From Actinomycetales bacterium JB111 (GTDB lineage Bacteria > Actinomycetota > Actinomycetes > Actinomycetales > Actinomycetaceae), in NCBI GenBank assembly GCA_900163555.1, contig FUHX01000025.1:1-64000 (forward strand): DNA of 64,000 bases, in the 5' to 3' direction. The notes beneath the pieces were generated by a model that was given only the letters and a program-made list of their open reading frames with translations, did no database searches and was not told where the DNA came from. Position numbers and translations under genes: made by a program. Below, piece after piece: positions 1 through 64,000 of this stretch (positions within the stretch are counted from its first letter, which is position 1; every line of letters starts with the position of its first letter).

Positions 1-118
1 TCGGGCCCGTGGGAATGTCTCGCGGCGCGAAGCGTTTCATTCTTCAACCATCGGAGGCCGCCCCCGTGCCACCGATGCCCCGGCGAGATCCGGGCGCGCA
101 GCCCCATCGAGGAGAACC

Positions 119-1762
119 ATGTCCCACCGCATCCGACGCGCACCAGCCGCGGCCGCCTTCGCCGCGGCCCTCGCCCTCACGCTCGCGGCCTGCGGTGGCG
201 GCGAGGACGACCCGGAGGAGACCGGCTCCGGAACCTCCGGCGAGTCCGGCAGCGAGTCGGGCTCGGAGTCCGGCTCCGGTTCGAGCGACGGGTCGACCGA
301 CGGGGCCGCCGACGCCGGCACGCCCGTCGAGGGCGGCAGCCTGACGGTCGCCCACACCCAGGCCCCCACGTCGCTCGACCTCCACAACGAGATCACCGCG
401 AACAACGCGTTCGTCATCGACAAGCTCTTCGAGGGCCTCGTGACCTTCGACGAGTCCGGCGAGATCGTGCCCGAGCTCGCCACCGAGTGGGACATCAGCG
501 ACGACGGCCTGACCTACACGTTCACCCTCGAGGAGAGCGTGCAGTTCTCGGACGGCAGCGAGCTGGACTCGGAGGACGTCGTGTTCTCGCTCGAGCGCCA
601 CCTCGAGGTCGGCGGACCGCTCCCCCTGCATGCGGACATCGCGAGCATCGAGGCGACCGACCCGACCACGGTCACCATCACCCTGAACGAGCCCTACACC
701 CCGCTGCTCGGCGAGCTCTCCGGCTTCTCCAACGGCATCATCCCGACCGACTTCGGGGGCCTGTCCGAGGAGGAGTTCTTCACCTCGCCCATCGGCTCGG
801 GCGCGTTCACGGTGGACAGCTGGGCTCCGGGCGGCGACATCGTCCTCGCGGCGAACGACAGCTACCGGGTCGACGGCCTGCCCCACCTGGACGAGGTGAC
901 GATCACCGTCATCGCGGACGACAACCAGCTCATCAGCCAGGTGCAGTCCGGCCAGGTGGACGTCATCACCCAGGTCCCGCCGGCGAACGTCTCGACGCTC
1001 GAGTCCAACGACGACGTCACCGTCTCGGCCACCGAGGGCTGGACCGTCGAGGAGCTCTTCTTCAACACGCAGGACGAGCACTTCGCCGACCCGCACGTGC
1101 GCGCCGCGGCCCAGCTCGCGATCGACCGCGAGGGCATCGTCGAGGCCTCGACCTTCGGCACCGCCACGCCCGCCGGCTCGCTGCTCCCGCCGCCGATCCA
1201 GTACTACGACGCCTCCCTCGCCACCTCCGTGGACATCGCGGCGGCCCAGGACGAGATCGCGCAGTCCGAGTTCCCCGACGGCTTCGACACCACGCTGCTC
1301 ATCCCGTCGGGCAACACCGCGCGCACGCAGTCCGCGCAGATCATCCAGGCGGGGCTCAGCCAGATCGGCATCACGGTCGAGATCGAGACCGTCGACCTGT
1401 CGACGTTCCGCGAGCGGTTCCGCGCGTTCGACTACTCGTTCATGGTCAACTCCGCGATCTCCGACATCCCGGACCCGAACGCGGTCATCACCTTCCAGGC
1501 CGACCCCGAGGGCGGCTCCGACTCGTACTGGACGCACTACGCGAACGACGAGGTCACCTCGCTCATCGACGAGGGCCGCTCCACCCCGGAGGGCCCGGAG
1601 CGCGAGGAGATCTACACCGAGATCCAGTCGCTCATCAACGCCGACGCCCCGTACGTCCCGCTGTACTACCCGCAGAACGTGCGCGCGTGGGGCGCGGGCG
1701 TCCAGGGCATCACGGTCCTGCCGAACGGCTCGCTCGACTACACCGAGGCGTGGGTCAGCTGA
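119..1762 (+). CDS. ABC transporter substrate-binding lipoprotein, peptide (SBP family 5)
   Basis: The 547-aa product is an extracytoplasmic receptor that should capture oligopeptides or dipeptides and hand them to the permeases encoded just downstream. A basic N-terminus and hydrophobic stretch end in the lipobox LAAC (residues 22-25), so Cys25 is the likely lipidated residue. Residues 26-65 are an acidic Gly/Ser/Glu linker, then the SBP_bac_5 fold begins at about residue 70. Length matches family 5 receptors. The ATG follows a clear GAGGAG ribosome site. It is first in a five-gene transporter operon with the aminotransferase behind. The exact ligand (peptide, nickel or other) cannot be read from the sequence. 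Confidence 0.93.
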   Translation: MSHRIRRAPAAAAFAAALALTLAACGGGEDDPEETGSGTSGESGSESGSESGSGSSDGSTDGAADAGTPVEGGSLTVAHTQAPTSLDLHNEITANNAFVIDKLFEGLVTFDESGEIVPELATEWDISDDGLTYTFTLEESVQFSDGSELDSEDVVFSLERHLEVGGPLPLHADIASIEATDPTTVTITLNEPYTPLLGELSGFSNGIIPTDFGGLSEEEFFTSPIGSGAFTVDSWAPGGDIVLAANDSYRVDGLPHLDEVTITVIADDNQLISQVQSGQVDVITQVPPANVSTLESNDDVTVSATEGWTVEELFFNTQDEHFADPHVRAAAQLAIDREGIVEASTFGTATPAGSLLPPPIQYYDASLATSVDIAAAQDEIAQSEFPDGFDTTLLIPSGNTARTQSAQIIQAGLSQIGITVEIETVDLSTFRERFRAFDYSFMVNSAISDIPDPNAVITFQADPEGGSDSYWTHYANDEVTSLIDEGRSTPEGPEREEIYTEIQSLINADAPYVPLYYPQNVRAWGAGVQGITVLPNGSLDYTEAWVS

Positions 1763-1814
1763 CCTCCCCCGACGTCGGCGCGAACCCCGGGCGGGTCGAC
1801 CCGCCCGCCGCAGG

Positions 1815-1848
1815 CTCGGCCCCCACCCCCTCCGGGGTGGGGGCCGAG
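1815..1848 (+). promoter_or_regulatory. Intercistronic hairpin between SBP and first permease
   Basis: A perfect 15-bp inverted repeat (arms 1815-1829 and 1834-1848, loop 4 nt) lies in the only sizeable gap of the transporter operon. Such hairpins after receptor genes commonly stabilise the upstream mRNA or attenuate downstream transcription, giving excess binding protein. This role is inferred. It has no T-run, so it need not be a complete terminator. Confidence 0.65.
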
Positions 1849-1854
1849 AACGGC

Positions 1855-2832
1855 ATGCCCGCGCCCCTGGACGCGGGCCAGGCCCGCGGGGGACGCACCG
1901 GCGCCGCCGGCCGCGGCACCCTGCGCGTGCTGGCCTCGACCCTCCCGGTGGTGATCGGCGTCGTCGTGGCGGTCTTCTTCCTCATCCGGCTGGTGCCGGG
2001 AGACCCCGCCCGCGCCAACCTGGGCGACCAGGCGAGCGACGACGCGGTCGCCGACCTGCGCCGCCAGCTCGGGCTGGACCAGCCGCTCCTCACCCAGTTC
2101 GGCGACTTCCTCTGGAATCTCGTCACCCGCGCGGACACCGGCGACTCCCTGTTCTACGGGGTCTCCTCCCGGGAGCTGGTCCTCGGCCGTGCGGGGCTCA
2201 CGCTCTCGCTCGTGGCGGTCGCCGCGGTGCTGGCGATCCTCATCGTCGTGCCGCTGGCGATCCTCGCGGCCACGCGCCGCGGCTCGCTCACCGACCACCT
2301 CGTGCGGATCGTGCCGACGGTCGGCCTGTCGATGCCGATCTTCTGGATCGGCATGCTCCTCGCGCTGCTGTTCTCCCACCGGCTCGGCTGGCTCCCGCCC
2401 GGCGGCGACGGGGACGGGCTGCGCAGCCTCCTGCTGCCCGGGCTGTCGATCGCGATCACGATCGCCCCGACGCTCATCCGGTCGCTGCGGGCGCAGCTGG
2501 TCGAGGTGCTCGACGCCGACTTCGTCACCACCGCGCGCGCCGCCGGCCTGCCCGCGCGCCGCGTGCTCGGCGTGCACGTCCTGCGCAACGCGGCCGCACC
2601 GACCCTGTCCCTGTTCGGGCTGAACATCGCGCTCATGCTCGGCGGGACCCTCGTGGTGGAGCGCGTCTTCGACCTCGACGGCATCGGCACGATCCTGTTC
2701 GAGGCCGCCGGCAACCGCGACTACCCGCTCGTCCAGGCGATCACGCTCTTCTCCGCGATCGTGGTCATCGTGGCCTCGCTCGTCACCGACCTGCTCGTCA
2801 CGTGGCTCGACCCGAGGGGGACGGACCGATGA
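1855..2832 (+). CDS. Peptide ABC transporter permease (DppB/OppB type)
   Basis: This integral membrane subunit (325 aa from the chosen start) should form half of the translocation pore of the peptide importer. After a hydrophilic N-terminus, the first membrane helix begins near residue 25 and is followed by the GDPAR segment typical of DppB. About six helices are visible, and a cytoplasmic EAA-type loop (TTARAAGLPARRVLG) contacts the ATPase. The ATG at 1855 lies just after the intercistronic hairpin. In-frame GTGs at 1837 and at 1750 (overlapping the receptor gene) are alternatives, so the start is uncertain. The end overlaps the next gene by ATGA. Confidence 0.88.
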   Translation: MPAPLDAGQARGGRTGAAGRGTLRVLASTLPVVIGVVVAVFFLIRLVPGDPARANLGDQASDDAVADLRRQLGLDQPLLTQFGDFLWNLVTRADTGDSLFYGVSSRELVLGRAGLTLSLVAVAAVLAILIVVPLAILAATRRGSLTDHLVRIVPTVGLSMPIFWIGMLLALLFSHRLGWLPPGGDGDGLRSLLLPGLSIAITIAPTLIRSLRAQLVEVLDADFVTTARAAGLPARRVLGVHVLRNAAAPTLSLFGLNIALMLGGTLVVERVFDLDGIGTILFEAAGNRDYPLVQAITLFSAIVVIVASLVTDLLVTWLDPRGTDR

Positions 2833-3791
2833 CCGAGATCCTCGGCTCTGGTGGCGCGGCGGGCGCGGGTGGCTCTGTTGGCGCAGCGAGCGCGTCCGGC
2901 TCGGCGGGTGCGGCCGGCGCAGCCAGCTCGGCGGGCGCGGCCGCCGCCACCTCCGGCATCTCCCCCGCCCCGCCCGCGGCCTGGCGGCGGGCGCTGCGCT
3001 CGCCGAACCTCATCATCGGCGCGCTCATCACCCTCACGGTCGCCGTCGTCACGATCCTCGCGCCCGTCATCGCGCCGTACGACCCGAACGAGATGGACTT
3101 CGCGAACACCCTCGCACCGCCGAGCGCGCAGTACCCGCTCGGCACGGACCAGCTCGGGCACGGCCTGCTCACCGTGCTGCTGCACGGCGGGCGGGTCGAC
3201 CTCTCGGTGGCCCTGCTCGCGGCGGCGACCCCGTTCGTCGTCGGGGTCCTGCTCGGGACGGTCGCCGGGTACGTGGGCGGCCCGCTCGACCGGGTCATCG
3301 CGCGCATCACGGACACGGTCGTCGCGTTCCCGTTCTACGTCCTCGTCATCGCGATCGTGGCGATGGTCGGGCAGGGGACGGTCGGCATCGTCGTCACGTT
3401 CGCGATCGTGGGGTGGATCGGCTATGCCCGCGTCGTGCGGACGGCGACCCGCGCCGTCGCGACCTCCGACTACGTGGTCGCCGCCCGCGGCGGCGGACTC
3501 GGCCACGCCCGCGTGCTGCTGCGCCACGTCCTGCCGGCGACAATCACCCAGGCCGTCGTCCTGCTCGTGAGCGAGATCGTCCTCATCATGGTGGCGATCG
3601 TGACCCTGGGGTTCCTCGGCCTCGGCTACGACCCGTCGATCCCCGAGTGGGGGGCCATGATCGACGCCGGGCGCCCCTTCCTCACCGACAAGTGGTGGAT
3701 GTCCGTGGCGCCGGGCGGCGCGGTCGTCCTCGTCGGCGTCGGGCTGTCCCTGCTCGCCGACGGCCTGTCGGACCTGTGGGGGCAGCGATGA
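2829..3791 (+). CDS. Peptide ABC transporter permease (DppC/OppC type)
   Basis: The second pore subunit of the peptide importer, 320 aa. The start ATG overlaps the stop of the preceding permease (ATGA), indicating translational coupling. The first ~55 residues are an unusual Ala/Gly/Ser low-complexity leader. The DppC core follows: a first helix near residues 65-90, the PYDPN segment, the LGTDQLGHG motif characteristic of OppC/DppC, and an EAA loop (VVAARGGGLGHARVLLRHV). Five to six membrane helices are seen. The low-complexity leader has no assigned function. Confidence 0.92.
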   Translation: MTEILGSGGAAGAGGSVGAASASGSAGAAGAASSAGAAAATSGISPAPPAAWRRALRSPNLIIGALITLTVAVVTILAPVIAPYDPNEMDFANTLAPPSAQYPLGTDQLGHGLLTVLLHGGRVDLSVALLAAATPFVVGVLLGTVAGYVGGPLDRVIARITDTVVAFPFYVLVIAIVAMVGQGTVGIVVTFAIVGWIGYARVVRTATRAVATSDYVVAARGGGLGHARVLLRHVLPATITQAVVLLVSEIVLIMVAIVTLGFLGLGYDPSIPEWGAMIDAGRPFLTDKWWMSVAPGGAVVLVGVGLSLLADGLSDLWGQR

Positions 3792-4540
3792 GCGCGCCCG
3801 CGACCGGCCTGCTGGACGTGCGTGGCCTGAGGATCAGCGCCGGCGAGCGGGAGATCGTCACCGGGATCGACCTGCACGTCGACCCCGGCGAGTGCCTCGG
3901 CCTGGTCGGCGAGTCCGGCTCGGGCAAGTCCCTCGCCGTCCGCGCGGTCATGGACATCCTGCCGCGGGGCGTGCGCCGGTCGGGCGGCGAGGTGACCGCG
4001 GGCGGCCGGTTCGCGATGGTCTTCCAGAACCCGACGACGTCGCTCGACCCCCTGATGTCCGTCGGCAACCAGATCGCGGAGGTCCGGCGGTTCGTGCGCG
4101 GCCGCAGCCGGGCCGAGGCGAAGGCTGAAGCGATCGAGCTGCTCACGCAGGTCGGCATCCCGGACCCGGCCACGCGGTACCGCTCCCGCCCCGACCAGCT
4201 CTCCGGCGGCCAGCGCCAGCGCGTCGGCATCGCGATCGCCCTGGCGACCGACCCCGACATCCTGCTGTGCGACGAGCCGACGACCGCCCTCGACGTCACC
4301 GTCCAGGCGCAGGTGCTCGGCCTGCTCACCGCCCTGCGGCGCGACCGCGGGCTGACGATGGTGATGATCAGCCACGACCTTGCGGTCGTCGCGCAGGTCG
4401 CCGACCGGGTGGCCGTCATGCGCGCGGGCGCCGTCGTCGAGACGGGGCCGACCGCCTCGGTGGTCGGCGACCCTCAGCACGAGTACACAGCCTCGCTCGT
4501 CGGCGCCGTCCTCGACCTGCCAGAGGCGGAGGACTCATGA
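3788..4540 (+). CDS. Peptide ABC transporter ATP-binding protein (DppD type)
   Basis: A cytoplasmic ATPase of 250 aa that powers the importer. Walker A is GESGSGKS (residues 41-48), the Q-loop lies in FQNPTTS, the signature is LSGGQRQRV, Walker B is ILLCDEPT and the H-loop His is in MISHD. All catalytic elements are intact. It is shorter than typical DppD/OppD (about 320 aa) because the C-terminal oligopeptide-transporter extension is abbreviated. The ATG overlaps the preceding stop (ATGA). It should dimerise with the ATPase encoded next. Confidence 0.93.
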   Translation: MSAPATGLLDVRGLRISAGEREIVTGIDLHVDPGECLGLVGESGSGKSLAVRAVMDILPRGVRRSGGEVTAGGRFAMVFQNPTTSLDPLMSVGNQIAEVRRFVRGRSRAEAKAEAIELLTQVGIPDPATRYRSRPDQLSGGQRQRVGIAIALATDPDILLCDEPTTALDVTVQAQVLGLLTALRRDRGLTMVMISHDLAVVAQVADRVAVMRAGAVVETGPTASVVGDPQHEYTASLVGAVLDLPEAEDS

Positions 4541-5460
4541 GCGCGGGAATGAACGGGGACGGGGCGGAGACCCGGTCCGACGCCGAGGCAGCAGCCGGCG
4601 CGGCGAGCACCGGGGCCAGCACCTCGGCCGGGGCCGCCCTGGAGGTCCGCGGGATCAGCGCCGGCTACGGCCGCACGCGCGTCCTGCACGACGTCTCCCT
4701 CGACCTCCCCGCCGGCGGCTCGCTGGGCATCGTTGGTGAGTCCGGGTCGGGCAAGACCACCCTCGCGCGCGTCATCGCCGGGGAGCACGCACCCGAGAGC
4801 GGCGAGATCCTGCTCGACGGCGAGGCGCTCACCCGCCGCCGCACCTCCGCCCAACGGCGCGCGATCCAGGTGGTCCACCAGGACCCCTACTCCTCGCTCA
4901 ACCCGCGTCTGCGCATCGGGTCCGTGCTCACCGAGCTGCTCGCGGTCCACCGGCTGAGGCCGCGGGCCGAACGACGGGCGCGCGCCGAGGAGCTCATGCG
5001 CCTGGTCTCCCTGCCGGTCGAGGCCCTGGACGCCTTCCCCGGACAGCTGTCGGGCGGGCAGCGGCAGCGGGCCGCCATCGCCCGCGCGCTCGCGGTCGAG
5101 CCCCGCCTCCTGGTCGCCGACGAACCGACGTCCGCCCTCGACGTCACCGTCCAGGCCACGGTCCTCGCCCTTCTCGACGACCTCCGCGAGCGCCTCGGTC
5201 TGACCATCCTCCTCATCAGCCACGACCTCGCGGTCGTCCACCACCTCACCGAGCGGGTCGGCGTCATGCGGGACGGGCGCCTCGTCGAGCTCGCGGGGAC
5301 GGACGAGGTCTTCCGTCGCCCCACCGATCCCTACACGCGCCGGTTGCTGGCCTCCGCGCCCCGGCTCGCGCCCGCGGCCGGACGAGTCCCCCCGCCCGAC
5401 GACGACGCGCCGTCGCGTTCAGACGACCGGCCCGCTCCAGACGACCGGCCGCCCACATGA
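4537..5460 (+). CDS. Peptide ABC transporter ATP-binding protein (DppF type)
   Basis: The partner ATPase, 307 aa, coupled to the preceding gene by an ATGA overlap. A ~35-residue Ala/Ser/Thr-rich leader precedes the ABC domain. Walker A is GESGSGKTT (67-75), the Q-loop region reads HQDPYSSLNPR as in OppF/DppF, the signature is LSGGQRQRA, Walker B is LLVADEPTSALD and the H-loop is LISHD. The last ~30 residues are Pro/Asp-rich. With the preceding ATPase it completes an SBP-B-C-D-F peptide uptake system. Confidence 0.93.
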   Translation: MSAGMNGDGAETRSDAEAAAGAASTGASTSAGAALEVRGISAGYGRTRVLHDVSLDLPAGGSLGIVGESGSGKTTLARVIAGEHAPESGEILLDGEALTRRRTSAQRRAIQVVHQDPYSSLNPRLRIGSVLTELLAVHRLRPRAERRARAEELMRLVSLPVEALDAFPGQLSGGQRQRAAIARALAVEPRLLVADEPTSALDVTVQATVLALLDDLRERLGLTILLISHDLAVVHHLTERVGVMRDGRLVELAGTDEVFRRPTDPYTRRLLASAPRLAPAAGRVPPPDDDAPSRSDDRPAPDDRPPT

Positions 5461-5488
5461 CGGCCCCCACCAACGATCGGAGAGCGAC

Positions 5489-6793
5489 GTGACCTCACCA
5501 TCCGCATCGGCAGCGCCGAACCTGCTGGACCTCCCGCCCCTGACCCCGGGCGAGGTCACCGGCCTCGAGGAGCGCATCGCCGAGGTGCTCGGCGTGCCGA
5601 CGGCGAGCCACGACGTCGCGCTCGTCCCCGGCGAGGCGATCCTCGCCCTCGAGGCCGCGGCGCGGTCGGTCGCCCACCCCGGGCAGACCGCGGTCAACGT
5701 GGTGACCGGGCCCTACGGCGCCCTGTTCGGCTCGTGGATGCGGGCAACCGGCGCCGAGGTCGTCGACGTGACGAGCCCGCTCGACTCGGTCGCGGACCCG
5801 GCCGAGGTGCGGCGGGCGCTCGACGACCACCCCGACGCGACCGTCCTCGCGGTCGTCCACGCAGAGGCCGCGACCGGCGGCACGAACGACCTCGACGCGA
5901 TCCTCGCCCTGGCCGAGGAGCGCGGGCTGATCACCGTCGTCGACGCGGTGGCCTCCGTCGGCGCCGAGCCCGTCCCGTTCGACCGCGCGGACGTCGTGGC
6001 CATCGGTCCGCAGAAGGGCCTCGCGGGTCCCGCCGGCATCTCCGCGCTCACCGTCTCCCGGCGAGCGTGGGCACACATCGGGTCGAACCCGGCCGCGCCG
6101 CGCGACTCGTCGCTCTCCCTGCTCGACTGGCACGAGCGGTGGCTGCGCTCCGACCGCACCGAGATCCCCGGCTACCTCCCCTGGCTCGAGGCGCACGCGT
6201 TCGCCGCCGCGATCGACCGGGTGGGCGCCGAGGGGCTCGACGCGGTGGAGGCCCGGCACGCGGCGGCGCGCGCCGCCGCCCGGGCGGGCATCGCCGAGCT
6301 GGGCCTCGAGCCGTGGCAGCGCGAGGAGTCCGCGGCAGCGCCGATCGTCACGACGGTCCGGCTGCCCGAGTCGATCGCGGGCCGGCCCACCGTTGGCGAA
6401 TCCGCTGCGGGTGCACCCACCGTTGGCGAATCCGCTGCGGGTGCACCCACCGTTGGCAAATCCGCTGCGGGTGCACCCACCGATGGCGGGTCCGTCGCCG
6501 ATGGGGTCGATGCCACAGAACCCACCGACGGCGAACCCACCGATGGCGCGCCCACTTCCGGTGAGTCCAGTGTCCGCGGGCTGATCGCGAAGGCGGCTGC
6601 GGCGTCGTCGGGGATCGTGGGGCCGGGTCCCGGTCCTCTCACGGACCGGCTCCTCCGCATCGTCCACACCGGCCGGGCGGCGTCCCTGGACGCGGTCCGG
6701 CGGGCGCTGACCGCCCTCGCTCCGCTCGCGCCGAACGCGGACGGGCTCGAGGCCGCGCTGGCCGCCGCCGAGGCGGCCTGGTCCGGGCGGTAG
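5489..6793 (+). CDS. Class-V PLP-dependent aminotransferase with a minisatellite-encoded insert
   Basis: A fold-type I aminotransferase of the alanine-glyoxylate/serine-pyruvate group, 434 aa. The Schiff-base lysine is probably Lys176 in the motif AIGPQKGLAGPAG, preceded by the cofactor Asp in TVVDAVASVGAEP. GTG start with GGAGAG upstream. It follows the peptide transporter by 28 bp and is probably co-transcribed, suggesting catabolism of imported amino acids; this is inference. A ~60-aa low-complexity insert made of a 30-bp tandem repeat interrupts the C-terminal domain near residues 300-360, between the PIVTTVRLPES strand and the final helices. Substrate specificity is not readable. Confidence 0.85.
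   Translation: MTSPSASAAPNLLDLPPLTPGEVTGLEERIAEVLGVPTASHDVALVPGEAILALEAAARSVAHPGQTAVNVVTGPYGALFGSWMRATGAEVVDVTSPLDSVADPAEVRRALDDHPDATVLAVVHAEAATGGTNDLDAILALAEERGLITVVDAVASVGAEPVPFDRADVVAIGPQKGLAGPAGISALTVSRRAWAHIGSNPAAPRDSSLSLLDWHERWLRSDRTEIPGYLPWLEAHAFAAAIDRVGAEGLDAVEARHAAARAAARAGIAELGLEPWQREESAAAPIVTTVRLPESIAGRPTVGESAAGAPTVGESAAGAPTVGKSAAGAPTDGGSVADGVDATEPTDGEPTDGAPTSGESSVRGLIAKAAAASSGIVGPGPGPLTDRLLRIVHTGRAASLDAVRRALTALAPLAPNADGLEAALAAAEAAWSGR
6386..6475 (+). repeat. 30-bp minisatellite inside the aminotransferase gene (3 units)
   Basis: Three head-to-tail 30-bp units (6386-6415, 6416-6445, 6446-6475) differ by a single base (gaa to aaa in the third). Degenerate unit fragments continue to about 6555. 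Each unit encodes ten residues (PTVGESAAGA), so copy-number change would keep the reading frame. Confidence 0.95.
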
Positions 6794-6894
6794 CGGCCCC
6801 TGGGCGGTCTCTCTCCGCCGTCGGGGCTCCCCGCGGACCGAGCCACCCACCGTCCGAGCTAGCTACCCACGGTCGGCGCTACCCGCGGTCCGAG

Positions 6895-8019
6895 CTAGCC
6901 GCGGACCCAGAAGCGGGCGTGGTCGTCGGCGAGCGGGAGGTCGTGCGCGGCAGCGACCCCGGCGTGCAGGAGCTGGCCGTCGTGCGCGTTGAGGCCCTTG
7001 GCCAGGTGCGGGTCGGCCTTGAGCGCCGCCCGCCAGCCGCCTGATCCGGACAGCGCGCGCACGTACGGCAGGGTGAGCGACGTGAGGGCGAAGGTGGCCG
7101 AGCGCGGGTAGGCGGCGGGCATGTTCGCGACCGCGTAGACCGTGGCCGGGCCGACCGTGAACGTGGGGTCGGAGTGCGTCGTCGGGCGGGAGACCTCGAA
7201 GCAGCCGCCCTGGTCGATCGAGATGTCCACGAGCACACTGCCCGGCCGCATCCGCTCGACCATCTCGCGGGTGACGAGCCGGGGAGTGTGGGCGCCGGGC
7301 ACGAGCACGGTGCCGATGACGAGGTCCGCGCGCTCGACGGCCTCCGCGATCGCCTGGTGCGTGGCGGCCAGCGTCCGCACGGCGGGGCCGTAGCGGTCGT
7401 CGAGCGCCCGGAGCGCGTCCATCGAGCTGTCGAAGGCGGTGACGGACGCGTGCATGCCGACGGCGTAGCCGGCCGCGCCGGTTCCCGCCACGCCCGCGCC
7501 GAGGACGACGACCTCGGCCGGGGGCGCGCCGACGACGCCACCCATGAGCACGCCCGGCCCGCCGGCCGTGGCAGCGAGCAGGTTGGCGCCGACGACGGCC
7601 GCCATGCGCCCCGCGATCTGGGACATCGGCGCGAGCAGGGGCAGTCGCCCGGCAGCGTTCTCGACCGTCTCGTAGGCGATCGCCGTGGTGCCCGCCTGCA
7701 GCAGGCGCTCGGTGAGCGCCCGGTCGGCGGCGAGGTGCAGGTAGGTGAACAGGACCTGCCCGGGGCGCAGGTGGTCGTACTCCTCGGGCCTCGGCTCCTT
7801 GATCTTCACGACCAGGTCCGCGGCCCACGCCTCGGAGGCGGTGTCGACAATCCTCGCGCCGGCGGCCGCGTAGTCGTCGTCCTGGATCCCGGAGGTGAGC
7901 CCGGCCCCGGACTGGACGAGGACCTTGCGGTCGGCCGAGACGAGCTCGGCCACCCCGGCTGCGGTCAGGCCGACCCGACCCTCGTGGTCGAGCACCTCCG
8001 TCGGTACTCCGATGCGCAT
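6895..8019 (-). CDS. ald: Alanine dehydrogenase
   Basis: An NAD-dependent enzyme interconverting L-alanine and pyruvate plus ammonium, cytoplasmic, 374 aa (family about 371). The N-terminus MRIGVPTE is diagnostic. Arg15, Lys74 (KIKEP) and His95 (TYLHLA) correspond to the pyruvate-binding and catalytic residues of the family. The Rossmann motif VVVLGAGVAG lies in the centre. The ATG at 8019 begins the conserved N-terminus. It converges with the aminotransferase gene. It is followed upstream by a 480-bp repeat-rich gap, so it is probably monocistronic. Confidence 0.96.
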   Translation of the reverse strand: MRIGVPTEVLDHEGRVGLTAAGVAELVSADRKVLVQSGAGLTSGIQDDDYAAAGARIVDTASEAWAADLVVKIKEPRPEEYDHLRPGQVLFTYLHLAADRALTERLLQAGTTAIAYETVENAAGRLPLLAPMSQIAGRMAAVVGANLLAATAGGPGVLMGGVVGAPPAEVVVLGAGVAGTGAAGYAVGMHASVTAFDSSMDALRALDDRYGPAVRTLAATHQAIAEAVERADLVIGTVLVPGAHTPRLVTREMVERMRPGSVLVDISIDQGGCFEVSRPTTHSDPTFTVGPATVYAVANMPAAYPRSATFALTSLTLPYVRALSGSGGWRAALKADPHLAKGLNAHDGQLLHAGVAAAHDLPLADDHARFWVRG

Positions 8020-8114
8020 GACACCCTCCGTTCGCGATCCGCCAAGGCTAGTCCCACCCGCTCCTCCGGCCCCCACCAGTCGCGTGGCCGAACCCCAGTC
8101 GCCGCCCATCCCCA

Positions 8115-8174
8115 ACTGGTGGGACCCATTCGGCCACGTCTGCGCCAAAAAGTCGCCGGCTGGGTCCCACCAGT
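8115..8174. repeat. 60-bp hairpin repeat element, copy 1
   Basis: Arms ACTGGTGGGACCCA (8115-8128) and TGGGTCCCACCAGT (8161-8174) are perfectly complementary and enclose a 32-nt loop. The loop itself can pair partly (CGGC/GCCG). It shares arms, loop length and much of the loop sequence with the copy at 8254-8313. Confidence 0.9.
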
Positions 8175-8253
8175 CCCGTCCCCGTCCGGGCGCATCTCTC
8201 CCTGTCGCCGCCGCTGCCTCCATTCCGCGCCCCCATCTCGCCCCCACCCCCCG

Positions 8254-8313
8254 ACTGGTGGGACCCAATCGGCAACTCTTGCGCCAGAAACGTGCCAGTT
8301 GGGTCCCACCAGT
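8254..8313. repeat. 60-bp hairpin repeat element, copy 2
   Basis: The same 14-bp arms as copy 1 (8254-8267 and 8300-8313), extended to 16 bp in this copy (8253-8268/8299-8314), again with a 32-nt loop between the core arms. Loop positions conserved with copy 1 include tcggc near the start and tgcgcca in the middle. This looks like a REP-type mobile or bound element, not a single-gene terminator. Confidence 0.9.
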
Positions 8314-8410
8314 CCGGGTTGGTGCACGGGCAGGGGCAGGAGCGGCGGACCGGGCGCAGTTGGGCAGCCCAGGTCGGAGGGGCGGGCAGGTCTGGGCGCA
8401 GGCCCAGGGC

Positions 8411-8441
<31 letters not shown>

Positions 8442-8501
8442 GGCGAGACGAGCGGAGTCCGGCCGGCCCCAGGACGGTGCGTGAACCAACGGGGCGGGGA
8501 A

Positions 8502-10502
8502 CTAGGTGCGGGATCGTCGTCGTCGGGCCTGGTCCTGCTCGCCGAGGAAGACCCGCACGAGGATGCGCGCGCCGAGCGTGAAGGCGAACAGCAGCAGCGC
8601 CGCCCCGACGAGCGGCAGGATCTCGATGCCGTCCGCGATGCTCGGGCCGCCGGTGGACGCGATGAGAATGGTCCCCGCGAGCCCGAGGGACGCGGCGAGA
8701 ACGGCCGTGATGACCTGCTGGACGATGCCGGAGACGAACGCGCGATCGTCCTCGTGGGCGAGCACCCGCGTGGAGATCGTGAACCGCCCCGCCTCGAGGT
8801 CCTCCGTGATGCGGCCGAGCCGGCGCGGCATGCGCTGCAGGACCGGCATGAGCGCCGCCGCCTGGCCGACGAGCGAGTCCTTGAGCGCCTGCGGGCTCAC
8901 CTTCTCCCGCGCGATCGTGCGGCCCTCGGCGCGGGCGGCGCCCATGAGGTCGAGGTCGCTGCGGAGCAGGGCGAGCGTGCCCTCCAGCCCGCCGAGGGCC
9001 CGGAATGCCCCGGCCAGCTGCGGCGGGACGGAGAACCGGTGGCGGAGCACGATCGTGAGCAGGTCGCCGAACAGGGCCGAGGACTCCGGCGCGTGGCCGA
9101 GCCGGGTGAGGAGCTGGCCGATGTCGCGCTCGAGGTCCCGGTCGTCGAGGCCGGCGGGCCGGTCGAGGAGCTGGACGATCGCGTCCGTCGCGGCGATCGC
9201 GTCCCCCCGCTCGACCGAGGTGAGGACCGTTCCGAGCGTGGTCCTCGAGGCGGAGTCGAGCCGGCCGACGGAACCCAGGTCGAGCAGGGCCAGCGTCCCG
9301 GTGGGCCGCAGCATGACGTTCCCGGGGTGCAGGTCCGCGTGGAAGACGCCCGTGACGAGCACCTGGCGGAGGATCGTCCCGACGAGGGCCTGCGCCAGGT
9401 CGTGCCGCCGCTGGCCGGTCAGGGTGCGGACGCCGTCGCCCGCGGAGGACAGCGGCGCGCCGTCGATGCGCTCCATCACGAGCAGCCGCTGCGAGCTGAG
9501 GTCGGGGTACGGCGTGGGCACGTCGATGAGCGCCGAGTCGATGGCCCCGCCGACCGCCTGCATGTTCGCGAGCTCCACGCGGTAGTCCAGCTCCTCCTCG
9601 AGGGAGTCGGCGAACCCGCGGGCCAGGGTGCGCAGGCCGAGGGCCCGGCCCCACCTCGTCGTCCGGTAGAGCCGGTCCGCGAGCCGGAGGACGATGTCCA
9701 TGTCCCCGGTGACCTGCTCGCGGGCGCCGGGCCGCTGGACCTTGAGCACCACGTCCGTGCCGTTGAGCAGCCGGGCCGTGTGGACCTGCGCGACCGAGGC
9801 GGCCGCGAACGGTTCCGTGTCGACGGACGCGAAGACCTCCTCGAGCGGCCGCCCGAGGGCCTCGTCGATGACGGGCCGGACATCGGTCCAGGACAGCGCG
9901 GGCACGTCCGCATGCAGGGACGACAGCTCGCTGACGATCGCCGGCGGCACGATGTCCGGCCGGGTCGCGAGCATCTGTCCCAGCTTCACGAACGTGACAC
10001 CCGCGTCCTCCAGCGCGCGCCGGAGGGCGCGCGCCCGGGAGTGGACCGGGACGTCGTCGTCGGGGTGCCTGTTCGCGCGTGGCCGGAGCCAGGCGACCAG
10101 GCCGTGCCGGGCCGCGATCCGGACGACCTCGGTGTACCTGCGCGCGCGGCGCGCCCGGGCGGGGATCGAGCGGAGCAGCTGGATCGGACCGGGGAAGGAG
10201 CCGGTCGGCAGCACCGCCTCGAGGACGGCGAGGATCATGATCTCGACGACCAGCGACCAGCCGATCACCAGGCCCGAGACGAGCAGGATCGGCAGCGGGT
10301 CCGAGGTCGCCGACGCCTCGTCGATCGAGATGCCGAGGCCGTCCGCGACGCGGCGGAGGATGAGTCCGACGAGCGAGTTGCCGATCAGGCAGATGACGAT
10401 CGTGCGCGGCCAGCCCACCGGTGCCCCGAGCAGCCGCCGCGCGATGATCGCGACGATGACCGCGGTGACGACCGTCGACGCGGCGACGATGAGCAGGTTC
10501 AC
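8502..10502 (-). CDS. ABC1/UbiB-family atypical protein kinase-like membrane protein
   Basis: A 666-aa member of the ABC1/ADCK/UbiB family, kinase-like proteins linked to isoprenoid quinone biology. Seen: N-terminal membrane helices, the KxGQ motif (FVKLGQMLATRPD), the Ala-rich loop (AAASVAQVH), catalytic loop DLHPGNVML, metal-binding LDLGS, and two C-terminal membrane helices. The GTG at 10502 is chosen because GGGGAG lies 9 nt upstream and the hydrophobic N-terminus starts there; an upstream ATG at 10571 would add 23 residues running into the repeat element. A role in menaquinone metabolism is inferred from the family only. Confidence 0.88.
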   Translation of the reverse strand: MNLLIVAASTVVTAVIVAIIARRLLGAPVGWPRTIVICLIGNSLVGLILRRVADGLGISIDEASATSDPLPILLVSGLVIGWSLVVEIMILAVLEAVLPTGSFPGPIQLLRSIPARARRARRYTEVVRIAARHGLVAWLRPRANRHPDDDVPVHSRARALRRALEDAGVTFVKLGQMLATRPDIVPPAIVSELSSLHADVPALSWTDVRPVIDEALGRPLEEVFASVDTEPFAAASVAQVHTARLLNGTDVVLKVQRPGAREQVTGDMDIVLRLADRLYRTTRWGRALGLRTLARGFADSLEEELDYRVELANMQAVGGAIDSALIDVPTPYPDLSSQRLLVMERIDGAPLSSAGDGVRTLTGQRRHDLAQALVGTILRQVLVTGVFHADLHPGNVMLRPTGTLALLDLGSVGRLDSASRTTLGTVLTSVERGDAIAATDAIVQLLDRPAGLDDRDLERDIGQLLTRLGHAPESSALFGDLLTIVLRHRFSVPPQLAGAFRALGGLEGTLALLRSDLDLMGAARAEGRTIAREKVSPQALKDSLVGQAAALMPVLQRMPRRLGRITEDLEAGRFTISTRVLAHEDDRAFVSGIVQQVITAVLAASLGLAGTILIASTGGPSIADGIEILPLVGAALLLFAFTLGARILVRVFLGEQDQARRRRSRT

Positions 10503-10570
10503 GCGGTCAGTCTCCCCGAACTCCGGCCCGGCCGCACCGACGCTCTCCCCGCACTCCTCCCCTTCCCCCA

Positions 10571-10645
10571 CCCGCGAGGTCGGAACGGACCGGGTCAGGT
10601 AGGAATTCCGAGTTCCTACCTCCCGCGCTCAGTTCCTCCCTCCCG
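10571..10645. repeat. Four-arm AGGTAGGAAC palindromic element, copy A
   Basis: Four related 10-bp arms: two direct (10577-10586 and 10597-10606) and two inverted (10612-10621 and 10632-10641). Spacing is 20, 15 and 20 bp between arm starts, the same as in the copy at 43070-43146. The outer arms of this copy have diverged. It lies between two minus-strand genes. Confidence 0.85.
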
Positions 10646-10663
10646 GAAGTCAGGCGTGGGGCA

Positions 10664-11863
10664 TCAGCGGGCGGGGGCGAGGTAGTCGATCGGGGTGAAG
10701 GTCGGCTCACCGGTCGCGACCTGCGCGAGCAGCTCGCCGATGGCCGGCGCGTGCTTGTGTCCGTGCCCGGAGTCCCCCGCCCCGACGACGATCCGACCCC
10801 TCCCCGGAATCGCACCCACGTGGAAGAGCCCGTCCGGCGCGCGCGTGTACATGCACGCGACCGCCTCGACCGGCTGCGGGTCGACGAGGTCGAACGCCTC
10901 CCCCACGGCCGCGCTCAGCGCCGCCGCGTCGCGCGGGAGGTTGATCGCCCGGTCGAGGTGGTCGGGATCCGCGTCCGCGAAGCCGAGGGAGTCCCCGCCG
11001 TCGTCGTCCAGGCCGATCTTCACGGCGAAACCGGACCCCTCGTCCGCGCCATGACCCCAGAGCACGCGACCGTCGGGCAGCTCGCGGATGAACACCGGGA
11101 AGCGGTCGAGCGCGAGGTCGCCCGCGAGGGCGTGTGGCTCCCGGCCGCGGAACCAGAACATCGGCACGCGTCGCGGCCGAAGCGGCATCTCCAGCAGGCG
11201 GGTCGTCCACGCGCCGGCCGTGACGATCACGCGGTCGGCCAGGATCCGGTCGCCCCCGGCCAGTCCCACCCCGACGCCGCCCGTCGTCTCGTCGATGTCC
11301 GTCACCCGGGTGCCGGTCAGCACGCGTGCGCCGAGTGCCTGCGCGGCCCCGACGGCGGCGCGGACCCCGGCCTCCGGGCGTGCGATCCCCGCGCCGGGGT
11401 CCCACAGGCCGACGTGGTCCTTGGGCAGGCGGGCGTAGGCGGGGAAGCGCTCCTTGACCTCGGCGGCGGTGAGATCCGTGGTCACGAGACCGGCCTCGGC
11501 GGCCGCGGCACGGGAGCCGGCGACGACCCGTCCGTCCGCGGGTCCCGACATGAGTCCGCCGGACAGCCGGAGGAGCTCGGCCCCGGTGGCGGACTCGAGG
11601 TCCCGCCACAGCTCCCGCGCGCGTCCGGCGACGACGCCGAGGCCCGGGTGCTCGAGGCAGGCCTCGCGGAAGAGCCGGGTGGTGCCGTGCGTGGACCCGA
11701 GGGCGTGGCCGATCTGGTGCTGCTCGATGCCGACCGCGCGGATGCCGCGCGCGGCGAGCCGCCACAGGGCGGTCGATCCCCAGGCGCCGAGCCCGACGAC
11801 GACCACGTCCGCCCGGTCCGGTGGCGGCTGGTTCGACGTCGGGGCGGGTGCGGGACTCGTCAT
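10664..11863 (-). CDS. FAD-dependent sarcosine / N-methyl-amino-acid oxidase (MSOX/SolA family)
   Basis: A 399-aa flavoprotein oxidase of the DAO superfamily, expected to demethylate an N-methylated amino acid (sarcosine, N-methyltryptophan or similar), releasing formaldehyde and peroxide. The FAD-binding motif VVVGLGAWGS is at about residues 20-30. Cys336 in the motif CMYTRAPDG matches the cysteine that covalently binds flavin in monomeric sarcosine oxidases. The C-terminal GDSGHGHKHAPAIG is typical. Length fits (about 380-390). ATG start, no strong ribosome site. Flanked by the four-arm repeat and by a terminator hairpin, so probably monocistronic. Substrate uncertain. Confidence 0.88.
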   Translation of the reverse strand: MTSPAPAPTSNQPPPDRADVVVVGLGAWGSTALWRLAARGIRAVGIEQHQIGHALGSTHGTTRLFREACLEHPGLGVVAGRARELWRDLESATGAELLRLSGGLMSGPADGRVVAGSRAAAAEAGLVTTDLTAAEVKERFPAYARLPKDHVGLWDPGAGIARPEAGVRAAVGAAQALGARVLTGTRVTDIDETTGGVGVGLAGGDRILADRVIVTAGAWTTRLLEMPLRPRRVPMFWFRGREPHALAGDLALDRFPVFIRELPDGRVLWGHGADEGSGFAVKIGLDDDGGDSLGFADADPDHLDRAINLPRDAAALSAAVGEAFDLVDPQPVEAVACMYTRAPDGLFHVGAIPGRGRIVVGAGDSGHGHKHAPAIGELLAQVATGEPTFTPIDYLAPAR

Positions 11864-11934
11864 GACGCCCAGGATGGCACCTCCGGATGGAGGGACGCGG
11901 GGACGACCGTCCCGTCCCGCGTCCGGCCGGAAAG

Positions 11935-11981
11935 CCGGAAGCGCCCCGCCACACCCTGTGGGTGCAGCGGGGCGCTTCCGG
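11935..11981 (-). terminator. Hairpin terminator of the LAxTG surface-protein gene
   Basis: A perfect 15-bp stem (arms 11935-11949 and 11967-11981) with a 17-nt loop, 40 bp after the stop of the surface-protein gene. On the minus strand it is followed by a short ctttcc stretch. It would separate that gene from the oxidase gene downstream. Confidence 0.75.
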
Positions 11982-12021
11982 TTGCGCTCCGTCGCCGCGG
12001 CTCAGCCGCGGCTACGGGTCA

Positions 12022-13842
12022 TCAGGCGCGGCGTGCGCGGCTGATGACGAGTGCTCCTGCGCCGGCTCCGATCAGCACGAGTGCGCCGATCAGGTAGGCA
12101 CGGAAGCCGTCGACGCCCGTGGAGGCGAGGTCGTCCTCGTCCGGGGTCGCCGGGTCGTCGTCGTCCGGGGTCGTCGGGTCGTCGGCGTCGGGGGTGACAC
12201 CGTTCCAGACGTCCTCGTCGCCGACACGCAGACCGGAGTCCGCGCCCGTGCCGGTCACCTGCGCCTCGTCGGAGTGGGTCGCGCCCGCTCCGAGAGCCGG
12301 CAGGGTGCCGGTGCAGTCGAACTGCGTGCCGACCGCGAACGGACCGGCCCAGGTGGTGCCGGTGGCGCCGTCCGGGAAGGTGCAGACGAGGTCGGAGATC
12401 TCGCCGGTGCCACCGGTGAGCCGGTCGCTGACGGTCACGTCGATCAGGTCCTCCGCGCCGCTGTTCGACACGGTGAAGTTGATCGTCGTGGTGGCGTCGG
12501 CGGAGAGCTCCGCGGCGGTCTCGTCGTGGTCACCGGCGAACCCGTCGTTCAGCAGGGCTCCGGACTCGTCGTACGCCGGTGCCTCGCCCTCGTCGTTCCA
12601 CTTCTCGATGTCGACACCCGGGACCGGGACGAACCCGTTCCAGTCGTCCTCGTCATCCACGTCGGCGCCCGAGTGGAGGCCGGTGGCGGTGACGACCGCG
12701 GTGTCGGAGTGGACGTCGCCGGCAGACAGCGCCGGCAGGGTGCCGGTGCAGTCGAACTGGACGCCGATCTCGAACGGGCCGGCCCAGGTGGTGCCGGTGG
12801 TGCCGTCCGGGAAGGTGCAGACGAGGTCGGAGATCTCGCCGGCGCCGCCGGTGAGCTGGTCGCTCACGGTGACGTCGATGAGGGGCTCCTTGCCGTCGTT
12901 GGAGACGGTGAAGTTGATCGTCTGCGGGGTGTCGGCCCGGAGTGCTGCGCCCGGGGCCTCGTCGTGGTCGCCGGCGTAGCCGTCGTTCTGCAGAAGGCCG
13001 GAGGCGTCGTAGGCCGGGGCCTCGCCCTCGTCGTTCCACTTCTCGATGTCGACGCTGGGGACCGGGACGTGGGAGTACCAGTCGTCCGAGTCGTCGACGT
13101 CCACGCGCGAGTGGACGCCGGTGCCCGTCACCGTGGCGGTGTCGGCGTGGAACTCACCGGTGGCGGTGAACGCCGGGACCGCGCCGGTGCAGTCGAACTG
13201 CGTGCCGACCACGAACTCGCCGGCCCAGGTGGTGCCGGTCGAGCCGTCCGGGAAGGTGCAGACCAGATCCGTGATCTCGCCGACCCCACCGGTGAGCTGG
13301 TCGCTCACGGTGATGTCCACGAGGTTCTCCTCACCATCGTTGGAGATGGTGAAGTTGATGGGCTGCAGCGTGTTGAGAGCGGTGGGCTTGCCCGGGCTCT
13401 CGTCGAAGTCGCCCTCGTAGCCGTCGTTCAGCAGAGCGCCGGTCTCGTCGTACTCGGGCGTCTCGTCGTTGCCCTCGTTGCTCCACTTCTCGATGTCGAT
13501 GCTCGGGACCGGGACGTAGCCGTTCCAGTCGTCCTCGTCGTCGACGTCCTCACCGGAGTGGAGACCCGTCGCCGTCACCGTGGCGGTGTCGGAGTGGGCG
13601 TCACCGGAGAACAGCGCCGGCAGGGTGCCGGTGCAGTCGAACTGCTCGCCGACCGCGAACGGTCCGGCCCAGGTGGTGCCGGTGGTGCCGTCCGGGAAGG
13701 TGCAGACGAGGTCGGAGATCTCGCCCGTGCCGCTGGTGAGCTGGTCGCTCACCGTGACGTCGACCAGGGGGTCCTCACCGTCGTTGGAGATGGTGAAGTT
13801 GATCGGCAGCGGGGTGTCGGCGTCGAGCTGGGTGCCGGGGGC
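12022..13842 (-). pseudogene. C-terminal part of LAxTG cell-wall surface protein, separated by an amber codon
   Basis: This reads in the same frame as the upstream part (13843-16932) and completes its repeat array, so both are one broken gene. It contains the rest of repeat 2 and repeats 3-5. The C-terminus is a sorting signal: an Asp/Pro-rich wall spanner, LASTG (an LAxTG class E sortase motif), a ~20-residue hydrophobic helix and a basic RARRA tail. The first in-frame GTG after the break (codon starting at 13752) lacks a signal peptide, so independent expression as a wall protein is unlikely. The break is a single GAG-to-TAG change and could also be a sequencing error or suppressible. Confidence 0.8.
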
Positions 13843-14400
13843 CTAGTCGTGGTCGCCGTCGAAACCGTCGTTCAGCAGAGCGCCGGTCTCGTCGTACTCG
13901 GGCGTGGCGCCCTCGTCGTTCCACTTCTCGATGTCGACGCTCGGCGTCGGGACGAAACCGTTCCAGTCGTCCTCGTCGTCGACGACCTCGCCGGACTCGA
14001 TACCGGTCGCCGTCACCGCGGCTGTGTCGGCGTGGAAGTCGCCGACCTGCAGCGCCGGCAGGGTGCCAGTGCAGTCGAACTGCTCACCGATCGCGAACGG
14101 GCCGGCCCAGGTGGTGCCGGTGGTGCCGTCCGGGAACGTGCAGACGAGGTCGGAGATGGTGCCGGCGCCGTCCGTGAGCTGGTCGCTCACCGCGACGTCC
14201 ACGAGCTGCTCGCGGCCGTCGTTCGAGATGGTGAAGTTGATCGGCAGCGGGGTGTCCGCGTCGAGCGACTTGCCCGGGGCCGAGTCGAAGTCGCCGGCGT
14301 AGCCGTCGTTCAGCAGGGCGCCGGTCTCGTCGTACTCGGGCGTGGCGCCCTCGTCGTTCCACTTCTCGATGTCGATGCTCGGGTCACCGGTCGGCACGAT
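12240..14400 (-). repeat. Five tandem ~438-bp repeats in the surface-protein gene
   Basis: The codons for DIEKW recur at 14359, 13921, 13483, 13036 and 12598, giving periods of 438, 438, 447 and 438 bp (146, 146, 149 and 146 aa). Each repeat carries a YDETGALLNDG-like segment, an INFT(I/V)SN segment, a DLVCTFPDG segment and a FDCTGTLPAL segment with paired cysteines, resembling Ig-like DUF11-type stalk domains. High DNA identity between units invites recombination. Confidence 0.93.
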
Positions 14401-16932
14401 GGTGGCCTCGGAGCCGGCGATCGAGTTGACGATGTCGCCCGTGGTGTCGAGCGCCCGCACCGCGAAGTAGCCGCGGATCGGCCCCTGGTTGGGGTCGAGC
14501 ACCGTGCCGTCGCGCTGGGCGAAGGTGACGACGCCGTCCTCGTAGGACATCTGCACGTTGCCGGGGACGTCGATCGGCCCTTCGGAGAAGTCGGTCACGA
14601 CCGGCACGCCGTTCGCGTCGACCGTCACGAAGCCGAGGAACTCGACGTCCGTGGGCAGGGTGTCCTGGCGCGGGAAGATCGCGACCGGGAACTCCGAGCC
14701 GTAGTTCCCGCGGGGGATCAGCTCGACCGAGTAGACGAACACGTCGTTGACGAACTCGCCGTCCTGGATCGGGGCGTTGAGCTCCTGGGTCCACGCCACG
14801 GCGTTCTCGTCGAAGACCCGCTTGCGGATCTCCGCCTCGTCGCCGAACGAGGTGGCCTCGGACTCGTCGTCCGCCCAGTAGGTCGGGGTCGTGCCGTCGC
14901 CGTAGAGCGTGGCGCGGTTGTAGATCTCGAAGGTCTCCTTGCCCTCGAACGGCACGGTCGTCATCACGGCTGTCGTGCTCCAGACCTGGCCCTCGGGCTG
15001 CGCAGCCACGCGGTCCTTGCCGGCCTGGCTGAGCTCGATGACGAGGTTGCCGTCGTCGTCGATCGACAGGGCGTAGTCGTCCGCACCGAGTGCGAGAGAG
15101 CCGTAGCTGCCCGAGATGTCGATCGTCGAGAGGTCGGAGAGGTCGTAGACCTCGGTGTCGATCTCGTCGACGATGCGGCTGAGCAGCGGGTCGATCGAGC
15201 CGCGGTTCGTGTTGACGCGGAACGTGTAGGGGATCTCGGCCGTCTGGCCCGGCTCCACGCGGACCTCGCCGTCCGGTCCGATCTTGGAGAACGCGTCGGT
15301 GTCGTGCAGACCGCCCTCGCGGTCGTCGGGGAGGACGACCGGGTGTGCGTCGTGCGACGAACGCCAGCGGGTGCTGCCGTCGTAGTAGAAACGCGCCTCG
15401 TTCGGCCAGACGTAGGAGGTGGCGCCGCGCACCGTGGTGCTGCCGCCCTCGGTGAGGCCGTCGACGGTCGTCAGCTGGGCGAGGGCCGAGATGACGATGT
15501 TGGTCGTGTTGTCCTGGCCCACGTTGATGAGCAGGGTCTGGCCGTCGAGGCAGAACTGGCCGACGAACTCGTCGCCCGCGAAGGCCGAGATGTTGTCGAC
15601 CGTCGTCGCCGGGCAGGCGCCCGCGTTGGTCAGGGTCGTGATCGGGCCCGCACCGGAGACCGTGAGGAACTCGGGCTCGCCGTCGCGCCACTGCGCCTGG
15701 TCGACGAGGACGTCGCGGATGACCACGTTCTGGTCGAGCGTGAAGTTCGCGTTGCGACCGTCCCACTGACGCAGGTCGGCGCGGAAGGTGTACGTCATGT
15801 CGAACGGCTGCTCGAGGTTGCCGTCCTCGTCGGTGATGACCTCGACGTAGTCGCGGTTACCCGACTTGTTGAACGCGTTGCCGACGCCGACGCCCGGGAT
15901 GTTGCCCGTGGCGCCGAACTGGGCGGTGCGCTCGATCTCGTCGCCGAAGGTGGCGGTGTTGACCAGGTTGTAGCCGTAGTTACCCGGGGTGTCGTTGCGA
16001 GCCTCGTACAGCTCACGCAGACGCGCCTCGATGGCGGTCTTGTCCGACACACGCGCGTTGTAGGTGATGACGAGGTGCGAGTTCGCCGGCACGTCGACCG
16101 TCGCGCTGAAGCCCTCGGTCTCGCCGCTGGAGTCGATCGTCGGGGTGAACGTGAAGTCCTCGGTCACCTCGTCCGGGTCGTACGTGGTGAGGGTCGCCGA
16201 GAAGGAGGCCGGGTCGTAGCTGAGGCCCGCAGGGAGCAGGTCCTCGATGCTGTAGCCCTCGCGGAGCTGGCTCGAGTCGAGCACCAGCGTGTAGGGCAGC
16301 ACGGCGTCCAGGACGTCGTCGCTCAGGCCGGTGAACGCGTAGTCCGGCGCGCCGGAGTTCTGGACGTAGCCGTTGAGGTTGCCGCCCGTGTAGCCCTTGC
16401 TGTAGGCGTCTGCCACCTCGACCGGCGGGACCTCTTCGTTCTCGACGATGACGGTCAGCCCGCCTTCCTCGCCGTCCACGACCCATGAGATCGGGGTCTC
16501 GGTATCGCCGTCGACCTCGCTCGCGACGAGGTTGAACGCGAACGCGCCCTCCGTGATGTCGTCAGGGATCGGGTCCTTGAAACGCATCGTGTAGGTGCCG
16601 TCGCCGTTGTCGACGATCGACTCGAGGGCCTGGTTGGTAGGCAGGCCGCCCGGGATCGTGATGCCCGGCGGCAGGGTGATCGTGATCTCCTTGCCGTCGA
16701 TCGCCTCGGCCGCGTCGTACGACACGCGCAGGGTCAGGGCGTCGCCCTCGGGGATCGTCGCACCTTCCTCGACGACGCTGCCGTTGTGGAGAAGGTCGAT
16801 CGCGATTCCGTCGGTGGCCGCGGTGGCCGCCGGCATGGCGATCACCGACGCGACGACGGCGATCAGCATGGCGGTCAGGCCGGCGAGCAATCGCCGGAAT
16901 ATCTGTGTGCGCGGAGGCGCTTGGGAACTCAA
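13843..16932 (-). CDS. N-terminal part of large LAxTG surface protein (repeat-stalk adhesin-like), ends at an amber codon
   Basis: A secreted wall protein; with the downstream part it would be about 1636 aa. The TTG at 16932 is chosen because GGAGG lies 6 nt upstream and the codons that follow give a basic N-terminus, hydrophobic core and signal-peptidase site near MPAATAA. A ~850-aa N-terminal region with SpaA/isopeptide-adhesin-like character precedes repeats 1 and 2. The frame ends at TAG (plus-strand cta, 13843-13845) where sister repeats have GAG in the DHDEAPG context. A class E sortase in this same window is the likely anchoring enzyme. An adhesive or structural role is inferred from architecture. 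Confidence 0.82.
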   Translation of the reverse strand: MSSQAPPRTQIFRRLLAGLTAMLIAVVASVIAMPAATAATDGIAIDLLHNGSVVEEGATIPEGDALTLRVSYDAAEAIDGKEITITLPPGITIPGGLPTNQALESIVDNGDGTYTMRFKDPIPDDITEGAFAFNLVASEVDGDTETPISWVVDGEEGGLTVIVENEEVPPVEVADAYSKGYTGGNLNGYVQNSGAPDYAFTGLSDDVLDAVLPYTLVLDSSQLREGYSIEDLLPAGLSYDPASFSATLTTYDPDEVTEDFTFTPTIDSSGETEGFSATVDVPANSHLVITYNARVSDKTAIEARLRELYEARNDTPGNYGYNLVNTATFGDEIERTAQFGATGNIPGVGVGNAFNKSGNRDYVEVITDEDGNLEQPFDMTYTFRADLRQWDGRNANFTLDQNVVIRDVLVDQAQWRDGEPEFLTVSGAGPITTLTNAGACPATTVDNISAFAGDEFVGQFCLDGQTLLINVGQDNTTNIVISALAQLTTVDGLTEGGSTTVRGATSYVWPNEARFYYDGSTRWRSSHDAHPVVLPDDREGGLHDTDAFSKIGPDGEVRVEPGQTAEIPYTFRVNTNRGSIDPLLSRIVDEIDTEVYDLSDLSTIDISGSYGSLALGADDYALSIDDDGNLVIELSQAGKDRVAAQPEGQVWSTTAVMTTVPFEGKETFEIYNRATLYGDGTTPTYWADDESEATSFGDEAEIRKRVFDENAVAWTQELNAPIQDGEFVNDVFVYSVELIPRGNYGSEFPVAIFPRQDTLPTDVEFLGFVTVDANGVPVVTDFSEGPIDVPGNVQMSYEDGVVTFAQRDGTVLDPNQGPIRGYFAVRALDTTGDIVNSIAGSEATIVPTGDPSIDIEKWNDEGATPEYDETGALLNDGYAGDFDSAPGKSLDADTPLPINFTISNDGREQLVDVAVSDQLTDGAGTISDLVCTFPDGTTGTTWAGPFAIGEQFDCTGTLPALQVGDFHADTAAVTATGIESGEVVDDEDDWNGFVPTPSVDIEKWNDEGATPEYDETGALLNDGFDGDHD

Positions 16933-17255
16933 GGAGATCCTCCAGTGGACGGGGGTGGAGTCGACACGGCATGAGACAGTCCGCGCCTCCGGGAGCATAG
17001 GCATGGCCGCCAACCCGGATTCACGAACTTATGGCGCTGTTATGTGTCACGCGCGTCGGCCCGCGCAGCAGTGAGATGTCCGCCCGTCCGGCACCGCCTG
17101 ATCGCCACTTCGCGATCGCTGTCACGGTGGTCGCCACCCGCTCGCCCTCGAGCCTCGGGCCGGACGACGACGAGCTGCCGACCACACCCCGTGAACGACG
17201 AGATCCCCGGCCCGTTGGGATTCCAACGAACCGGGGACCTGGACTTGTGCTCGCG
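16933..17255. other. Gap upstream of the surface-protein gene, holding the tRNA-Leu terminator
   Basis: No gene is evident in these 323 bases. It should carry the surface-protein promoter (minus strand, not confidently located) and contains the hairpin at 17204-17237 after tRNA-Leu. Confidence 0.6.
17204..17237 (-). terminator. Hairpin terminator after tRNA-Leu
   Basis: A 15-bp stem with two adjacent mismatches (arms 17204-17218 and 17223-17237, 4-nt loop) lies about 20 bases beyond the 3' end of the minus-strand tRNA gene. Confidence 0.65.
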
Positions 17256-17339
17256 TGCGCGAGGGGGGAGTTGAACCCCCACGCCCTTTCGGGCACACGG
17301 ACCTGAACCGTGCGCGTCTGCCTATTCCGCCACTCGCGC
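17256..17339 (-). tRNA. tRNA-Leu (anticodon CAG)
   Basis: An 84-nt class II tRNA: acceptor stem GCGCGAG/CTCGCGC, D-loop with TGGCGGAATAGGCAGACGC, anticodon loop TTCAGGT giving CAG, a long variable arm (TGCCCGAAAGGGCG) and a T-arm with GGTTCAACTCC. The CCA end is not encoded. A tRNA-Leu beside fhaA is also known in mycobacteria. Confidence 0.95.
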
Positions 17340-17374
17340 GAGATCGCTGGACGTGTCCGAACAGCGAGGACGAG

Positions 17375-17380
17375 ATTATC
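17375..17380 (-). promoter_or_regulatory. Candidate -10 element for tRNA-Leu
   Basis: GATAAT on the minus strand, about 35 nt upstream of the mature tRNA 5' end, in an otherwise GC-rich context. No convincing -35 was found. Confidence 0.4.
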
Positions 17381-17538
17381 ACGCGTCCGGCCTCTCGCTC
17401 GACGAGATCGGGCACCTCGGCTCGTGATCCCGACCACCGCCGCACCCCCGGGCCACCGGGGCTCCCCGGCCACTCGGCCGAAACTATTTCACCCTCGATT
17501 TCACCCCCGGAGCACCCCTTCGTGAGACCAAGGACCGG

Positions 17539-19746
17539 TCAGTCGTCGAGGAGTCCGAGGGCGAGCAGAAGGAGGACCGCTTCCTCCCGGGATGCGGCAC
17601 CCAACTTCCGGTAGAGCGACCTGACCTGGGACTTCACCGTGTTGGTGGAGACGTGCAGCCCCTCGGCGATCTCTCCGAGCGAGCCCCTGCGACGCAACGC
17701 GTCGGCGATGACGCGCTCCCGCGGCGTGAGAGTCGGAACGGGCTCCCCCTCGACCACGAGAGCGGGCAGGCTCTCGGCGAGAGGACCAAACAGCTCCTGG
17801 TCCGCGGGGAGCAGGTACTTGAGCGGTGTCGTCAGCTCGTGCACGGAGGCGATGGCGACGGCCCGTTCGGCGGTCCGCGCGGCCTCCTTCTCCCGCCCCG
17901 CCCGCTTGAGCAGGACGGCCCGAAGCACGTAGGCGGTCATCTGGTCCCGAGGATCCAGACGGCTCCCGGCGGACACCAGCTCGAACGCCTCCCGGTCCTG
18001 TCCACGTGCAACCGCCACCCGGGCGGCGGCGAGCGACGTCCAGACGTCACCCGTCGGCTCGCGCACGGCCGCCGCCGCCTTGGCGTGCTCCCCGTTCGCC
18101 AGGTAGAGCATCGACTCGGTCAGGCGCAGCAGAAAGGCGCTGCGCCGACGGTTCGACTTCTTGTCCGACCGGAGGGTGCGCAGCGCGTGGAATCGCTGGA
18201 TCCCGGCCTCGACGTCGCCGCTCTCGATGTCGAACAAGGCGCGGACGTGCGCCATCAGGTGCCAGTGCTCGCTGCCCTCCGCGCGCTCCATGAGCGACTC
18301 GAGGAGGGGACCGGCAGCATCCAGATCCGAACGCTCGACCGCCACCCACGCCTGGGCGATACGGAAGGGCTCCCCGGCATTGCTCTCCATGAGGGACTCG
18401 GACCACGCGTTGCGCTCGGCGCGCGCGACGGTCCTTCGTGCGGTAGCCATCCGACCGGCCAGCACATCGATGATCGCCAGCATGCCCGCGGCGAACAAGG
18501 ACTCGGCCGACTTCTGCGGCACCTCCATCCCCCGCGCGGCAAGCAGCCGGGCCTCACCCAGGTGCCCGCCGTAGAGCAGCGTGAGCGCGAGGTTGGTCAG
18601 GACGATGCCCCGGAGGGTGCCCATCTCGTCCCGCTCCTCCAACGACAGTCCGTCGATCATGTCGACGGCGCGACGGGCCGCCTCGATGCCCTCGTCCTCC
18701 GCCACCGTCACACGTAGCGACATCGCCTCGAGTGCCTTGAGGACGATCCGCATACCGGTCGCGCCGTGGCCGGCGCCCCGGGCCGAGACCGCCGCGAGTG
18801 CCGTGTCTGCGACCCGCACCACGTCGAGCACCCGCGGCCGCGAGGACTCGTCGTCGCGCATGACCAGGCCGAGAGTGGCCGCGACCACGGGATGCTCCGC
18901 CAGCCTCTGAAGCGGCACCCCGCGGAGGAGCGCCTCGACCTGGACGGGGTGGGACGTGACCAGCGTGAGCGAGCCCTCGGTGATCGCTCGGTCGGTGATG
19001 TCGAGCCGTTGCGCAGCGACCGACTCGGCGATGCCCTCGAGGAACGCTCCCGCGTCCACGAGCGAATCCGCAGCGAGCGCCCGGATCTCGTTCCGGCGGT
19101 CCTGGTCGAAGGTCTCGGCGTCCCGGACCTTGGCGCGCACGGCCGGGTGCAGGACGAACACCTGGGTCGACGGCGGCCCGTACCATCCCCCCGCCCCGGC
19201 CTGCTCGACGACGTCGAGCTCGCGCGGGTCCCGACCCAGCTTCTCCAGGAATCCCGTCGTGAGGTACTGGGGAACTGCGATCTCGCCCGCCACCTCCGGC
19301 ACGCCGTCGGGGGACGGCGCCCGTGTGAGGGCGCGAAGCATGTCCGGCCGCCTCGTCAGCCCGGACCTCGCGAGGTAGCGGGTGGTCCCCGCGTGCCCGC
19401 GCGTGATCGACTCAACGAGAGTCGGATCAGCCGGCGAGCCCAGCTCCTCGAGCAGCTGCGCGATCTCCTCGGCGGTGAGGTACAGGTCCCGCCGGATCTC
19501 GACCTCCCAGTGCTGCGGAAGGGACTCGGCCGTCAGCGCCGCCGCCCTGATCGCCAGCTCCGGATACGCGGCGAGACGACGGTCGAGCTCGCGCCATGTC
19601 GCGTCGTCGGCCTGTTCTGCGTCGTCGATGACGAGGAACCCGCTCTCGCGATCGGGGATCGTCCCGTTCTCGACCCGGTCGACGTCGTCCCTGCCGAAGG
19701 CCCAGGCGGTGAGCCCGAGGGACTTGCCCGAGTCGTGAGGGCCCAC
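17539..19746 (-). CDS. Large LuxR-family transcriptional regulator with N-terminal P-loop
   Basis: A 735-aa regulator. The N-terminus is a STAND-like ATPase segment (GPHDSGKS at residues 2-9, then FLVIDDAEQADDATW, Walker B-like), the middle is helical and TPR-like, and the C-terminus (about 670-735) is a LuxR helix-turn-helix (LTPRERVIADAL...STNTVKSQVRSLYRKLG). The listed GTG start puts the P-loop at residue 2 with its preceding beta-strand missing. Coding-like codons continue upstream (EEALSSTAAVVALVG) to an in-frame TGA at 19795-19797 without any ATG, GTG or TTG; only a CTG at 19776 is available. The start may therefore be CTG, or the 5' end is truncated. Target genes unknown. Confidence 0.8.
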   Translation of the reverse strand: MGPHDSGKSLGLTAWAFGRDDVDRVENGTIPDRESGFLVIDDAEQADDATWRELDRRLAAYPELAIRAAALTAESLPQHWEVEIRRDLYLTAEEIAQLLEELGSPADPTLVESITRGHAGTTRYLARSGLTRRPDMLRALTRAPSPDGVPEVAGEIAVPQYLTTGFLEKLGRDPRELDVVEQAGAGGWYGPPSTQVFVLHPAVRAKVRDAETFDQDRRNEIRALAADSLVDAGAFLEGIAESVAAQRLDITDRAITEGSLTLVTSHPVQVEALLRGVPLQRLAEHPVVAATLGLVMRDDESSRPRVLDVVRVADTALAAVSARGAGHGATGMRIVLKALEAMSLRVTVAEDEGIEAARRAVDMIDGLSLEERDEMGTLRGIVLTNLALTLLYGGHLGEARLLAARGMEVPQKSAESLFAAGMLAIIDVLAGRMATARRTVARAERNAWSESLMESNAGEPFRIAQAWVAVERSDLDAAGPLLESLMERAEGSEHWHLMAHVRALFDIESGDVEAGIQRFHALRTLRSDKKSNRRRSAFLLRLTESMLYLANGEHAKAAAAVREPTGDVWTSLAAARVAVARGQDREAFELVSAGSRLDPRDQMTAYVLRAVLLKRAGREKEAARTAERAVAIASVHELTTPLKYLLPADQELFGPLAESLPALVVEGEPVPTLTPRERVIADALRRRGSLGEIAEGLHVSTNTVKSQVRSLYRKLGAASREEAVLLLLALGLLDD

Positions 19747-20097
19747 GAGTGCGACGACGGCGGCCGTCGAGCTCAGGGCTTCCTCGACGGCGGGTCAATC
19801 GACATGGACGGAAGGAAGGCGGAAGGGCACCTGATATGCCTACCACGCACGCTCTCCCGTGCTCCGGGGAGCTGACACCGGCAGCGTCGGTTGCGCCGCA
19901 CCGATCCACTCGGCGCCTCGAACCCCACGCCCACCAGCCCCGCCACACGGCCCACTCCCCACGGCGCCTCCCGTGCCGAGCGGCCATGGTCGATACGATC
20001 TGCGGAGGTGAGCGCACGATCCGCCCGCGCACTCGCCCGCACCGCCTCGTCCCGGGGCGGGTCACGCAGCCAGCACGAGAGCAGGAGACCGGCACCG
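19747..20097. other. Divergent intergenic region between the LuxR-type gene and fhaA
   Basis: About 350 bases with no credible gene; expected to hold the promoter for the fhaA-pknB operon. The first 50 bases may encode the true N-terminus of the LuxR-type regulator. No repeat or clear promoter was recognised. Confidence 0.5.
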
Positions 20098-20799
20098 ATG
20101 GGCATTCTGGACCGCTTCGAGAAGGGCGTGGAGAACGTAGTGTCGTCCGCGTTCTCCAAGGCGTTCCGCTCCGAGGTCAAGCCCATCGAGATCGCCTCCG
20201 CGGTCCGCCGCGAGATGGACGAGCAGGCCGCCACCCTGACCCGCGACCGCACGGTCGCCCCGAACGAGTTCACGGTCAACCTCGCGCCCGGCGACCTGCG
20301 GCGGGTCAGCGAGTGGGGCAACGACACGCTCGCCGGCGAGATGATGTCCGCCGCGACCGACCACGCGACGTCCCAGTCGTACAGCTTCGTCGGCCCCGTC
20401 GCGGTGACCTTCACCGAGGACCCCTCGCTGCACACCGGCCGCATCCGGGTGCAGTCCGCGACCAAGCGCGGCGCCGTCGCCCCCGCCGCGGCCGCGCAGG
20501 CCTCGGTCCAGCACCCCATCCTCGACATCGACGGGCGCCGCTACCTGCTCACCGGTCCGGTCACCGTGCTCGGCCGCGGCTCAGAGTCGGACATCGTGCT
20601 CGACGACAGCGGCGTCTCGCGCCGGCACCTCGAGGTCCGCGTGTCCCCGCAGGGCGTCATCGCCACCGACCTCGGCTCCACCAACGGGTCGTTCGTCGAG
20701 GGCCACCGGATCACCGCCGCCACCCTGGTCGACGGCAACACGATCACCATGGGCCGGTCCCGCATCATGTTCTGGACCGGTGAGGACGAGACCACGTGA
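20098..20799 (+). CDS. fhaA: FHA-domain protein FhaA (DUF3662 + FHA)
   Basis: A cytoplasmic phosphothreonine-reader of 233 aa. Residues 1-115 match the DUF3662 domain (MGILDRFEKGVENVVSSAF start). The FHA domain is at about 150-233 with GRGSESDIVLDD, SRRHLEV and TNGSFVEG motifs. In mycobacteria FhaA binds phosphorylated pseudokinase MviN to restrain peptidoglycan synthesis. The linker is much shorter than in mycobacterial FhaA (about 527 aa). ATG with GGAG upstream. First gene of the seven-gene operon; its end overlaps fhaB by 4 bp. Confidence 0.95.
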   Translation: MGILDRFEKGVENVVSSAFSKAFRSEVKPIEIASAVRREMDEQAATLTRDRTVAPNEFTVNLAPGDLRRVSEWGNDTLAGEMMSAATDHATSQSYSFVGPVAVTFTEDPSLHTGRIRVQSATKRGAVAPAAAAQASVQHPILDIDGRRYLLTGPVTVLGRGSESDIVLDDSGVSRRHLEVRVSPQGVIATDLGSTNGSFVEGHRITAATLVDGNTITMGRSRIMFWTGEDETT

Positions 20800-21272
20800 A
20801 CGAGCTCGTCGTCACCCTCCTTCGCCTCGGGTACCTGGCCGGCCTGTGGATCTTCGTCCTCGTCGCCATCGTCATCCTCCGCAACGACATCTTCGGGACC
20901 CGGGTGGCGCCGTCGGGGGTGCGGACGAAGAGGGGGACGCGGCCGGGTCAGGCGCCGGCCCGGCCCGCCGGGCCGCGGGACGCCCCGACCAAGCTCGTGG
21001 TCACGGAGGGTCGCCTGACGGGAACCACGGTTCCCCTCAGCCGGTCCGCGATCCTCGTGGGACGCGCCGCGTCCTGCACGCTCGTGCTCGACGACGACTA
21101 CGCCTCCTCCCGCCACGCCCGGTTCTTCCCGCGCGAGGGCCGCTGGTACCTGGAGGACCTCGGCTCCACGAACGGCACGCTCGTGGCGGGCCAGCGGATC
21201 GGCACGCCCGTGCTGGTCCCCCCAGGCACCCCGGTGCGCATCGGGCAGACCGTCATCGAGCTGAGGCGCTGA
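20796..21272 (+). CDS. fhaB: Membrane-anchored FHA-domain protein FhaB (FipA-like)
   Basis: 158 aa: one N-terminal membrane helix (about residues 8-28, LGYLAGLWIFVLVAIVIL), a basic linker, then an FHA domain at about 65-158 (GRAASCTLVLDDDYASSRHA, STNGTLVAG). The GTG start overlaps the fhaA stop (GTGA). It reads Thr-phosphorylated partners of PknA/PknB at the membrane; mycobacterial FipA links phosphorylation to FtsZ/FtsQ at division. Confidence 0.93.
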   Translation: MNELVVTLLRLGYLAGLWIFVLVAIVILRNDIFGTRVAPSGVRTKRGTRPGQAPARPAGPRDAPTKLVVTEGRLTGTTVPLSRSAILVGRAASCTLVLDDDYASSRHARFFPREGRWYLEDLGSTNGTLVAGQRIGTPVLVPPGTPVRIGQTVIELRR

Positions 21273-21275
21273 CCG

Positions 21276-22622
21276 ATGGCCATCTACACGCGGTACGCGG
21301 CGCGCTCGGACGTCGGGCTGATCCGGAGCTCCAACCAGGACTCCGGGTACGCCGGCGACCACCTGCTCGTGCTCGCGGACGGCATGGGCGGCCCCGCGGG
21401 CGGCGACATCGCCAGCTCGGTCGCGGTCGCGCACCTCGCACCCCTGGACGACACGCACGGCGCGGACGAGCTCCTCGGGCTGCTGCGGAACGCGATCGCC
21501 GACGCGCACGCGGACCTCGTCGCCCGCTCCACCGCCGACCCGGATCTCGCGGGCCTCGGCACCACCTGCATCGCGCTGCTGCGCACGGGCTCGAAGCTCG
21601 CGATGGTGCACATCGGGGACTCCCGCGCCTACCTCCTGCGCGACGGCGATCTCACCCAGGTCACCACCGACCACACGTTCGTCCAGTACCTCGTGTCCAC
21701 CGGCCGCCTCACCGAGGAGGAGGCTGAGCGCCACCCGCAGCGCAACATGATCCTGAGGGCGCTCGGGGACACCGAGGGAGAGGTCGAGCTCGACGAGTCG
21801 ATGCGGGAGATCCAGCCTGGTGACCGGTGGCTGCTCTCCTCGGACGGCCTGTTCGGCGTCGTGTCCAAGGAGACCATCCAGACCACGCTCGCCGAGCACG
21901 ACGATCCCGGGGCCGCCGCGGACGCGCTCGTCGCGCTCTCCCTGCGGGCCGGCGCGCCGGACAACGTCACGTGCGTCGTCGCGGACTTCCTCTCCGACGG
22001 CGGCGCCCACCACCCGATGTCCGAGCCCCAGGTCGTGGGGTCGGCCGCGGAGCGGCCGACCGGCCGCCAGGCGAGCGCCCCGTCGGCCGGCTCCCCCGAC
22101 GGCGCCGCGGGCGGCTCGGCCGCCCAGCGAGCCGCCGCGCTGCTCGCCACCGACGACGATGCCGAGACCGTCCAGCCCCGCCGCCACAAGCGGCTGATCC
22201 GGGGCCTGATCGCCGGCGCCGCGGCCCTCGCCGTCCTGCTCGTGGGCGGGTTCACCGCGTACCGGTGGAGCCAGGAGCAGTACTACGTGGCGCCGTCGGG
22301 CGACTACGTGGCGATCTACCGGGGCATCCCGCAGAACGTGGGGCCCTTCGACCTCTCCTCCCTGCACGAGCGCACCGACCTGCGCATCGACGACCTGACC
22401 GCCCTCGCCCAGGAGCGCCTGGACGAGCCCATCACCCGCGGGTCGCTCGAGGGTGCCCGGGACGTCGTGGAGACCCTCCGGGACGCCGCGGACCGGCGGG
22501 CGGACCGCGAGTCGTCGTCCGAGTCGGCCTCCGAGTCGGCCTCGGAGTCCGCCTCCCAGGGCGAGTCCCCCACCGACGGCGAGTCGGACTCCGAGTCGCC
22601 GTCCACGGACGAGGCCGAGTGA
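21276..22622 (+). CDS. pstP: PP2C-type Ser/Thr phosphatase PstP
   Basis: A metal-dependent phosphatase of 448 aa that reverses PknA/PknB phosphorylation. The PP2C catalytic domain covers about residues 1-240, with the metal-binding DGMGG motif, VHIGDSRAYL, the TDHTFVQ region and the final DNVTCVVADF. A membrane helix lies at about 310-335 (LIRGLIAGAAALAVLLVGG), followed by a ~110-aa extracytoplasmic tail ending in Ser/Glu repeats. It starts 3 bp after fhaB. Confidence 0.95.
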   Translation: MAIYTRYAARSDVGLIRSSNQDSGYAGDHLLVLADGMGGPAGGDIASSVAVAHLAPLDDTHGADELLGLLRNAIADAHADLVARSTADPDLAGLGTTCIALLRTGSKLAMVHIGDSRAYLLRDGDLTQVTTDHTFVQYLVSTGRLTEEEAERHPQRNMILRALGDTEGEVELDESMREIQPGDRWLLSSDGLFGVVSKETIQTTLAEHDDPGAAADALVALSLRAGAPDNVTCVVADFLSDGGAHHPMSEPQVVGSAAERPTGRQASAPSAGSPDGAAGGSAAQRAAALLATDDDAETVQPRRHKRLIRGLIAGAAALAVLLVGGFTAYRWSQEQYYVAPSGDYVAIYRGIPQNVGPFDLSSLHERTDLRIDDLTALAQERLDEPITRGSLEGARDVVETLRDAADRRADRESSSESASESASESASQGESPTDGESDSESPSTDEAE

Positions 22623-22635
22623 GGGGGGCCGTCTG

Positions 22636-24579
22636 ATGGCGGTCGTCCGCCAACAACCTGCCCGCGCCGGACGCTGGCAGGAGTTCGGGCTGATGGCGTT
22701 CGCCGTCGCGCTCGTCCTCTTCGGCTACATCCAGGTCGCGCTCAACACCGCGGGCTCCCTGCCGCCGAGCCTGTTCAAGGACGCGGGGCTGTTCGCGGCG
22801 GCCGCGCTCGTCCTGCACCTCATCGTCCGGTGGCGCGTCCCGTACGCGGATCCGGTGATCCTTCCGGTCGTCCTCCTGCTCAACGGCATCGGCCTGACGA
22901 TGATCTACCGGCTGGACATCGCGGAGGGCACGAACGCGATCAACCGGCAGCTCATGTGGACCGGGCTCGGCATGGCCCTCGCGGTCGCCGTCCTCCTCGT
23001 CATCCGGGACCACCGCGCCCTGCGCCGCCTGACGTACACGTCGATGATCGCCGGCATCGTGCTGCTCCTGCTGCCGATGGTCCCTGGGCTCGGCCGCACG
23101 ATCAACGGCGCGCGGATCTGGATCGGGATCGGCGGGACCAGCTTCCAGCCGGCGGAGGTCGCGAAGATCGTGCTCGCGATCTTCTTCGCCGGCTACCTCG
23201 TGGCGAACCGGGACAACCTTGCGCTCGCCGGTCCGAGGGTCCTCGGCCTGCACCTGCCGCGCCCGCGCGACCTCGGCCCGATCCTCATCGCATGGGGCGT
23301 CGGCATGGTCGTGCTCGTCCTCGAGCGCGACCTCGGCACCGCGGTGCTGTTCTTCGGCATGTTCGTCGCGCTCATGTACCTCGCGACCGAGCGCGTGAGC
23401 TGGGTGATCCTCGGCGGCATCCTCGGCGTCGGCGGCGCCGTGGCGGCGGCGACGATCTTCCCGCACGTCGGCGCGCGGGTCGACGTCTGGCTCAACGCCC
23501 TCGCGCCCGAGATCTACTCCCGCAGCCCCGGCGGGTCGTACCAGGTGGTCCAGGGTCTGTTCGGCATGAGCTCTGGCGGGCTCATGGGCAGCGGGTTCGG
23601 GCTCGGCTACCCGCAGCTCGTCCCGTACGCCGGCTCCGACTTCATCATGGCGTCCCTCGGCGAGGAGCTCGGCCTCACCGGCCTGCTCGCCATCCTGCTG
23701 CTGTACCTCATCCTCGTGCAGCGCGGCCTGCGCGCCGCGGTCGCCACCCGCGACGGCTTCGGCAAGCTCCTCGGCGCCGGCCTCGCGTTCACGATGGCGC
23801 TCCAGGTGTTCGTAGTCGTCGGCGGCGTGACCCGGCTGATCCCGCTCACCGGCCTCACCACGCCGTTTCTCGCGCTCGGCGGCTCGTCGCTGATCGCGAA
23901 CTGGATGATCGTCGCCCTCCTGCTGCGCATCTCCGACTCCGGACGCCGCCCCGCCCCGGTCGCCAGCCCGTCGGCCGTGCTCGCCCTGGCGGGCAGCACC
24001 GCCTCGTCCCCCGACGACGCCGCCCCCCTCCCGGGCGAGCGCTCGCCCGGGCCCGTGGCCGGCCTGGGCGACGAGGGGTGGGACCCCGAGCAGCCCGGAC
24101 CGGGCGAGCCGGCGGGCGACGACCTGGCCACCGACGTCGTACCGGCCGTCGACGACGGGACCGACGGCGACCAGGCATACGACGACCAGGCGTACGACGA
24201 CGGACGGGACGCCGGGCAGGCGGGTGCCGCCGGGGCTTCACCCGGCTCGCCCGACGACCGGGCGGGTACCGACCGGGACGTGGCCGGCCCGTCCGACGTC
24301 GGCGCGCACCCGGGCGAGGCCGACACGGCCGAGAACGCGGCCGCCGGCCACGAGGCCACCGGCAACGAGGAGGCCGCCGAGCGCCCCCGCTCGCCGTTCC
24401 GGCCGATCGGCCGGGACGAACGCCCCTCGCTCGCGGCCGCCCGCGACGCGGAGCGGGCCTCTCGGGACCAGGCCTCCCGAGACCAGACGCCCCGGGACCA
24501 GGAGTCTCACGACCAGCCGCAGCCCGACGACCGCCGGGCGGCGGAGACGTGGCACGGCAACGAGGAGGACGAGCGATGA
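22636..24579 (+). CDS. FtsW/RodA/SpoVE-family SEDS glycosyltransferase with long charged C-terminal tail
   Basis: A peptidoglycan polymerase of the SEDS family, 647 aa, RodA-like by position next to pbpA. About ten to twelve membrane helices occupy residues 15-430, with SEDS signatures INGARIWIGIG, FQPAEVAKIVL, and the catalytic Asp region LERDLGTAVLFF. After the last helix (about residue 440) comes a ~200-residue hydrophilic tail rich in Asp, Gly, Pro and later RDQ motifs, longer than usual for RodA. The ATG is 13 bp after pstP. Works with the transpeptidase encoded next. Confidence 0.93.
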   Translation: MAVVRQQPARAGRWQEFGLMAFAVALVLFGYIQVALNTAGSLPPSLFKDAGLFAAAALVLHLIVRWRVPYADPVILPVVLLLNGIGLTMIYRLDIAEGTNAINRQLMWTGLGMALAVAVLLVIRDHRALRRLTYTSMIAGIVLLLLPMVPGLGRTINGARIWIGIGGTSFQPAEVAKIVLAIFFAGYLVANRDNLALAGPRVLGLHLPRPRDLGPILIAWGVGMVVLVLERDLGTAVLFFGMFVALMYLATERVSWVILGGILGVGGAVAAATIFPHVGARVDVWLNALAPEIYSRSPGGSYQVVQGLFGMSSGGLMGSGFGLGYPQLVPYAGSDFIMASLGEELGLTGLLAILLLYLILVQRGLRAAVATRDGFGKLLGAGLAFTMALQVFVVVGGVTRLIPLTGLTTPFLALGGSSLIANWMIVALLLRISDSGRRPAPVASPSAVLALAGSTASSPDDAAPLPGERSPGPVAGLGDEGWDPEQPGPGEPAGDDLATDVVPAVDDGTDGDQAYDDQAYDDGRDAGQAGAAGASPGSPDDRAGTDRDVAGPSDVGAHPGEADTAENAAAGHEATGNEEAAERPRSPFRPIGRDERPSLAAARDAERASRDQASRDQTPRDQESHDQPQPDDRRAAETWHGNEEDER

Positions 24580-26030
24580 ACGACCAGATCCGCCGGCTCA
24601 CCGTCGTCGTGGTGCTCATGTTCCTCGCGCTCATGGTCGCCTCGACCTCGGTGCAGTTCGTCCAGGCCGGCGACCTCAACGCCGACGGCCGCAACGTCCG
24701 CACGATCTACCGCGAGTACGGCCGCGAGCGCGGGCCGATCGTCGTCGAGGGCACGCCGATCGTCACCTCCGAGCCGGTCGACGACGCCTACAGCTACCTG
24801 CGCGTCTACCAGCAGCCGGAGGCGTACGCCCACGTCACGGGGTACTTCTCGGTCGTCCACTCGTCGATGACGGGCATGGAGCGCGCCGGCAACGAGGTCC
24901 TCAACGGCGACGACCCGGGCCTGCTGCTCGCCCGCCTGCAGTCGCTGTTCACCGGCAGCCAGCCGCGCGGCGGCGCCGTCGAGCTCACGATCGATCCCGC
25001 CGTGCAGGCCGCCGCCATCGAGGGGCTCGGCGACCAGCGCGGGGCGGCCGTGGCGCTCGACCCGTCGACCGGGGCGATCCTCGCGATGTACTCCTCGCCG
25101 TCATTCGACCCGAACGGGCTCGCGAGCCACGACCGGGCCGAGGCGCAGGCCGCCTACGACGCCCTCGTCGCCGACCCGGACCGCCCGCTGCTCAACCGGG
25201 CGATCGGGGGCGACACGTACGCGCCGGGGTCGACCTTCAAGCTCGTCACGGCCTCGGCCATGCTCGAGAGCGGCCTGACGCCGGACTCGCTCATCGACGC
25301 CCCCACGCAGTACACGCTGCCCGGGTCGCAGAGCATCATGCACAACCCGGGGCAGGCCGCGTGCGGCGACGGCTCCGGCGAGACCACGCTCCGCCAGGCC
25401 CTCATCCAGAGCTGCAACACCCCGTTCGCGATCGGCGCGGTCGAGCTCGGTCAGGACGAGATGGCGGCGCAGGCCGAGGCGTTCGGCTTCGGGCAGGACC
25501 TCTCGATCCCGCTCGCGGTCACTCCGTCGCGGTTCCCGGAGGACATGAACGACGCGCAGCTCGCCACCTCGGCGATCGGCCAGTACAGCGTGACGACCAC
25601 GCCGCTGCAGATGGCGATGGTCGCGGCCGCGATCGCCAACGACGGCGAGCTGATGCGCCCCTACCTCATCGACCGACGCCTGACCGCGGACCTCGAGGAG
25701 ATCAGCCAGACCGACCCCGAGGTGTTCTCGGAGCCGATCTCGCCCGAGACGGCCGAGGAGATGACGTCGATGATGATCGACGTCGTCGCCCAGGGCACCG
25801 GCTCGAGCGGCGCCGTCCCCGGCTACACGGTCGCCGGCAAGACCGGGACCGCCGAGATCAACGCCGACACCCCGCCCCACGCGTGGTTCGTCGGGTTCGT
25901 CCCGGCGGACGACCCGCAGATCGTGGTCGCGGTCATCGTCGAGAACGGCGGGGACGTCGGCTGGGGCGTCGGTGGCGGCCAGATCGCGGCGCCCATCGCG
26001 TCGTCCATGATGGATGCGTACCTGCCGTGA
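24576..26030 (+). CDS. pbpA: Class B penicillin-binding protein (PbpA), D,D-transpeptidase
   Basis: 484 aa, one N-terminal membrane helix (about 8-30) then a periplasm-facing domain and a transpeptidase domain. Catalytic motifs are intact: SxxK as STFK, SxN as SCN (IQSCNTPF), and KTG as KTGTAE. ATG overlaps the ftsW/rodA stop (ATGA). It should crosslink strands made by the adjacent SEDS protein during elongation or division. Confidence 0.95.
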   Translation: MNDQIRRLTVVVVLMFLALMVASTSVQFVQAGDLNADGRNVRTIYREYGRERGPIVVEGTPIVTSEPVDDAYSYLRVYQQPEAYAHVTGYFSVVHSSMTGMERAGNEVLNGDDPGLLLARLQSLFTGSQPRGGAVELTIDPAVQAAAIEGLGDQRGAAVALDPSTGAILAMYSSPSFDPNGLASHDRAEAQAAYDALVADPDRPLLNRAIGGDTYAPGSTFKLVTASAMLESGLTPDSLIDAPTQYTLPGSQSIMHNPGQAACGDGSGETTLRQALIQSCNTPFAIGAVELGQDEMAAQAEAFGFGQDLSIPLAVTPSRFPEDMNDAQLATSAIGQYSVTTTPLQMAMVAAAIANDGELMRPYLIDRRLTADLEEISQTDPEVFSEPISPETAEEMTSMMIDVVAQGTGSSGAVPGYTVAGKTGTAEINADTPPHAWFVGFVPADDPQIVVAVIVENGGDVGWGVGGGQIAAPIASSMMDAYLP

Positions 26031-27004
26031 CGCCGCCACCCCCCGCGACCGGCGCGGGACCCCCCGCCCCCTCGGGCGGCGTCGACGACCTCGCCCCCGG
26101 GGACCTCGTCGCGGACCGGTACCGCCTTCAGCGCCCTCTCAACGCGGGCGGCTCGTCGCAGGTGTGGGTCGCGCGCGACCAGCGGCTGGACCGGGAGGTC
26201 GCGCTCAAGCGGCTCAAGCCGGACCTCGCCGCGTCGCCCCAGTTCCTCGAGCGCTTCCGCAAGGAGGCCCAGAACTCCGCGCGGCTGCGGCACGCGAACA
26301 TCGCCACCCTGCTGGACCACGGCCGCACCGGCGACGGCGGCGCCTACCTCACGCACGAGCTCGTCAGCGGGCACGACCTGGCGGACATCCTCAGCCGGCG
26401 CGGGCGCCTCGAGGTCGACCAGACCGTCCGCGTGCTCGTGCAGGTGCTCGCCGGGCTGCACGCCGCGCACGCCGCAGGGGTCGTCCACCGGGACATCAAG
26501 CCCGCCAACGTCCTCGTCTCCGCCCGCGGGACGGTCAAGCTCACCGACTTCGGGATCTCCCGCGCGGTGGGGCAGTCGACACTCACGCGCACGGGCATGG
26601 TGATGGGCACGCCCGAGTACCTCGCGCCGGAGCTCGCGCGCGGCGGGCCGGCGAGCCCGGCCGCCGACCTCTACGCGGTGGGCGTCCTCGCGTTCGAGTC
26701 GCTCACCGGCCACCGCCCGTTCGGCGGCGAGCAGCCGATCGACCTGCTGCTCGCCCACGTGACCGAACCCGTGCCGGACCTGCCGGGCGTGCCCGAGCCG
26801 ATGGGCGCCGTCGTGCGCGATCTGCTCGCCAAGCACCCGGCCGACCGGCCGACGACGGCGAGCGACGCCGTCGGCCGCCTGCGGAGCGCACTGGGCGACA
26901 TCCGCACGCCACGACCTCGATCGAACCCCTCACTCGGTAGAGTGACCAGAACCGCGACCGCCGCGGACGACCAGCGCGGATGCCGCCAAGGAGGAGACAC
27001 GTGA
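26027..27004 (+). CDS. pknA: Ser/Thr protein kinase PknA-like, lacking an obvious transmembrane helix
   Basis: A Hanks-type kinase of 325 aa. Seen: the Gly-rich loop (NAGGSSQVW, with an altered pattern), the VAIK-type lysine (VALKRLK), catalytic loop VHRDIKPANVL, DFG (LTDFGIS) and the PE motif GTPEYLAPE. After the kinase domain only ~40 hydrophilic residues remain, with no C-terminal membrane helix or sensor domain, unlike mycobacterial PknA. GTG start overlaps pbpA (GTGA); the stop overlaps pknB (GTGA). Confidence 0.92.
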   Translation: MTPPPPATGAGPPAPSGGVDDLAPGDLVADRYRLQRPLNAGGSSQVWVARDQRLDREVALKRLKPDLAASPQFLERFRKEAQNSARLRHANIATLLDHGRTGDGGAYLTHELVSGHDLADILSRRGRLEVDQTVRVLVQVLAGLHAAHAAGVVHRDIKPANVLVSARGTVKLTDFGISRAVGQSTLTRTGMVMGTPEYLAPELARGGPASPAADLYAVGVLAFESLTGHRPFGGEQPIDLLLAHVTEPVPDLPGVPEPMGAVVRDLLAKHPADRPTTASDAVGRLRSALGDIRTPRPRSNPSLGRVTRTATAADDQRGCRQGGDT

Positions 27005-29046
27005 CCGAGCATTCGCCGGATGCCCCCAAGGTGCTTGCGGACCGCTACGAACTCGGTGGCCTCATCGGTCGCGGCGGGATGGCCGAGGTCTACGTCGGCC
27101 GCGACACCCGCCTCTCGCGGACCGTCGCCATCAAGATGCTGCGGTCCGACCTCGCGCGCGACCCGTCGTTCCTCGCCCGGTTCCGCCGCGAGGCGCAGTC
27201 CTCCGCGGGCCTCAACCACCCCGCGATCGTCGCCGTCTACGACACGGGCGAGCAGACCATCGGCGCGGGCACCCCGGACGAGCGTCACATCCCCTTCATC
27301 ATCATGGAGTACGTCGAGGGCCACACGGTGCGCGACCTGCTCGGCGACGGCGACCCGGTCCCGATCGGCGAGGCCGTCGAGATCGTCTCCGGCGTCCTCG
27401 GCGCGCTCGAGTACAGCCACCGCGAGGGCATCGTCCACCGGGACATCAAGCCCGGGAACATCATGATCACGCCCACGGGCGACGTGAAGGTCATGGACTT
27501 CGGCATCGCGCGCGCCCTGAGCGACAACTCGGCCACGATGACGCAGCCGCACTCCGTGGTCGGCACCGCCCAGTACCTCTCCCCGGAGCAGGCGCGCGGC
27601 GAGGTCGTCGACGCCCGGTCCGACCTGTACTCCACCGGCTGCCTGCTCTTCGAGCTCCTCACCGGCAAGCCGCCGTTCACCGGCGACTCCGCCGTGGCGG
27701 TCGCCTACCAGCACGTCCGCGAGCTCCCGCCCACGCCGTCGACGATCGCCTCAGACATCCCCGAGTCCCTCGACCGCGTGGTGATGAAGTCGCTCGCGAA
27801 GGACCGCGACGAGCGCTACGCCGACGCCGCACACTTCCGCACCGACCTGCTCGCCGCCTACCGCGGCAGCGCGGTCTCCGCCCCCGCCACGGACAGCTGG
27901 GCGGCCGAGGCCGCGCAGCCCACCCGGGTCGTCCCGGCGGCCGCCGGGCTCGGCGCGGGCCTCGCGGCCGGCAGCGCGACGAGCGCGGGCGCCGCGGAGG
28001 AGCCCGAGAACTACCGCCGCACGCCGCAGCCGGTCGAGACCGAGGAGAAGCGGTCCTTCGCGTGGCTGTGGATCCTGCTCGCCGCGCTGATCGTGGTCGG
28101 CGGCGTGGTCACCTACCTCATCGTCACCGGGGGCGACGACGAGGAGACACCGACCGTCACCATGGTCGACGTGCCCTCCCTCGAGGGGATGACCGAGGAG
28201 GACGTGCGCGCCGAGCTCGACGGCGCCGGCCTCGTCCCGTCCTTCGCGGACCCGGAGTCGAGCTCCGACGTCGAGGAGGGCGTGTTCCTGCGCTCCGAGC
28301 CGGAGCCGGGGACCCCCGTCGAGTCCGGCAGCGCGGTCACCGTCGTCATGTCCGCCGGGCCCGAGGAGATCGAGGTCCCCGAGCTGGACGACTCCATGGA
28401 CAGGGCGGACGTCGAGGCCGCCTTCGAGGGCGTGGAGCTCGAGCTCCAGTTCACCGATCCCGTGGAGGACGACGAGGTCGACGAGGGCAACTTCGTCTCC
28501 TCCGCCCCGCGGTCCGGCACGCCCGTACCGACCGGTTCCACCGTCCAGGTCACGCTGTCCGCCGGTGCCGGTCAGGTCGAGGTCCCGAACGTCGCCCAGC
28601 GCACGCAGGACGAGGCCCGCAGCGCCCTCGAGGCCGCGAACCTCACGGCCGGCACCGTCCAGACGGTCGACGAGCCCGGCGCCGAGGCCGGCCAGGTCAT
28701 CCGCACCGACCCCGAGGCCGGCGCGCTCGTCGACGCCGGCACGGCGGTCACCCTGTACGTCGCGTCCGGCAACGTCAACGTTCCGGACCTCACCAACGCC
28801 ACCCGGGACGAGGCCGAGACCAGGCTCAACGAGCTCGACCTCAACGTCACGGTCAACGTCTCCTCGTCCGACGACGTCGAGGAGGGCCGCGTGATCAACC
28901 AGTCCGACACGGGGCTCGTCCCGCAGGGCACGCGCATCGTCCTCGAGGTCTCGTCCGGACCCGACGAGTCGTCCTCGGAGCCGCCCGAGACGCCGAGCGA
29001 CGGCAACGGTGACGGCGGCAACGGCGGCAACGGCGGCAACGGCTAG
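27001..29046 (+). CDS. pknB: Ser/Thr protein kinase PknB with four PASTA domains
   Basis: A 681-aa receptor kinase sensing cell-wall fragments. The kinase domain is at about residues 10-280 (GRGGMAEVYVG, VAIKML, VHRDIKPGNIM, MDFGIAR, YLSPEQA). A juxtamembrane linker leads to a membrane helix at about 355-378 (FAWLWILLAALIVVGG). Four PASTA repeats then cover about 390-655, and the end is a Gly/Asn tail. The GTG overlaps the pknA stop and is preceded by a strong AAGGAGGAGA site. PASTA domains bind muropeptides or lipid II in relatives. Confidence 0.96.
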   Translation: MTEHSPDAPKVLADRYELGGLIGRGGMAEVYVGRDTRLSRTVAIKMLRSDLARDPSFLARFRREAQSSAGLNHPAIVAVYDTGEQTIGAGTPDERHIPFIIMEYVEGHTVRDLLGDGDPVPIGEAVEIVSGVLGALEYSHREGIVHRDIKPGNIMITPTGDVKVMDFGIARALSDNSATMTQPHSVVGTAQYLSPEQARGEVVDARSDLYSTGCLLFELLTGKPPFTGDSAVAVAYQHVRELPPTPSTIASDIPESLDRVVMKSLAKDRDERYADAAHFRTDLLAAYRGSAVSAPATDSWAAEAAQPTRVVPAAAGLGAGLAAGSATSAGAAEEPENYRRTPQPVETEEKRSFAWLWILLAALIVVGGVVTYLIVTGGDDEETPTVTMVDVPSLEGMTEEDVRAELDGAGLVPSFADPESSSDVEEGVFLRSEPEPGTPVESGSAVTVVMSAGPEEIEVPELDDSMDRADVEAAFEGVELELQFTDPVEDDEVDEGNFVSSAPRSGTPVPTGSTVQVTLSAGAGQVEVPNVAQRTQDEARSALEAANLTAGTVQTVDEPGAEAGQVIRTDPEAGALVDAGTAVTLYVASGNVNVPDLTNATRDEAETRLNELDLNVTVNVSSSDDVEEGRVINQSDTGLVPQGTRIVLEVSSGPDESSSEPPETPSDGNGDGGNGGNGGNG

Positions 29047-29050
29047 GTAC

Positions 29051-29102
29051 GCACGCACGACGGCGGGGAGCCCCTTGAGGGGCTCCCCGCCGTCGTGCGT
29101 GC
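29051..29102 (+). terminator. 24-bp perfect hairpin terminating the fhaA-pknB operon
   Basis: Arms 29051-29074 and 29079-29102 are perfectly complementary over 24 bp with a TTGA loop, beginning 4 bp after the pknB stop. There is no T-run, as often seen for actinobacterial terminators. Confidence 0.9.
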
Positions 29103-29216
29103 GGCCACGGTGAGAAGTGGCACGGGCGGGCACGCGGTATTTCTCCGGTCCTGGTGCAGACGCCCGGGACGCGCTGTGGTTCGATCTGACTCGTATGACG
29201 ATTGGGAAGGATCGGC

Positions 29217-30686
29217 ATGAGTAACCCGTATGCGAACACCACGGAGCCTGAGCGAAGGAGCTTCTTCGGCCACCCGCTCGGCCTGGCGAACCTCGCCGGC
29301 GTCGAGATGTGGGAGCGCTTCAGCTTCTACGGGATGCAGGCGATCCTCGCCTTCTACCTGTACTACTCGGCCACCGAGGGCGGGCTCGGCCTGCCCGAGT
29401 CCACGGCGGTCCAGATCGTCGGCGCCTACGGCGGCGTCGTCTACCTCTCCGCCATCCTCGGCGCCTGGCTCGCCGACCGGATCTTCGGCCCCGAGCGGAC
29501 GCTGACCGGCGGCGCGGTCCTCATCATGATCGGGCACCTCGCCCTCGCGGTCGTCCCCGGCTTCACCGGGGTGGGCATCGGCCTGATCTGCGTGTCCATC
29601 GGCTCGGGGACGCTCAAGGCCACGACCTCCTCCGTGCTCGGCGACCTCTACTCGAAGGACGACGTCCGTCGCGACGGCGGGTTCTCCATCTACTACATGG
29701 GCGTCAACATCGGCGGGCTCGTCGGCCCGCTGCTCACCGGCTGGCTGTGGGGCATGAAGGGCTTCCACTGGGGGTTCGGTGCCGCCGCCGTCGGCATGGC
29801 CATCGGCCTGACCCAGTACCTCCTGCTGCGCAGGTACACCCTGACCGAGGCGTCCTCGGCCCCCGCCAACCCGCTGCCCCGCAAGCACTACCCGCGGTAC
29901 TTCGGCACGGCCGCCCTGGTCGTCGTCCTCATCGTGGTGCTCGCGGTGACCGGCGTGATCCGCGCCCAGGACCTGGCCACGATCGTCGCGGTCGTCACCG
30001 TGCTCGCCGCCGTCGTCCTGTTCGGCATCATGCTGACCTCGAAGGAGGTCTCGTCCGTCGAGCGCGACCGCGTCATCTCGTTCATCCCGATGTTCGTGGC
30101 GAGCGTGGCGTTCTGGACCCTCTTCCAGCAGCAGTTCACGGCCGTGGCGCTGTACGCGGAGAAGCGGGTCGACCGCGAGTTCTTCGGCTGGGAGATGAGC
30201 CCCGCCTGGGTCACCTCGTTCAACCCGATCTTTATCATCATCCTCGCCGGCTTCTTCGCGGCCATGTGGACGAAGCTCGGCTCGCGGGCCCCGGGCGCGC
30301 CGATGAAGTTCGCGATCGGGACCGCCCTCATGGGCGTGGCGTTCCTGCTGTTCCTCCCGGTCGCCAACGGCGGGCCCGGGTCCACCCCGCTGTGGTGGCT
30401 GGCCGTCATCCTGCTGTTCTTCACGATCGCGGAGCTGTGCCTGTCCCCCGTCGGCCAGTCGCTCTCCACGAAGCTGGCGCCGGAGGCGTTCCACACGCAG
30501 ATGGTCGCGCTGTTCTTCCTCTCCATCGCGACCGGCTCGTCCCTGGCCGGCGTGGTCTCCGGCTGGTACGACGAGACCAACGAGGTGCCGTACTTCCTCA
30601 TCGTCGGGCTCGCCGCGATCGTTGTCGGGCTCGTGGTCGCCGTCCTCAGCCGGTGGACCCTGAAGAAGATGCACGGGATCCGGTAG
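29217..30686 (+). CDS. POT/PTR-family proton-dependent di-/tripeptide transporter
   Basis: A 489-aa proton-coupled oligopeptide symporter with about 14 membrane helices. The ExxER-type motif is present (EMWERFSFYG, near residue 26), as are the FYxxxN-like segment FSIYYMGVNIGGLVGP and the PTR signature around helix 5. The ATG at 29217 is preferred over the upstream TTG because AAGGAT lies just before it. It stands alone between two strong hairpins. With the peptide ABC operon at the start of the window it gives the cell two peptide uptake routes. Confidence 0.94.
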   Translation: MSNPYANTTEPERRSFFGHPLGLANLAGVEMWERFSFYGMQAILAFYLYYSATEGGLGLPESTAVQIVGAYGGVVYLSAILGAWLADRIFGPERTLTGGAVLIMIGHLALAVVPGFTGVGIGLICVSIGSGTLKATTSSVLGDLYSKDDVRRDGGFSIYYMGVNIGGLVGPLLTGWLWGMKGFHWGFGAAAVGMAIGLTQYLLLRRYTLTEASSAPANPLPRKHYPRYFGTAALVVVLIVVLAVTGVIRAQDLATIVAVVTVLAAVVLFGIMLTSKEVSSVERDRVISFIPMFVASVAFWTLFQQQFTAVALYAEKRVDREFFGWEMSPAWVTSFNPIFIIILAGFFAAMWTKLGSRAPGAPMKFAIGTALMGVAFLLFLPVANGGPGSTPLWWLAVILLFFTIAELCLSPVGQSLSTKLAPEAFHTQMVALFFLSIATGSSLAGVVSGWYDETNEVPYFLIVGLAAIVVGLVVAVLSRWTLKKMHGIR

Positions 30687-30740
30687 CGCGGACGCGGGCG
30701 TAACGCCCCGTCACACGTCCCTCTCCTCCTTCTCCTTCGC

Positions 30741-30799
30741 CGAGGCACCTCGAATCCGCGTGCAGAACGCGGTTCTGCACGCGGATTCGAGGTGTCTCG
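30741..30799. terminator. 28-bp near-perfect hairpin between convergent genes
   Basis: Arms 30741-30768 and 30772-30799 pair over 28 bp with one G-T wobble and a 3-nt loop. It lies between the peptide transporter (+) and the amidotransferase gene (-) and could terminate both. The inner part (GCAGAACGCGGTTCTGC) is itself palindromic. It is long enough to be a mobile REP-like element as well. Confidence 0.8.
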
Positions 30800-30820
30800 A
30801 TGGGTGTGAGCCCGTAGCGC

Positions 30821-30898
30821 GGCCCGCGGGTGGGGCAGTCGTGCGGCCGCCCTCGGCCCGCGGGTGGGGCAGTCGTGCGGCCGCCAGCGGCCCGCGGG
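30821..30898. repeat. 34-bp tandem repeat, 2.3 copies
   Basis: Units 30821-30854 and 30855-30888 are nearly identical (differing only in the last bases), and a third partial unit runs from 30889. It lies between the hairpin and the end of the amidotransferase gene. Each unit contains CGGCCCGCGGG and GTGCGGCCGC. Confidence 0.9.
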
Positions 30899-30902
30899 AG
30901 GG

Positions 30903-31526
30903 TCAGGACCGGACGAGCGGGGCGAGCCCGTCGGCGCGTCCGACGGCCTCCGGCATGCCGGCCATGGCGAGGAAGTTCGCGAGCAGGCGGTAGCCGCCCT
31001 GGGTCATCACGGACTCGGGGTGGAACTGCACCCCGTGCAGCGGGAGCTCGCGGTGCTGCAGTCCCATGACGACGCCGCCGTCGGTCCGCGCCGTCACCGT
31101 CAGCTCCGCGGGTACGGACTCCGGCTCGACGGCGAGCGAGTGGTAGCGCGCGGCCGTGAACGGGGCGGGCAGCCCCTCGAACACGCCGGCCCCCTCGTGG
31201 ATCACCTCGGAGCTCCGGCCGTGCATGAGCTCCGGCGCGTGGGAGACCACGCCGCCGTGCACCTCGGCGAGCGCCTGGTGGCCGAGGCAGACGCCGAGCA
31301 TCGGCGTGCGGGACGCCGCGCAGGCGCGGATGACGGCACCGGAGGCGCCGGCCTCGGCGGGCGTGCCCGGACCGGGCGAGACGAGGACGCCGTCGTACGC
31401 GGCGACGTCGGGCATCTCGGCGTCGTTGCGACGCACGTCGGTCTCGGCGCCGAGGTGCTGGAGGTAGCCGACGATCGTGTGGACGAAGCTGTCGTAGTTG
31501 TCCACCACGAGGATGCGCGCGGTCAT
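30903..31526 (-). CDS. pabA: Glutamine amidotransferase subunit, anthranilate/aminodeoxychorismate synthase component II
   Basis: A class I glutamine amidotransferase of 207 aa that supplies ammonia to chorismate-using synthases for folate (PabA) or tryptophan (TrpG). The catalytic triad is visible: Cys in GVCLGHQ, and His and Glu in FHPES. The oxyanion region is SPGPGTP. In actinobacteria the copy beside pknB and the sortase is usually annotated pabA/trpG. No component I gene is present nearby, so folate versus tryptophan use is unresolved. ATG start; one base separates it from the small membrane gene upstream. Confidence 0.93.
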   Translation of the reverse strand: MTARILVVDNYDSFVHTIVGYLQHLGAETDVRRNDAEMPDVAAYDGVLVSPGPGTPAEAGASGAVIRACAASRTPMLGVCLGHQALAEVHGGVVSHAPELMHGRSSEVIHEGAGVFEGLPAPFTAARYHSLAVEPESVPAELTVTARTDGGVVMGLQHRELPLHGVQFHPESVMTQGGYRLLANFLAMAGMPEAVGRADGLAPLVRS

Positions 31527-31527
31527 G

Positions 31528-31683
31528 TCACTCCACGGTCAGGTCGGCGTCGGGAAGCATCGACTCTACCCACGGGAAGACCCACAGGAAGAGGGCGGCC
31601 ACGGCGGCGAGAAGGAGGATGACCATCTCGATCGCCTTGAGCCACTTAGGTCCGGGCAGCAGGCGGAACAGTGCGGAGTACAT
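31528..31683 (-). CDS. Small single-pass membrane protein (51 aa)
   Basis: A 51-aa protein with one membrane helix (about residues 17-38, AIEMVILLLAAVAALFLWVF) between a short basic N-terminus and an acidic C-terminus. Its ATG overlaps the sortase stop (ATGA), and its stop is one base before the amidotransferase start, so it is a true operon member. Small membrane proteins occupy this position in related actinobacteria. A function with the sortase is possible but unproven. Confidence 0.82.
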   Translation of the reverse strand: MYSALFRLLPGPKWLKAIEMVILLLAAVAALFLWVFPWVESMLPDADLTVE

Positions 31684-32453
31684 CAAGCCCCCTCGGTGAG
31701 CTCGACCGGGACACCGTCGGCGCGGTCGACCCAGTGGTCGAGCTCGAAGTAGGTGATCCACCGGTGCGTCGAGTAGTTGAACGGGTGGCAGGTCGTCAGG
31801 GTCATGAGCCGCTCGGTGGGCTCCGCTCCGCGGTTCCGCGGGACGGGCGCGAGGACGTCCGTCTCCGTGGGGAGGACGATCTCGCTGCCGGTCACCCGGT
31901 AGACGAAGTAGGCGTTCGCCGTCTCGACGACGACCGGGTCGCCCTCCTCGAGCCGCGCGATCCGCCCCAGGGGCGAGCCGTGCGTCTGCCGGTGGCCGGC
32001 CGCCGCGAAGTTGCCGACCTCGCCCGGCATGACCGTGCTCGGGTAGTGCCCGACCGCCCCGAAGTCCATGACGTCGGGCGTCACGCCCTCCAGCAGCGGC
32101 AGCTCGGCGCCGCCCCACGTGGGGAAGTGGATCGTGCCGATGGCGACCATGCCGTCGGGGAGCGTGGCGTCCACCGCGGCGAAGTCCGGCGGCTCGTCGG
32201 TGCGCGGGTCGCCGACGTCCTCCGACGGGCCGGCGAACGCCTCGGTGATGGCGGCGACCGCGTCGTCCTGGCGCTGGAAGCCCTGCAGATCGGTCCACCA
32301 CAGCTGCCAGACGATGTACAGGCCGACGACGACGCCCGCCGTCAGCAGCAGCTCACCGATCACCCCGACGGCGCCCCACGCCTTCGACCGTGACGTGCGC
32401 GCGCGGCGGGCGCGCCTGGTCGCGGGGGCGGTGCTGGGCAATGCGGCTCTCAA
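31683..32453 (-). CDS. Class E sortase
   Basis: A membrane-anchored transpeptidase of 256 aa that attaches LAxTG proteins to peptidoglycan. A basic N-terminus and helix (about 25-47) precede the sortase barrel. Catalytic residues are His154 (AAAGHRQTHG), Cys222 (TLTTCHPF) and Arg231 (THRWITYF). The TTG at 32453 overlaps the TGA of the DUF881 gene, fitting translational coupling; a second TTG at 32441 is an alternative. The LASTG wall protein at 12-17 kb is a matching substrate encoded in the same window. Confidence 0.92.
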   Translation of the reverse strand: MRAALPSTAPATRRARRARTSRSKAWGAVGVIGELLLTAGVVVGLYIVWQLWWTDLQGFQRQDDAVAAITEAFAGPSEDVGDPRTDEPPDFAAVDATLPDGMVAIGTIHFPTWGGAELPLLEGVTPDVMDFGAVGHYPSTVMPGEVGNFAAAGHRQTHGSPLGRIARLEEGDPVVVETANAYFVYRVTGSEIVLPTETDVLAPVPRNRGAEPTERLMTLTTCHPFNYSTHRWITYFELDHWVDRADGVPVELTEGA

Positions 32454-33175
32454 TCGGCGGAGGGCTCGAGCGGGTCGGCGTACGTGAGGGACGTCGATGC
32501 GGTCGACGCGGGGGCGACCATCTCGTCGTGCATGCTCACGTCGAAGCCTAACCCGATGAGGTCGACCCACTGCCGGTAGATCGTCACGGCCTCGGAGCGG
32601 TCGAGCGCCTCCACGAGGACGTCCGGGTCGCCGATCGCGCCGACCACGAACGGAGGCGAGTACACGCGCCCGCCGACGTACAGCACGTTGCCGACGCACC
32701 GGATGGACGTGGTGCTCACGACCCGCTCCCCCTGGATCGTCAGCGCCTCGGCCCCGCCCGTGCGCAACGCGTTGATGACGGACTCGACGTCCTGCTGGTG
32801 GACGACGTAGTCGTCCGGCACGCGGTCGGCCGGGATGCCGCCGTCGGGGACGGGCGGGTCCGTCAGGGACACCTCGATGCCTGGGCCGCTCACCGGGAGG
32901 CTGCCGGCGGCCGCCTGGACCGACTCGTCCGCCGCCTGGGGGTCGTCGTCGTGGGCGTCGAGGTACGGCGCGATCTGCGAGCGGATCGTCGCGTTCTCGT
33001 CCTGGAGGTCCTCGAGCCGACCGGTCTGGGCGCGCGCGAGGGACACGAGGTCGGTCGCCGCCCGCTCGGGGTCGTCGCCCGCGCCGGCCGCGTTCGCGGC
33101 CACGATGAGGCCCGCGAGCACGCCGACGACACCGACGCCCACCGAGGCGCGGGGAACCCGCAACCAGGCCATCAT
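32450..33175 (-). CDS. DUF881-family membrane protein
   Basis: 241 aa with an N-terminal membrane helix (about 10-30), a short coiled-coil-like segment (residues 40-70, ARAQTGRLEDLQDENATI) and the DUF881 domain, including the conserved GAEALTIQGERV, TTSIRCVGN and PPFVVGAIGDP segments. The ATG follows GGAGGGGG. Genes of this family lie next to crgA and the sortase in many actinobacteria, and related proteins in Firmicutes accompany division genes; its precise role is unknown. Confidence 0.9.
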   Translation of the reverse strand: MMAWLRVPRASVGVGVVGVLAGLIVAANAAGAGDDPERAATDLVSLARAQTGRLEDLQDENATIRSQIAPYLDAHDDDPQAADESVQAAAGSLPVSGPGIEVSLTDPPVPDGGIPADRVPDDYVVHQQDVESVINALRTGGAEALTIQGERVVSTTSIRCVGNVLYVGGRVYSPPFVVGAIGDPDVLVEALDRSEAVTIYRQWVDLIGLGFDVSMHDEMVAPASTASTSLTYADPLEPSAD

Positions 33176-33203
33176 TCACCCCCTCCACACGGAGTCGTGC
33201 TCT

Positions 33204-33221
33204 CCCCTACTACGCTAGGGG
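33204..33221. promoter_or_regulatory. Inverted repeat in the DUF881/crgA divergent promoter region
   Basis: CCCCTA and TAGGGG arms separated by 6 nt, containing TACGCT, a TANNNT-type -10 for the plus strand. It may be a shared promoter/operator for the two divergent units. Confidence 0.35.
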
Positions 33222-33291
33222 CGTTCCGCGCCCAGCGCGGGAGCGACGTGAACGATTTCCCCCGCGGCAGCGGGCAACCCTGGAGGACGAC

Positions 33292-33567
33292 GTGCCGGTC
33301 TCGAAGAAGCGCAAGCACAAGGACGGGACCCCCGTGACGCGGTCGAAGCAGGAGGAGGAGGCCATCGAGGCCGCCGCCCTCGGCGAGCCCAGCCCCACCT
33401 GGTGGGCGCCCACGATGGTGACCCTCATGATCGTCGGCCTCGTTCTGGTCCTCATCACCTACCTCACCTCGGCGGACTACCCCGTGCCGGGCATCGGCAA
33501 CTGGAACCTCGCCATCGGCTTCGGCATCGCCATGGTCGGGTTCCTCATGACGCTGCGCTGGCGGTAG
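33292..33567 (+). CDS. crgA: Cell division protein CrgA
   Basis: 91 aa: a basic Lys/Arg N-terminus (MPVSKKRKHK) and two membrane helices (about 42-62 and 70-88) joined by the short SADYPVPGIGNWN loop that typifies CrgA. It helps assemble the actinobacterial septum by interacting with FtsZ, FtsQ, FtsI and PBPs. GTG start with GGAGG upstream. Divergent from the DUF881-sortase unit. Confidence 0.95.
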   Translation: MPVSKKRKHKDGTPVTRSKQEEEAIEAAALGEPSPTWWAPTMVTLMIVGLVLVLITYLTSADYPVPGIGNWNLAIGFGIAMVGFLMTLRWR

Positions 33568-33585
33568 ATCCCGGCCCCTGTCCCC

Positions 33586-33723
33586 TTACCCACAGGGATA
33601 CCCACAGCTGGGGAGGAATGACACGGGTGTAACTTCCACAGTTGTGAGTTCACCTGGGGATAGAGCGCACGGGGCGCCCCGTGGGGCGTTCGGTACACAG
33701 GGATGCGCACAGTCTGGGGATAA
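33586..33723. other. Cluster of DnaA-box-like 9-mers downstream of crgA
   Basis: Within 138 bases there are TTACCCACA (33586-33594), ATACCCACA (33598-33606), TGGGGATAG (33655-33663, inverted) and TGGGGATAA (33715-33723, inverted). The first and last each match TTATCCACA at 8 of 9 positions. The stretch is less GC-rich than its surroundings. It could be a DnaA-binding regulatory site or an origin-associated locus; no dnaA or dnaN lies in the window. Confidence 0.4.
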
Positions 33724-33822
33724 CTACACCCATGTGATTCACCGGCCCGCCGCATCGGGCCAGGTCACGGCGTTGGTCGGGCCCGAAGGAGGGCCCTGGT
33801 CAGGTCCAGGCGACGGCGTAGG

Positions 33823-34770
33823 TCAGGCCAGGTAGCCGACGCAGGCCCCGACCATGACCAGCGCCAGGGCGACCGCGGAGACGGCGGCGGTGACGTTCGG
33901 CCGCGCGCCGTTCCAGATCGACCATGCTGCGCCGAGGATGCCGCCGGCGACCATGCCGCCGAGGTGCGCCTGCCAGGCGATGTTCCAGCCCGGGACGAAG
34001 CCGATGACGATGTTGATGCCGAGGAGCACCAGCAGCTGCGTGGAGTCCTGGCCGATCCGACGCTGGATGGCGAGGACCGCCGCGAACAGGCCCATCACGG
34101 CACCCGAGAACCCGACGACGCCGGTCACCCAGCCCTGGGAGCCGGGGCCACCGGAGAGCAGCAGCACCGCGACGGATCCGCCGAACGCGGACAGAACCAT
34201 GAGGACGACGAGGCGCCACCGGCCGATCACCGGCTCGAGCGCCTGCCCCACGATCCACGTGGCGTAGACGTTGAAGAGGATGTGCGGGAACCCGCTGTGC
34301 ACGAGCGCGGCGGCGAGCATCCGCCACGGCTCGTGCTCGGTCACGGCCGGCCAGTAGAGGAACTCGGACTGGACGTCCGTGACCCGCTGGAGCAGGAAGA
34401 CCACGACGAGCAGGCCGATGACCGCGTAGGTGACGACCGGCGGGCCCGACCGGATCGGGATCCCCACGGCCGACAGTCGCGCGGGGCGACGCGCGTCCCG
34501 CGGATCGCCGAGCCGGTGCGGCTCGCCGGGCTGGGTGAACTGGGCGGAGGACTGCCCGGGCGCGAGGTACGCGCCGTAGGCCGGGGCCGGGACGTACTCC
34601 ATCGAGTACCCGTCGACCGGGCCGCCCTGCCGGCCGGCCCCCTGCCCGGGGGACGGCGGGTACGGTTCGTGCGCTCCGGCGTCGGGCGGGGGGTTCTGCC
34701 CGTTACCCGCGGAGCCGTGCGCGTCCGGGCCGTCCGACCGGGGGCCGTCCGGCCCGGACGCGGTGGTCAC
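33823..34770 (-). CDS. Rhomboid-family intramembrane serine protease
   Basis: 315 aa: a ~110-residue Gly/Pro-rich cytoplasmic N-terminus, then six to seven membrane helices. The rhomboid features are HILFNVYATWIVG (helix 2 His/Asn), the catalytic Ser in GFSGAVMG, and the helix 6 His in AHLGGMVAGG. It cleaves membrane protein substrates within the bilayer. GTG start overlaps the cyclophilin stop (GTGA). Confidence 0.93.
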   Translation of the reverse strand: MTTASGPDGPRSDGPDAHGSAGNGQNPPPDAGAHEPYPPSPGQGAGRQGGPVDGYSMEYVPAPAYGAYLAPGQSSAQFTQPGEPHRLGDPRDARRPARLSAVGIPIRSGPPVVTYAVIGLLVVVFLLQRVTDVQSEFLYWPAVTEHEPWRMLAAALVHSGFPHILFNVYATWIVGQALEPVIGRWRLVVLMVLSAFGGSVAVLLLSGGPGSQGWVTGVVGFSGAVMGLFAAVLAIQRRIGQDSTQLLVLLGINIVIGFVPGWNIAWQAHLGGMVAGGILGAAWSIWNGARPNVTAAVSAVALALVMVGACVGYLA

Positions 34771-35288
34771 TCGACGATCTCGACGGACTCGATGACGACC
34801 GGCTCGACCGGGCGGTCGCCCGCGCCCGTGGGGACGGCGCTGATCGCGTCGACGACCTTCTTGGACTCGTCGTCGGTCACCGTGCCGAAGATCGTGTGCT
34901 TGCCCTGGAGCCAGGTGGTCGCCTGGGTGGTGATGAAGAACTGGGAGCCGTTGGTCCCCTTGCCCATGCGCTTGCCGGCGTTGGCCATGGCGAGCATGTA
35001 GGGCTCGCTGAAGTTGAGCTCGGGGTTGATCTCGTCGTCGAAGGTGTAGCCCGGGCCGCCGTTGCCGACGCCGAGCGGGCAGCCGCCCTGGATCATGAAG
35101 TTCGGGATGATCCGGTGGAACGTGAGGCCGTCGTAGAACGGGCGCGTCACCTTCTCCCCCGTCTCGGGGTCCGTGAACTCCTTCTCGCCGCGGGCGAGCT
35201 CGACGAAGTTGCGCACGGTCTTCGGCGCCTGGTTCGGGAAGAGGCGAATCGTGACGTCGCCGTGGTTCGTGTGGAGAATCGCGTCCAT
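34767..35288 (-). CDS. ppiA: Peptidyl-prolyl cis-trans isomerase, cyclophilin type
   Basis: A 173-aa cytoplasmic prolyl isomerase. Active-site signatures are FHRIIPNFMIQGG, GTNGSQFFIT, and TWLQGKHTIFGTV (Trp and His). The ATG at 35288 is chosen because it begins the cyclophilin fold (MDAILHTNHGDV) and has GGGAGGAT upstream; a longer frame to 35378 adds unrelated residues. Co-transcribed with the rhomboid gene. Confidence 0.95.
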   Translation of the reverse strand: MDAILHTNHGDVTIRLFPNQAPKTVRNFVELARGEKEFTDPETGEKVTRPFYDGLTFHRIIPNFMIQGGCPLGVGNGGPGYTFDDEINPELNFSEPYMLAMANAGKRMGKGTNGSQFFITTQATTWLQGKHTIFGTVTDDESKKVVDAISAVPTGAGDRPVEPVVIESVEIVE

Positions 35289-35518
35289 GGGGACGATCCT
35301 CCCACTAATCGGGTCCGACGCGCCCGCGCGGGCGCCGCGTCGGATCGCGTTCGTCGGTCGCGCATTGTCGCGCGTCACACATTCGTGCGTCCCAGATCAC
35401 CTCCGGCGGTGGCAGACCGGGAGAGGATACGGAACTATGGGGATGGGATGGCTGCGCTCGTCGCCCCGCAGGGCGGCGGCAGTGGCCGCTGAAGTCGCAA
35501 CGAAATGGAGAAACGCAT

Positions 35519-36316
35519 ATGTCGCGCAAGAGCAATCGGTCCGACGCTCCGGCGGCCGCGGCCGACGCCACGGCTGAGGTCGGCGCCAAGATCGCCGAGC
35601 TCGGCTCTGCACTCTCCGAGCAGGCCAAGGCCGCCGGGGTGAAGGCGGTCGGTCTCGCGGCTGAGGGCGTCGAGCGGGCGACCCCGCACGTCCAGAAGGG
35701 CGTGGAGTGGGCGACCCCCCGCGTACAGAAGGCGCTGTCCGACGCGCGCGACGCCGCGGGTCCCGCCATCGAGCAGGCGCGTGAGAAGGCCGGGGCCGGG
35801 TACGAGGCCGCCAAGGTGAAGGTCAAGGACGACTACCTCCCCCGCGTGCAGAAGGCGATGCAGGACGCCGCCGAGGCAGCGCGCGAGGAGAACGGCGCGA
35901 AGGACCGCGTGAAGTCCGCGGCCGCCGCCGCGAGCTCCGCGATCACCGAGGAGCCGAAGAAGAAGAGCGGCGCCGGCCGGGCCATCGGCTGGGTCCTCGT
36001 GGGCACCGCCGTCGCCGGTGCGGGCTACCTCGTGTGGCGCCGCACCCAGCCGGTCGACGACCCGTGGGCCGAGGAGTACTGGGAGGAGCCGACCGTTCCG
36101 CAGGCCGTCCCGGCCGCGGACGAGCCGGCCGACGGCGCCGAGGACAAGGCCGACGGGCCGAAGCACGACGCCCCGAAGCCGGGCGGGCCCAAGCCGGAGG
36201 ACGCCAAGCCGGCACCGCCGAAGCCCGGGGACGCCAAGCCGGAGGACCCCAAGCCCGCCCCGGCGAAGCACGAGGAGCCGAAGCCGGCTCCGCCGAAGCC
36301 CGAGGGCGACAAGTAG
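35519..36316 (+). CDS. Alanine-rich membrane protein with KP-rich C-terminal tail
   Basis: A 265-aa protein of unknown function. Residues 1-145 form an Ala/Lys/Glu helical region with recurring VQKG/VQKA patterns, resembling apolipoprotein/LEA-like amphipathic repeats. A membrane helix lies at about 150-172 (AIGWVLVGTAVAGAGYLVW), and the C-terminal ~75 residues are KP(G/E)(D/P)-type repeats suited to wall spanning. ATG with GGAG upstream, closed by a hairpin terminator. No catalytic motif is visible. Confidence 0.85.
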   Translation: MSRKSNRSDAPAAAADATAEVGAKIAELGSALSEQAKAAGVKAVGLAAEGVERATPHVQKGVEWATPRVQKALSDARDAAGPAIEQAREKAGAGYEAAKVKVKDDYLPRVQKAMQDAAEAAREENGAKDRVKSAAAAASSAITEEPKKKSGAGRAIGWVLVGTAVAGAGYLVWRRTQPVDDPWAEEYWEEPTVPQAVPAADEPADGAEDKADGPKHDAPKPGGPKPEDAKPAPPKPGDAKPEDPKPAPAKHEEPKPAPPKPEGDK

Positions 36317-36333
36317 TCACCGCTCGACACTGA

Positions 36334-36375
36334 CGACGAGGGCCGTTCCCCTGTGCAGGGGGACGGCCCTCGTCG
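36334..36375 (+). terminator. Hairpin terminator after the KP-rich protein gene
   Basis: Arms 36334-36352 and 36357-36375 form a 19-bp stem with one G-T wobble and a 4-nt loop, 17 bp after the stop. Confidence 0.85.
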
Positions 36376-36478
36376 GCTGCGTGGGGTGAGAGCTCGCCGT
36401 GGGGTGCGCACGTGGCGTCGGTCGTGCGCAGGTGCGGTGCGCGGGTGCGTCCGCGCGTGTCCCGCGAGCTCGCGCGGA

Positions 36479-37030
36479 CTACTCGGTGGCGGTCTCGCTG
36501 CCCACCGGGTTGGTCGGGTGGTCGCAGTAGAAGAGGTCGCCGTCCGGACCCGCGTGGAAGTGGTACTCGGTGCCGCCGATGGCGAGGACGACGTGGGAAC
36601 CGTCCACGAGTGCCTGGGTGTACATCTGGCCCGGGTCGGGGCAGCCGAGGGACCCGTCGCTCCAGGTGACGGGGCCCGAGTCGATGAGATCGACCTCGGT
36701 GACGTCCACGCCCTGCTCCGCGGCGAGGTTCTCCATGAGGTCGTCGATGTCGGAGTACTCGGGGATCTCGACGTCGGACCCGTCCGTCGGGGAGTCCTCG
36801 GGCCCGGTGGTGGGTGCGGGTTCGGACCCTTCCCCCTCGGTGCCGGTCTCGCCGGGACCGGTCGCGTCGTCGTCGGAGGGGGTGTCCGGGGTCTGCGTCT
36901 GCTCGGGCGACGTGGAGTCGTCGGCGGACGGCCCGGCCGTGCTCTCCCCGTCCTGGCCGGACGAGCAAGCGCCAAGGACGAACATGCCGCCGACGACCGT
37001 CAGCAGCACCGCACGCGGCATCACTCTCAT
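36479..37030 (-). CDS. Secreted lipoprotein of unknown function
   Basis: 183 aa with a lipoprotein signal (lipobox VLGAC, Cys22) and a ~75-residue Ser/Thr/Asp/Pro-rich linker. A small C-terminal domain follows, containing TWSDGSLGCPDPGQMYTQA and a YHFHAG segment; this DGSLGCP...YTQ pattern recurs in small actinobacterial secreted proteins. The ATG follows an AGGAGGGAGG site. No function is assigned. Confidence 0.85.
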   Translation of the reverse strand: MRVMPRAVLLTVVGGMFVLGACSSGQDGESTAGPSADDSTSPEQTQTPDTPSDDDATGPGETGTEGEGSEPAPTTGPEDSPTDGSDVEIPEYSDIDDLMENLAAEQGVDVTEVDLIDSGPVTWSDGSLGCPDPGQMYTQALVDGSHVVLAIGGTEYHFHAGPDGDLFYCDHPTNPVGSETATE

Positions 37031-37165
37031 GGTGAGACCTCCCTCCTGAGGCCGAGCCTAGAGAGCGATGGGGAGTTCTGCACGGCTAGAGGTACCCACC
37101 GTTCCGACAGCGTTTCGGCGCACGAGCGTGCCGGTTGCGTGGATGGACGAGTCTCGCGGGTCCGG

Positions 37166-37522
37166 TCAGGCTCCCCGGCTGCCGCCGCCGGCAGGCTGGG
37201 CGGCGACGAACGGGGTGTCCACCCCGACGACGCCGAACCAGGACGCACCGGCCGGCGCCCCGACCGCCTCGTCCCGGCCGGGCAGGGTCTCGTGGAAGAA
37301 GCGCGCGTTGTCCTCGGCGTAGGGCCGGAGCGACGGCGGGAGATCGTCCTCGTAGTAGATCGCGACGACGGGGCAGACGGGCTCGCACGCGGCGCAGTCG
37401 ATGCACTCGTCGGGCTGGATGTACAGCATGCGGCTGCCCTCGTAGATGCAGTCCACCGGGCACTCGTCGACGCACGCGCGATCCAGCACGTCGATGCACG
37501 GTTGACCGATCACGAAGGTCAT
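37166..37522 (-). CDS. fdxA: 7Fe ferredoxin (FdxA type)
   Basis: 118 aa, an electron carrier with one [3Fe-4S] and one [4Fe-4S] cluster. The first Cys set lies in CIDVLDRACVDECPVDC and the second in CIDCAACEPVCP. The N-terminus TFVIGQPCIDVLD and the C-terminal FFHETLPGRDE are typical of actinobacterial FdxA. A ~30-residue Gly/Ala tail follows. Divergent from the cupin gene, 38 bp away. Confidence 0.96.
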   Translation of the reverse strand: MTFVIGQPCIDVLDRACVDECPVDCIYEGSRMLYIQPDECIDCAACEPVCPVVAIYYEDDLPPSLRPYAEDNARFFHETLPGRDEAVGAPAGASWFGVVGVDTPFVAAQPAGGGSRGA

Positions 37523-37548
37523 GGCCGGAGCCTACGCCGGGGCCCTCC

Positions 37549-37554
37549 TAGGAT
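37549..37554 (+). promoter_or_regulatory. -10 element of a probably leaderless cupin mRNA
   Basis: TAGGAT matches the actinobacterial TANNNT -10, ending 6 bases before the ATG at 37561. Transcription would start at or next to the start codon. Confidence 0.5.
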
Positions 37555-37560
37555 CGATGG

Positions 37561-38049
37561 ATGGAGCACGACCAGAGTCCGACGTCCGCCGGCCCGCACG
37601 ACGTTCCCCTTGTGCTCGTGTCGACCGCCGGCCTGACGGGTTCCTTGGAGGGCGACGCCTCGTCCGATGCCTCGAGCTCGGGTGGGCGGGGCTCCGGTGG
37701 GTCGAGCTCCGGTGAGCCGCGCTCCGGTGGGTCGAGCTCCGGTGAGCCGCGCTCCGGCGCGGTCTGGCGGCACGACGTCCCGGGCCGCGGCCTGGACGCG
37801 AACGTCATCCACCTGCCGCCGGGCGAGGCGATCGAGCCGCACGACGGCCCGACCCTCGACGTCCTCTGGCACGTCATCAGCGGCGACGGCACCCTCCTCA
37901 CGGCCGACGGCGAGGCACCCGTGCGGGCCGGCGACGTCGTGCATCTCCCGCGCGGGAGCCGGCGGGGCGTCCGGGCGGGCGGGTCCGGCCTGACCTACCT
38001 GACCGTGCACGCGAAGAAGCCCGGGCTCGGGCTGGGGCCCACCCGATAG
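37561..38049 (+). CDS. Cupin-domain protein with a Ser/Gly minisatellite insert
   Basis: 162 aa. Residues 70-150 form a single cupin barrel (VIHLPPGEAIEPHDGPTLDVLWHVISGDGTLL, then AGDVVHLPRGS). The N-terminal half has a Ser/Gly/Pro/Arg insert (about 38-67) encoded by a 30-bp tandem repeat. The probable promoter is 6 bases upstream, so the mRNA is likely leaderless. The last 13 codons and stop lie in the first unit of a 40-bp duplication. Metal ligands are incomplete (one His), so catalysis is doubtful. Confidence 0.82.
   Translation: MEHDQSPTSAGPHDVPLVLVSTAGLTGSLEGDASSDASSSGGRGSGGSSSGEPRSGGSSSGEPRSGAVWRHDVPGRGLDANVIHLPPGEAIEPHDGPTLDVLWHVISGDGTLLTADGEAPVRAGDVVHLPRGSRRGVRAGGSGLTYLTVHAKKPGLGLGPTR
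37696..37755 (+). repeat. 30-bp minisatellite inside the cupin gene (2 units)
   Basis: Two identical 30-bp units (37696-37725 and 37726-37755), preceded by a partial related unit. Each encodes GGSSSGEPRS, keeping frame if copy number varies. Confidence 0.92.
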
Positions 38050-38090
38050 CGCGAGAAAGCCCGGGCTCGGGCTGGGGCCCACCCGATAGC
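38011..38090 (+). repeat. 40-bp tandem duplication across the cupin stop codon
   Basis: Units 38011-38050 and 38051-38090 differ at two bases near the start. The first encodes the cupin C-terminus and its TAG stop; the second is non-coding and its end forms the -10 of the next gene. Confidence 0.93.
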
Positions 38091-38092
38091 GT
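38087..38092 (+). promoter_or_regulatory. -10 element of the probably leaderless winged-helix gene
   Basis: TAGCGT (TANNNT type) ends 6 bases before the ATG at 38099. Its first bases are the second copy of the sequence that contains the cupin stop codon. Confidence 0.5.
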
Positions 38093-38098
38093 CGGCGC

Positions 38099-39250
38099 AT
38101 GGCCACCCGCCGGCTCACCGCCTCCGCCGCCCGTCGCGCCCGCCTCGACAGCCAGCTTCTCGGAGGCTCGGACCTCACCCCCGCGCAGGTCGTGGCGCGC
38201 GCCGGCGCGCTGCAGGGGCAGGACCTGGCGGGCGTGCTCCGCGCGATCGCCGTCCGCTCCCGGCCCGGGACGACCCTGGAGTCCGTCCGCGAGGCCTTCG
38301 ACCGGGGCGAGATCGTCCGCTCCTGGCCCATGCGCGGCACCCTGTTCGCGACGACGCCGGAGCACCTCGCCGGCATCCTCGCCTCCACGGGGCCGCGGCA
38401 CCTCCGGTCGACGGCGAAGCGCCGGGTCGAGCTCGGCCTGACCGACGAGGTGGTCGTGCGGGCGCGGTCGGTCGCCCTCGAGCGCCTGGCCGACCGGCCG
38501 TTCACGCGCGCCGAGATCCTCGCCGCCTGGGCGGAGGCCGGCATCGAGAGCTCGGGCGGCCGCGGCTACCACCTCATCGCGCACCTGGCCATCGCCGGCG
38601 ACGCGCACTGGGGGCCGTTCGCGCGGGCTGATCGCGCCGGTGGTGAGGGCGCGGGCAGTGATCGCGGGGGTGCTGGCGGCCCGGCCTCCGGCGGCATCGT
38701 CACTCCCCCGACCGAGCAGCTCCTCACCCGCACCGCCGAGGGGGCCCGGCCGCAGGCCGTCAGCGACCCGGCGGCCGCGCTCGCGCGCGCGATCGAGGCC
38801 TACGTCCGGGCCCGCGGGCCAGTCACCGAGGCGGATCTGCAGTGGTGGACGAAGCTCCCGCTGAGCGTCCTGCGCCCGGTGGCCTCCGCCGTCGGAGAGC
38901 TCGAGACGGTCGAGGCGGACGGGGTCGAGGCGTGGGTCCTCCCCGACGACGGCGAGATCACCCGCCCGAAGCGCCCGCGGGCACTCCTCGCGCCGGCGTT
39001 CGACGAGATCATCCTCGGCTACCAGGACCGTGCGCTCGTGGCCGACCCGGCGATGCAGCGGGCGATCGTGCCCGGGAACAACGGGGTGTTCCGGCCGGTC
39101 GTGCTCCTGGACGGCCGCGCCGTCGGCACGTGGAAGGTCCCCGCCTCGGGGGCGCGCGAGCCGGTGGCGGAGATGGTCGAGGAGGTGGGTCCGTCGGCGC
39201 TCGGGCTCATCGACAAGGCGCTGGCGGCCTGGCCGCACCGCGCGGGGTAG
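38099..39250 (+). CDS. Winged-helix DNA-binding domain protein (HTH_42/AlkX-like)
   Basis: A 383-aa protein of the winged-helix HTH_42 family (PF06224-like). Seen: LGGSDLTPAQVVARAGALQGQD, the WPMRGTLF segment, TRAEILAAWAEAG, a Thr-rich TPPTEQLL region and the C-terminal LAPAFDEIILGYQDR and PGNNGVFRPVVLLDG. Related proteins include the E. coli DNA glycosylase YcaQ, but the family members differ in activity. A Gly-rich insert interrupts residues 180-205. No ribosome site is needed if leaderless. Confidence 0.85.
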   Translation: MATRRLTASAARRARLDSQLLGGSDLTPAQVVARAGALQGQDLAGVLRAIAVRSRPGTTLESVREAFDRGEIVRSWPMRGTLFATTPEHLAGILASTGPRHLRSTAKRRVELGLTDEVVVRARSVALERLADRPFTRAEILAAWAEAGIESSGGRGYHLIAHLAIAGDAHWGPFARADRAGGEGAGSDRGGAGGPASGGIVTPPTEQLLTRTAEGARPQAVSDPAAALARAIEAYVRARGPVTEADLQWWTKLPLSVLRPVASAVGELETVEADGVEAWVLPDDGEITRPKRPRALLAPAFDEIILGYQDRALVADPAMQRAIVPGNNGVFRPVVLLDGRAVGTWKVPASGAREPVAEMVEEVGPSALGLIDKALAAWPHRAG

Positions 39251-39351
39251 GCGATCGAGCAGGCCGAGCGGGCCGCCTGGTCCCCCGCCGTCGGCCACCG
39301 ACGGGAGACGGTTTCCGTCGTACGGGGCCCGACCTCCGCCGTCGGACGGGT

Positions 39352-39954
39352 CTAGTGGGTCTCGTCGAGGAGGGTGAGGGCGTCGTCGAGCGCCTCCGAC
39401 ACCTCCAGGTTGTGCTCGCGGGAGTGGCTGAGTCCCACCTTGATGGCGGCCCAGGTCACGGAGGTGAGGAGCATGGGCCGGATATCCTCGGCCGCGTCGA
39501 CGCCCATGCGCTCGGCGAGCGCGACCGCCACCGCCCGCTCGACTGCGGTCGTGGCCGACGCGAGGGCGGCGAACATCGACGGGTCGCGCAGGACGATCGA
39601 GCGGCGGAGCCGCCACAGCCCCTTGTCCGCAGCGAGGCGCTCGGCGTACTCCCGCAGGCATCCCCGGACCGCCTCGGTCGGCGTCTCCTCCGCGGGCCGG
39701 TCCCGCAGGCGGCCGGCCACGTCGTCCGCCTCCTCGGGGTGGATCCCGAGGACCGCGGACTCCTTCGTGGGGAAGTAGTTGAAGAACGTGCGCGTGGAGA
39801 CGCCGGCGGCCTCGGCGATGTCCTCGACCGTCGACTGGGCGAGCCCACGCTCGGCCACGAGCTCCACCGCCGAGCGGTGCAACGCCCTGCGCGTCTGCAC
39901 CTTCTTCCGCTCGCGGAGCCCGACCTCGCCGCTGTCGCGCACGTCCACACTCAT
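39352..39954 (-). CDS. TetR-family transcriptional regulator
   Basis: 200 aa with the TetR HTH at about residues 15-62 (ALHRSAVELVAERG...TVEDIAEAAGVSTRTFFNYFPTKE) and a variable ligand domain. The ATG at 39954 is chosen because the 39990 start would extend through a palindrome. Divergently transcribed from a drug-efflux gene; it most likely represses that gene and itself through the palindromes in the shared promoter region. Confidence 0.93.
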   Translation of the reverse strand: MSVDVRDSGEVGLRERKKVQTRRALHRSAVELVAERGLAQSTVEDIAEAAGVSTRTFFNYFPTKESAVLGIHPEEADDVAGRLRDRPAEETPTEAVRGCLREYAERLAADKGLWRLRRSIVLRDPSMFAALASATTAVERAVAVALAERMGVDAAEDIRPMLLTSVTWAAIKVGLSHSREHNLEVSEALDDALTLLDETH

Positions 39955-39977
39955 GCCTGCATCGTACCCGTGAGATA

Positions 39978-39989
39978 TGCAATGTTGCA
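39978..39989. promoter_or_regulatory. Candidate TetR operator 1
   Basis: TGCAATGTTGCA: perfect 5-bp arms TGCAA/TTGCA with a 2-nt centre, 24 bp upstream of the TetR start. Confidence 0.55.
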
Positions 39990-40001
39990 CTCCATGCGTA
40001 A

Positions 40002-40016
40002 TTGCAGCGTCTGCAA
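40002..40016. promoter_or_regulatory. Candidate TetR operator 2
   Basis: TTGCAGCGTCTGCAA: perfect 6-bp arms with a 3-nt centre, sharing the TTGCA half-site with the neighbouring palindrome. Confidence 0.55.
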
Positions 40017-40163
40017 GTTGGGTGTAACCTGTTTCCGTTCGGCCCGCTGATGGGGCGCGCCGACATCCCTCGGTGATGACGCCCTTCCCGGCGCGACGGG
40101 CCGCCCCTGACGGCGCGCGCCGGGACGGCCGGAATCCCTCTCACCCACGCCCGGGAGTAATGA

Positions 40164-41909
40164 ATGAGCGCAGTTTCGTCGTCTGCTTCGCCGACTCCAC
40201 CCGCCGGACAGGCCGCCCGCGGTCCCGGCGAGTACGGCGGGCTCGACACGCAGGGGCGCCGGATCTTCATCGGCCTCCTGCTCGGCATGTTCGTCGCCTC
40301 GATCAGCCAGACCATCGTCTCGCCCGCGATGCCCCGCATCGTGGCCGAGCTCGGCGGCATGGACCACTACTCGTGGATCGCCACGTCCGCCATGCTCGTC
40401 TCCGCGGTGACGGTCCCGATCGTCGGGAAGCTCTCCGACCTCTACGGCCGCCGCGGCTTCTACCTCGCCGGCCTGGTCGTCTTCATGATCGGCTCGGTCA
40501 TCTCCGGCGTCTCCGACGACTTCTGGCTGCTCGTCGCCGGGCGCGCTGTCCAGGGCCTCGGCATGGGCACCCTGATGCCGCTGTCGCAGACGATCATCGG
40601 CGACATCATCCCGCCCCGTCAGCGTGGCAAGTACCAGGGGCTCATGGGCGCGACCTTCGGCATCTCGTCCGTCGCCGGGCCTCTCCTGGGCGGCTTCATC
40701 ACCGACCACCTGGGCTGGCGGGTCCTGTTCTTCGTCACCCTGCCGATCGGCGTCGTCGCGTTCGTCGTCATCGCCGCGTTCCTGCACCTGGACCACCAAC
40801 CGCGCAAGGCGAAGGTCGACGTCCTCGGCATCGTCGTGCTGAGCGCCTCGATGGTCACCCTCCTGCTCGCCACGAGCTGGGGCGGCACCACCTACGCCTG
40901 GGGCTCCGCCACGATCATCTCGATGTTCGTCGCGGGCGCGATCGGCCTCGCCCTGTTCGTCCTCATCGAGCTGCGCGTCCCCGAGCCGGTCATCCCGCTG
41001 CGCCTGTTCGCCAACTCGGTCTTCACGTTCTCGAACATCGCGTCCTTCGGCGTCGCCATCGCGATGTTCGGCGCCATCTTCTACATCCCGGTGTATGCGC
41101 AAGGCGTCCACCTCGTCGACGCCACGCACTCCGGGCTCATCACGATGCCGCTCATGCTGGCCATGGTCGTGGTCGGCATCCTCGCCGGCCTGCTCGTGAC
41201 GAAGACCGGCACGTACAAGTGGATCATCCTCAGCGGCATCACCGTGATGGCCCTCGGGTACGTCCTGCTCTCGATGCTCGAGTTCACCGACCCGACCTGG
41301 CGCCTGACCGGGGCGATGCTCGTCGTCGGCATCGGCCTGGGCGCGTGCATGCAGAACCTCACCCTGGTCGTGCAGAACACTGCGGACCGCAAGGACCTCG
41401 GCATCGCGACCGCGTCCAGCCAGTTCTTCCGCAACATCGGCTCCACCGTGGGCATCGCGGTCTTCGGCTCGATCATGAACAGCGAGATGCCGACCGCGAT
41501 CGCCGGGCACCTCCCCTCCGACGTCCAGCTGCCGGCGTCCGGGTCCACGGACGGGATCGGCTCGATCCTCGACCCCGACCGCCTGGCTGCCCTGCCCGAG
41601 CCGGTCGCCCTCGCGATCCGCATGGGGCTCGCGGACGCCCTGCACGTGGTGTTCCTCGCCGCGATCCCGGTACTGGCCTTCGCCCTGCTCGCCGCGTCCT
41701 TCATCAAGTCGGTCCCCCTGCGTACCACGCTGCAGAGCGCGGACGAGATCGCGAAGGAAGGCGCCGCGACGCAGGCGGTCGAGAAGCAGGCCGCCGCACT
41801 CGCGCCCTCCGAGGCCCAGGCCGAGGACGCCGCTCAGGATGCGGGCGCCCCCGGTGAGCCGGACGGCCCGGCGGACAGCGAGGACGAGCTGGTCCCGAGC
41901 CGCACCTGA
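40164..41909 (+). CDS. DHA2-family MFS multidrug exporter (14 helices)
   Basis: 581 aa, EmrB/QacA-like proton antiporter. About 14 membrane helices; motif A as GKLSDLYGRRG and motif C-like GISSVAGPLLGGFI in helix 5. An acidic Ala-rich C-terminal tail of ~55 residues follows. ATG with GGGAG upstream. Divergent from the TetR gene with palindromic operators between them, so expression is probably ligand-inducible. Exported compounds unknown. Confidence 0.93.
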   Translation: MSAVSSSASPTPPAGQAARGPGEYGGLDTQGRRIFIGLLLGMFVASISQTIVSPAMPRIVAELGGMDHYSWIATSAMLVSAVTVPIVGKLSDLYGRRGFYLAGLVVFMIGSVISGVSDDFWLLVAGRAVQGLGMGTLMPLSQTIIGDIIPPRQRGKYQGLMGATFGISSVAGPLLGGFITDHLGWRVLFFVTLPIGVVAFVVIAAFLHLDHQPRKAKVDVLGIVVLSASMVTLLLATSWGGTTYAWGSATIISMFVAGAIGLALFVLIELRVPEPVIPLRLFANSVFTFSNIASFGVAIAMFGAIFYIPVYAQGVHLVDATHSGLITMPLMLAMVVVGILAGLLVTKTGTYKWIILSGITVMALGYVLLSMLEFTDPTWRLTGAMLVVGIGLGACMQNLTLVVQNTADRKDLGIATASSQFFRNIGSTVGIAVFGSIMNSEMPTAIAGHLPSDVQLPASGSTDGIGSILDPDRLAALPEPVALAIRMGLADALHVVFLAAIPVLAFALLAASFIKSVPLRTTLQSADEIAKEGAATQAVEKQAAALAPSEAQAEDAAQDAGAPGEPDGPADSEDELVPSRT

Positions 41910-41942
41910 GCTCCCCGTGTCCGCCACGGCGGACGCACCGTC

Positions 41943-42000
41943 CCGGCCCGACGCCGGTCGGCAACTTCCATGAAGAAGGTGCCGACCGGCGTCGGGCCGG
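41943..42000. terminator. 21-bp perfect hairpin between convergent genes
   Basis: Arms 41943-41963 and 41980-42000 pair over 21 bp, loop 16 nt (itself able to form a small CTTC/GAAG helix). It lies between the MFS gene (+) and the small hypothetical gene (-), fitting a bidirectional terminator. Confidence 0.88.
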
Positions 42001-42029
42001 GTGCGTTGTGTGGTGGTTCGTGCAGGGTG

Positions 42030-42473
42030 TCAGGCGCCGGCGGGGCCCGAGGCCCCGCGCATGAGGTCGAACAGGCGCTCGGTCTCGGCGCGCTGGTCGG
42101 CCAGGGTGACCACCTCGGCGGGGTCGACCGGGTCGAAGGTGGCGACGACGTCGCCGGCGCCCGTGGGGGTGAGCCGGTAGGCGCGCAGGCCGCCGCCCTG
42201 GTCGCGGGCCATCCCGCTCGGCCAGACGTCGGCGAGGGCGCCGCGGAGCCCGAGTCGCCAGCCGTCGGGCTCGAGACGGTCGCGGATCGTGCACAGGGCC
42301 TCGAAGGCGTCGTCCTCCCCGGCCCCGACGGGTGTGCCGCCGTCGAGGGCGCCGCAGGCGATGCGGACGGTGTAGGTGGGCGCGGGGCCGGACCAGGTCA
42401 CCGACCATGAGGCGGTCGCCGGGTGGCGCGCGCCGTCGCGGAGCATCTCGAACGCCTGTGAACCCTCGGGCAT
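42030..42473 (-). CDS. Conserved hypothetical protein (147 aa)
   Basis: A small soluble protein not confidently recognised. Seen: an N-terminal MPEGSQAFEMLRDGAR, a central segment with two Cys (RIACGALDGG, ALCTIRDRLEPDGWRLGLRGA), DVWPSGMARDQGGGLRAYRL, and a C-terminal helix with ETERLFDLMRG. The ATG at 42473 is chosen for the GAGGGGAG site upstream. No signal peptide or membrane helix. Confidence 0.75.
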   Translation of the reverse strand: MPEGSQAFEMLRDGARHPATASWSVTWSGPAPTYTVRIACGALDGGTPVGAGEDDAFEALCTIRDRLEPDGWRLGLRGALADVWPSGMARDQGGGLRAYRLTPTGAGDVVATFDPVDPAEVVTLADQRAETERLFDLMRGASGPAGA

Positions 42474-42678
42474 GAGTGGGCTCCCCTCACGGTCGGTGGG
42501 CGCGGACGAGGCCAAGTATGCGCGAAACCGCGTCGAGTGGAGGGTGGAGTCGCTCGGTGGAGCGTGTGGAGGGGCTCCACCCGACGTCTCAACACTCCAC
42601 CCGGTGAGCTACGCCGGCCCCGACACGCGGCGAAGGCCGCCTCCCGTGCGGGAGACGGCCTTCGTGGTCATTCGGCTG

Positions 42679-42751
42679 TGGAGCCACGGGGACTCGAACC
42701 CCGAACCCCCTGCTTGCAAAGCAGGTGCGCTACCAATTGCGCCATGGCCCC
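42679..42751 (-). tRNA. tRNA-Ala (anticodon TGC)
   Basis: A 73-nt tRNA: acceptor GGGGCCA/TGGCTCC (one G-T pair), D-arm GCGCAATTGGTAGCGC, anticodon loop TTTGCAA giving TGC, T-arm GGTTCGAGTCC, discriminator A. In many actinobacteria this tRNA follows gyrA and tRNA-Ile, near the origin. Confidence 0.95.
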
Positions 42752-42856
42752 TCACGCCGGCCGGGGGCCGACGTGCCGACGACGTCATGTCGACGGCGAT
42801 ACAGCATACGTCAGGATCCCCCGGCCCCATGCGTGCATTCGGTCACGAGCGGGAGC

Positions 42857-42973
42857 TCAGACCTCGTCGGTGACCTCGGCCCAGATCTCGCGCTCCTCGC
42901 GGTTCTGCTGAACCTTGATCCAGACGACGTATCCGACGACGGCAGCGGTCGCGATGAGCAGGAACTTCTTCAT
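42857..42973 (-). CDS. DLW-39 family small membrane protein (38 aa)
   Basis: A 38-aa micropeptide: basic start MKKF, one membrane helix (about 4-19), then a charged tail KVQQNREEREIWAEVTDEV, where EIW replaces the family DLW. ATG preceded by GGAGG. This family is characteristic of actinobacteria and sits beside tRNA-Ala and gyrA. Function unknown. Confidence 0.88.
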   Translation of the reverse strand: MKKFLLIATAAVVGYVVWIKVQQNREEREIWAEVTDEV

Positions 42974-43069
42974 GCTGTGGCCTCCAGGATGGGCGTGGCG
43001 TGGGGCGATGTCGCCCAGGAACAACCGTATCGAAGGCCGGCCCGCCACGGTGCCCCGCCCCACCCGCTC

Positions 43070-43146
43070 CCGCGAGGTAGGAACGGAGAGCGTGAGGTAG
43101 GAACTTTCCGTTCCTACCTGGCCGCCTCCGTTCCTACCTCGCGGGA
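43070..43146. repeat. Four-arm AGGTAGGAAC palindromic element, copy B
   Basis: AGGTAGGAAC at 43076-43085 and 43096-43105, its complement GTTCCTACCT at 43111-43120 and 43131-43140. The outer arms extend to a perfect 19-bp inverted repeat (43070-43088/43128-43146). Arm spacing of 20, 15 and 20 bp equals that of copy A at 10571-10645. Confidence 0.92.
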
Positions 43147-43154
43147 ACTGGGGG

Positions 43155-44693
43155 TCAGTGGGGCAGGGGGGCCGCGTCGGGCTCCTCGGCCTCGGGGGCC
43201 TGCACCGGCTCATCCTCCTCGGCGGGGCGCCGGATGAAGAACGCGAGGACGACCGGCACGAGCGCGATGCACCCGGCGATGAGGAAGGCCGTCTGCCCAC
43301 CCGGCGCACCGGCGTCGGCGACGGACATCCCCTCGCTCACGCCCGAGTGCAGACGGGAGGAGTACAGCGCCACCAGGAGCGCCGTACCGATCGCCCCACC
43401 GACCTGCTGCATGGTGTTGAGCGAGGCGGACCCGTGGGAGTACAGGGGCCGCGCGAGCGACCCGAGCGACGCCGACATCAGTGGCGTCATCGACGCCGCC
43501 AGCCCCACCGACAACACGGTCTGGACGCCCGCGATGAGGTACGGCGAGGTCCCCGGCTCGACCTGCGAGTACACGAACAGGGCCGAGGCGATGAGGATCG
43601 TGCCGGGGATGAGCAGCGGCTTGGGGCCGAAGGCGTCGTACATCCGCCCCATCACCGGTCCGAGCAGACCCATGATCAGCGCACCCGGGAGCAGGACGAG
43701 CCCGGACTCCTGGGCGTTGAGCGACAGCACGTCGTGCATGTACACGGGCAGGAGCGACAGCGTGCCGAACATCGCGACCGCGACGACCGTCATCATGACA
43801 ACGGCGATCGAGAAGTTCGCGGTCAGGAACACCCGCAGGTCGAGCAGCGGGGCGTCGCGCTTCTGCAGGGACAGCTGCCTGAGCACGAAGACCGCGAGAA
43901 CGACGAGACCGGCGCCGATGAAGACGAACGGCAGGATCCCGGGGCCACCGGCCTGCGCGGCGCCGGCGGCCGCACCGTCGGCGACCTCCCCGTGGCTGCC
44001 GAGGCGGCTGAGTCCATACACGAGGCCGCCGAAGCCGAGGGCCGACAGGATGATCGACAGGACGTCGATCGGCGCGTGCGTCGTCTCGCCGAGGTTCGTC
44101 ATCCACTTCGCGCCCAGCCCGAGCGAGAGCAGCGCGATGGGCAGGATGATGGCGAACAGCCACCGCCAGCCCGGACCCTCCACGATGAACCCGGACAGCG
44201 TCGGGCCGATCGCCGGGGCGAGCGCGATGACCATGCCGACCCGGCCCATCATGCGCCCGCGCTGGCGGGAGGGGACGACGTTCATGATCGTCGTCATGAG
44301 CAGCGGCAGCATGATGCCGGTCCCGCTGGCCTGGATGATCCGGCCGGTGAGCAGCATGACGAACCCGTTGGCCGACAGGCACACGAGCGTGCCGAGGGAG
44401 AACAGGGAGATGGCGGCGAGGAAGATCTGCCGCGTCGTGAACCGTCGGAGCAGGAACCCGGTCGTCGGGATGACGACCGCCATCGTCAGCATGAAGGCGC
44501 TGGTCAGCCACTGACCGAGCTCCGGCGGGATGCCGAGGGTCTCGTTCAGCTTCGGGACGGCGATCGCCATCGTCGTCTCGTTGAGGATCGCCACGAACGC
44601 GGCGACGAGAAGGAGCCAGATCACCCGCATGCCGGCGGGATCGATCTCGGCGGCGGCACCGCGGGGGTGCGTGGTGGGGTTATCAGTCGTCAA
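43155..44693 (-). CDS. DHA2-family MFS multidrug exporter
   Basis: 512 aa, 14 predicted membrane helices. Motifs: ETTMAIAVPKLNETL at helix 1, GRIIQASGTGIMLPLL, RQRGRMMGRVGMVIALAPAIGPTLSGFI (motif C-like). The TTG start has GGAG 7 nt upstream. The acidic C-terminus ends next to the four-arm repeat. No regulator is adjacent. Efflux substrate unknown. Confidence 0.92.
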   Translation of the reverse strand: MTTDNPTTHPRGAAAEIDPAGMRVIWLLLVAAFVAILNETTMAIAVPKLNETLGIPPELGQWLTSAFMLTMAVVIPTTGFLLRRFTTRQIFLAAISLFSLGTLVCLSANGFVMLLTGRIIQASGTGIMLPLLMTTIMNVVPSRQRGRMMGRVGMVIALAPAIGPTLSGFIVEGPGWRWLFAIILPIALLSLGLGAKWMTNLGETTHAPIDVLSIILSALGFGGLVYGLSRLGSHGEVADGAAAGAAQAGGPGILPFVFIGAGLVVLAVFVLRQLSLQKRDAPLLDLRVFLTANFSIAVVMMTVVAVAMFGTLSLLPVYMHDVLSLNAQESGLVLLPGALIMGLLGPVMGRMYDAFGPKPLLIPGTILIASALFVYSQVEPGTSPYLIAGVQTVLSVGLAASMTPLMSASLGSLARPLYSHGSASLNTMQQVGGAIGTALLVALYSSRLHSGVSEGMSVADAGAPGGQTAFLIAGCIALVPVVLAFFIRRPAEEDEPVQAPEAEEPDAAPLPH

Positions 44694-45017
44694 AGAGTTT
44701 CTCCGTTACACATCACGCGCCCGCCCCTCGATAAGGAACCTGTGCCCGGGCACCCCCATGGGCGGACGTAGTCGAAACGCCGGACCCGCGGTCGGGATTC
44801 CTCCCCGCGCGGTGAAGGAACTCACCCGTGCAGGGAGGCGGCGAGCGCATCGGGGCGTCGACTCCCGACCATCATCGCCGCCGGCGCCGGCACCCGCCAG
44901 GGGATTTGCGAACGTCACACGGACGCCTCGCCACCCCGCGGGCGCGGGCCGCCCCCGACGACGACGCCCGGCACCCGCGGACCGTCGCCAGCCGCCGGGA
45001 GCGCCACGCGCGCCCGC
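44694..45017. other. Intergenic region between MFS gene and siderophore ABC operon
   Basis: 324 bases without a credible gene. It contains a perfect palindrome GTGCCCGGGCAC (44742-44753), a possible operator for the minus-strand MFS gene; otherwise nothing was recognised. Confidence 0.5.
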
Positions 45018-46775
45018 TCACGCGGACCACGCGTCCCACAGCCGTCGGTAGGTCCCGCCCGCGGCAAGGAGCGTCTCGTGCGACCCCTGCTCGACGACGG
45101 CCCCGCGGTCGAGCACGACCACCCGGTCGGCCGCGGCCGCCTGGGAGAGCCGGTGCGCGATGACCACGGCCGCTCGACCGTCGATGACGGCCCCGGCCGC
45201 CTCCTCGAGCGCGGAGGTGTCCGCGCTCCCGGCCTCCGCCGTCGCCTCGTCGAGGATCGCCAGGCCGGGGTCCGCGAGCGCGAGGCGCGCGAGCGCCAGA
45301 TGCTGGGCGTCCGCAGACGAGAGCGTCGTCCCGCCCGCGCCGATCACGGTGTCCAGGCCGTCGTCGAGGGACTGCACCACGTCCCAGGCGCCGGCGAGCC
45401 GGAGCGCGGCGGTGATCTCCGCGCGGGTGGCGCCGGGTCGCGCGAGGGTGAGGTTGTCCTCGACCGTGCCGGAGAAGAGATGAACCTCCTGCGTGAGCGT
45501 GACGACCGATCGCCTGGGCAGGCGGCGCCGCACCTGACCGCGCGTCGGCTCGAACACCCCCGCGATCAGCGAGGCGAGCGTGGACTTGCCGGAGCCGGTG
45601 GCCCCGACGATCGCCACGTGCTCGCCGGCCGCCATGCCCAGGGTGACGTCGCGCAGGGCGGGCTCCGCGTCGTCGTCGTAGGCGAAGCCGACGTCCTGCA
45701 CGTCGACGACGAGGTCGGGCCGGGCCTCGCGGCCCTCCTCCCTCGTGTCGACGTCGTCGACGGCCTCTCCATCCGCGGCGTCCGAGGCGCCGTCGGACCG
45801 GCCGATCACGCCCACGAGCCGACCGAGGGCCGCGATCGCGGACTGCATGTCGTCCATGATCATCAGCAGCGCCTCGATCGGTTCGACGATCCGCAGGAGG
45901 AGCAGCGCCGCGGCCGTCACGGCACCCGGGGTCGCGCGTCCCGTGAGTGCGAGCCACACGCCGATCCCGAGGACGAGGACGAGCCCCGCCCCCTCGGCGA
46001 CGCTGAGGCGGCCGAACAGCCGGTTCTGCACGATGCGGGCGCGCATCGCCCACCGCACGCTCTCCCACGCGGCGCCGCCGATCCGCGCGAGCTGGGTGCC
46101 CTCGAGGCGGTGGGCGTGCACGGTCGGGAGCGCCTGGATGCCGCCGAGCAGGTGGGCGCCGCGACGGGAGCTCGCCGCCCGCTCCGCCAGGTAGATCGGC
46201 GGGGCGATGCGCAGGTACCAGCGCGCCGTCAGCGCGTACACCGGGATCGTGACCGCGAACGCCGCGAGGTACCAGACGTTGACGCCACCGAGCCCGACGC
46301 CGACGATCACCAGCGTCGTCGCCGAGACGACGATCCGGGGCAGCGCCTGCGGCAGGGCGTCGGAGACTTCCGCGACGTCGTCGGACGCGCGGGTGACGGC
46401 GTCCCCCGCCCCGGCCCGCTCCATCGTGTCCCGCGGCAGGCGCAGCGCCGCCCCGACGTAGTCCTCGCGCAGCTCGGAGATCATGGTCTCGACCAGGCGC
46501 CCCATGGCCGTGACGCCCAGCCACGTGAACACGCCCCCGACGACGGGGGCCGCCGCCAGCAGGGTGAGCCACCACCACACGTCGTCGGCGGTCCCGCCGA
46601 GGGTGATCGTGTCGACGAGGTCGCCGACGACGAACGGGAAGACGAGCGCGGTCGCGGCCTGCACGAGGAACAGCAGGAGGATCAGGGCCAGGCGCAGCCG
46701 GCGCCCGCGCAGCCGTGCCCGCACGTCCCGGGCGAGGTCGCGCCCGGTGGCCACCGGCAGCACCTCGTCAGTCAT
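45018..46775 (-). CDS. Exporter-fold ABC transporter subunit A1, intact Walker A/B but degenerate signature
   Basis: 585 aa: six-helix membrane domain (about 28-320) plus a C-terminal ATPase. Walker A (GATGSGKST, about 391-399), Walker B (LAILDEAT) and the H-loop (VVIAHRLSQ) are intact, but the signature is LSSADAQHLAL instead of LSGGQ. It overlaps its partner gene (start 46775, partner stop 46768). By analogy with IrtAB and YbtPQ, a ferric-siderophore importer subunit is likely; siderophore export is the alternative. It is last in the iron operon. Confidence 0.9.
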   Translation of the reverse strand: MTDEVLPVATGRDLARDVRARLRGRRLRLALILLLFLVQAATALVFPFVVGDLVDTITLGGTADDVWWWLTLLAAAPVVGGVFTWLGVTAMGRLVETMISELREDYVGAALRLPRDTMERAGAGDAVTRASDDVAEVSDALPQALPRIVVSATTLVIVGVGLGGVNVWYLAAFAVTIPVYALTARWYLRIAPPIYLAERAASSRRGAHLLGGIQALPTVHAHRLEGTQLARIGGAAWESVRWAMRARIVQNRLFGRLSVAEGAGLVLVLGIGVWLALTGRATPGAVTAAALLLLRIVEPIEALLMIMDDMQSAIAALGRLVGVIGRSDGASDAADGEAVDDVDTREEGREARPDLVVDVQDVGFAYDDDAEPALRDVTLGMAAGEHVAIVGATGSGKSTLASLIAGVFEPTRGQVRRRLPRRSVVTLTQEVHLFSGTVEDNLTLARPGATRAEITAALRLAGAWDVVQSLDDGLDTVIGAGGTTLSSADAQHLALARLALADPGLAILDEATAEAGSADTSALEEAAGAVIDGRAAVVIAHRLSQAAAADRVVVLDRGAVVEQGSHETLLAAGGTYRRLWDAWSA

Positions 46776-48474
46776 CGGTCCCCCTCGCGGTCAGGCGGGT
46801 CGCGGCGGCGTGCGCGAAGGCGCCGGAGCCGGCGACGACGAGCGTGGTCCGACCCCGCCGGTGCCGCGCCAGTTCCCCGGCGATCGCGGTCTCGGTGACG
46901 GAGTCGACCGACGACGTCGGCTCGAGCAGGACGAGAATGTCCGGGTCGGCGGCGATCGCCCGGGCCAGCGCGATCCGTTGCCGCTGCCCGCCCGAAAGGT
47001 TGGTGCCGCCCTCCGCGCAGGCCGTGCCCTCGCCGTCGGGCAGCTCGGCGTCCGTCATGCCGGCCAGCCGCAGCGCCTTACGGGCCTCCTCGCGCGTGGC
47101 GCCGCCGGGGCCGGCGGTCCTCACATTCTCCAGGACCGTCCCGGCGAGGATGTCCGGCCGGTGCGGGGCGACGAGCATCCGCTCGCGCCGCGCGTCGACG
47201 TGGCACTCGGCGAGGTCGACGCCGCCGAGGAGCACCCTGCCCCCGGCGGCAGCCCCGCGCCCGACGAGGACCTCGGCGAGCTCGCGCCGGGCCGGCGCCG
47301 GGACCGCGAGCACGCTCATGTCCCCGTCGGGCACGTCCGCATCGACCGTCAGGCCGCCGGCCAGGCGGAGGTTCTCGAGCCGCAGGCCGGCGCCAGGGTC
47401 CCGGTCCCCCAGCGCCCGGTCGTCGCGGGGACGGTCGAGCAGGTCGAGCACCCGCGCCGTCGACGCCTGGGACATCGCGAGGATCGCGCCGAGCTGGCTG
47501 ACGAGCGCGTCGAGCGGGCCGACGATGCTCACCGCGACCCCGCCGACCGTCACGAGTCCGCCCGCGGTGATCGCGCCGTCGAGGGCGAGCAGCACGGCCG
47601 CGGCGAGCACCGCGGCGGCGAAGACGCCGGCGATCGCCGCGCTCAGCCCCGTGTACGCGGCGCGCGCGTCCCGCGCCGCGATCGTCCCGGTGAGCGCGGA
47701 ACGGCTCACCGTGCGGTACCGGCGGGACGCCTCGTCCTCGGCGTGCACGCCCCGGATCACGCGGAAGCCGGCCACGAGGTCGGCGGCCGAGGCGGCGGCG
47801 TCGGCGATGCCGGCCTGCTCTGTCAGGGACCTGCGCCGCAGCGGGCGGGCGGCGAGGTGCATGACCCCGACGACGTGCGGCAGAGTGAGTAGAACGCCCA
47901 GTCCGAGCCAGGGGTGGACCGCGAACAGGACGCCGATAGCCACGACCAGCCCGACGATCTCGCCGGGGGGGTAGACCGCGGCGTACAGCACGAGGCACGC
48001 GCGGTGGACGTCCGCGGTCGCGACCGAGAGCAGCGCCCCCGGTGCCGCCCGGTTCCCCGCGAACCCGCGCGGGTCGAGGATGCGGGCGGCGACCGCCTGG
48101 GACAGCTCGTACTCGGTGCGCTGGAGCCCGTACCAGCCGACGCGGCCGCCGAACCGGTACGTGAGGTTCATGAGCACGTACAGCCCGACGACGGCGCTCC
48201 CCCACCAGACCATGGTGCCGACCAGGTCGCCCGCCCGGGCGCCGCCGGCGGCGGGCGTCACGACGGCGTCGATGACGCCGCCGATGACGAGCGGCAGCAT
48301 CATCGTTGCGACGTTGTACAGCACGACCAGGGCCGCGCCGGCACCCACCCAGGCGAGCGCCGCACGCACGATCGCCAGGCTCAGGCGCCGCGGCGTCGAT
48401 CCGGGATCGATCCGCAGCCGGGGCGTGGCGGGCGGGGCCGCCGGGGCCTGGAACAGGCCGCCGTCGGCCGTCAT
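46768..48474 (-). CDS. Exporter-fold ABC transporter subunit B1, lacking Walker A but with canonical LSGGQ
   Basis: 568 aa: six-helix membrane domain (about 30-310) and an ATPase domain whose Walker A is lost (VPAPARRELAEVL near residue 385). The Q-loop region is altered. LSGGQRQRIALARA is perfect, Walker B is LVLLEPTSSVD with the first Asp lost but Glu kept, and the H-loop His is absent (LVVAGSG). It should pair with subunit A1 to give one complete ATP site. The ATG overlaps the stop of the SIP-fusion gene (ATGA). Confidence 0.9.
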   Translation of the reverse strand: MTADGGLFQAPAAPPATPRLRIDPGSTPRRLSLAIVRAALAWVGAGAALVVLYNVATMMLPLVIGGVIDAVVTPAAGGARAGDLVGTMVWWGSAVVGLYVLMNLTYRFGGRVGWYGLQRTEYELSQAVAARILDPRGFAGNRAAPGALLSVATADVHRACLVLYAAVYPPGEIVGLVVAIGVLFAVHPWLGLGVLLTLPHVVGVMHLAARPLRRRSLTEQAGIADAAASAADLVAGFRVIRGVHAEDEASRRYRTVSRSALTGTIAARDARAAYTGLSAAIAGVFAAAVLAAAVLLALDGAITAGGLVTVGGVAVSIVGPLDALVSQLGAILAMSQASTARVLDLLDRPRDDRALGDRDPGAGLRLENLRLAGGLTVDADVPDGDMSVLAVPAPARRELAEVLVGRGAAAGGRVLLGGVDLAECHVDARRERMLVAPHRPDILAGTVLENVRTAGPGGATREEARKALRLAGMTDAELPDGEGTACAEGGTNLSGGQRQRIALARAIAADPDILVLLEPTSSVDSVTETAIAGELARHRRGRTTLVVAGSGAFAHAAATRLTARGTDD

Positions 48475-50306
48475 GGTGCGACGGTGTACAGGGTGAAGCC
48501 CCAGCCGATCGTCGAGCGGGTCGGCGCGGGCACCGCCGCGCGGTCGAACAGGGCGAGGAACTCCTCGTGCGTGCGGCTCCCGCCGGCGTGGTTCGCGAAG
48601 TTCATGAGGTCCTCCTCCAGCTCGTGCTCGTCGGCGTCGGCCAGGTCGAGCAGCTCGGCGAAGACGTAGAGCCGGCCCCCGGCCCGCAGGGCGCCCGCCG
48701 CCTGGGCGATCGCGTACGCCGCGTCGGCATCGGGGTACGTCTCCAGACCGCCGGTGAGAAGGACCGCGTCCCTCTCGCCGATCGCGTGGGGCCCGAGCGG
48801 GCTGCCGGGCGCGTACTCCATACGGTCGGTGACGGGGTGCAGCGCCCGCATGTGCTCGATCTCGCTGGGGGTCGCGACGACGGTCGCGCGCGCCGCCTCG
48901 TCCGCCCGCGTGATCTCGGCGGCGAAGGCTCCCGCGGCGGGTCCGACGACCGCGACCGACCCGGTGAGAGCGAGCTCTCCCGCGACGGCGCCTGCCACGT
49001 AGGTCGCCATGTCCGCCTCGCGGTCGACCTTCTCGCGCGCAAGCGTCTCGTCGGCGTCGATCCGGTCGCGCAGCGTCGCGCCGTACCATCGCTCGGCGTC
49101 GCCGGTACCCGTGCGCACGGCAGCCAGCAGCGACAGCCATCCGGCCACCTCGGACCGGCCGGTCAGGCCGTCGAGGCTCAGCCGTTCCGCCCGGCCCTCC
49201 TCCTCGAGGAGGGCGCCCATCGTGGTCAGCCGGTAGCCGCCGTCGGACTCCTCCACCACCCCGATCGCGCCGAGGTAGCGCAGCAGCTTGCCGACGCCTG
49301 TGGGGTCCGCCCCGGCGGCGGCGGCGAGCTCGGCCGCCGTGCGGGTGCCGGAGCCGAGGGCCGCGGGCAGGCCGATCGTCGCCGCCACGCGGATGGCCAC
49401 CCCGGGCAGCACCTCCTCCAGCTCGTGAAGGGTCTCGGCCACGTTCTCGCTCGCGCCGAGGTCCTGGATGCCGTCGTCGCCGGCGAGGACGACCTCCTGC
49501 CGTCGCCAGTAGCCGGTCACCTCGACCTGCTCGCGGGGCAGCCCCTTCTCCTGGCGCAGCCAGCGCCGGATGGGCGTGAGCGAGAGCGCCTCGCCGGCGA
49601 CCCACGCGAACACGACGCCGTCCCACCAGGGCGCGGACGTGACGGCGTCGTGCAGGAGGGTCGTGGTGCCGGGCTCGGCGCCGTCCCTGCTGAGCCACGT
49701 GATCTCCACGCCGGCGGGCGCGGGCAGGTCCTGGCGGTGGTCGGCCTCGGCAACCTCGATGAAGACCTGGCCGCGGGCGCCGTCGGGCCAGTCCTCGAGC
49801 CAGCGGCCGATGGCCGGCAGCGCGGTCTCGTCCCCGGCGACCAGCGTCCAGTCCGCGCCGACGGGGTGCGGGGCGGAGGCCTTCGGGCCGGCGATCTGGA
49901 TACGGTCGCCCGGCTGCGCGCGGTTGGCCCAGGTGGTGGCGGGACCCACGCCGTGGTTGACGAAGTCGACGTCGAGCTCGCCGGCGACGGGGTCCCACCG
50001 GCGCACGGTGTAGGTCCGGAACAGCAGGTGGGGGTCCTCCCGCGGCCAGTAGATGACGCCGTCGGCCTGCTCGGGGATCGCGGCCACCTCCGCGCCGGGG
50101 TGCTTGAGGAGGAGCTTGAACTCGTCGTCGAAGCCCTCGGAGCGGAAAGCCGCGACCGGCATGCCGTTGGGCGCGACGTGCGCGGCCAGCTGGTCCCCAC
50201 CGAGCGTGACCCGCCGCATCCCGGGGGTCACATCCTCGGTGCGGAGCACCTCGAGGTTGCGGGTGGTGATGCCGTAGACATCGATCGGTCGGAGGCTACG
50301 CGCCAT
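48471..50306 (-). CDS. Siderophore-interacting FAD reductase fused to O-methyltransferase-like domain
   Basis: 611 aa. Residues 12-270 are a SIP ferric-siderophore reductase: FAD motif RTYTVRR (97-103), HGVGPATTW (118-126), NAD(P)H region WTLVAGDETALPAI, and GYWRRQE at the end. Residues 285-611 resemble PF00891 O-methyltransferases: winged-helix dimerisation part (TAAELAAAAGADPTGVGKLL, YRLTTMGALL), a SAM motif I degenerated to VAVVGPAAGAF (about 452-461), and DLMNFANHAGGSRTHEEF. Loss of the Gly-rich motif suggests a non-catalytic or altered domain. ATG at 50306; overlaps neighbours on both sides. Confidence 0.88.
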   Translation of the reverse strand: MARSLRPIDVYGITTRNLEVLRTEDVTPGMRRVTLGGDQLAAHVAPNGMPVAAFRSEGFDDEFKLLLKHPGAEVAAIPEQADGVIYWPREDPHLLFRTYTVRRWDPVAGELDVDFVNHGVGPATTWANRAQPGDRIQIAGPKASAPHPVGADWTLVAGDETALPAIGRWLEDWPDGARGQVFIEVAEADHRQDLPAPAGVEITWLSRDGAEPGTTTLLHDAVTSAPWWDGVVFAWVAGEALSLTPIRRWLRQEKGLPREQVEVTGYWRRQEVVLAGDDGIQDLGASENVAETLHELEEVLPGVAIRVAATIGLPAALGSGTRTAAELAAAAGADPTGVGKLLRYLGAIGVVEESDGGYRLTTMGALLEEEGRAERLSLDGLTGRSEVAGWLSLLAAVRTGTGDAERWYGATLRDRIDADETLAREKVDREADMATYVAGAVAGELALTGSVAVVGPAAGAFAAEITRADEAARATVVATPSEIEHMRALHPVTDRMEYAPGSPLGPHAIGERDAVLLTGGLETYPDADAAYAIAQAAGALRAGGRLYVFAELLDLADADEHELEEDLMNFANHAGGSRTHEEFLALFDRAAVPAPTRSTIGWGFTLYTVAP

Positions 50307-51126
50307 GGGAGAACTCCCTCTCGGGTGTCGGGGTGGCCGGTGCGGATCGCGGGTCGAGCGGGACGACGCTCGGCGTCCCCGTGGCCGGGTCCGGGACGAT
50401 GAGCGCACGCAGGCCGAACACGCTCTCGATGAGCTCGGCCGACAGCACCGCCTCCGGGGCGCCGGTGGTGACGACGTCGCCGTCGCGCATGACGATGAGG
50501 TGGTCCGCGTACCGGGCCGCCTGGTTGAGGTCGTGGAGCACGGCGATGATCGACTTGCCGTCGTCGTGGAACCCCCGGAAGAGCTCCATCAGCTCGTACT
50601 GGTGGGCGATGTCGAGGAACGTCGTCGGCTCGTCGAGCAGCATGATGCTCGTGTCCTGCGCGAGCAGCATCGCCACCCACACCCGCTGCCGCTGCCCGCC
50701 CGAGAGCTCGTCGACCAGGCGGTCCGACAGGTCCGTCAGCCGCGTGGCCTCCAGGGCGCGGACCACCGCGTCCTCGTCGCTCGTCCGCCACTGCTGCAGG
50801 AGGTTCTGGTGGGGGGCGCGCCCCCGGGCCACGAGGTCCGCCACCCGGATGCCGTCCGGCGCGAGCGAGCTCTGCGGGAGAAGCCCGACCCGGTGGGCCA
50901 CGTCCTTGGACCGGTAGCTCGCGATCGACCTGCCGTCGAGCACGATCCGCCCCTCCGACGGCGTGAGCACCCGGGACAGCGCGCGCAGCAGGGTGGACTT
51001 CCCGCACCCGTTCGGCCCGATGATGGCCGTGAACGAGCCGTCCGGTATGTCGACGCTCAGCTCCGAGGAGATGATCCGCCGGTCATAGCCGATGGTGGCG
51101 TTCTCGGCGCGCAGTCGCGCGTTCAC
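50296..51126 (-). CDS. Ferric-siderophore ABC importer ATPase (FepC type)
   Basis: 276 aa. Walker A GPNGCGKST, Q-loop LLPQSS, signature LSGGQRQRV, Walker B IMLLDEPTTFLD and H-loop VLHDLN are all intact and typical of FepC/FhuC. GTG start overlaps the upstream permease stop (GTGA); its end overlaps the SIP-fusion gene by 11 bp. Energises the two FecCD permeases encoded upstream. Confidence 0.96.
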   Translation of the reverse strand: MNARLRAENATIGYDRRIISSELSVDIPDGSFTAIIGPNGCGKSTLLRALSRVLTPSEGRIVLDGRSIASYRSKDVAHRVGLLPQSSLAPDGIRVADLVARGRAPHQNLLQQWRTSDEDAVVRALEATRLTDLSDRLVDELSGGQRQRVWVAMLLAQDTSIMLLDEPTTFLDIAHQYELMELFRGFHDDGKSIIAVLHDLNQAARYADHLIVMRDGDVVTTGAPEAVLSAELIESVFGLRALIVPDPATGTPSVVPLDPRSAPATPTPEREFSHGA

Positions 51127-52190
51127 TGGGGCCTCCCGTAGTGGGTTCGGGCTTCACGGATGAGCAGCCAGATGAGGTACACGCCGCCGACGCACACGGT
51201 GATCAGGCCGACCGGCACGGGCCGGTAGGCCTTCGCGACGAGGAGCGAGAGCAGGTGGGCGCCGGAGAGCAGGGCGGCACCCATCGCGGCGGAGGACAGC
51301 AGGCTCACGCCCTGCGACCGGGTGATCCGGCGGGCGAGCTGCGGCGCAGCGAGGGCCACGAACCCGATGGGTCCGGCCGCGGCGGTGACGAGCGCGGTCG
51401 TGCCGACGCCCACCACCATGAGGCCGAGCCGCGCGGGGCCCGGGCGCAGCCCCTGGGTGATGGCCGCGTCGTCCCCGACCTCGAGGCGGCGCAGCGCCGG
51501 GGCGAGCAGGGCGGCAGCGAGGACGATGACGGCGGCCGTGTACAGCGACGGCACGAGGCTCAGCCAGCTGACCCGCTCGATGCTCCCGGCTCCCCAGAAG
51601 CCGACCGACATGGCGTCCTCGATGTCCGCGCGGGTGATGAGGTAGGCGTTGATCGAGCCGAGCACGGCGGAGACGGCGATACCGACCACGATGAGCCGGA
51701 ACGCCTGGATGCCCCCGCGGTAGGCGAGCGTGTACACGAGGAAGGCGGTGAGCAGCCCGCCCGCGAGCGCGGCCACGGCGATCTCCCACCGGCTGGAGGC
51801 GTCGAGCACGAGGATCGTCACGACGACCGCCGTGTAGGAGCCGGAGTCGAAGCCGATGACGTCCGGGGAGCCGAGCGGGTTCCGGGTCAGCGACTGGAAG
51901 ATCGCACCGCCGATCCCGAGCAGCGCACCGAAGACGACCGCCGCGATCGCGACCGGCAGCCGCCACTGGAGCACGATGATCCGGTGGAAGTCCTCCCCGC
52001 CGCCCACGAAGGTGGACAGCACGTCCGGCACCGTGAGCGGGAAGTCGCCGAGCGTGATTGCGACCGTCGCGGCGGCGGCCGCGAGGACGAACAGCCAGAA
52101 CGACACGACGACGACGCGCAGCGGGATGCGCGCGGACAGGACCGGTGTGCGCACCACGCGGTGGGCGTAGCCGAAGTTCACGGGGCTCAC
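51123..52190 (-). CDS. FecCD-family siderophore permease (second)
   Basis: 355 aa with nine to ten helices. FecCD signatures: WRLPVAIAAVVFGALLGIGG, QSLTRNPLGSPDVIGFDSG, GPIGFVALAAPQLARR and PVPVGLITVCVGG. GTG start overlapping the previous permease stop (GTGA). It pairs with the permease encoded immediately upstream to form a heterodimeric BtuC-type pore. Confidence 0.95.
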   Translation of the reverse strand: MSPVNFGYAHRVVRTPVLSARIPLRVVVVSFWLFVLAAAAATVAITLGDFPLTVPDVLSTFVGGGEDFHRIIVLQWRLPVAIAAVVFGALLGIGGAIFQSLTRNPLGSPDVIGFDSGSYTAVVVTILVLDASSRWEIAVAALAGGLLTAFLVYTLAYRGGIQAFRLIVVGIAVSAVLGSINAYLITRADIEDAMSVGFWGAGSIERVSWLSLVPSLYTAAVIVLAAALLAPALRRLEVGDDAAITQGLRPGPARLGLMVVGVGTTALVTAAAGPIGFVALAAPQLARRITRSQGVSLLSSAAMGAALLSGAHLLSLLVAKAYRPVPVGLITVCVGGVYLIWLLIREARTHYGRPQ

Positions 52191-53245
52191 AGGCCGCTCG
52201 CCTTCTTCCGACGCACGAGGACGATGAGCGCGGGCGCCCCGATCACGGCCGTGAGGATGCCGGCCTCGATCTCGCCGGTCCCGCCGAGCACTCGCCCGAG
52301 GATGTCCGCCGAGAGCAGGACGACGGGCGCGAACAGGGCGCTGTAGAGGATGATCCAGCGCTGGTCCGGGCCGACGATCCACCGCACGATGTGCGGGACC
52401 ATGAGCCCGACGAACGCGATGCCGCCCGTCAGCGCGGTGCCGGAGCCGGCGAGCAGCGTGATCGCGACGATGCTGAGGATGCGGGTCCACGGCACGTTGG
52501 TGCCGAGGGAGGCCGCGAGGTCGTCGCCCATGGCGATCGAGTTGAGCGGGCCGGACAGCAGGACGGCGAGCACGAGGCCGACGGCGATGAAGACGAGGAC
52601 GGCCGTCGCGTCCGAGAGGCTCGTGCGGGCGAGCGAGCCCAGCCCCCAGTTGCGGATGGACCGGAAGGTGTCCGGGTCGATGAGGGTGAGGAACGTCGAG
52701 ATGCCGTTGAGCACGGCGGCGAGGGCCACGCCCGCGAGCACGAGCGTGACCGAGGAGGCGGCCGCCCGGCCCATCGCCCCGATCATGTAGACGGTGACCG
52801 TGGCGAGGGCGGCGCCGACGAACGCGAACCAGATGTAGCCCTGGATGCCGGACACCCCGAGCACGCCGACGCCGAGGGTGACGGTGAATCCCGCGCCGGC
52901 GTTGACGCCGAGGATGCCGGGGTCCGCGAGCGGGTTGCGGGTGAGCGCCTGGATGAGGGCGCCGGCCACGCCGAACGCGGCGCCGACCATGATCCCGATG
53001 ACGGTCCGTGGCCCGCGCATCGTCCACACGATGATCGCTTCCTCGGTGCCGTCGCCCCGGTGCCACAGCCCGTGCCAGACGCGCGGGATCGACAGCGGGT
53101 TGGCGCCGATCCCGATGCTCAGCAGCGCGAGCAGGGCGAGCGCCCCGAGGATGATGACCAACCCGAGCGCCCGCCGGGCCGCGAGGGTGCGGGCCGGCGG
53201 GGCGTCGGTTCGGGTGTCACGCTCGTGCGTGGCCGTCAGCGTCAT
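52187..53245 (-). CDS. FecCD-family siderophore permease (first)
   Basis: 352 aa, nine to ten helices. Signatures: MRGPRTVIGIMVGAAFGVAG, QALTRNPLADPGILGVNAG, GGIAFVGLMVPHIVRWIVG and the C-terminal EIEAGILTAVIGAP. ATG overlaps the substrate-binding protein stop (ATGA). Partner of the following permease. Confidence 0.95.
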   Translation of the reverse strand: MTLTATHERDTRTDAPPARTLAARRALGLVIILGALALLALLSIGIGANPLSIPRVWHGLWHRGDGTEEAIIVWTMRGPRTVIGIMVGAAFGVAGALIQALTRNPLADPGILGVNAGAGFTVTLGVGVLGVSGIQGYIWFAFVGAALATVTVYMIGAMGRAAASSVTLVLAGVALAAVLNGISTFLTLIDPDTFRSIRNWGLGSLARTSLSDATAVLVFIAVGLVLAVLLSGPLNSIAMGDDLAASLGTNVPWTRILSIVAITLLAGSGTALTGGIAFVGLMVPHIVRWIVGPDQRWIILYSALFAPVVLLSADILGRVLGGTGEIEAGILTAVIGAPALIVLVRRKKASGL

Positions 53246-54330
53246 TGCGGGTCGATACCCGCCATCGCCTCGGTGAGCTGGTCCACGGTCCACGGCAGGG
53301 TGAGGACGTTCGGGTAGGACAGCGACCACGCGATCGGCAGGCCACCGGACTCGTCCGGGTCGATGAAGCCGACCGCGTCCCGCTGCACCACGTCGAGGCT
53401 CCCGTAGATCTCGGAGTCCTCGAGCCAGTGCACGGCGTCCTCGATCGTCCCCGAACCGCCGTGCCGCGCGATGAGCAGCCGGTCGGCCTCGACCATCTGG
53501 AAGTTCTCCAGCGCGATCTCGCCGTCGGCGGCCGCCAGCGCTCCGGCGTTCGGGTGCGGGGCGAAGCCGAGCTGGGTGAGGAGCTCCTCGGTGGACGAGC
53601 CCGCCGTGTTGAGGAACTCCAGCCCGGCCTCCTCGCCGCGGTTCATCACCAGGCCGAGCGTCTGCCCCTCGTACTCGGGGTGCTCCGCGGCCGTCTCGGT
53701 CACGGCGGCCTCCGCGTCGACGACGAGCTGGTCGGCCTCGGTCCGGAGGTCGAGCGCGTCGCCGATGATCTCGGTGGTCTCCTGCCAGGGCAGCTCCCCC
53801 TCGCTCTCCGGGGCGAGGACGGGCGCGATGGTCGTCAGCGCGTCCCAGTCGTCCTCCAGGCCCGCGTAGCTGAGGGCCACGATGAGGTCCGGCTCGGTCG
53901 CCGCGAGGGACTCGATCGGCAGGGCGTCCGCCCACGGGTCGACCACCTCGGCGTCGGCGAGCTGGTCGGCGTGCTCCGCCCACCACGGCCAGTCCGCGCT
54001 CTCCCAGGGGGTGGCGACAGGGGAGACGCCGAGGCCGAGCACCACCTCGAGCTCGCCGAGCCCGCCGAGCACGGCGACCCGCTCCGGGCGCTCCGGGATC
54101 GTGGTCTCGCCGTACGGGGTGTCGTAGGTCAGGGGGTAGGTCGTGTCGCCGTCGGCCGCGGGCAGCAGCGAGTCCTCGGCGGCGTCCGAGCCGGACTCGT
54201 CGCCGTCCTCGCCGCCGCCGGAGCAGGCCGTGAGCGCGAGCGAGGCGAGCAGGACGCAGGCGACGCCGTAGCCGGTCGCCCGGCCGCGCAGGGGCCGGGA
54301 GAAGATCGTGGTCAGGATCGAGGGGTTCAT
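53242..54330 (-). CDS. Ferric-siderophore substrate-binding lipoprotein 2 (FepB/TroA-like)
   Basis: 362 aa, lipobox LTAC after a basic/hydrophobic leader. The class III binding-protein fold is indicated by ERPERVAVLGGLGELEVVLGLG, EPDLIVALSYAG, a long connecting helix and NRGEEAGLEFLNTAG. ATG overlaps the preceding SBP stop (ATGA). Two SBPs in tandem with one permease pair suggest that two ferric siderophores share one importer, or that one SBP serves the exporter-fold pair. Confidence 0.94.
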   Translation of the reverse strand: MNPSILTTIFSRPLRGRATGYGVACVLLASLALTACSGGGEDGDESGSDAAEDSLLPAADGDTTYPLTYDTPYGETTIPERPERVAVLGGLGELEVVLGLGVSPVATPWESADWPWWAEHADQLADAEVVDPWADALPIESLAATEPDLIVALSYAGLEDDWDALTTIAPVLAPESEGELPWQETTEIIGDALDLRTEADQLVVDAEAAVTETAAEHPEYEGQTLGLVMNRGEEAGLEFLNTAGSSTEELLTQLGFAPHPNAGALAAADGEIALENFQMVEADRLLIARHGGSGTIEDAVHWLEDSEIYGSLDVVQRDAVGFIDPDESGGLPIAWSLSYPNVLTLPWTVDQLTEAMAGIDPQ

Positions 54331-55472
54331 CCGAGCACCTCGGCGAGCATCGGGACGATGGCCTCGGCGGCGAACTGCATGCCGAGCGGCCCGCCGGTGC
54401 CGAGCGCCCAGGACAGGTTGCCCGGGTGGTCCACGCCGTCGAGGACGTAGCCCGTGCCCTCGGCGTTGTTCGTGATGACGACGAGGTTGCCGTCCTGGAC
54501 CGCGCCGAGCCCCTGGAACAGCTCGGTCTCCAGCAGGAGTCGGTCGGCCTCGCCGGGCACGCCCGTGGTGTCTCCGACGATGACGACGTCGGCGTCGACC
54601 TGGCCGACGAGCTCCGCGCTCACCAGGTCGTCGGCCGCGAAGTCGTCCGCGTTCGGGTGCGGCGCGAAGCCGAGGTCCACCAGCAGCCGCTCCGTGTCCG
54701 ACCCGGTGGTGTTGCTGAACGACGTGCCCCACTCCTCGCTGTACTGCACGAGGTAGGAGACGGTGAGTCCCTCGAACTCCGGGTGGTCCTCCCGCAGGTC
54801 GGCGAAGAAGGCGTCGTAGTCGTCGATGGCCCCGGCGGCCGCGCCCGGCAGGTCGATGGCCTCGCCGATCGACTCGGCCTGCGCCCGCCAGTCCATCACC
54901 TCGTCGTCGTCGGACTCGGACACCGTGAGCACGGGGGCGATAGCGGCGGCCTGGTCCCACTCGGCGTCCATGTCCTTGCCGAACACGACGATGAGGTCCG
55001 GGTCCGCGGCCGCGACCGTCTCCCACGGGACCGCTCCCGTGTAGTCGGCCGGGAAGGTGGTCTCGATCTCGCCGGGCAGGGCGTCCAGCGTCCACGCGGC
55101 CCGCTCGATGACGTCCGAGGCGAGCACCGGCGTCACGCCGAGCGTCGCGAGGATCTCGACGTCGATGCCGGTCGGGCTCACGACGGCGATGCGCTCGGGA
55201 CGCGACGGGAGGGTCGTCTCCCCGTAGGCGCTCTCGAGCGCGAGGGGGTACTCGGTCACACCCTCCCCCGCGGGCACGAGCCCCGTCGCGGGGTCGGACC
55301 CGCCGTCGGCGACGGGGGCGGCCTCGCCCGTGCCGGACTCGGCACCCTGCTCGACGACGGAGCCGCCGGTCCCGGCGTCCTCGTCACCGTCCGAGCAGGC
55401 GGCGAGGACGACGACGGCGGCGAGCGCCAGGGCCGTCGTCGTCGAACGGGTTCTCATGCGTGATGCGGACAT
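54327..55472 (-). CDS. Ferric-siderophore substrate-binding lipoprotein 1 (FepB/TroA-like)
   Basis: 381 aa and first gene of the minus-strand iron operon. Lipobox LAAC, an acidic Gly/Ser linker, then SRPERIAVVSPTGIDVEILATLG, DPDLIVVFGKDMDAEWDQ and the YSEEWGTSFSNTTGSDTERLLVDLGFAPHPNA segment shared with the next SBP, indicating tandem duplication. Start ATG 55472 has AGAAGG and GAGG upstream; an in-frame ATG at 55457 is an alternative. An IdeR-like box lies 57 bp upstream, so iron repression is likely. Confidence 0.94.
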   Translation of the reverse strand: MSASRMRTRSTTTALALAAVVVLAACSDGDEDAGTGGSVVEQGAESGTGEAAPVADGGSDPATGLVPAGEGVTEYPLALESAYGETTLPSRPERIAVVSPTGIDVEILATLGVTPVLASDVIERAAWTLDALPGEIETTFPADYTGAVPWETVAAADPDLIVVFGKDMDAEWDQAAAIAPVLTVSESDDDEVMDWRAQAESIGEAIDLPGAAAGAIDDYDAFFADLREDHPEFEGLTVSYLVQYSEEWGTSFSNTTGSDTERLLVDLGFAPHPNADDFAADDLVSAELVGQVDADVVIVGDTTGVPGEADRLLLETELFQGLGAVQDGNLVVITNNAEGTGYVLDGVDHPGNLSWALGTGGPLGMQFAAEAIVPMLAEVLG

Positions 55473-55528
55473 GCCTCTGCCTTCTGATCAGTGGACCGTC
55501 GCCCCGTAGCGACGTCAACCTGTTTAAG

Positions 55529-55547
55529 TTATGTATGCCTTACCTAA
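55529..55547. promoter_or_regulatory. IdeR/DtxR-type iron box
   Basis: TTATGTATGCCTTACCTAA matches the 19-bp consensus TTAGGTTAGGCTAACCTAA at 14 of 19 positions, with a near-perfect right half. It sits in an AT-rich divergent promoter between the siderophore operon (-) and the AraC-type gene (+) and could repress both when iron is plentiful. Confidence 0.6.
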
Positions 55548-55608
55548 TATGGGAGTGCGCGCCGCGACAAGGCCCGCGCACTTTGCGACGATTCCCCGGA
55601 GCCCCCGC

Positions 55609-56382
55609 ATGTCCGCCGTCCTGACGCCGTCCCCGCCCGCGCTCGGTGCCGCCACGCACTGGCCGGTCGACCTTCCGCCCGCCGCGATCCCGCCGCGCGT
55701 CCACGACGACGAGCACCTGCTGCTGTGGCAGGTGCGCGGGACCTCCACGCTGCACGTGGACGGGGTCGCGCACGTGCTCACCATGGGGCACGCCCTGTGG
55801 CTTCCCGCCGGTGTCAGGCACCGCGGCACCGTGCACGCCAACTCGGTCCTGCTGCCGATGTTCTTCCCCGTGGCGAGCGCGGCGACGACCCTGCGCCGTC
55901 CCACGCTGATCTCGGTCGACCGCGAGATGCGCAACCTCTTCCTCGCCGAGGTGCAGATGAGCTACACGGTCATCCAGCCGGCCATCGACCTGAGCAGCCA
56001 GATCCTCGCGCTCATCGAGTCCTGCCCCGCGGCGTCGACGCTCCTCCCGATGCCGACCTCCGAGAGCGCGCGTGCCGTCGCGGACCACCTGCGCCGGAAC
56101 CCCGGCGACCCGCGCGGCCTGACCGAGCTCGCCGCCCAGGTACACACGTCCGTCCGCTCCCTCGAGCGGATCTTCCTCGCCGAGACCGGCACGACCGTGC
56201 GCGCCTGGCGGATGCAGGCGCGGATGGAGACGGCGGCGACCCTGCTGCGCGCCGGCGCGACCGTCGGCGCCGTGGCCTCCCGCGTCGGATACGCCGACGC
56301 CGCCTCGCTGCGTCGGGCCTTCCGGAAGCACTACGGGATGGGGCCCGCCGAGTACGCGCAGACCTTCTCGGGAGTGCAGTAG
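55609..56382 (+). CDS. AraC-family regulator with N-terminal cupin sensor
   Basis: 257 aa: cupin-like sensor (about 10-110, PPRVHDDEHLLLWQVRG, LTMGHALWLPAGVRH) and AraC double HTH (about 165-257, LTELAAQVHTSVRSLERIFLAETG, VGAVASRVGYADAASLRRAFRKHYG). The ATG at 55609 is preferred, with CCGGAG upstream, because the longer frame from 55531 overlaps the iron box. Such regulators in siderophore loci usually activate uptake genes when the ferric siderophore is bound. Confidence 0.92.
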   Translation: MSAVLTPSPPALGAATHWPVDLPPAAIPPRVHDDEHLLLWQVRGTSTLHVDGVAHVLTMGHALWLPAGVRHRGTVHANSVLLPMFFPVASAATTLRRPTLISVDREMRNLFLAEVQMSYTVIQPAIDLSSQILALIESCPAASTLLPMPTSESARAVADHLRRNPGDPRGLTELAAQVHTSVRSLERIFLAETGTTVRAWRMQARMETAATLLRAGATVGAVASRVGYADAASLRRAFRKHYGMGPAEYAQTFSGVQ

Positions 56383-56406
56383 GACGAACGAGCCCGGGCT
56401 CTCGTC
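56383..56406. terminator. Short convergent hairpin between two AraC-type genes
   Basis: A perfect palindrome GAGCCCGGGCTC (56390-56401) with partial GACGA/TCGTC flanking pairing fills the 22-bp gap between convergent genes. Confidence 0.5.
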
Positions 56407-57940
56407 ATCCCGCCCGGGACGACTCGAGGTACTCGCGGGGCGAGAACCCGTGCCGGCGGCGGAACGCCCGGCTGAACGCCGACAGGTGCCGGTATCCCAC
56501 GCGACGCGCCGCGACGCTGGGGTCGAGACCGCCCGCCATGAGGTCCCTGGCCGCCTGCGCCCGCATCGACGACCGCCAGGAGGCGAACCCGCAGCCCACC
56601 TGCGCGCGGAAGTCCCGGTCGATCTGGGCTGGCGTGACCCCCAGCTCCTCCGCCCACTCGCGCAGGCCCCGCACGTCGCCCGGGTCGGCCGCGACGCGGC
56701 GGGCGATCTCGCCCGCCGGACCGTGGGCGGGCGTTCCCCTGGCGTCATCGGCGTGTGCGTGCTCCCTGAAGTACCCGTCCTCGTCCCCGGGCGGGGTGTG
56801 CGCGAGGGCGGGCGACGACGTCGGGCGGTCCTCCCGGTAGGAGAACGGGAGCGCGATCGCGCCCTCCCGCAGGTGGACCTCGTGCTCGAGGCCCGCGGTC
56901 ATGCGGACGGCGTCCCCGCGCGCCAGGTTCTGGGTCCGGTCCCCCACCCGCACGCGCGCGGATCCTCGGTACATCCAGAGCCACACGGTCACGTGCGGGT
57001 AGGTGCGCCGCTCCGCGAGCGAGGCAGGGACGCCGGGCGGCGGGCCGTCCCCCGTCAGGAGCTCGGACCACCAGGCGAGCGGGCCATCAGCCGCCCGCGG
57101 TTCGTTCGCCACCCGCGGCCCGACGACGCCGGAACCTCCCGTGGACCGGGTGCCCACGGCGGTACCGGCACCCCGGGCGGAGTCGGCGCCGACGGCGGAC
57201 CGGACGCCGTCGGCGTCCTGAGCTGCCTCCACGGACCCACCCCCCGCGGCGGTCCCGGTCCCCGCCAGCCACTCGCCGGGCGTGCGGCCCTCCGTCCGGG
57301 CGAACGCGCGGATGAAGCCGGTCGTCGTCGCGAATCCCACGCGCCTCGCGGTCGACGCGACGGACTCCCCCGCCCTCAGGTGCTCGCGCGCCACGGCGAG
57401 GCGGCAGCCCAGGCGCCACCCGGCGACCGACATGCCGACCTCGGCGGCGAAGATCCTGCGCAGCGTCCGCGCACTGACGCCGACCGAGGCGGACAGCTGC
57501 TCGACGGAGTCGGTCCGGCCCGGGTCGCGCACCAGCGCGAGCGCGACGTCCCGCCCGGCCGCGGTGCGGGGGATCGACACGCCCGCGGGCACCGTGCGCT
57601 CCCGCCCGCTCCCCCACGGCAGGTGGGACAGCGGGGAGACCTGCTGCGCGAACCGGGACACCACCCAGTCACGCCAGTCCGCCCGGTCCTCGCGCACGGT
57701 CACGCGCGCGAGCGCCGGCGGCAGCTCGCCCGCCGGGATCGTCAGCGGGACGACGACCGTCCCCGGGCGCGTACGCACCTCGTGCCGGACGCCGGCGGGG
57801 ACGAGCACGAGCTGCCCGGTCCGGAGCTCCCGGGTCTCGCCACCGACGTCGACGACGCACGACCCCACGTGCACGAACAGCACCAGGTGGACGTCCCGGC
57901 GGCGCCGGCCCCCGACCGTCACGGCGGGTATGTCAAGCAC
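56405..57940 (-). CDS. Tandem double cupin-AraC regulator
   Basis: 511 aa containing two complete cupin-AraC modules. Module 1: sensor at about 1-110 (LVLVPAGVRHEVRTR) and HTH at about 140-235 (SVEQLSASVGVSARTLRRIF, VGFATTTGFIRAFARTEG). Module 2: sensor at about 300-390 (AVRMTAGLEHEVHLRE) and HTH at about 415-510 (EWAEELGVTPAQIDRDFR, VGYRHLSAFSRAFRRRHG). An Ala/Gly/Thr linker joins them. The GTG at 57940 is chosen, with GGAG 7 nt upstream; a longer frame overlaps the divergent SBP gene. Likely regulates the surrounding iron genes. Confidence 0.85.
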   Translation of the reverse strand: MLDIPAVTVGGRRRRDVHLVLFVHVGSCVVDVGGETRELRTGQLVLVPAGVRHEVRTRPGTVVVPLTIPAGELPPALARVTVREDRADWRDWVVSRFAQQVSPLSHLPWGSGRERTVPAGVSIPRTAAGRDVALALVRDPGRTDSVEQLSASVGVSARTLRRIFAAEVGMSVAGWRLGCRLAVAREHLRAGESVASTARRVGFATTTGFIRAFARTEGRTPGEWLAGTGTAAGGGSVEAAQDADGVRSAVGADSARGAGTAVGTRSTGGSGVVGPRVANEPRAADGPLAWWSELLTGDGPPPGVPASLAERRTYPHVTVWLWMYRGSARVRVGDRTQNLARGDAVRMTAGLEHEVHLREGAIALPFSYREDRPTSSPALAHTPPGDEDGYFREHAHADDARGTPAHGPAGEIARRVAADPGDVRGLREWAEELGVTPAQIDRDFRAQVGCGFASWRSSMRAQAARDLMAGGLDPSVAARRVGYRHLSAFSRAFRRRHGFSPREYLESSRAG

Positions 57941-58044
57941 GTGGCCGCTCCGGCAGATCCATTTCCACAACGAGAGCCTAGCGTTAATCGACTCTGCTCT
58001 CGATCGGCACCGCTCGGGAGCGCACCCGCCCCCAAGGAGCCCGA

Positions 58045-59130
58045 ATGAACGTCCGCGCCTCACGCCGCCTTCCCGCCCTCGTCGCCGCCGCGCTGATCCT
58101 CCCCCTCGCCGCGTGCGGGGGCTCCGACGACGACGCCTCGCCCTCCGACGGGAGGTCGACGTCCGGCGAGGAGACGGGGACGGACGAGACAGGGACGGGC
58201 GAGGCCGGGTCCGACGACGCCGGCGGGACGGCCTCCGACGGCGCGTCGGACGACACGTCCGGCGGGACCTCCGCCGAGGACTACTACCCCCACACGGTCC
58301 GGTCGCTCTACGGCGACGTCACGATCGAGCAGGAACCGGAGCGGATCGTCGCGCTGTGGTCCCCGATCGGGGACGACCTCCACGCCCTCGGCGCCATGCC
58401 CGTCGCCGTCGCCGGCGACCCGGCCACGTACGACGAGGCCATGCCCTGGATCCCGGACGAGCTCCGCGAGATCACCGACCCCGCGCTCGTGACACCCGAC
58501 GGCATCAACGTCGAGGCCGTCGCCGCGCTCGAGCCGGACCTCATCATCGTCGCGCCGTACCAGGTGCAGGACGAGGCCGTGTTCGACCAGCTGAGCGTCG
58601 TCGCCCCGACGATCTCGGTCGACACCGAAGGCCTGAACCCCGACTGGGACGAACGCCTCCTGCTGTCCGCCGAGGCGGTCAACGAGACGGGGCCGGCGCA
58701 GGAGCTCATCGCCGAGACCGAGGCCGACTTCGCCGAGGTGGGTGCGCAGGTACCCGGCATCGAGGACATGACCTACAACTGGGTCCTCTTCAACCAGGGC
58801 CAGTACGGCTTCGGGAACGGGTCGGTCCTCGAGCTCTTCGGGCTGAGCCCGGCCGACAGCCAGGACAACTCGAACTCCGCCGACGCCGGCCTCTCGCCCG
58901 AGCAGACCTCGCTGCTGGACGCCGACCTCCTCGCCGTGTGGCCCGTCGAGGAGGATGGCCGCGAGACCCTCGAGGCGGACCCCCTCTTCCAGAACCTCCC
59001 GTCGGTCCAGGCCGACACGGTCCACTTCGCCTCGCTCGCAATGGCCGACGCGCTCAACGTCCCGGACCCGTACGCGCTGCCGTGGTTCCTCGAGGAGATC
59101 ACGCCGACGATCCTCGCCCTCGGCGAGTGA
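58045..59130 (+). CDS. Ferric-siderophore substrate-binding lipoprotein 3
   Basis: 361 aa, lipobox LAAC (Cys24), ~50-residue acidic Ser/Gly/Thr linker, then a FepB-like domain: EPERIVALWSPIGDDLHALG, EPDLIIVAPYQVQDEAVFDQL and a C-terminal YALPWFLEEITP. ATG with AAGGAG upstream. Heads a two-gene plus-strand unit with a SIP-methyltransferase gene; no FecCD permease accompanies it, so it may use the permeases of the left operon or feed the exporter-fold ABC pair. Confidence 0.93.
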   Translation: MNVRASRRLPALVAAALILPLAACGGSDDDASPSDGRSTSGEETGTDETGTGEAGSDDAGGTASDGASDDTSGGTSAEDYYPHTVRSLYGDVTIEQEPERIVALWSPIGDDLHALGAMPVAVAGDPATYDEAMPWIPDELREITDPALVTPDGINVEAVAALEPDLIIVAPYQVQDEAVFDQLSVVAPTISVDTEGLNPDWDERLLLSAEAVNETGPAQELIAETEADFAEVGAQVPGIEDMTYNWVLFNQGQYGFGNGSVLELFGLSPADSQDNSNSADAGLSPEQTSLLDADLLAVWPVEEDGRETLEADPLFQNLPSVQADTVHFASLAMADALNVPDPYALPWFLEEITPTILALGE

Positions 59131-59156
59131 CCCGCCCGGCCTGAGGGAGACGCGAC

Positions 59157-61013
59157 GTGCCGAGCACCGCCCGACCGATGACCGTGTACCCGATCGCCCT
59201 CCGCACGCTGGAGGTGCTGCGGGTGGAGGACCTGACCCCGGCGCTCCGCCGGGTGACGCTCACCGGCGAGGAGCTGGGGGCGTTCACGACCCCGAACGGG
59301 ATCGCGACGGCCGAGTTCGTCTCGACCGGGTTCGACGACGACGTCCGGCTCTTCTTCCCCTACCCCGGCGAGTCCGAGCCCGTCCTCCCCACGCCGAGGG
59401 ACGGCGGCCTCGTCTTCCCGAAGGACCCCAAGCCCCTGGGGAAGAACTACACGGTGCGGGGCTTCGACCCGGCCACGCGCGAGCTGGACATCGACTTCAT
59501 CAAGCACGGCGTCGGCGTGGCGACGACGTGGGCCTACCGCACCTACCCCGGGGACCGCGTGCACGTCGCCGGCCCGACGGCGTCGCAGGGCATCCCGGTC
59601 GGCACCGACTGGATCCTGGTCGCCGGCGACGACACGGCGATCCCGGCGATCGCCCGGCTGATCGAGGACCTTCCCGCGGACGCCCGGGCACAGGTCTTCA
59701 TCGAGGTCGCCGAGTCGTCGCTCGCGATCGACCTGCACGAGCCCCCGGGGGTGACCGTCACCTGGCTGCCGAGGGAGGGCGCACCCGCCGGCACCACGAC
59801 CCTGCTGCTGGACGCGGTCCGGGCGGCGCAGTGGTGGGAGGGCACCGCGTTCGCGTGGATCGCCGGCGAGCAGTCGGCCGTCCGCGACCTGCGCCGCCAC
59901 CTCGTGGCCGACCGCGGACTCGCCCGAGACCTCATCAGCTTCACGGGGTACTGGAAGCGCCAGCAGGTCGTCTCGATGGCCGACGACGAGGCGGTCCCTG
60001 ACCCCGAGCGGAACGAGGAGGCCTTCGAGAGGTTCCACGAGCAGGCCGAGATCCTCCCGCCGATCGCGATCCGGCTGGCCGCGGACCTCGAGATCGGCGA
60101 GCACATCGGGAACGGGGTGACGACCCCTGCCGCCCTGGCCGCCGCGACCGGCACCGACGAGCGGGCGCTGGCGAAGTTCCTCCGCTACCTCCACGCCATC
60201 GAGATCCTCGAGCCCGACGGGCCCGGGTACCGGCTCAGCGAGACCGGCGAGTTCCTCACCGACGTGTACGTCCGGGACGCGATCCGCAGCGACGGCGCCC
60301 AGTCGCGCCGCGAGCGGGCCCTGGCCGGCCTGGGGCACTCGGTGCGCACCGGGACCTCCGCCTACCGGTCCGTCACGGGCGTCGACGTCTCCGAGCTGCT
60401 GACCGACCCGACGTACGCCGAGCTCGCCCTGGAGAACCTGTCGGAGTTCGCCCCCTACCTCGCGGTCCCCCTCGCCCAGGCCCGCGCCTTCCTGGGCGTC
60501 CGCCACGTCGTCGTGCGGTCGGCGGGCTCCGCGGCGATCGCCGCGGAGCTCGTGCGCTACCTGCCCGAGGCGACCGTGGACATCGCGGACATGCCGACGA
60601 ACGCGAGCTGGTTCCGGCGGGACCTGCCCCGGGTGCTCCCCGAGGAGGACCTGCGCGCCCGCGTGACCGTGACCGACGCGGGGCCGACCGAGTTCGCCCC
60701 GGGGGCCGACGCGGTGCTGTTCGTGCACGAGCTGTCCGCCCGGCGCGATGCGGATGCGGCGCTCATCCTTCGGCGCGCGGCCGCCTCGCTCGCCCGGGGC
60801 GGCAGCATCCTCCTGCTCGAGGACACGTTCGACACGGACCGGCTCGACGAGCACGCCGCCGAGAACGACCTCCAGCTGCTCACGCTGTACGGGGCGGGCC
60901 ACCGGACGGCCGCCGAGCTCGACGACGTGATCGCGGCCGCCGGCCTGCGCACGGCGGAGAGGGAGGCGGTCGGCTGGGGCAACATCCTGCGCACGCTCGT
61001 GCCGAACTCCTAG
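59157..61013 (+). CDS. Second siderophore-interacting reductase / O-methyltransferase-like fusion
   Basis: 618 aa, same architecture as the product of 48471-50306. SIP part about 10-270: FAD motif KNYTVRG (96-102; the usual first Arg is Lys96), HGVGVATTW, WILVAGDDTAIPAI, GYWKRQQ. Methyltransferase-like part about 285-618: TTPAALAAATGTDERALAKFL, YRLSETGEFL, RREVAL-like helix, and a degenerate SAM site (VVVRSAGSAAIAAEL) followed by an intact-looking DAVLFVHEL...ARGGSILLLED core. GTG start with GAGGGAG. A shorter start at the ATG 59178 is possible. Confidence 0.87.
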   Translation: MPSTARPMTVYPIALRTLEVLRVEDLTPALRRVTLTGEELGAFTTPNGIATAEFVSTGFDDDVRLFFPYPGESEPVLPTPRDGGLVFPKDPKPLGKNYTVRGFDPATRELDIDFIKHGVGVATTWAYRTYPGDRVHVAGPTASQGIPVGTDWILVAGDDTAIPAIARLIEDLPADARAQVFIEVAESSLAIDLHEPPGVTVTWLPREGAPAGTTTLLLDAVRAAQWWEGTAFAWIAGEQSAVRDLRRHLVADRGLARDLISFTGYWKRQQVVSMADDEAVPDPERNEEAFERFHEQAEILPPIAIRLAADLEIGEHIGNGVTTPAALAAATGTDERALAKFLRYLHAIEILEPDGPGYRLSETGEFLTDVYVRDAIRSDGAQSRRERALAGLGHSVRTGTSAYRSVTGVDVSELLTDPTYAELALENLSEFAPYLAVPLAQARAFLGVRHVVVRSAGSAAIAAELVRYLPEATVDIADMPTNASWFRRDLPRVLPEEDLRARVTVTDAGPTEFAPGADAVLFVHELSARRDADAALILRRAAASLARGGSILLLEDTFDTDRLDEHAAENDLQLLTLYGAGHRTAAELDDVIAAAGLRTAEREAVGWGNILRTLVPNS

Positions 61014-61015
61014 CG

Positions 61016-61058
61016 GGAGCGGCGGCCCGGCCTCACGCGCCCGGGCGGCCGCCGCTCC
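61016..61058. terminator. Hairpin at the convergent end of the SIP-fusion and ABC genes
   Basis: A 12-bp perfect stem (61016-61027/61047-61058) straddles the gap between the plus-strand SIP fusion and the minus-strand ABC gene, overlapping the last codons of the latter. Confidence 0.5.
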
Positions 61059-62838
61059 ACGCCGCCCACATCTCTGCGTACGGCCCGTCCGCGTCCCGCA
61101 GCTCCTCGTGGGTCCCGCGCTGGACGATGCGCCCCTCGCTCATGACGACGACCAGGTCGCACTCCGCGGCCTGGGAGAGGCGGTGGGCGATGACGAGCCC
61201 GGTGCGGCCCGACAGGGCGGCGTCCGCGGCGCGGTCGAGGAGCCCGGCGTGGGTGGAGCCGGCCTCGGCGGTCGCCTCGTCGAGGATCGCCAGGTCCGGG
61301 TCTGCCAGGACGATCCTGGCCAGGGCGACCTGCTGTGCCTGCGCAGCGGTCAGCTCGAGGCCCCGGCCACCGACGAACGTGTCTAGCCCGTCCGGCAGCA
61401 GGTCGAGCAGCCCCGCCGCACCGGTCGTGTCCAGGGCCGCGCGGATCTGCTCGTCGGTCGCGTCCGGGGTGGCGAGGGTGAGGTTGTCGCGGAGCGTGCC
61501 GACGAAGACGTGCGCCTCCTGGCTGACGACCGCGGTGCGCTCGGGCCGGGCGACGGTGCCCGCCTGGGGTTCGTGGATGCCCGCGATGACCGCGGCGAGG
61601 GTCGTCTTCCCCGCCCCCGAGACCCCGACGACGGCGACCCGCCGCCCGGCGTCGACCGTGAGCGAGACGTCGTCGAGGGCGGGCGGGGCCCCGGGGCCGT
61701 AGTGGTGCGTCACGTCCGCCACCCGCACCGCGACGACGCGTTCGCCGTTATTCTCCGGCCCGCGGGCGCCGGGTCCGTCGATCTCCGTCGCGCCCGGCTC
61801 GCGACCACGGCTGCCGCCGGGCATCGTGATGATGCCGACGATGCGATGGAGCGAGGCGAGCGCGGACTGCAGCACGTCGACCACGAAGAGCAGCTGGTTG
61901 ATCGGGCCGAACAGGCGGTAGAAGAACAGCATCGCGGTGGTCGCCGCCCCGATGGTCGAGGCCCCCGCCCCGACGAGGAGGAACCCGACGACGAGGATGC
62001 CGGCCATCCCGAGGTACTCCGCGAGGTTGAGCCGGGAGGAGAACATGTTCTGCACGGTCCGCGCCCGGACCGAGTGCGGCGCCACCGCCCAGGAGGCGCC
62101 GAGCACCGCCTCCTGCCGGCGGGCGGACAGGTCGAAGCCCGCGATCGTCGGGTAGCCCCGGACGGACTCGGTGATCTGCTGGGCGCGCCCGCTCATCGCC
62201 GCCCGCTCGTGCCGGTAGATGCGCGGGCCGGTCCGCAGGTACCACCGCACGGTGAGCAGCCAGACGGGCAGGGCCGCGAGCGGGACCAGGGCGTAGCGCC
62301 AGTCCAGGGCCGTGATCCCGGCGAGCGTGGCGACGATGGTGAATCCCGCCCGGGTGAACGCCGGGATGATCTGGGGCGCGGCGTCGGCGATCGCGGTGAC
62401 GTCGTCGTTCGTGCGCGAGACGAGGTCGCCGGTCCCGGCCCGCTCCACCACGTGCTGGGGCAACACCATCGCGCGGGCGACGAGCCGTTCGCGCAGCTCC
62501 GCCAGCATCCGCTGGTAGCTGCGCGCGGCGAGCACGACCGTGACCCCGGTGCCGGCGGCGCCGAGGGCAGCGGCCGCGACCATGAGGCCCGCGACCGTCG
62601 CGATCGTTCCCAGGTCCGCGGTGCCCGCGGTCGCCTCGTCGACCAGCCGGCCGAGGGCGTAGGGCGTGACGAGCCCGATCGCGGCACTCACCAGGCCGAT
62701 CACGACGACGGCGAGGAGCGCGAGTCGGTGGCCGCGGGAGACCTCACGCACCTGGCGCCAGGTGGCGCGGCCGTCGGCGATCGGCAGCGGGTCGGGGGTG
62801 GCGGGCGGCCGGCCGGAGGGAGTGTGCTCGTCGGTCAC
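61033..62838 (-). CDS. Exporter-fold ABC transporter subunit A2, intact Walker A/B but degenerate signature
   Basis: 601 aa, paralogue of the 45018-46775 product. Six-helix membrane domain at about 35-330, then an ATPase with Walker A GVSGAGKTT (near 402), Walker B LAILDEAT and H-loop LVIAHRLSQ. The signature is LTAAQAQQVALAR, not LSGGQ. The D-loop is AEAGS rather than SALD, as in subunit A1. GTG start overlaps the partner stop (GTGA). Predicted to import (or export) a siderophore with the next gene product. Confidence 0.9.
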   Translation of the reverse strand: MTDEHTPSGRPPATPDPLPIADGRATWRQVREVSRGHRLALLAVVVIGLVSAAIGLVTPYALGRLVDEATAGTADLGTIATVAGLMVAAAALGAAGTGVTVVLAARSYQRMLAELRERLVARAMVLPQHVVERAGTGDLVSRTNDDVTAIADAAPQIIPAFTRAGFTIVATLAGITALDWRYALVPLAALPVWLLTVRWYLRTGPRIYRHERAAMSGRAQQITESVRGYPTIAGFDLSARRQEAVLGASWAVAPHSVRARTVQNMFSSRLNLAEYLGMAGILVVGFLLVGAGASTIGAATTAMLFFYRLFGPINQLLFVVDVLQSALASLHRIVGIITMPGGSRGREPGATEIDGPGARGPENNGERVVAVRVADVTHHYGPGAPPALDDVSLTVDAGRRVAVVGVSGAGKTTLAAVIAGIHEPQAGTVARPERTAVVSQEAHVFVGTLRDNLTLATPDATDEQIRAALDTTGAAGLLDLLPDGLDTFVGGRGLELTAAQAQQVALARIVLADPDLAILDEATAEAGSTHAGLLDRAADAALSGRTGLVIAHRLSQAAECDLVVVMSEGRIVQRGTHEELRDADGPYAEMWAAWSGGRPGA

Positions 62839-64000
62839 GGGGCGCCGGCTCCCGTCCGCACGCCTCGCGCCGCGTCGTCCTCGTCCCGCGAGCCCGCGGG
62901 GGTCCGGTCGACCACCCGGTCGCAGGCCCCGAGCAGGACCGGCGCGGCGGTGATGATCAGGGTGGTCCGGCCGGCGCGCAGGTGCGCGAGCCGGTCGGCG
63001 ACAAGCGCCTCCGTCACGGAGTCGACGGCGGTCGTCGGCTCGTGCAGGACCAGGATCGGCGCGTCGGCGGCGAGCGCCCGGGCCAGCGCGACGCGCTGGC
63101 GCTGACCGCCGGAGAGGCGGTTGCCCATCTCGCCCACCGCGGTGGTGGGTTCGGCGAAGTCCTCGCACGCCGCGGCCCGCAGTGCCGCCCGCAGCGCGGC
63201 GTCGTCCTGCTCCCCCGGGCCGCCGGCGTCGATCCCGGCCCGGGTCGGGACCACGTTGTCCGCGACGGTCCCGCTGAAGAGCATGGCCGCGTGCGGCGCG
63301 ACCACCACCTCCGCCCGGTAGTCCCCGGGCTCGACCCGGTGGGTGGGGGTGCCGGCGAGCAGGACGCGGACGTGGTCGGCCTCGGAGCCCGGATGGAGCA
63401 GTGCCGTCGCGATCCGCGCGCTCGTGACGTCGTCGGCGGCGAGTCCCACGACCTCTCCGTGGGCGACCCGGATCGGGTTCCCGCCCCCGTCGGCGATCTC
63501 CAGCGCGGCCGCCACGCCGGGAGGCAAGGCGGCCGCGGGGCGGCCCTCCGCCGTCGGGCGCGCGGCATCGGCGGACTCCCGGAGGCGGTCGAGGACGCGG
63601 CCGGCGGACGCATTCGCGGCCGCCCAGGCCGGCACCGCGTTGCCGGTCACCATGTTCATCTGGGGGATCAGGGCCTGCGCGAGGCCGACGGCGGCGATGA
63701 GCTCGCCGACGCTCATCTGGCCCTCGATCGTGAACCAGCCGGCGAGCGCGGCCACCACGGCGACGAAGATCCCGCTCACCGCACCGCTGCCGCCGAGGAA
63801 CCGGCCGAGCCGTCCGGCGTTGCGGATCGCGCCGTCGAGAGCGCCCTGGCTCGCCGCCCGGTAGCGGGCGGTGGCCTCCTCCTCGGCGCGCACGCCCTTG
63901 ATGACCCGGTACCCGGCGACAAGGTCGGTCGCCCTGCCCACGGTGTGCGCGAGGAGGGCCTGGTAGGCGCGGCTGCTGCGGGCGTAGGAGCCGCTCATCG
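62835..64000 (-). CDS. Exporter-fold ABC transporter subunit B2, lacking Walker A (5' end beyond window)
   Basis: Only the C-terminal ~388 residues are in the window; the membrane domain begins outside, and the ATG at 63998 is probably internal. The ATPase has no Walker A (VVGLAADDVTSARIAT at its place), a perfect LSGGQRQRVALARA, Walker B LVLHEPTTAVD (Asp lost, Glu kept) and no H-loop His (LIITAAP). This is the same pattern as subunit B1, so the two pairs arose by duplication of an already asymmetric pair. Confidence 0.88.
   Translation of the reverse strand, partial: MSGSYARSSRAYQALLAHTVGRATDLVAGYRVIKGVRAEEEATARYRAASQGALDGAIRNAGRLGRFLGGSGAVSGIFVAVVAALAGWFTIEGQMSVGELIAAVGLAQALIPQMNMVTGNAVPAWAAANASAGRVLDRLRESADAARPTAEGRPAAALPPGVAAALEIADGGGNPIRVAHGEVVGLAADDVTSARIATALLHPGSEADHVRVLLAGTPTHRVEPGDYRAEVVVAPHAAMLFSGTVADNVVPTRAGIDAGGPGEQDDAALRAALRAAACEDFAEPTTAVGEMGNRLSGGQRQRVALARALAADAPILVLHEPTTAVDSVTEALVADRLAHLRAGRTTLIITAAPVLLGACDRVVDRTPAGSRDEDDAARGVRTGAGAP

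Follow-up and report, generated by a model that had tools for sequence, protein, structure and literature searches.

CGAG-tagged four-arm palindromes in an actinomycete genome and a candidate AbiEi-Vsr nuclease partner in its relatives

REP sequences and their RAYTs are the classic example of very short repeats that owe their maintenance to a single gene. For CGTC-type REPs, the 2013 REP survey reports no linked transposase gene, and "Actinobacteria", the former name of Actinomycetota, is absent from its main text (PMC3733652). AbiEi antitoxins bind palindromes located in their own promoters (PMC11062541).

Analyzing a 64,000-nucleotide stretch of Actinomycetales bacterium JB111 (contig FUHX01000025.1; the window) in the context of its genome and relatives, we found a family that shares with REPs and REPINs the occurrence of dispersed intergenic palindromes in tens: 32 full-length copies, with 25 of the 28 examined lying outside predicted genes. 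Rather than a palindrome of 20-40 bp with an unpaired GTAG or CGTC end, the element spans about 70 bp, has four arms, and carries GTAG inside every arm, within the paired stem. We propose the name CGAG-tagged four-arm palindromes, and read them, with a probability of about 0.6, as REP/REPIN-like dispersed palindromes with a predicted AbiEi-Vsr nuclease in place of RAYT.

Window copies and the genome-wide family

The window contains two full copies and one worn element, listed with the neighboring genes.

8502..10571, minus strand: ABC1 atypical kinase gene (PF03109, E 1e-54); the 5' end is that of the longest open reading frame, and the real start is probably further in
10570..10648, unstranded: element copy 1, four inward arms of dialect CGAGGTAGGAAC (profile 73.0 bits, E 5.3e-20), between the ABC1-kinase gene and the FAD-oxidoreductase stop codon, both genes on the minus strand; arm starts 10577, 10597, 10612, 10632 (steps 20, 15, 20)
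10664..11863, minus strand: FAD-dependent oxidoreductase (DAO) gene (PF01266, E 4.6e-44), its 3' end abutting copy 1
42534..42604, unstranded: third four-arm element, worn, of a second dialect; starts 42534, 42554, 42575, 42595; arms in order CGAGTGGAG, TCGGTGGAG, reverse complement of TCGGGTGGAG, reverse complement of CCGGGTGGAG; spacing read by eye, with only the first arm exact
43068..43146, unstranded: element copy 2, with AGGTAGGAAC in each of its four arms (profile 80.4 bits, E 2.7e-22), about 10 bp downstream of the MFS-transporter stop codon (gene on the minus strand); arm starts 43075, 43095, 43110, 43130 (steps 20, 15, 20)
43155..44693, minus strand: MFS transporter gene (PF07690, E 3.9e-53), its 3' end abutting copy 2

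The original prediction of two copies with arm starts spaced 20, 15, and 20 bp is borne out for both, and the perfect 19-bp outer inverted repeat it assigned to one of them is found in copy 2, where direct reading extends it to 21 bp. Lone arms, allowing at most two mismatches, show no enrichment in the window (20 observed against 17.9 expected); what stands out is the four-arm arrangement. The second dialect is intact at L290:6268-6337, beside this genome's nuclease gene on contig C33, and nearly intact at L033:11705-11774 and L043:18015-18083.

The two-copy observation was correct but understated, as the element is neither limited to two copies nor missing from relatives. Genome-wide, a three-arm pattern with up to three mismatches gave 50 matches, 25 on each strand, whereas the control, the pattern in reverse, gave 0. 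A profile based on the sequence of 28 copies alone, used to score 150 of 4181 candidates, places the 32 full-length copies between E 6.5e-24 and about 1e-15, followed by a gap in score and then by worn or partial copies. Arm geometry is common to 30 of the 32; the exceptions are C31:38051, with one inner arm short by one base, and C73:23565, whose left spacer is 21 bp longer through three extra 7-bp units. At the gathering score, Rfam had no match in four copy-bearing loci of this genome. Here, the AGGTAGGAAC family seems to be an old one.

Drift is lower in the arms than in the spacers: 92 of 1232 arm positions (7.5%) are off consensus, compared with 131 of 504 spacer positions (26%; Fisher p 2.6e-23). 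Pairing between the two halves amounts to 82.0% over all copies and to 81.9% after shuffling, so that the halves do not co-vary in this genome, as expected if the sites are bound separately. Constraint thus appears to act on the arms rather than on the hairpin, and selection for a hairpin or an RNA structure finds no support in this genome. The element had been proposed to be REP-like, a cruciform, or a multi-site protein target. The same pairing values give no support to a cruciform in this genome, whereas the other two proposals are well supported by dispersed, mostly intergenic copies, independently constrained arms, dialects, and the linked DNA-binding gene in relatives described below.

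Relatives and a candidate partner gene

The arm motif originally put forward was too narrow: what is shared family-wide is the core CGAGGTAG, repeating each 19-21 bp and oriented inward, and the GGAAC tail is the dialect of this genome. Scanning the whole collection, we found the three-arm core in at least 120 stretches, with Oerskovia, Cellulosimicrobium, Isoptericola, Krasilnikoviella, Sanguibacter, Cellulomonas, Specibacter, Flavimobilis, and MAGs among the matches listed. Copy numbers in relatives reach the tens, with tails that are specific to the lineage. Copies at unrelated places are 88-100% identical in O. rustica and similar in genome G048 (mean column identity 90% over 25 copies read), and sequence similarity of this degree suggests that dispersal in both is recent. 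At two loci the element is present in one species and missing at the matching place in another; both empty sites are not clean. In the sole orthologous element pair with cores not forced by our search pattern (L121:4136 and its L155 match), cores have changed as much as spacers, with two changes each, which counts against the preferred reading. The copies of relatives lie mostly 3' of genes and not in promoters, at a median of 17 bp past the stop codon in tandem gene pairs, and are enriched in convergent gaps (30/79 against 114/492 neighbor pairs, p 0.008), with the simple gene call behind this placement overlapping the element in 15 of 88 cases.

Clustering of the genes next to elements gave no recognizable transposase-like recurrent partner among the 40 largest groups, the largest of which we take to be ABC transporters, and no DDE transposase family among the recurrent neighbors. 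The candidate partner was detected through the element clusters of G048 because one reading frame, inside a ribosomal-protein cluster, sat between two copies. The encoded protein, of about 310-340 residues, joins an AbiEi-like winged-helix part at its N terminus to a predicted nuclease domain of the Vsr/homing-endonuclease type at its C terminus, and in relatives such genes are flanked by palindromes of matching dialect. An iterated profile search of 10,507 open reading frames from 213 loci identified six homologous genes, each with arm clusters nearby, and a seventh, from G120, was recovered by two independent searches. Among the six, the gene from a MAG is bordered by a palindrome on one side and by the contig start on the other, and the downstream palindrome of the Sanguibacter gene is 621 bp away. 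In O. rustica the gene is split over two frames.

In a fold search with an AlphaFold model of middling confidence (pLDDT 74.7, four sequences), the AbiEi antitoxin structure 6y8q was the only match below 0.001 (E 7.6e-4). The catalytic domain of I-Bth0305I (3r3p) followed with a TM score of 0.73-0.77 over the target and E 0.08-0.15, and Vsr (1vsr, 1cw0) with E 0.14-0.26. Best E values to PADLOC AbiEi families range from 8.1e-10 to 2.5e-15 in four proteins and reach 1.3e-4 in the G048 protein; Pfam AbiEi_4/AbiEi_1 matches two of five partner proteins, below cut-off. By these matches, the proteins have the AbiEi N-terminal domain. The putative nuclease domain, a candidate for the PD-(D/E)XK/Vsr fold of the MTES_1575 type, matches PF18741 in four of the five proteins (best E 3.9e-5, all below the curated cut-off, with Foldseek E values of 0.08 or worse), and D231, E242, D244, G245, and K248 are invariant in the five sequences.

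The dialect flanking the gene is that of the dispersed copies in all five genomes compared, as judged by eye and with one dispersed copy read each for G120 and Sanguibacter. Selecting 33 nuclease genes by protein sequence alone, we found that the flanks of 17 share a repeat of at least 16 nt, compared with 0 of 116 controls; the other 16 have no common flank repeat of that length. On the protein tree, dialect labels, assigned by eye to 31 of 37 rows, need 17 changes (minimum 16; shuffled mean 24.3; 0/200 as low), suggesting that palindrome dialects mostly track the protein tree. The CGAGGTAG label is not one clade, needing four changes for four rows, two of them forced by well-supported branches. 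Homologs of the nuclease gene occur in 158 of 213 family genomes but the CGAGGTAG dialect in only 8 of 213; thus, gene presence alone does not predict this dialect. In this genome, the placed nuclease gene is bordered by a palindrome on just one side, and that palindrome belongs to another dialect. Two more homologs were counted without position, none of them in the 890,662 bases searched, and we did not find the nuclease that would be cognate to AGGTAGGAAC in this genome.

Proposed mechanism and competing readings

The computations show the family and its geometry, the smaller drift in arms than in spacers, the dialects, the dispersal, the association with the gene, the agreement in dialect of dispersed and gene-flanking copies, and the resemblance in fold; that the partner protein binds the arms, cuts, and copies the element is what we infer. 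At least two arms per side, each made of CGAG and a lineage-specific tail (CGAGGTAGGAAC here), lie about two helical turns apart and face the center. In the most likely mechanism, the AbiEi-like part would bind them cooperatively on one DNA face, the nuclease domain would cut within the palindrome or close to it, and repairing the break would copy or spread the palindrome. Copies would persist where harm is small, often just past stop codons. We see an even chance that this is an undescribed kind of mobile DNA, in which CGAG-tagged multi-arm palindromes are spread by AbiEi-Vsr homing-type nucleases with dialects matched to nuclease lineage. No description of such a system was found in the open-access literature searched, most subscription papers lying outside it, and the core motif as a word had no visible link to it among the open-access matches listed. 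If true, a common protein family otherwise taken as a stray antitoxin or restriction-like gene would gain a function, and the natural pairs of DNA site and protein, in many dialects, would be useful for studying how winged-helix specificity evolves.

A somewhat unlikely alternative is that the sites are static, with the AbiEi-like protein acting as a repressor or chromosome organizer, the gene-adjacent palindromes as its operator, and the dispersed ones as regulon or structural sites. It would fit the promoter binding of AbiEi antitoxins and the constraint on arms without hairpin co-variation. Copy numbers of around 30, seen in this genome, G048, and 8 of 10 Cellulomonadaceae-group genomes (two-strand rows halved, 150 candidates scored per genome) also favor it, but Specibacter, G419, and G458 have only 3 to 11. 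Copies are retained at orthologous places in different species with their cores largely intact, an outcome that the search pattern forces for three arms; the conservation of three of the four cores in the Cellulomonadaceae alignment is likewise forced by that pattern and carries no evidential weight. Copies lean to the origin side in two complete genomes starting at dnaA, a post hoc observation with the dnaA start recognized by eye. However, palindromes also lie downstream of the partner gene, the placement in relatives is mostly not in promoters, and an operator has no need of a nuclease domain. Moreover, the occurrence of recent look-alike copies in unrelated places, of elements that one species has and another lacks, and of a patchy distribution suggests that the copies move.

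An RNA-level element, either a bidirectional terminator or an mRNA-stabilizing hairpin at gene ends, is improbable. The convergent-gap enrichment and stop-codon proximity in relatives would suit it, as would spacers that match better within one copy than between copies in several of their subfamilies, and the C-rich flank that precedes the palindrome whichever direction is read. In this genome, however, copies occupy divergent gaps (7/25) no less often than convergent ones (5/25), and stem-keeping co-variation, not seen here, is weak in G048, where 30-50 of 500 shuffles are as high. The flanks are C-rich or G-rich rather than T-rich, so the GC-rich stem followed by a T-run of a rho-independent terminator is not present, and flank skew is equal on gene-start and gene-end sides. 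A terminator reading of the C-rich flanks was rejected, since the skew is independent of gene direction.

Still less probable is a defense role, in which the Vsr-like nuclease would cut, for example, invading DNA with or without palindromes, and the palindromes would be self marks, decoys, or controlled targets. AbiEi families are included in PADLOC and a Vsr/restriction-type fold is suitable, MTES_1575 being described as a Vsr REase fold in PMC3710099, but two exact element patterns had no match in viral contigs.

Finally, a classical REP moved by RAYT (Y1 HUH), with the AbiEi-Vsr gene a bystander between REPs, resembles the element in general look, gene-end placement, and lineage dialects (PMC3733652) but is very improbable: the linked RAYT originally suggested was dropped after PF01797, positive in five control genomes, gave 0 matches in this genome and none in 9 of 10 element-bearing relatives (Sanguibacter hominis has one), and the dialect seems mostly to track the AbiEi-Vsr protein tree.

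Relation to described systems

Under the preferred reading of a REP-like palindrome with a nuclease partner, several known systems share parts of the design. MITEs are likewise short, non-coding, dispersed elements with inverted arms, but no target-site duplication of lengths 3-9 was found in 26 own and 69 other copies. The partner resembles AbiEi antitoxins of type IV toxin-antitoxin systems in predicted N-terminal fold and DNA-binding role, but here the AbiEi-like part is fused to a predicted nuclease domain and the palindromes are dispersed. Its modeled C-terminal fold may resemble that of Vsr and the Vsr-type homing endonuclease I-Bth0305I, but no intron is seen here, and a multitude of short palindromes would serve as targets. 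CGTC-type REPs, like the element here, are REP-like palindromes that carry an invariant four-base tag and lack a RAYT; they differ in tag and taxa.

The closest counterparts are GTAG-type REPs, REPINs, and REPtrons, which, according to PMC3733652 and PMC3116915, are short dispersed palindromes, intergenic and mostly past gene ends, with paired inverted units, a less conserved spacer, lineage dialects, and a gene that has copies in its dialect on its flanks. In contrast to these, the element described here has at least four inward arms at 19-21 bp and a CGAG tag, shows no hairpin co-variation in the genome analyzed, occurs in Actinomycetota, and has a predicted AbiEi-Vsr nuclease as its partner instead of a Y1 HUH transposase. 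If true, it would be an Actinomycetota counterpart of REP/RAYT that spreads through DNA cutting and repair, not HUH single-strand transposition, and a second system of this kind, built on an enzyme unrelated to RAYT, would demonstrate that the REP-like lifestyle arose more than once, by other chemistry.

Copies, geometry and drift in the JB111 genome

The element family is real. Both copies in the window lie where the original prediction placed them, with arm starts spaced 20, 15 and 20, and the genome-wide search for more copies that it called for found 28 by pattern and 32 full-length ones by a sequence-only profile in this 3.26-Mb genome of 85 contigs. Below these, the profile matched worn or partial ones, including a two-arm palindrome at C47:64873 (C-numbers are contigs of this genome unless another is named).

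Elements in the window
10570-10648: copy 1, four-arm palindrome with two arms per side facing the centre
43068-43146: copy 2, same form
42534-42604: worn element of a second dialect, CGAGTGGAGGG

Arm spacing is identical in 30 of the 32 full-length copies. One copy has lost a base, and at C73:23565-23664 the left spacer is exactly 21 bp longer, in three units of 7 bp that together equal two helical turns, so that its arms stay in phase. Several copies coincide with breaks in the draft assembly (ends of C10, C23 and C44, start of C41), and two more contig edges, the C11 end and the C48 start, carry weak partial matches.

Across the 28 pattern-found copies, the 11-nt arms (112 in all) are off consensus at 92/1232 positions, versus 131/504 for the 9-nt spacers (p 2.6e-23). 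Arm variants comprise 14 transitions and 78 transversions, concentrated at few positions, and spacer variants 61 and 70. The search pattern favours intact arms, a bias that we take to be small since the whole-length profile, built from those 28, added just four full copies. If the palindrome were held as a stem, changes in its halves should match; in this genome 82.0% of cells pair versus 81.9% in shuffles, so the stem reading is not supported. Left and right spacers here are no more alike within a copy than between copies (0.637 and 0.637). Relatives' spacers were compared after grouping by period and first two spacer bases, and two groups are reversed.

Spacer identity in relatives, within copy/between copies
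19 AA: 0.93/0.77
19 AC: 0.985/0.906
20 AA: 0.80/0.65
20 AG: 0.71/0.50
19 TG: 0.705/0.644
19 AG (reversed): 0.61/0.69
19 GA (reversed): 0.64/0.68

We read new palindromes as symmetrical, with later drift during which the arms would be held. The orthologous pair L121:4136 and L155 (L-numbers are extracted loci), whose cores were not forced by the pattern, differs by two core and two spacer changes, counts that argue against arms being held while spacers drift.

Judged against a simple GC3 gene prediction, 25 of the 28 copies fall outside genes and 3 overlap a predicted one; the 25 with a predicted gene on each side comprise 13 tandem, 7 divergent and 5 convergent settings. In relatives, where 15/88 elements overlap a gene call, 30/79 copies lie between convergent genes against a background of 114/492, and in tandem pairs the median distance from the upstream stop codon to the element is 17 bp. 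No target-site duplication was seen around copies. The strand running outward from copies in JB111 is strongly G-rich (for example, window 10545-10569 and 43147-43175), with a pooled GC skew of about +0.5 over 30 bp that reaches zero by about 90 bp; it occurs on both sides independently of gene direction, is weaker in relatives (+0.2) and has a value of zero in the remaining intergenic DNA. G580 and G419 are complete genomes that start at dnaA, as recognised by eye; post hoc, copy positions in them appear uneven, those of one avoiding a wide stretch about the expected terminus and those of the other crowding near the origin.

Dialects, arrays and probable movement among relatives

The main JB111 dialect, AGGTAGGAAC, matches none of 212 other genomes of the family with up to two mismatches, and has no exact match in an 84,980-species collection from which JB111 itself was possibly left out. 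The profile matches 9/395 other genomes of the order, and arms are visible in seven of the order-level loci read; the matches at L078 and L079 lack arms and look like chance. What relatives share is CGAGGTAG or near it, inward-facing at a 19-21 bp period. A scan for three such cores found at least 120 stretches, the matches listed including Oerskovia, Cellulosimicrobium, Isoptericola, Krasilnikoviella, Sanguibacter, Cellulomonas, Specibacter, Flavimobilis, MAGs and Sphaerisporangium-titled records. Among the first 80 parsed, two arms per side is the commonest form (56 clusters) and arrays reach 6+6 arms. A broader profile matches 8/213 genomes of the family (3/36 genera) and 13/13 element-bearing genomes, picked for carrying elements, at 6 to 85 matches each, both strands counted. 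In a class-wide sample the exact three-arm core occurs in JB111 alone (1/394), which says little since that sample also missed element-bearing genera of the order.

Krasilnikoviella and Isoptericola carry arrays with 9 to 12 arms (L134:6192-6360, L131:6211-6438, L112:7002-7234). Matching places of the L134 and L131 arrays in a relative hold 3 or 4 arms, and exact-looking tandem copies of a 19-20 bp unit are present elsewhere; arrays thus seem to grow by unit duplication. In Cellulosimicrobium cellulans PW, one intergenic gap holds a giant nested palindrome (L140:1891-2235): four arms with a period of 21 bp, followed by a distinct long inverted repeat and then by three arms in the opposite orientation. 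Six loci titled Sphaerisporangium cinnabarinum ATCC 31213 (L086, L100, L113, L115, L120, L125) are on Cellulosimicrobium-like contigs, L115 being 96.8% identical to C. funkei L160 across 7.5 kb; the record title may be wrong.

In Oerskovia rustica, copies 88-100% identical occupy unrelated places. Between Oerskovia species, the element is present versus absent at two matching places (L145:3070/L109, L155:3232/L121), neither with a clean junction, and at two others (L107/L158, L111/L153) both species carry it in differing dialects.

A predicted nuclease gene as probable partner

A link to a RAYT transposase, suggested by the original prediction, did not hold, as no RAYT gene was found in JB111 or in 9/10 relatives. 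In G048, a genome of the same family with 32 element places (one partial, some clustered), a frame lies between two clustered copies, with gaps of 5 and 26 bp to the longest reading frame, inside a ribosomal-protein gene cluster with L16 and L14 to either side; it has no Pfam match. A growing-profile search of 10,507 ORFs in 213 loci found exactly six such genes, 6/6 with arm clusters near, a proximity expected of loci chosen for carrying elements.

The six partner genes
G048: arm clusters nearby
O. turbata: arm clusters nearby
O. rustica: gene divided between two frames, at a contig start
Sanguibacter hominis: downstream cluster 621 bp off
Flavimobilis rhizosphaerae: variant cores
Actinomycetales MAG: arm cluster on a single side, the opposite one being the contig start; variant cores

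In another genome, G120, a protein search gave the gene C37:110883-111863 and a separate element search gave 110670-110743 and 112023-112097. PADLOC AbiEi models hit the N-terminal region of partner proteins, and some of five proteins also have matches to Pfam AbiEi, MTES_1575 REase and DUF559, all below cut-off; D231, E242, D244, G245 and K248 are invariant across the five. An AlphaFold model (pLDDT 74.7) resembles AbiEi antitoxin 6y8q (E 7.6e-4) and, at its C-terminus, the I-Bth0305I homing endonuclease catalytic domain (TM 0.73-0.77 over target, E 0.08-0.15) and Vsr (E 0.14-0.26).

A profile of five proteins matches 158/213 genomes of the family. Flanks of 39 matched genes were taken from match ends, not gene ends, and two with short flanks were dropped; the 116 control genes came from JB111 and Cellulomonadaceae loci, and most cases are from other genomes. 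The two 400-bp flanks have a repeat of at least 16 nt in common in 19/37 (17/33 without four discovery genes) versus 0/116 controls, and palindromes scoring at least 16 occur on both flanks in 17/37 versus 4/116 and on either flank in 30/37 versus 42/116. Many of these palindromes belong to other dialects; several are four-armed and CGAG-initial (CGAGATCGAC, CGAGTTCGC and CGAGTGGAG, whose spacing a generic scan confirmed; CGAGTCGG, CGAGCCGGGC and CGAGAGGTGC, by eye), and others have no visible CGAG start. On the 37-protein tree, dialect labels, assigned by eye in 31/37 rows, need 17 changes (minimum 16; shuffle mean 24.3; 0/200 as low), a figure helped by near-copies; the CGAGGTAG label needs four, two forced by well-supported branches. 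In 5/5 genomes, gene-side copies share a spacer dialect, judged by eye, with that genome's dispersed copies.

JB111 has three partner homologs by count, one of them placed, on C33, where a four-arm CGAGTGGAGGG element (L290:6268-6337) adjoins the predicted nuclease gene; this dialect has four arms at two further places, and a third, CGAGTTCGTG, is at L043:8800-8869. Eleven head-to-tail GGTCACGC units (L290:5040-5127) also adjoin the C33 gene. A search of 890,662 bases turned up no predicted nuclease gene with flanking AGGTAGGAAC arms, and the cognate nuclease may be lost, unassembled or elsewhere.

Relation to known repeat families

The element-gene association is well supported; the mechanism linking the two is an inference. 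The family is REP-like in form and behaviour and differs from RAYT-type REPs in two of their defining features. We file it with the REP-plus-partner kind, its partner being a predicted nuclease.
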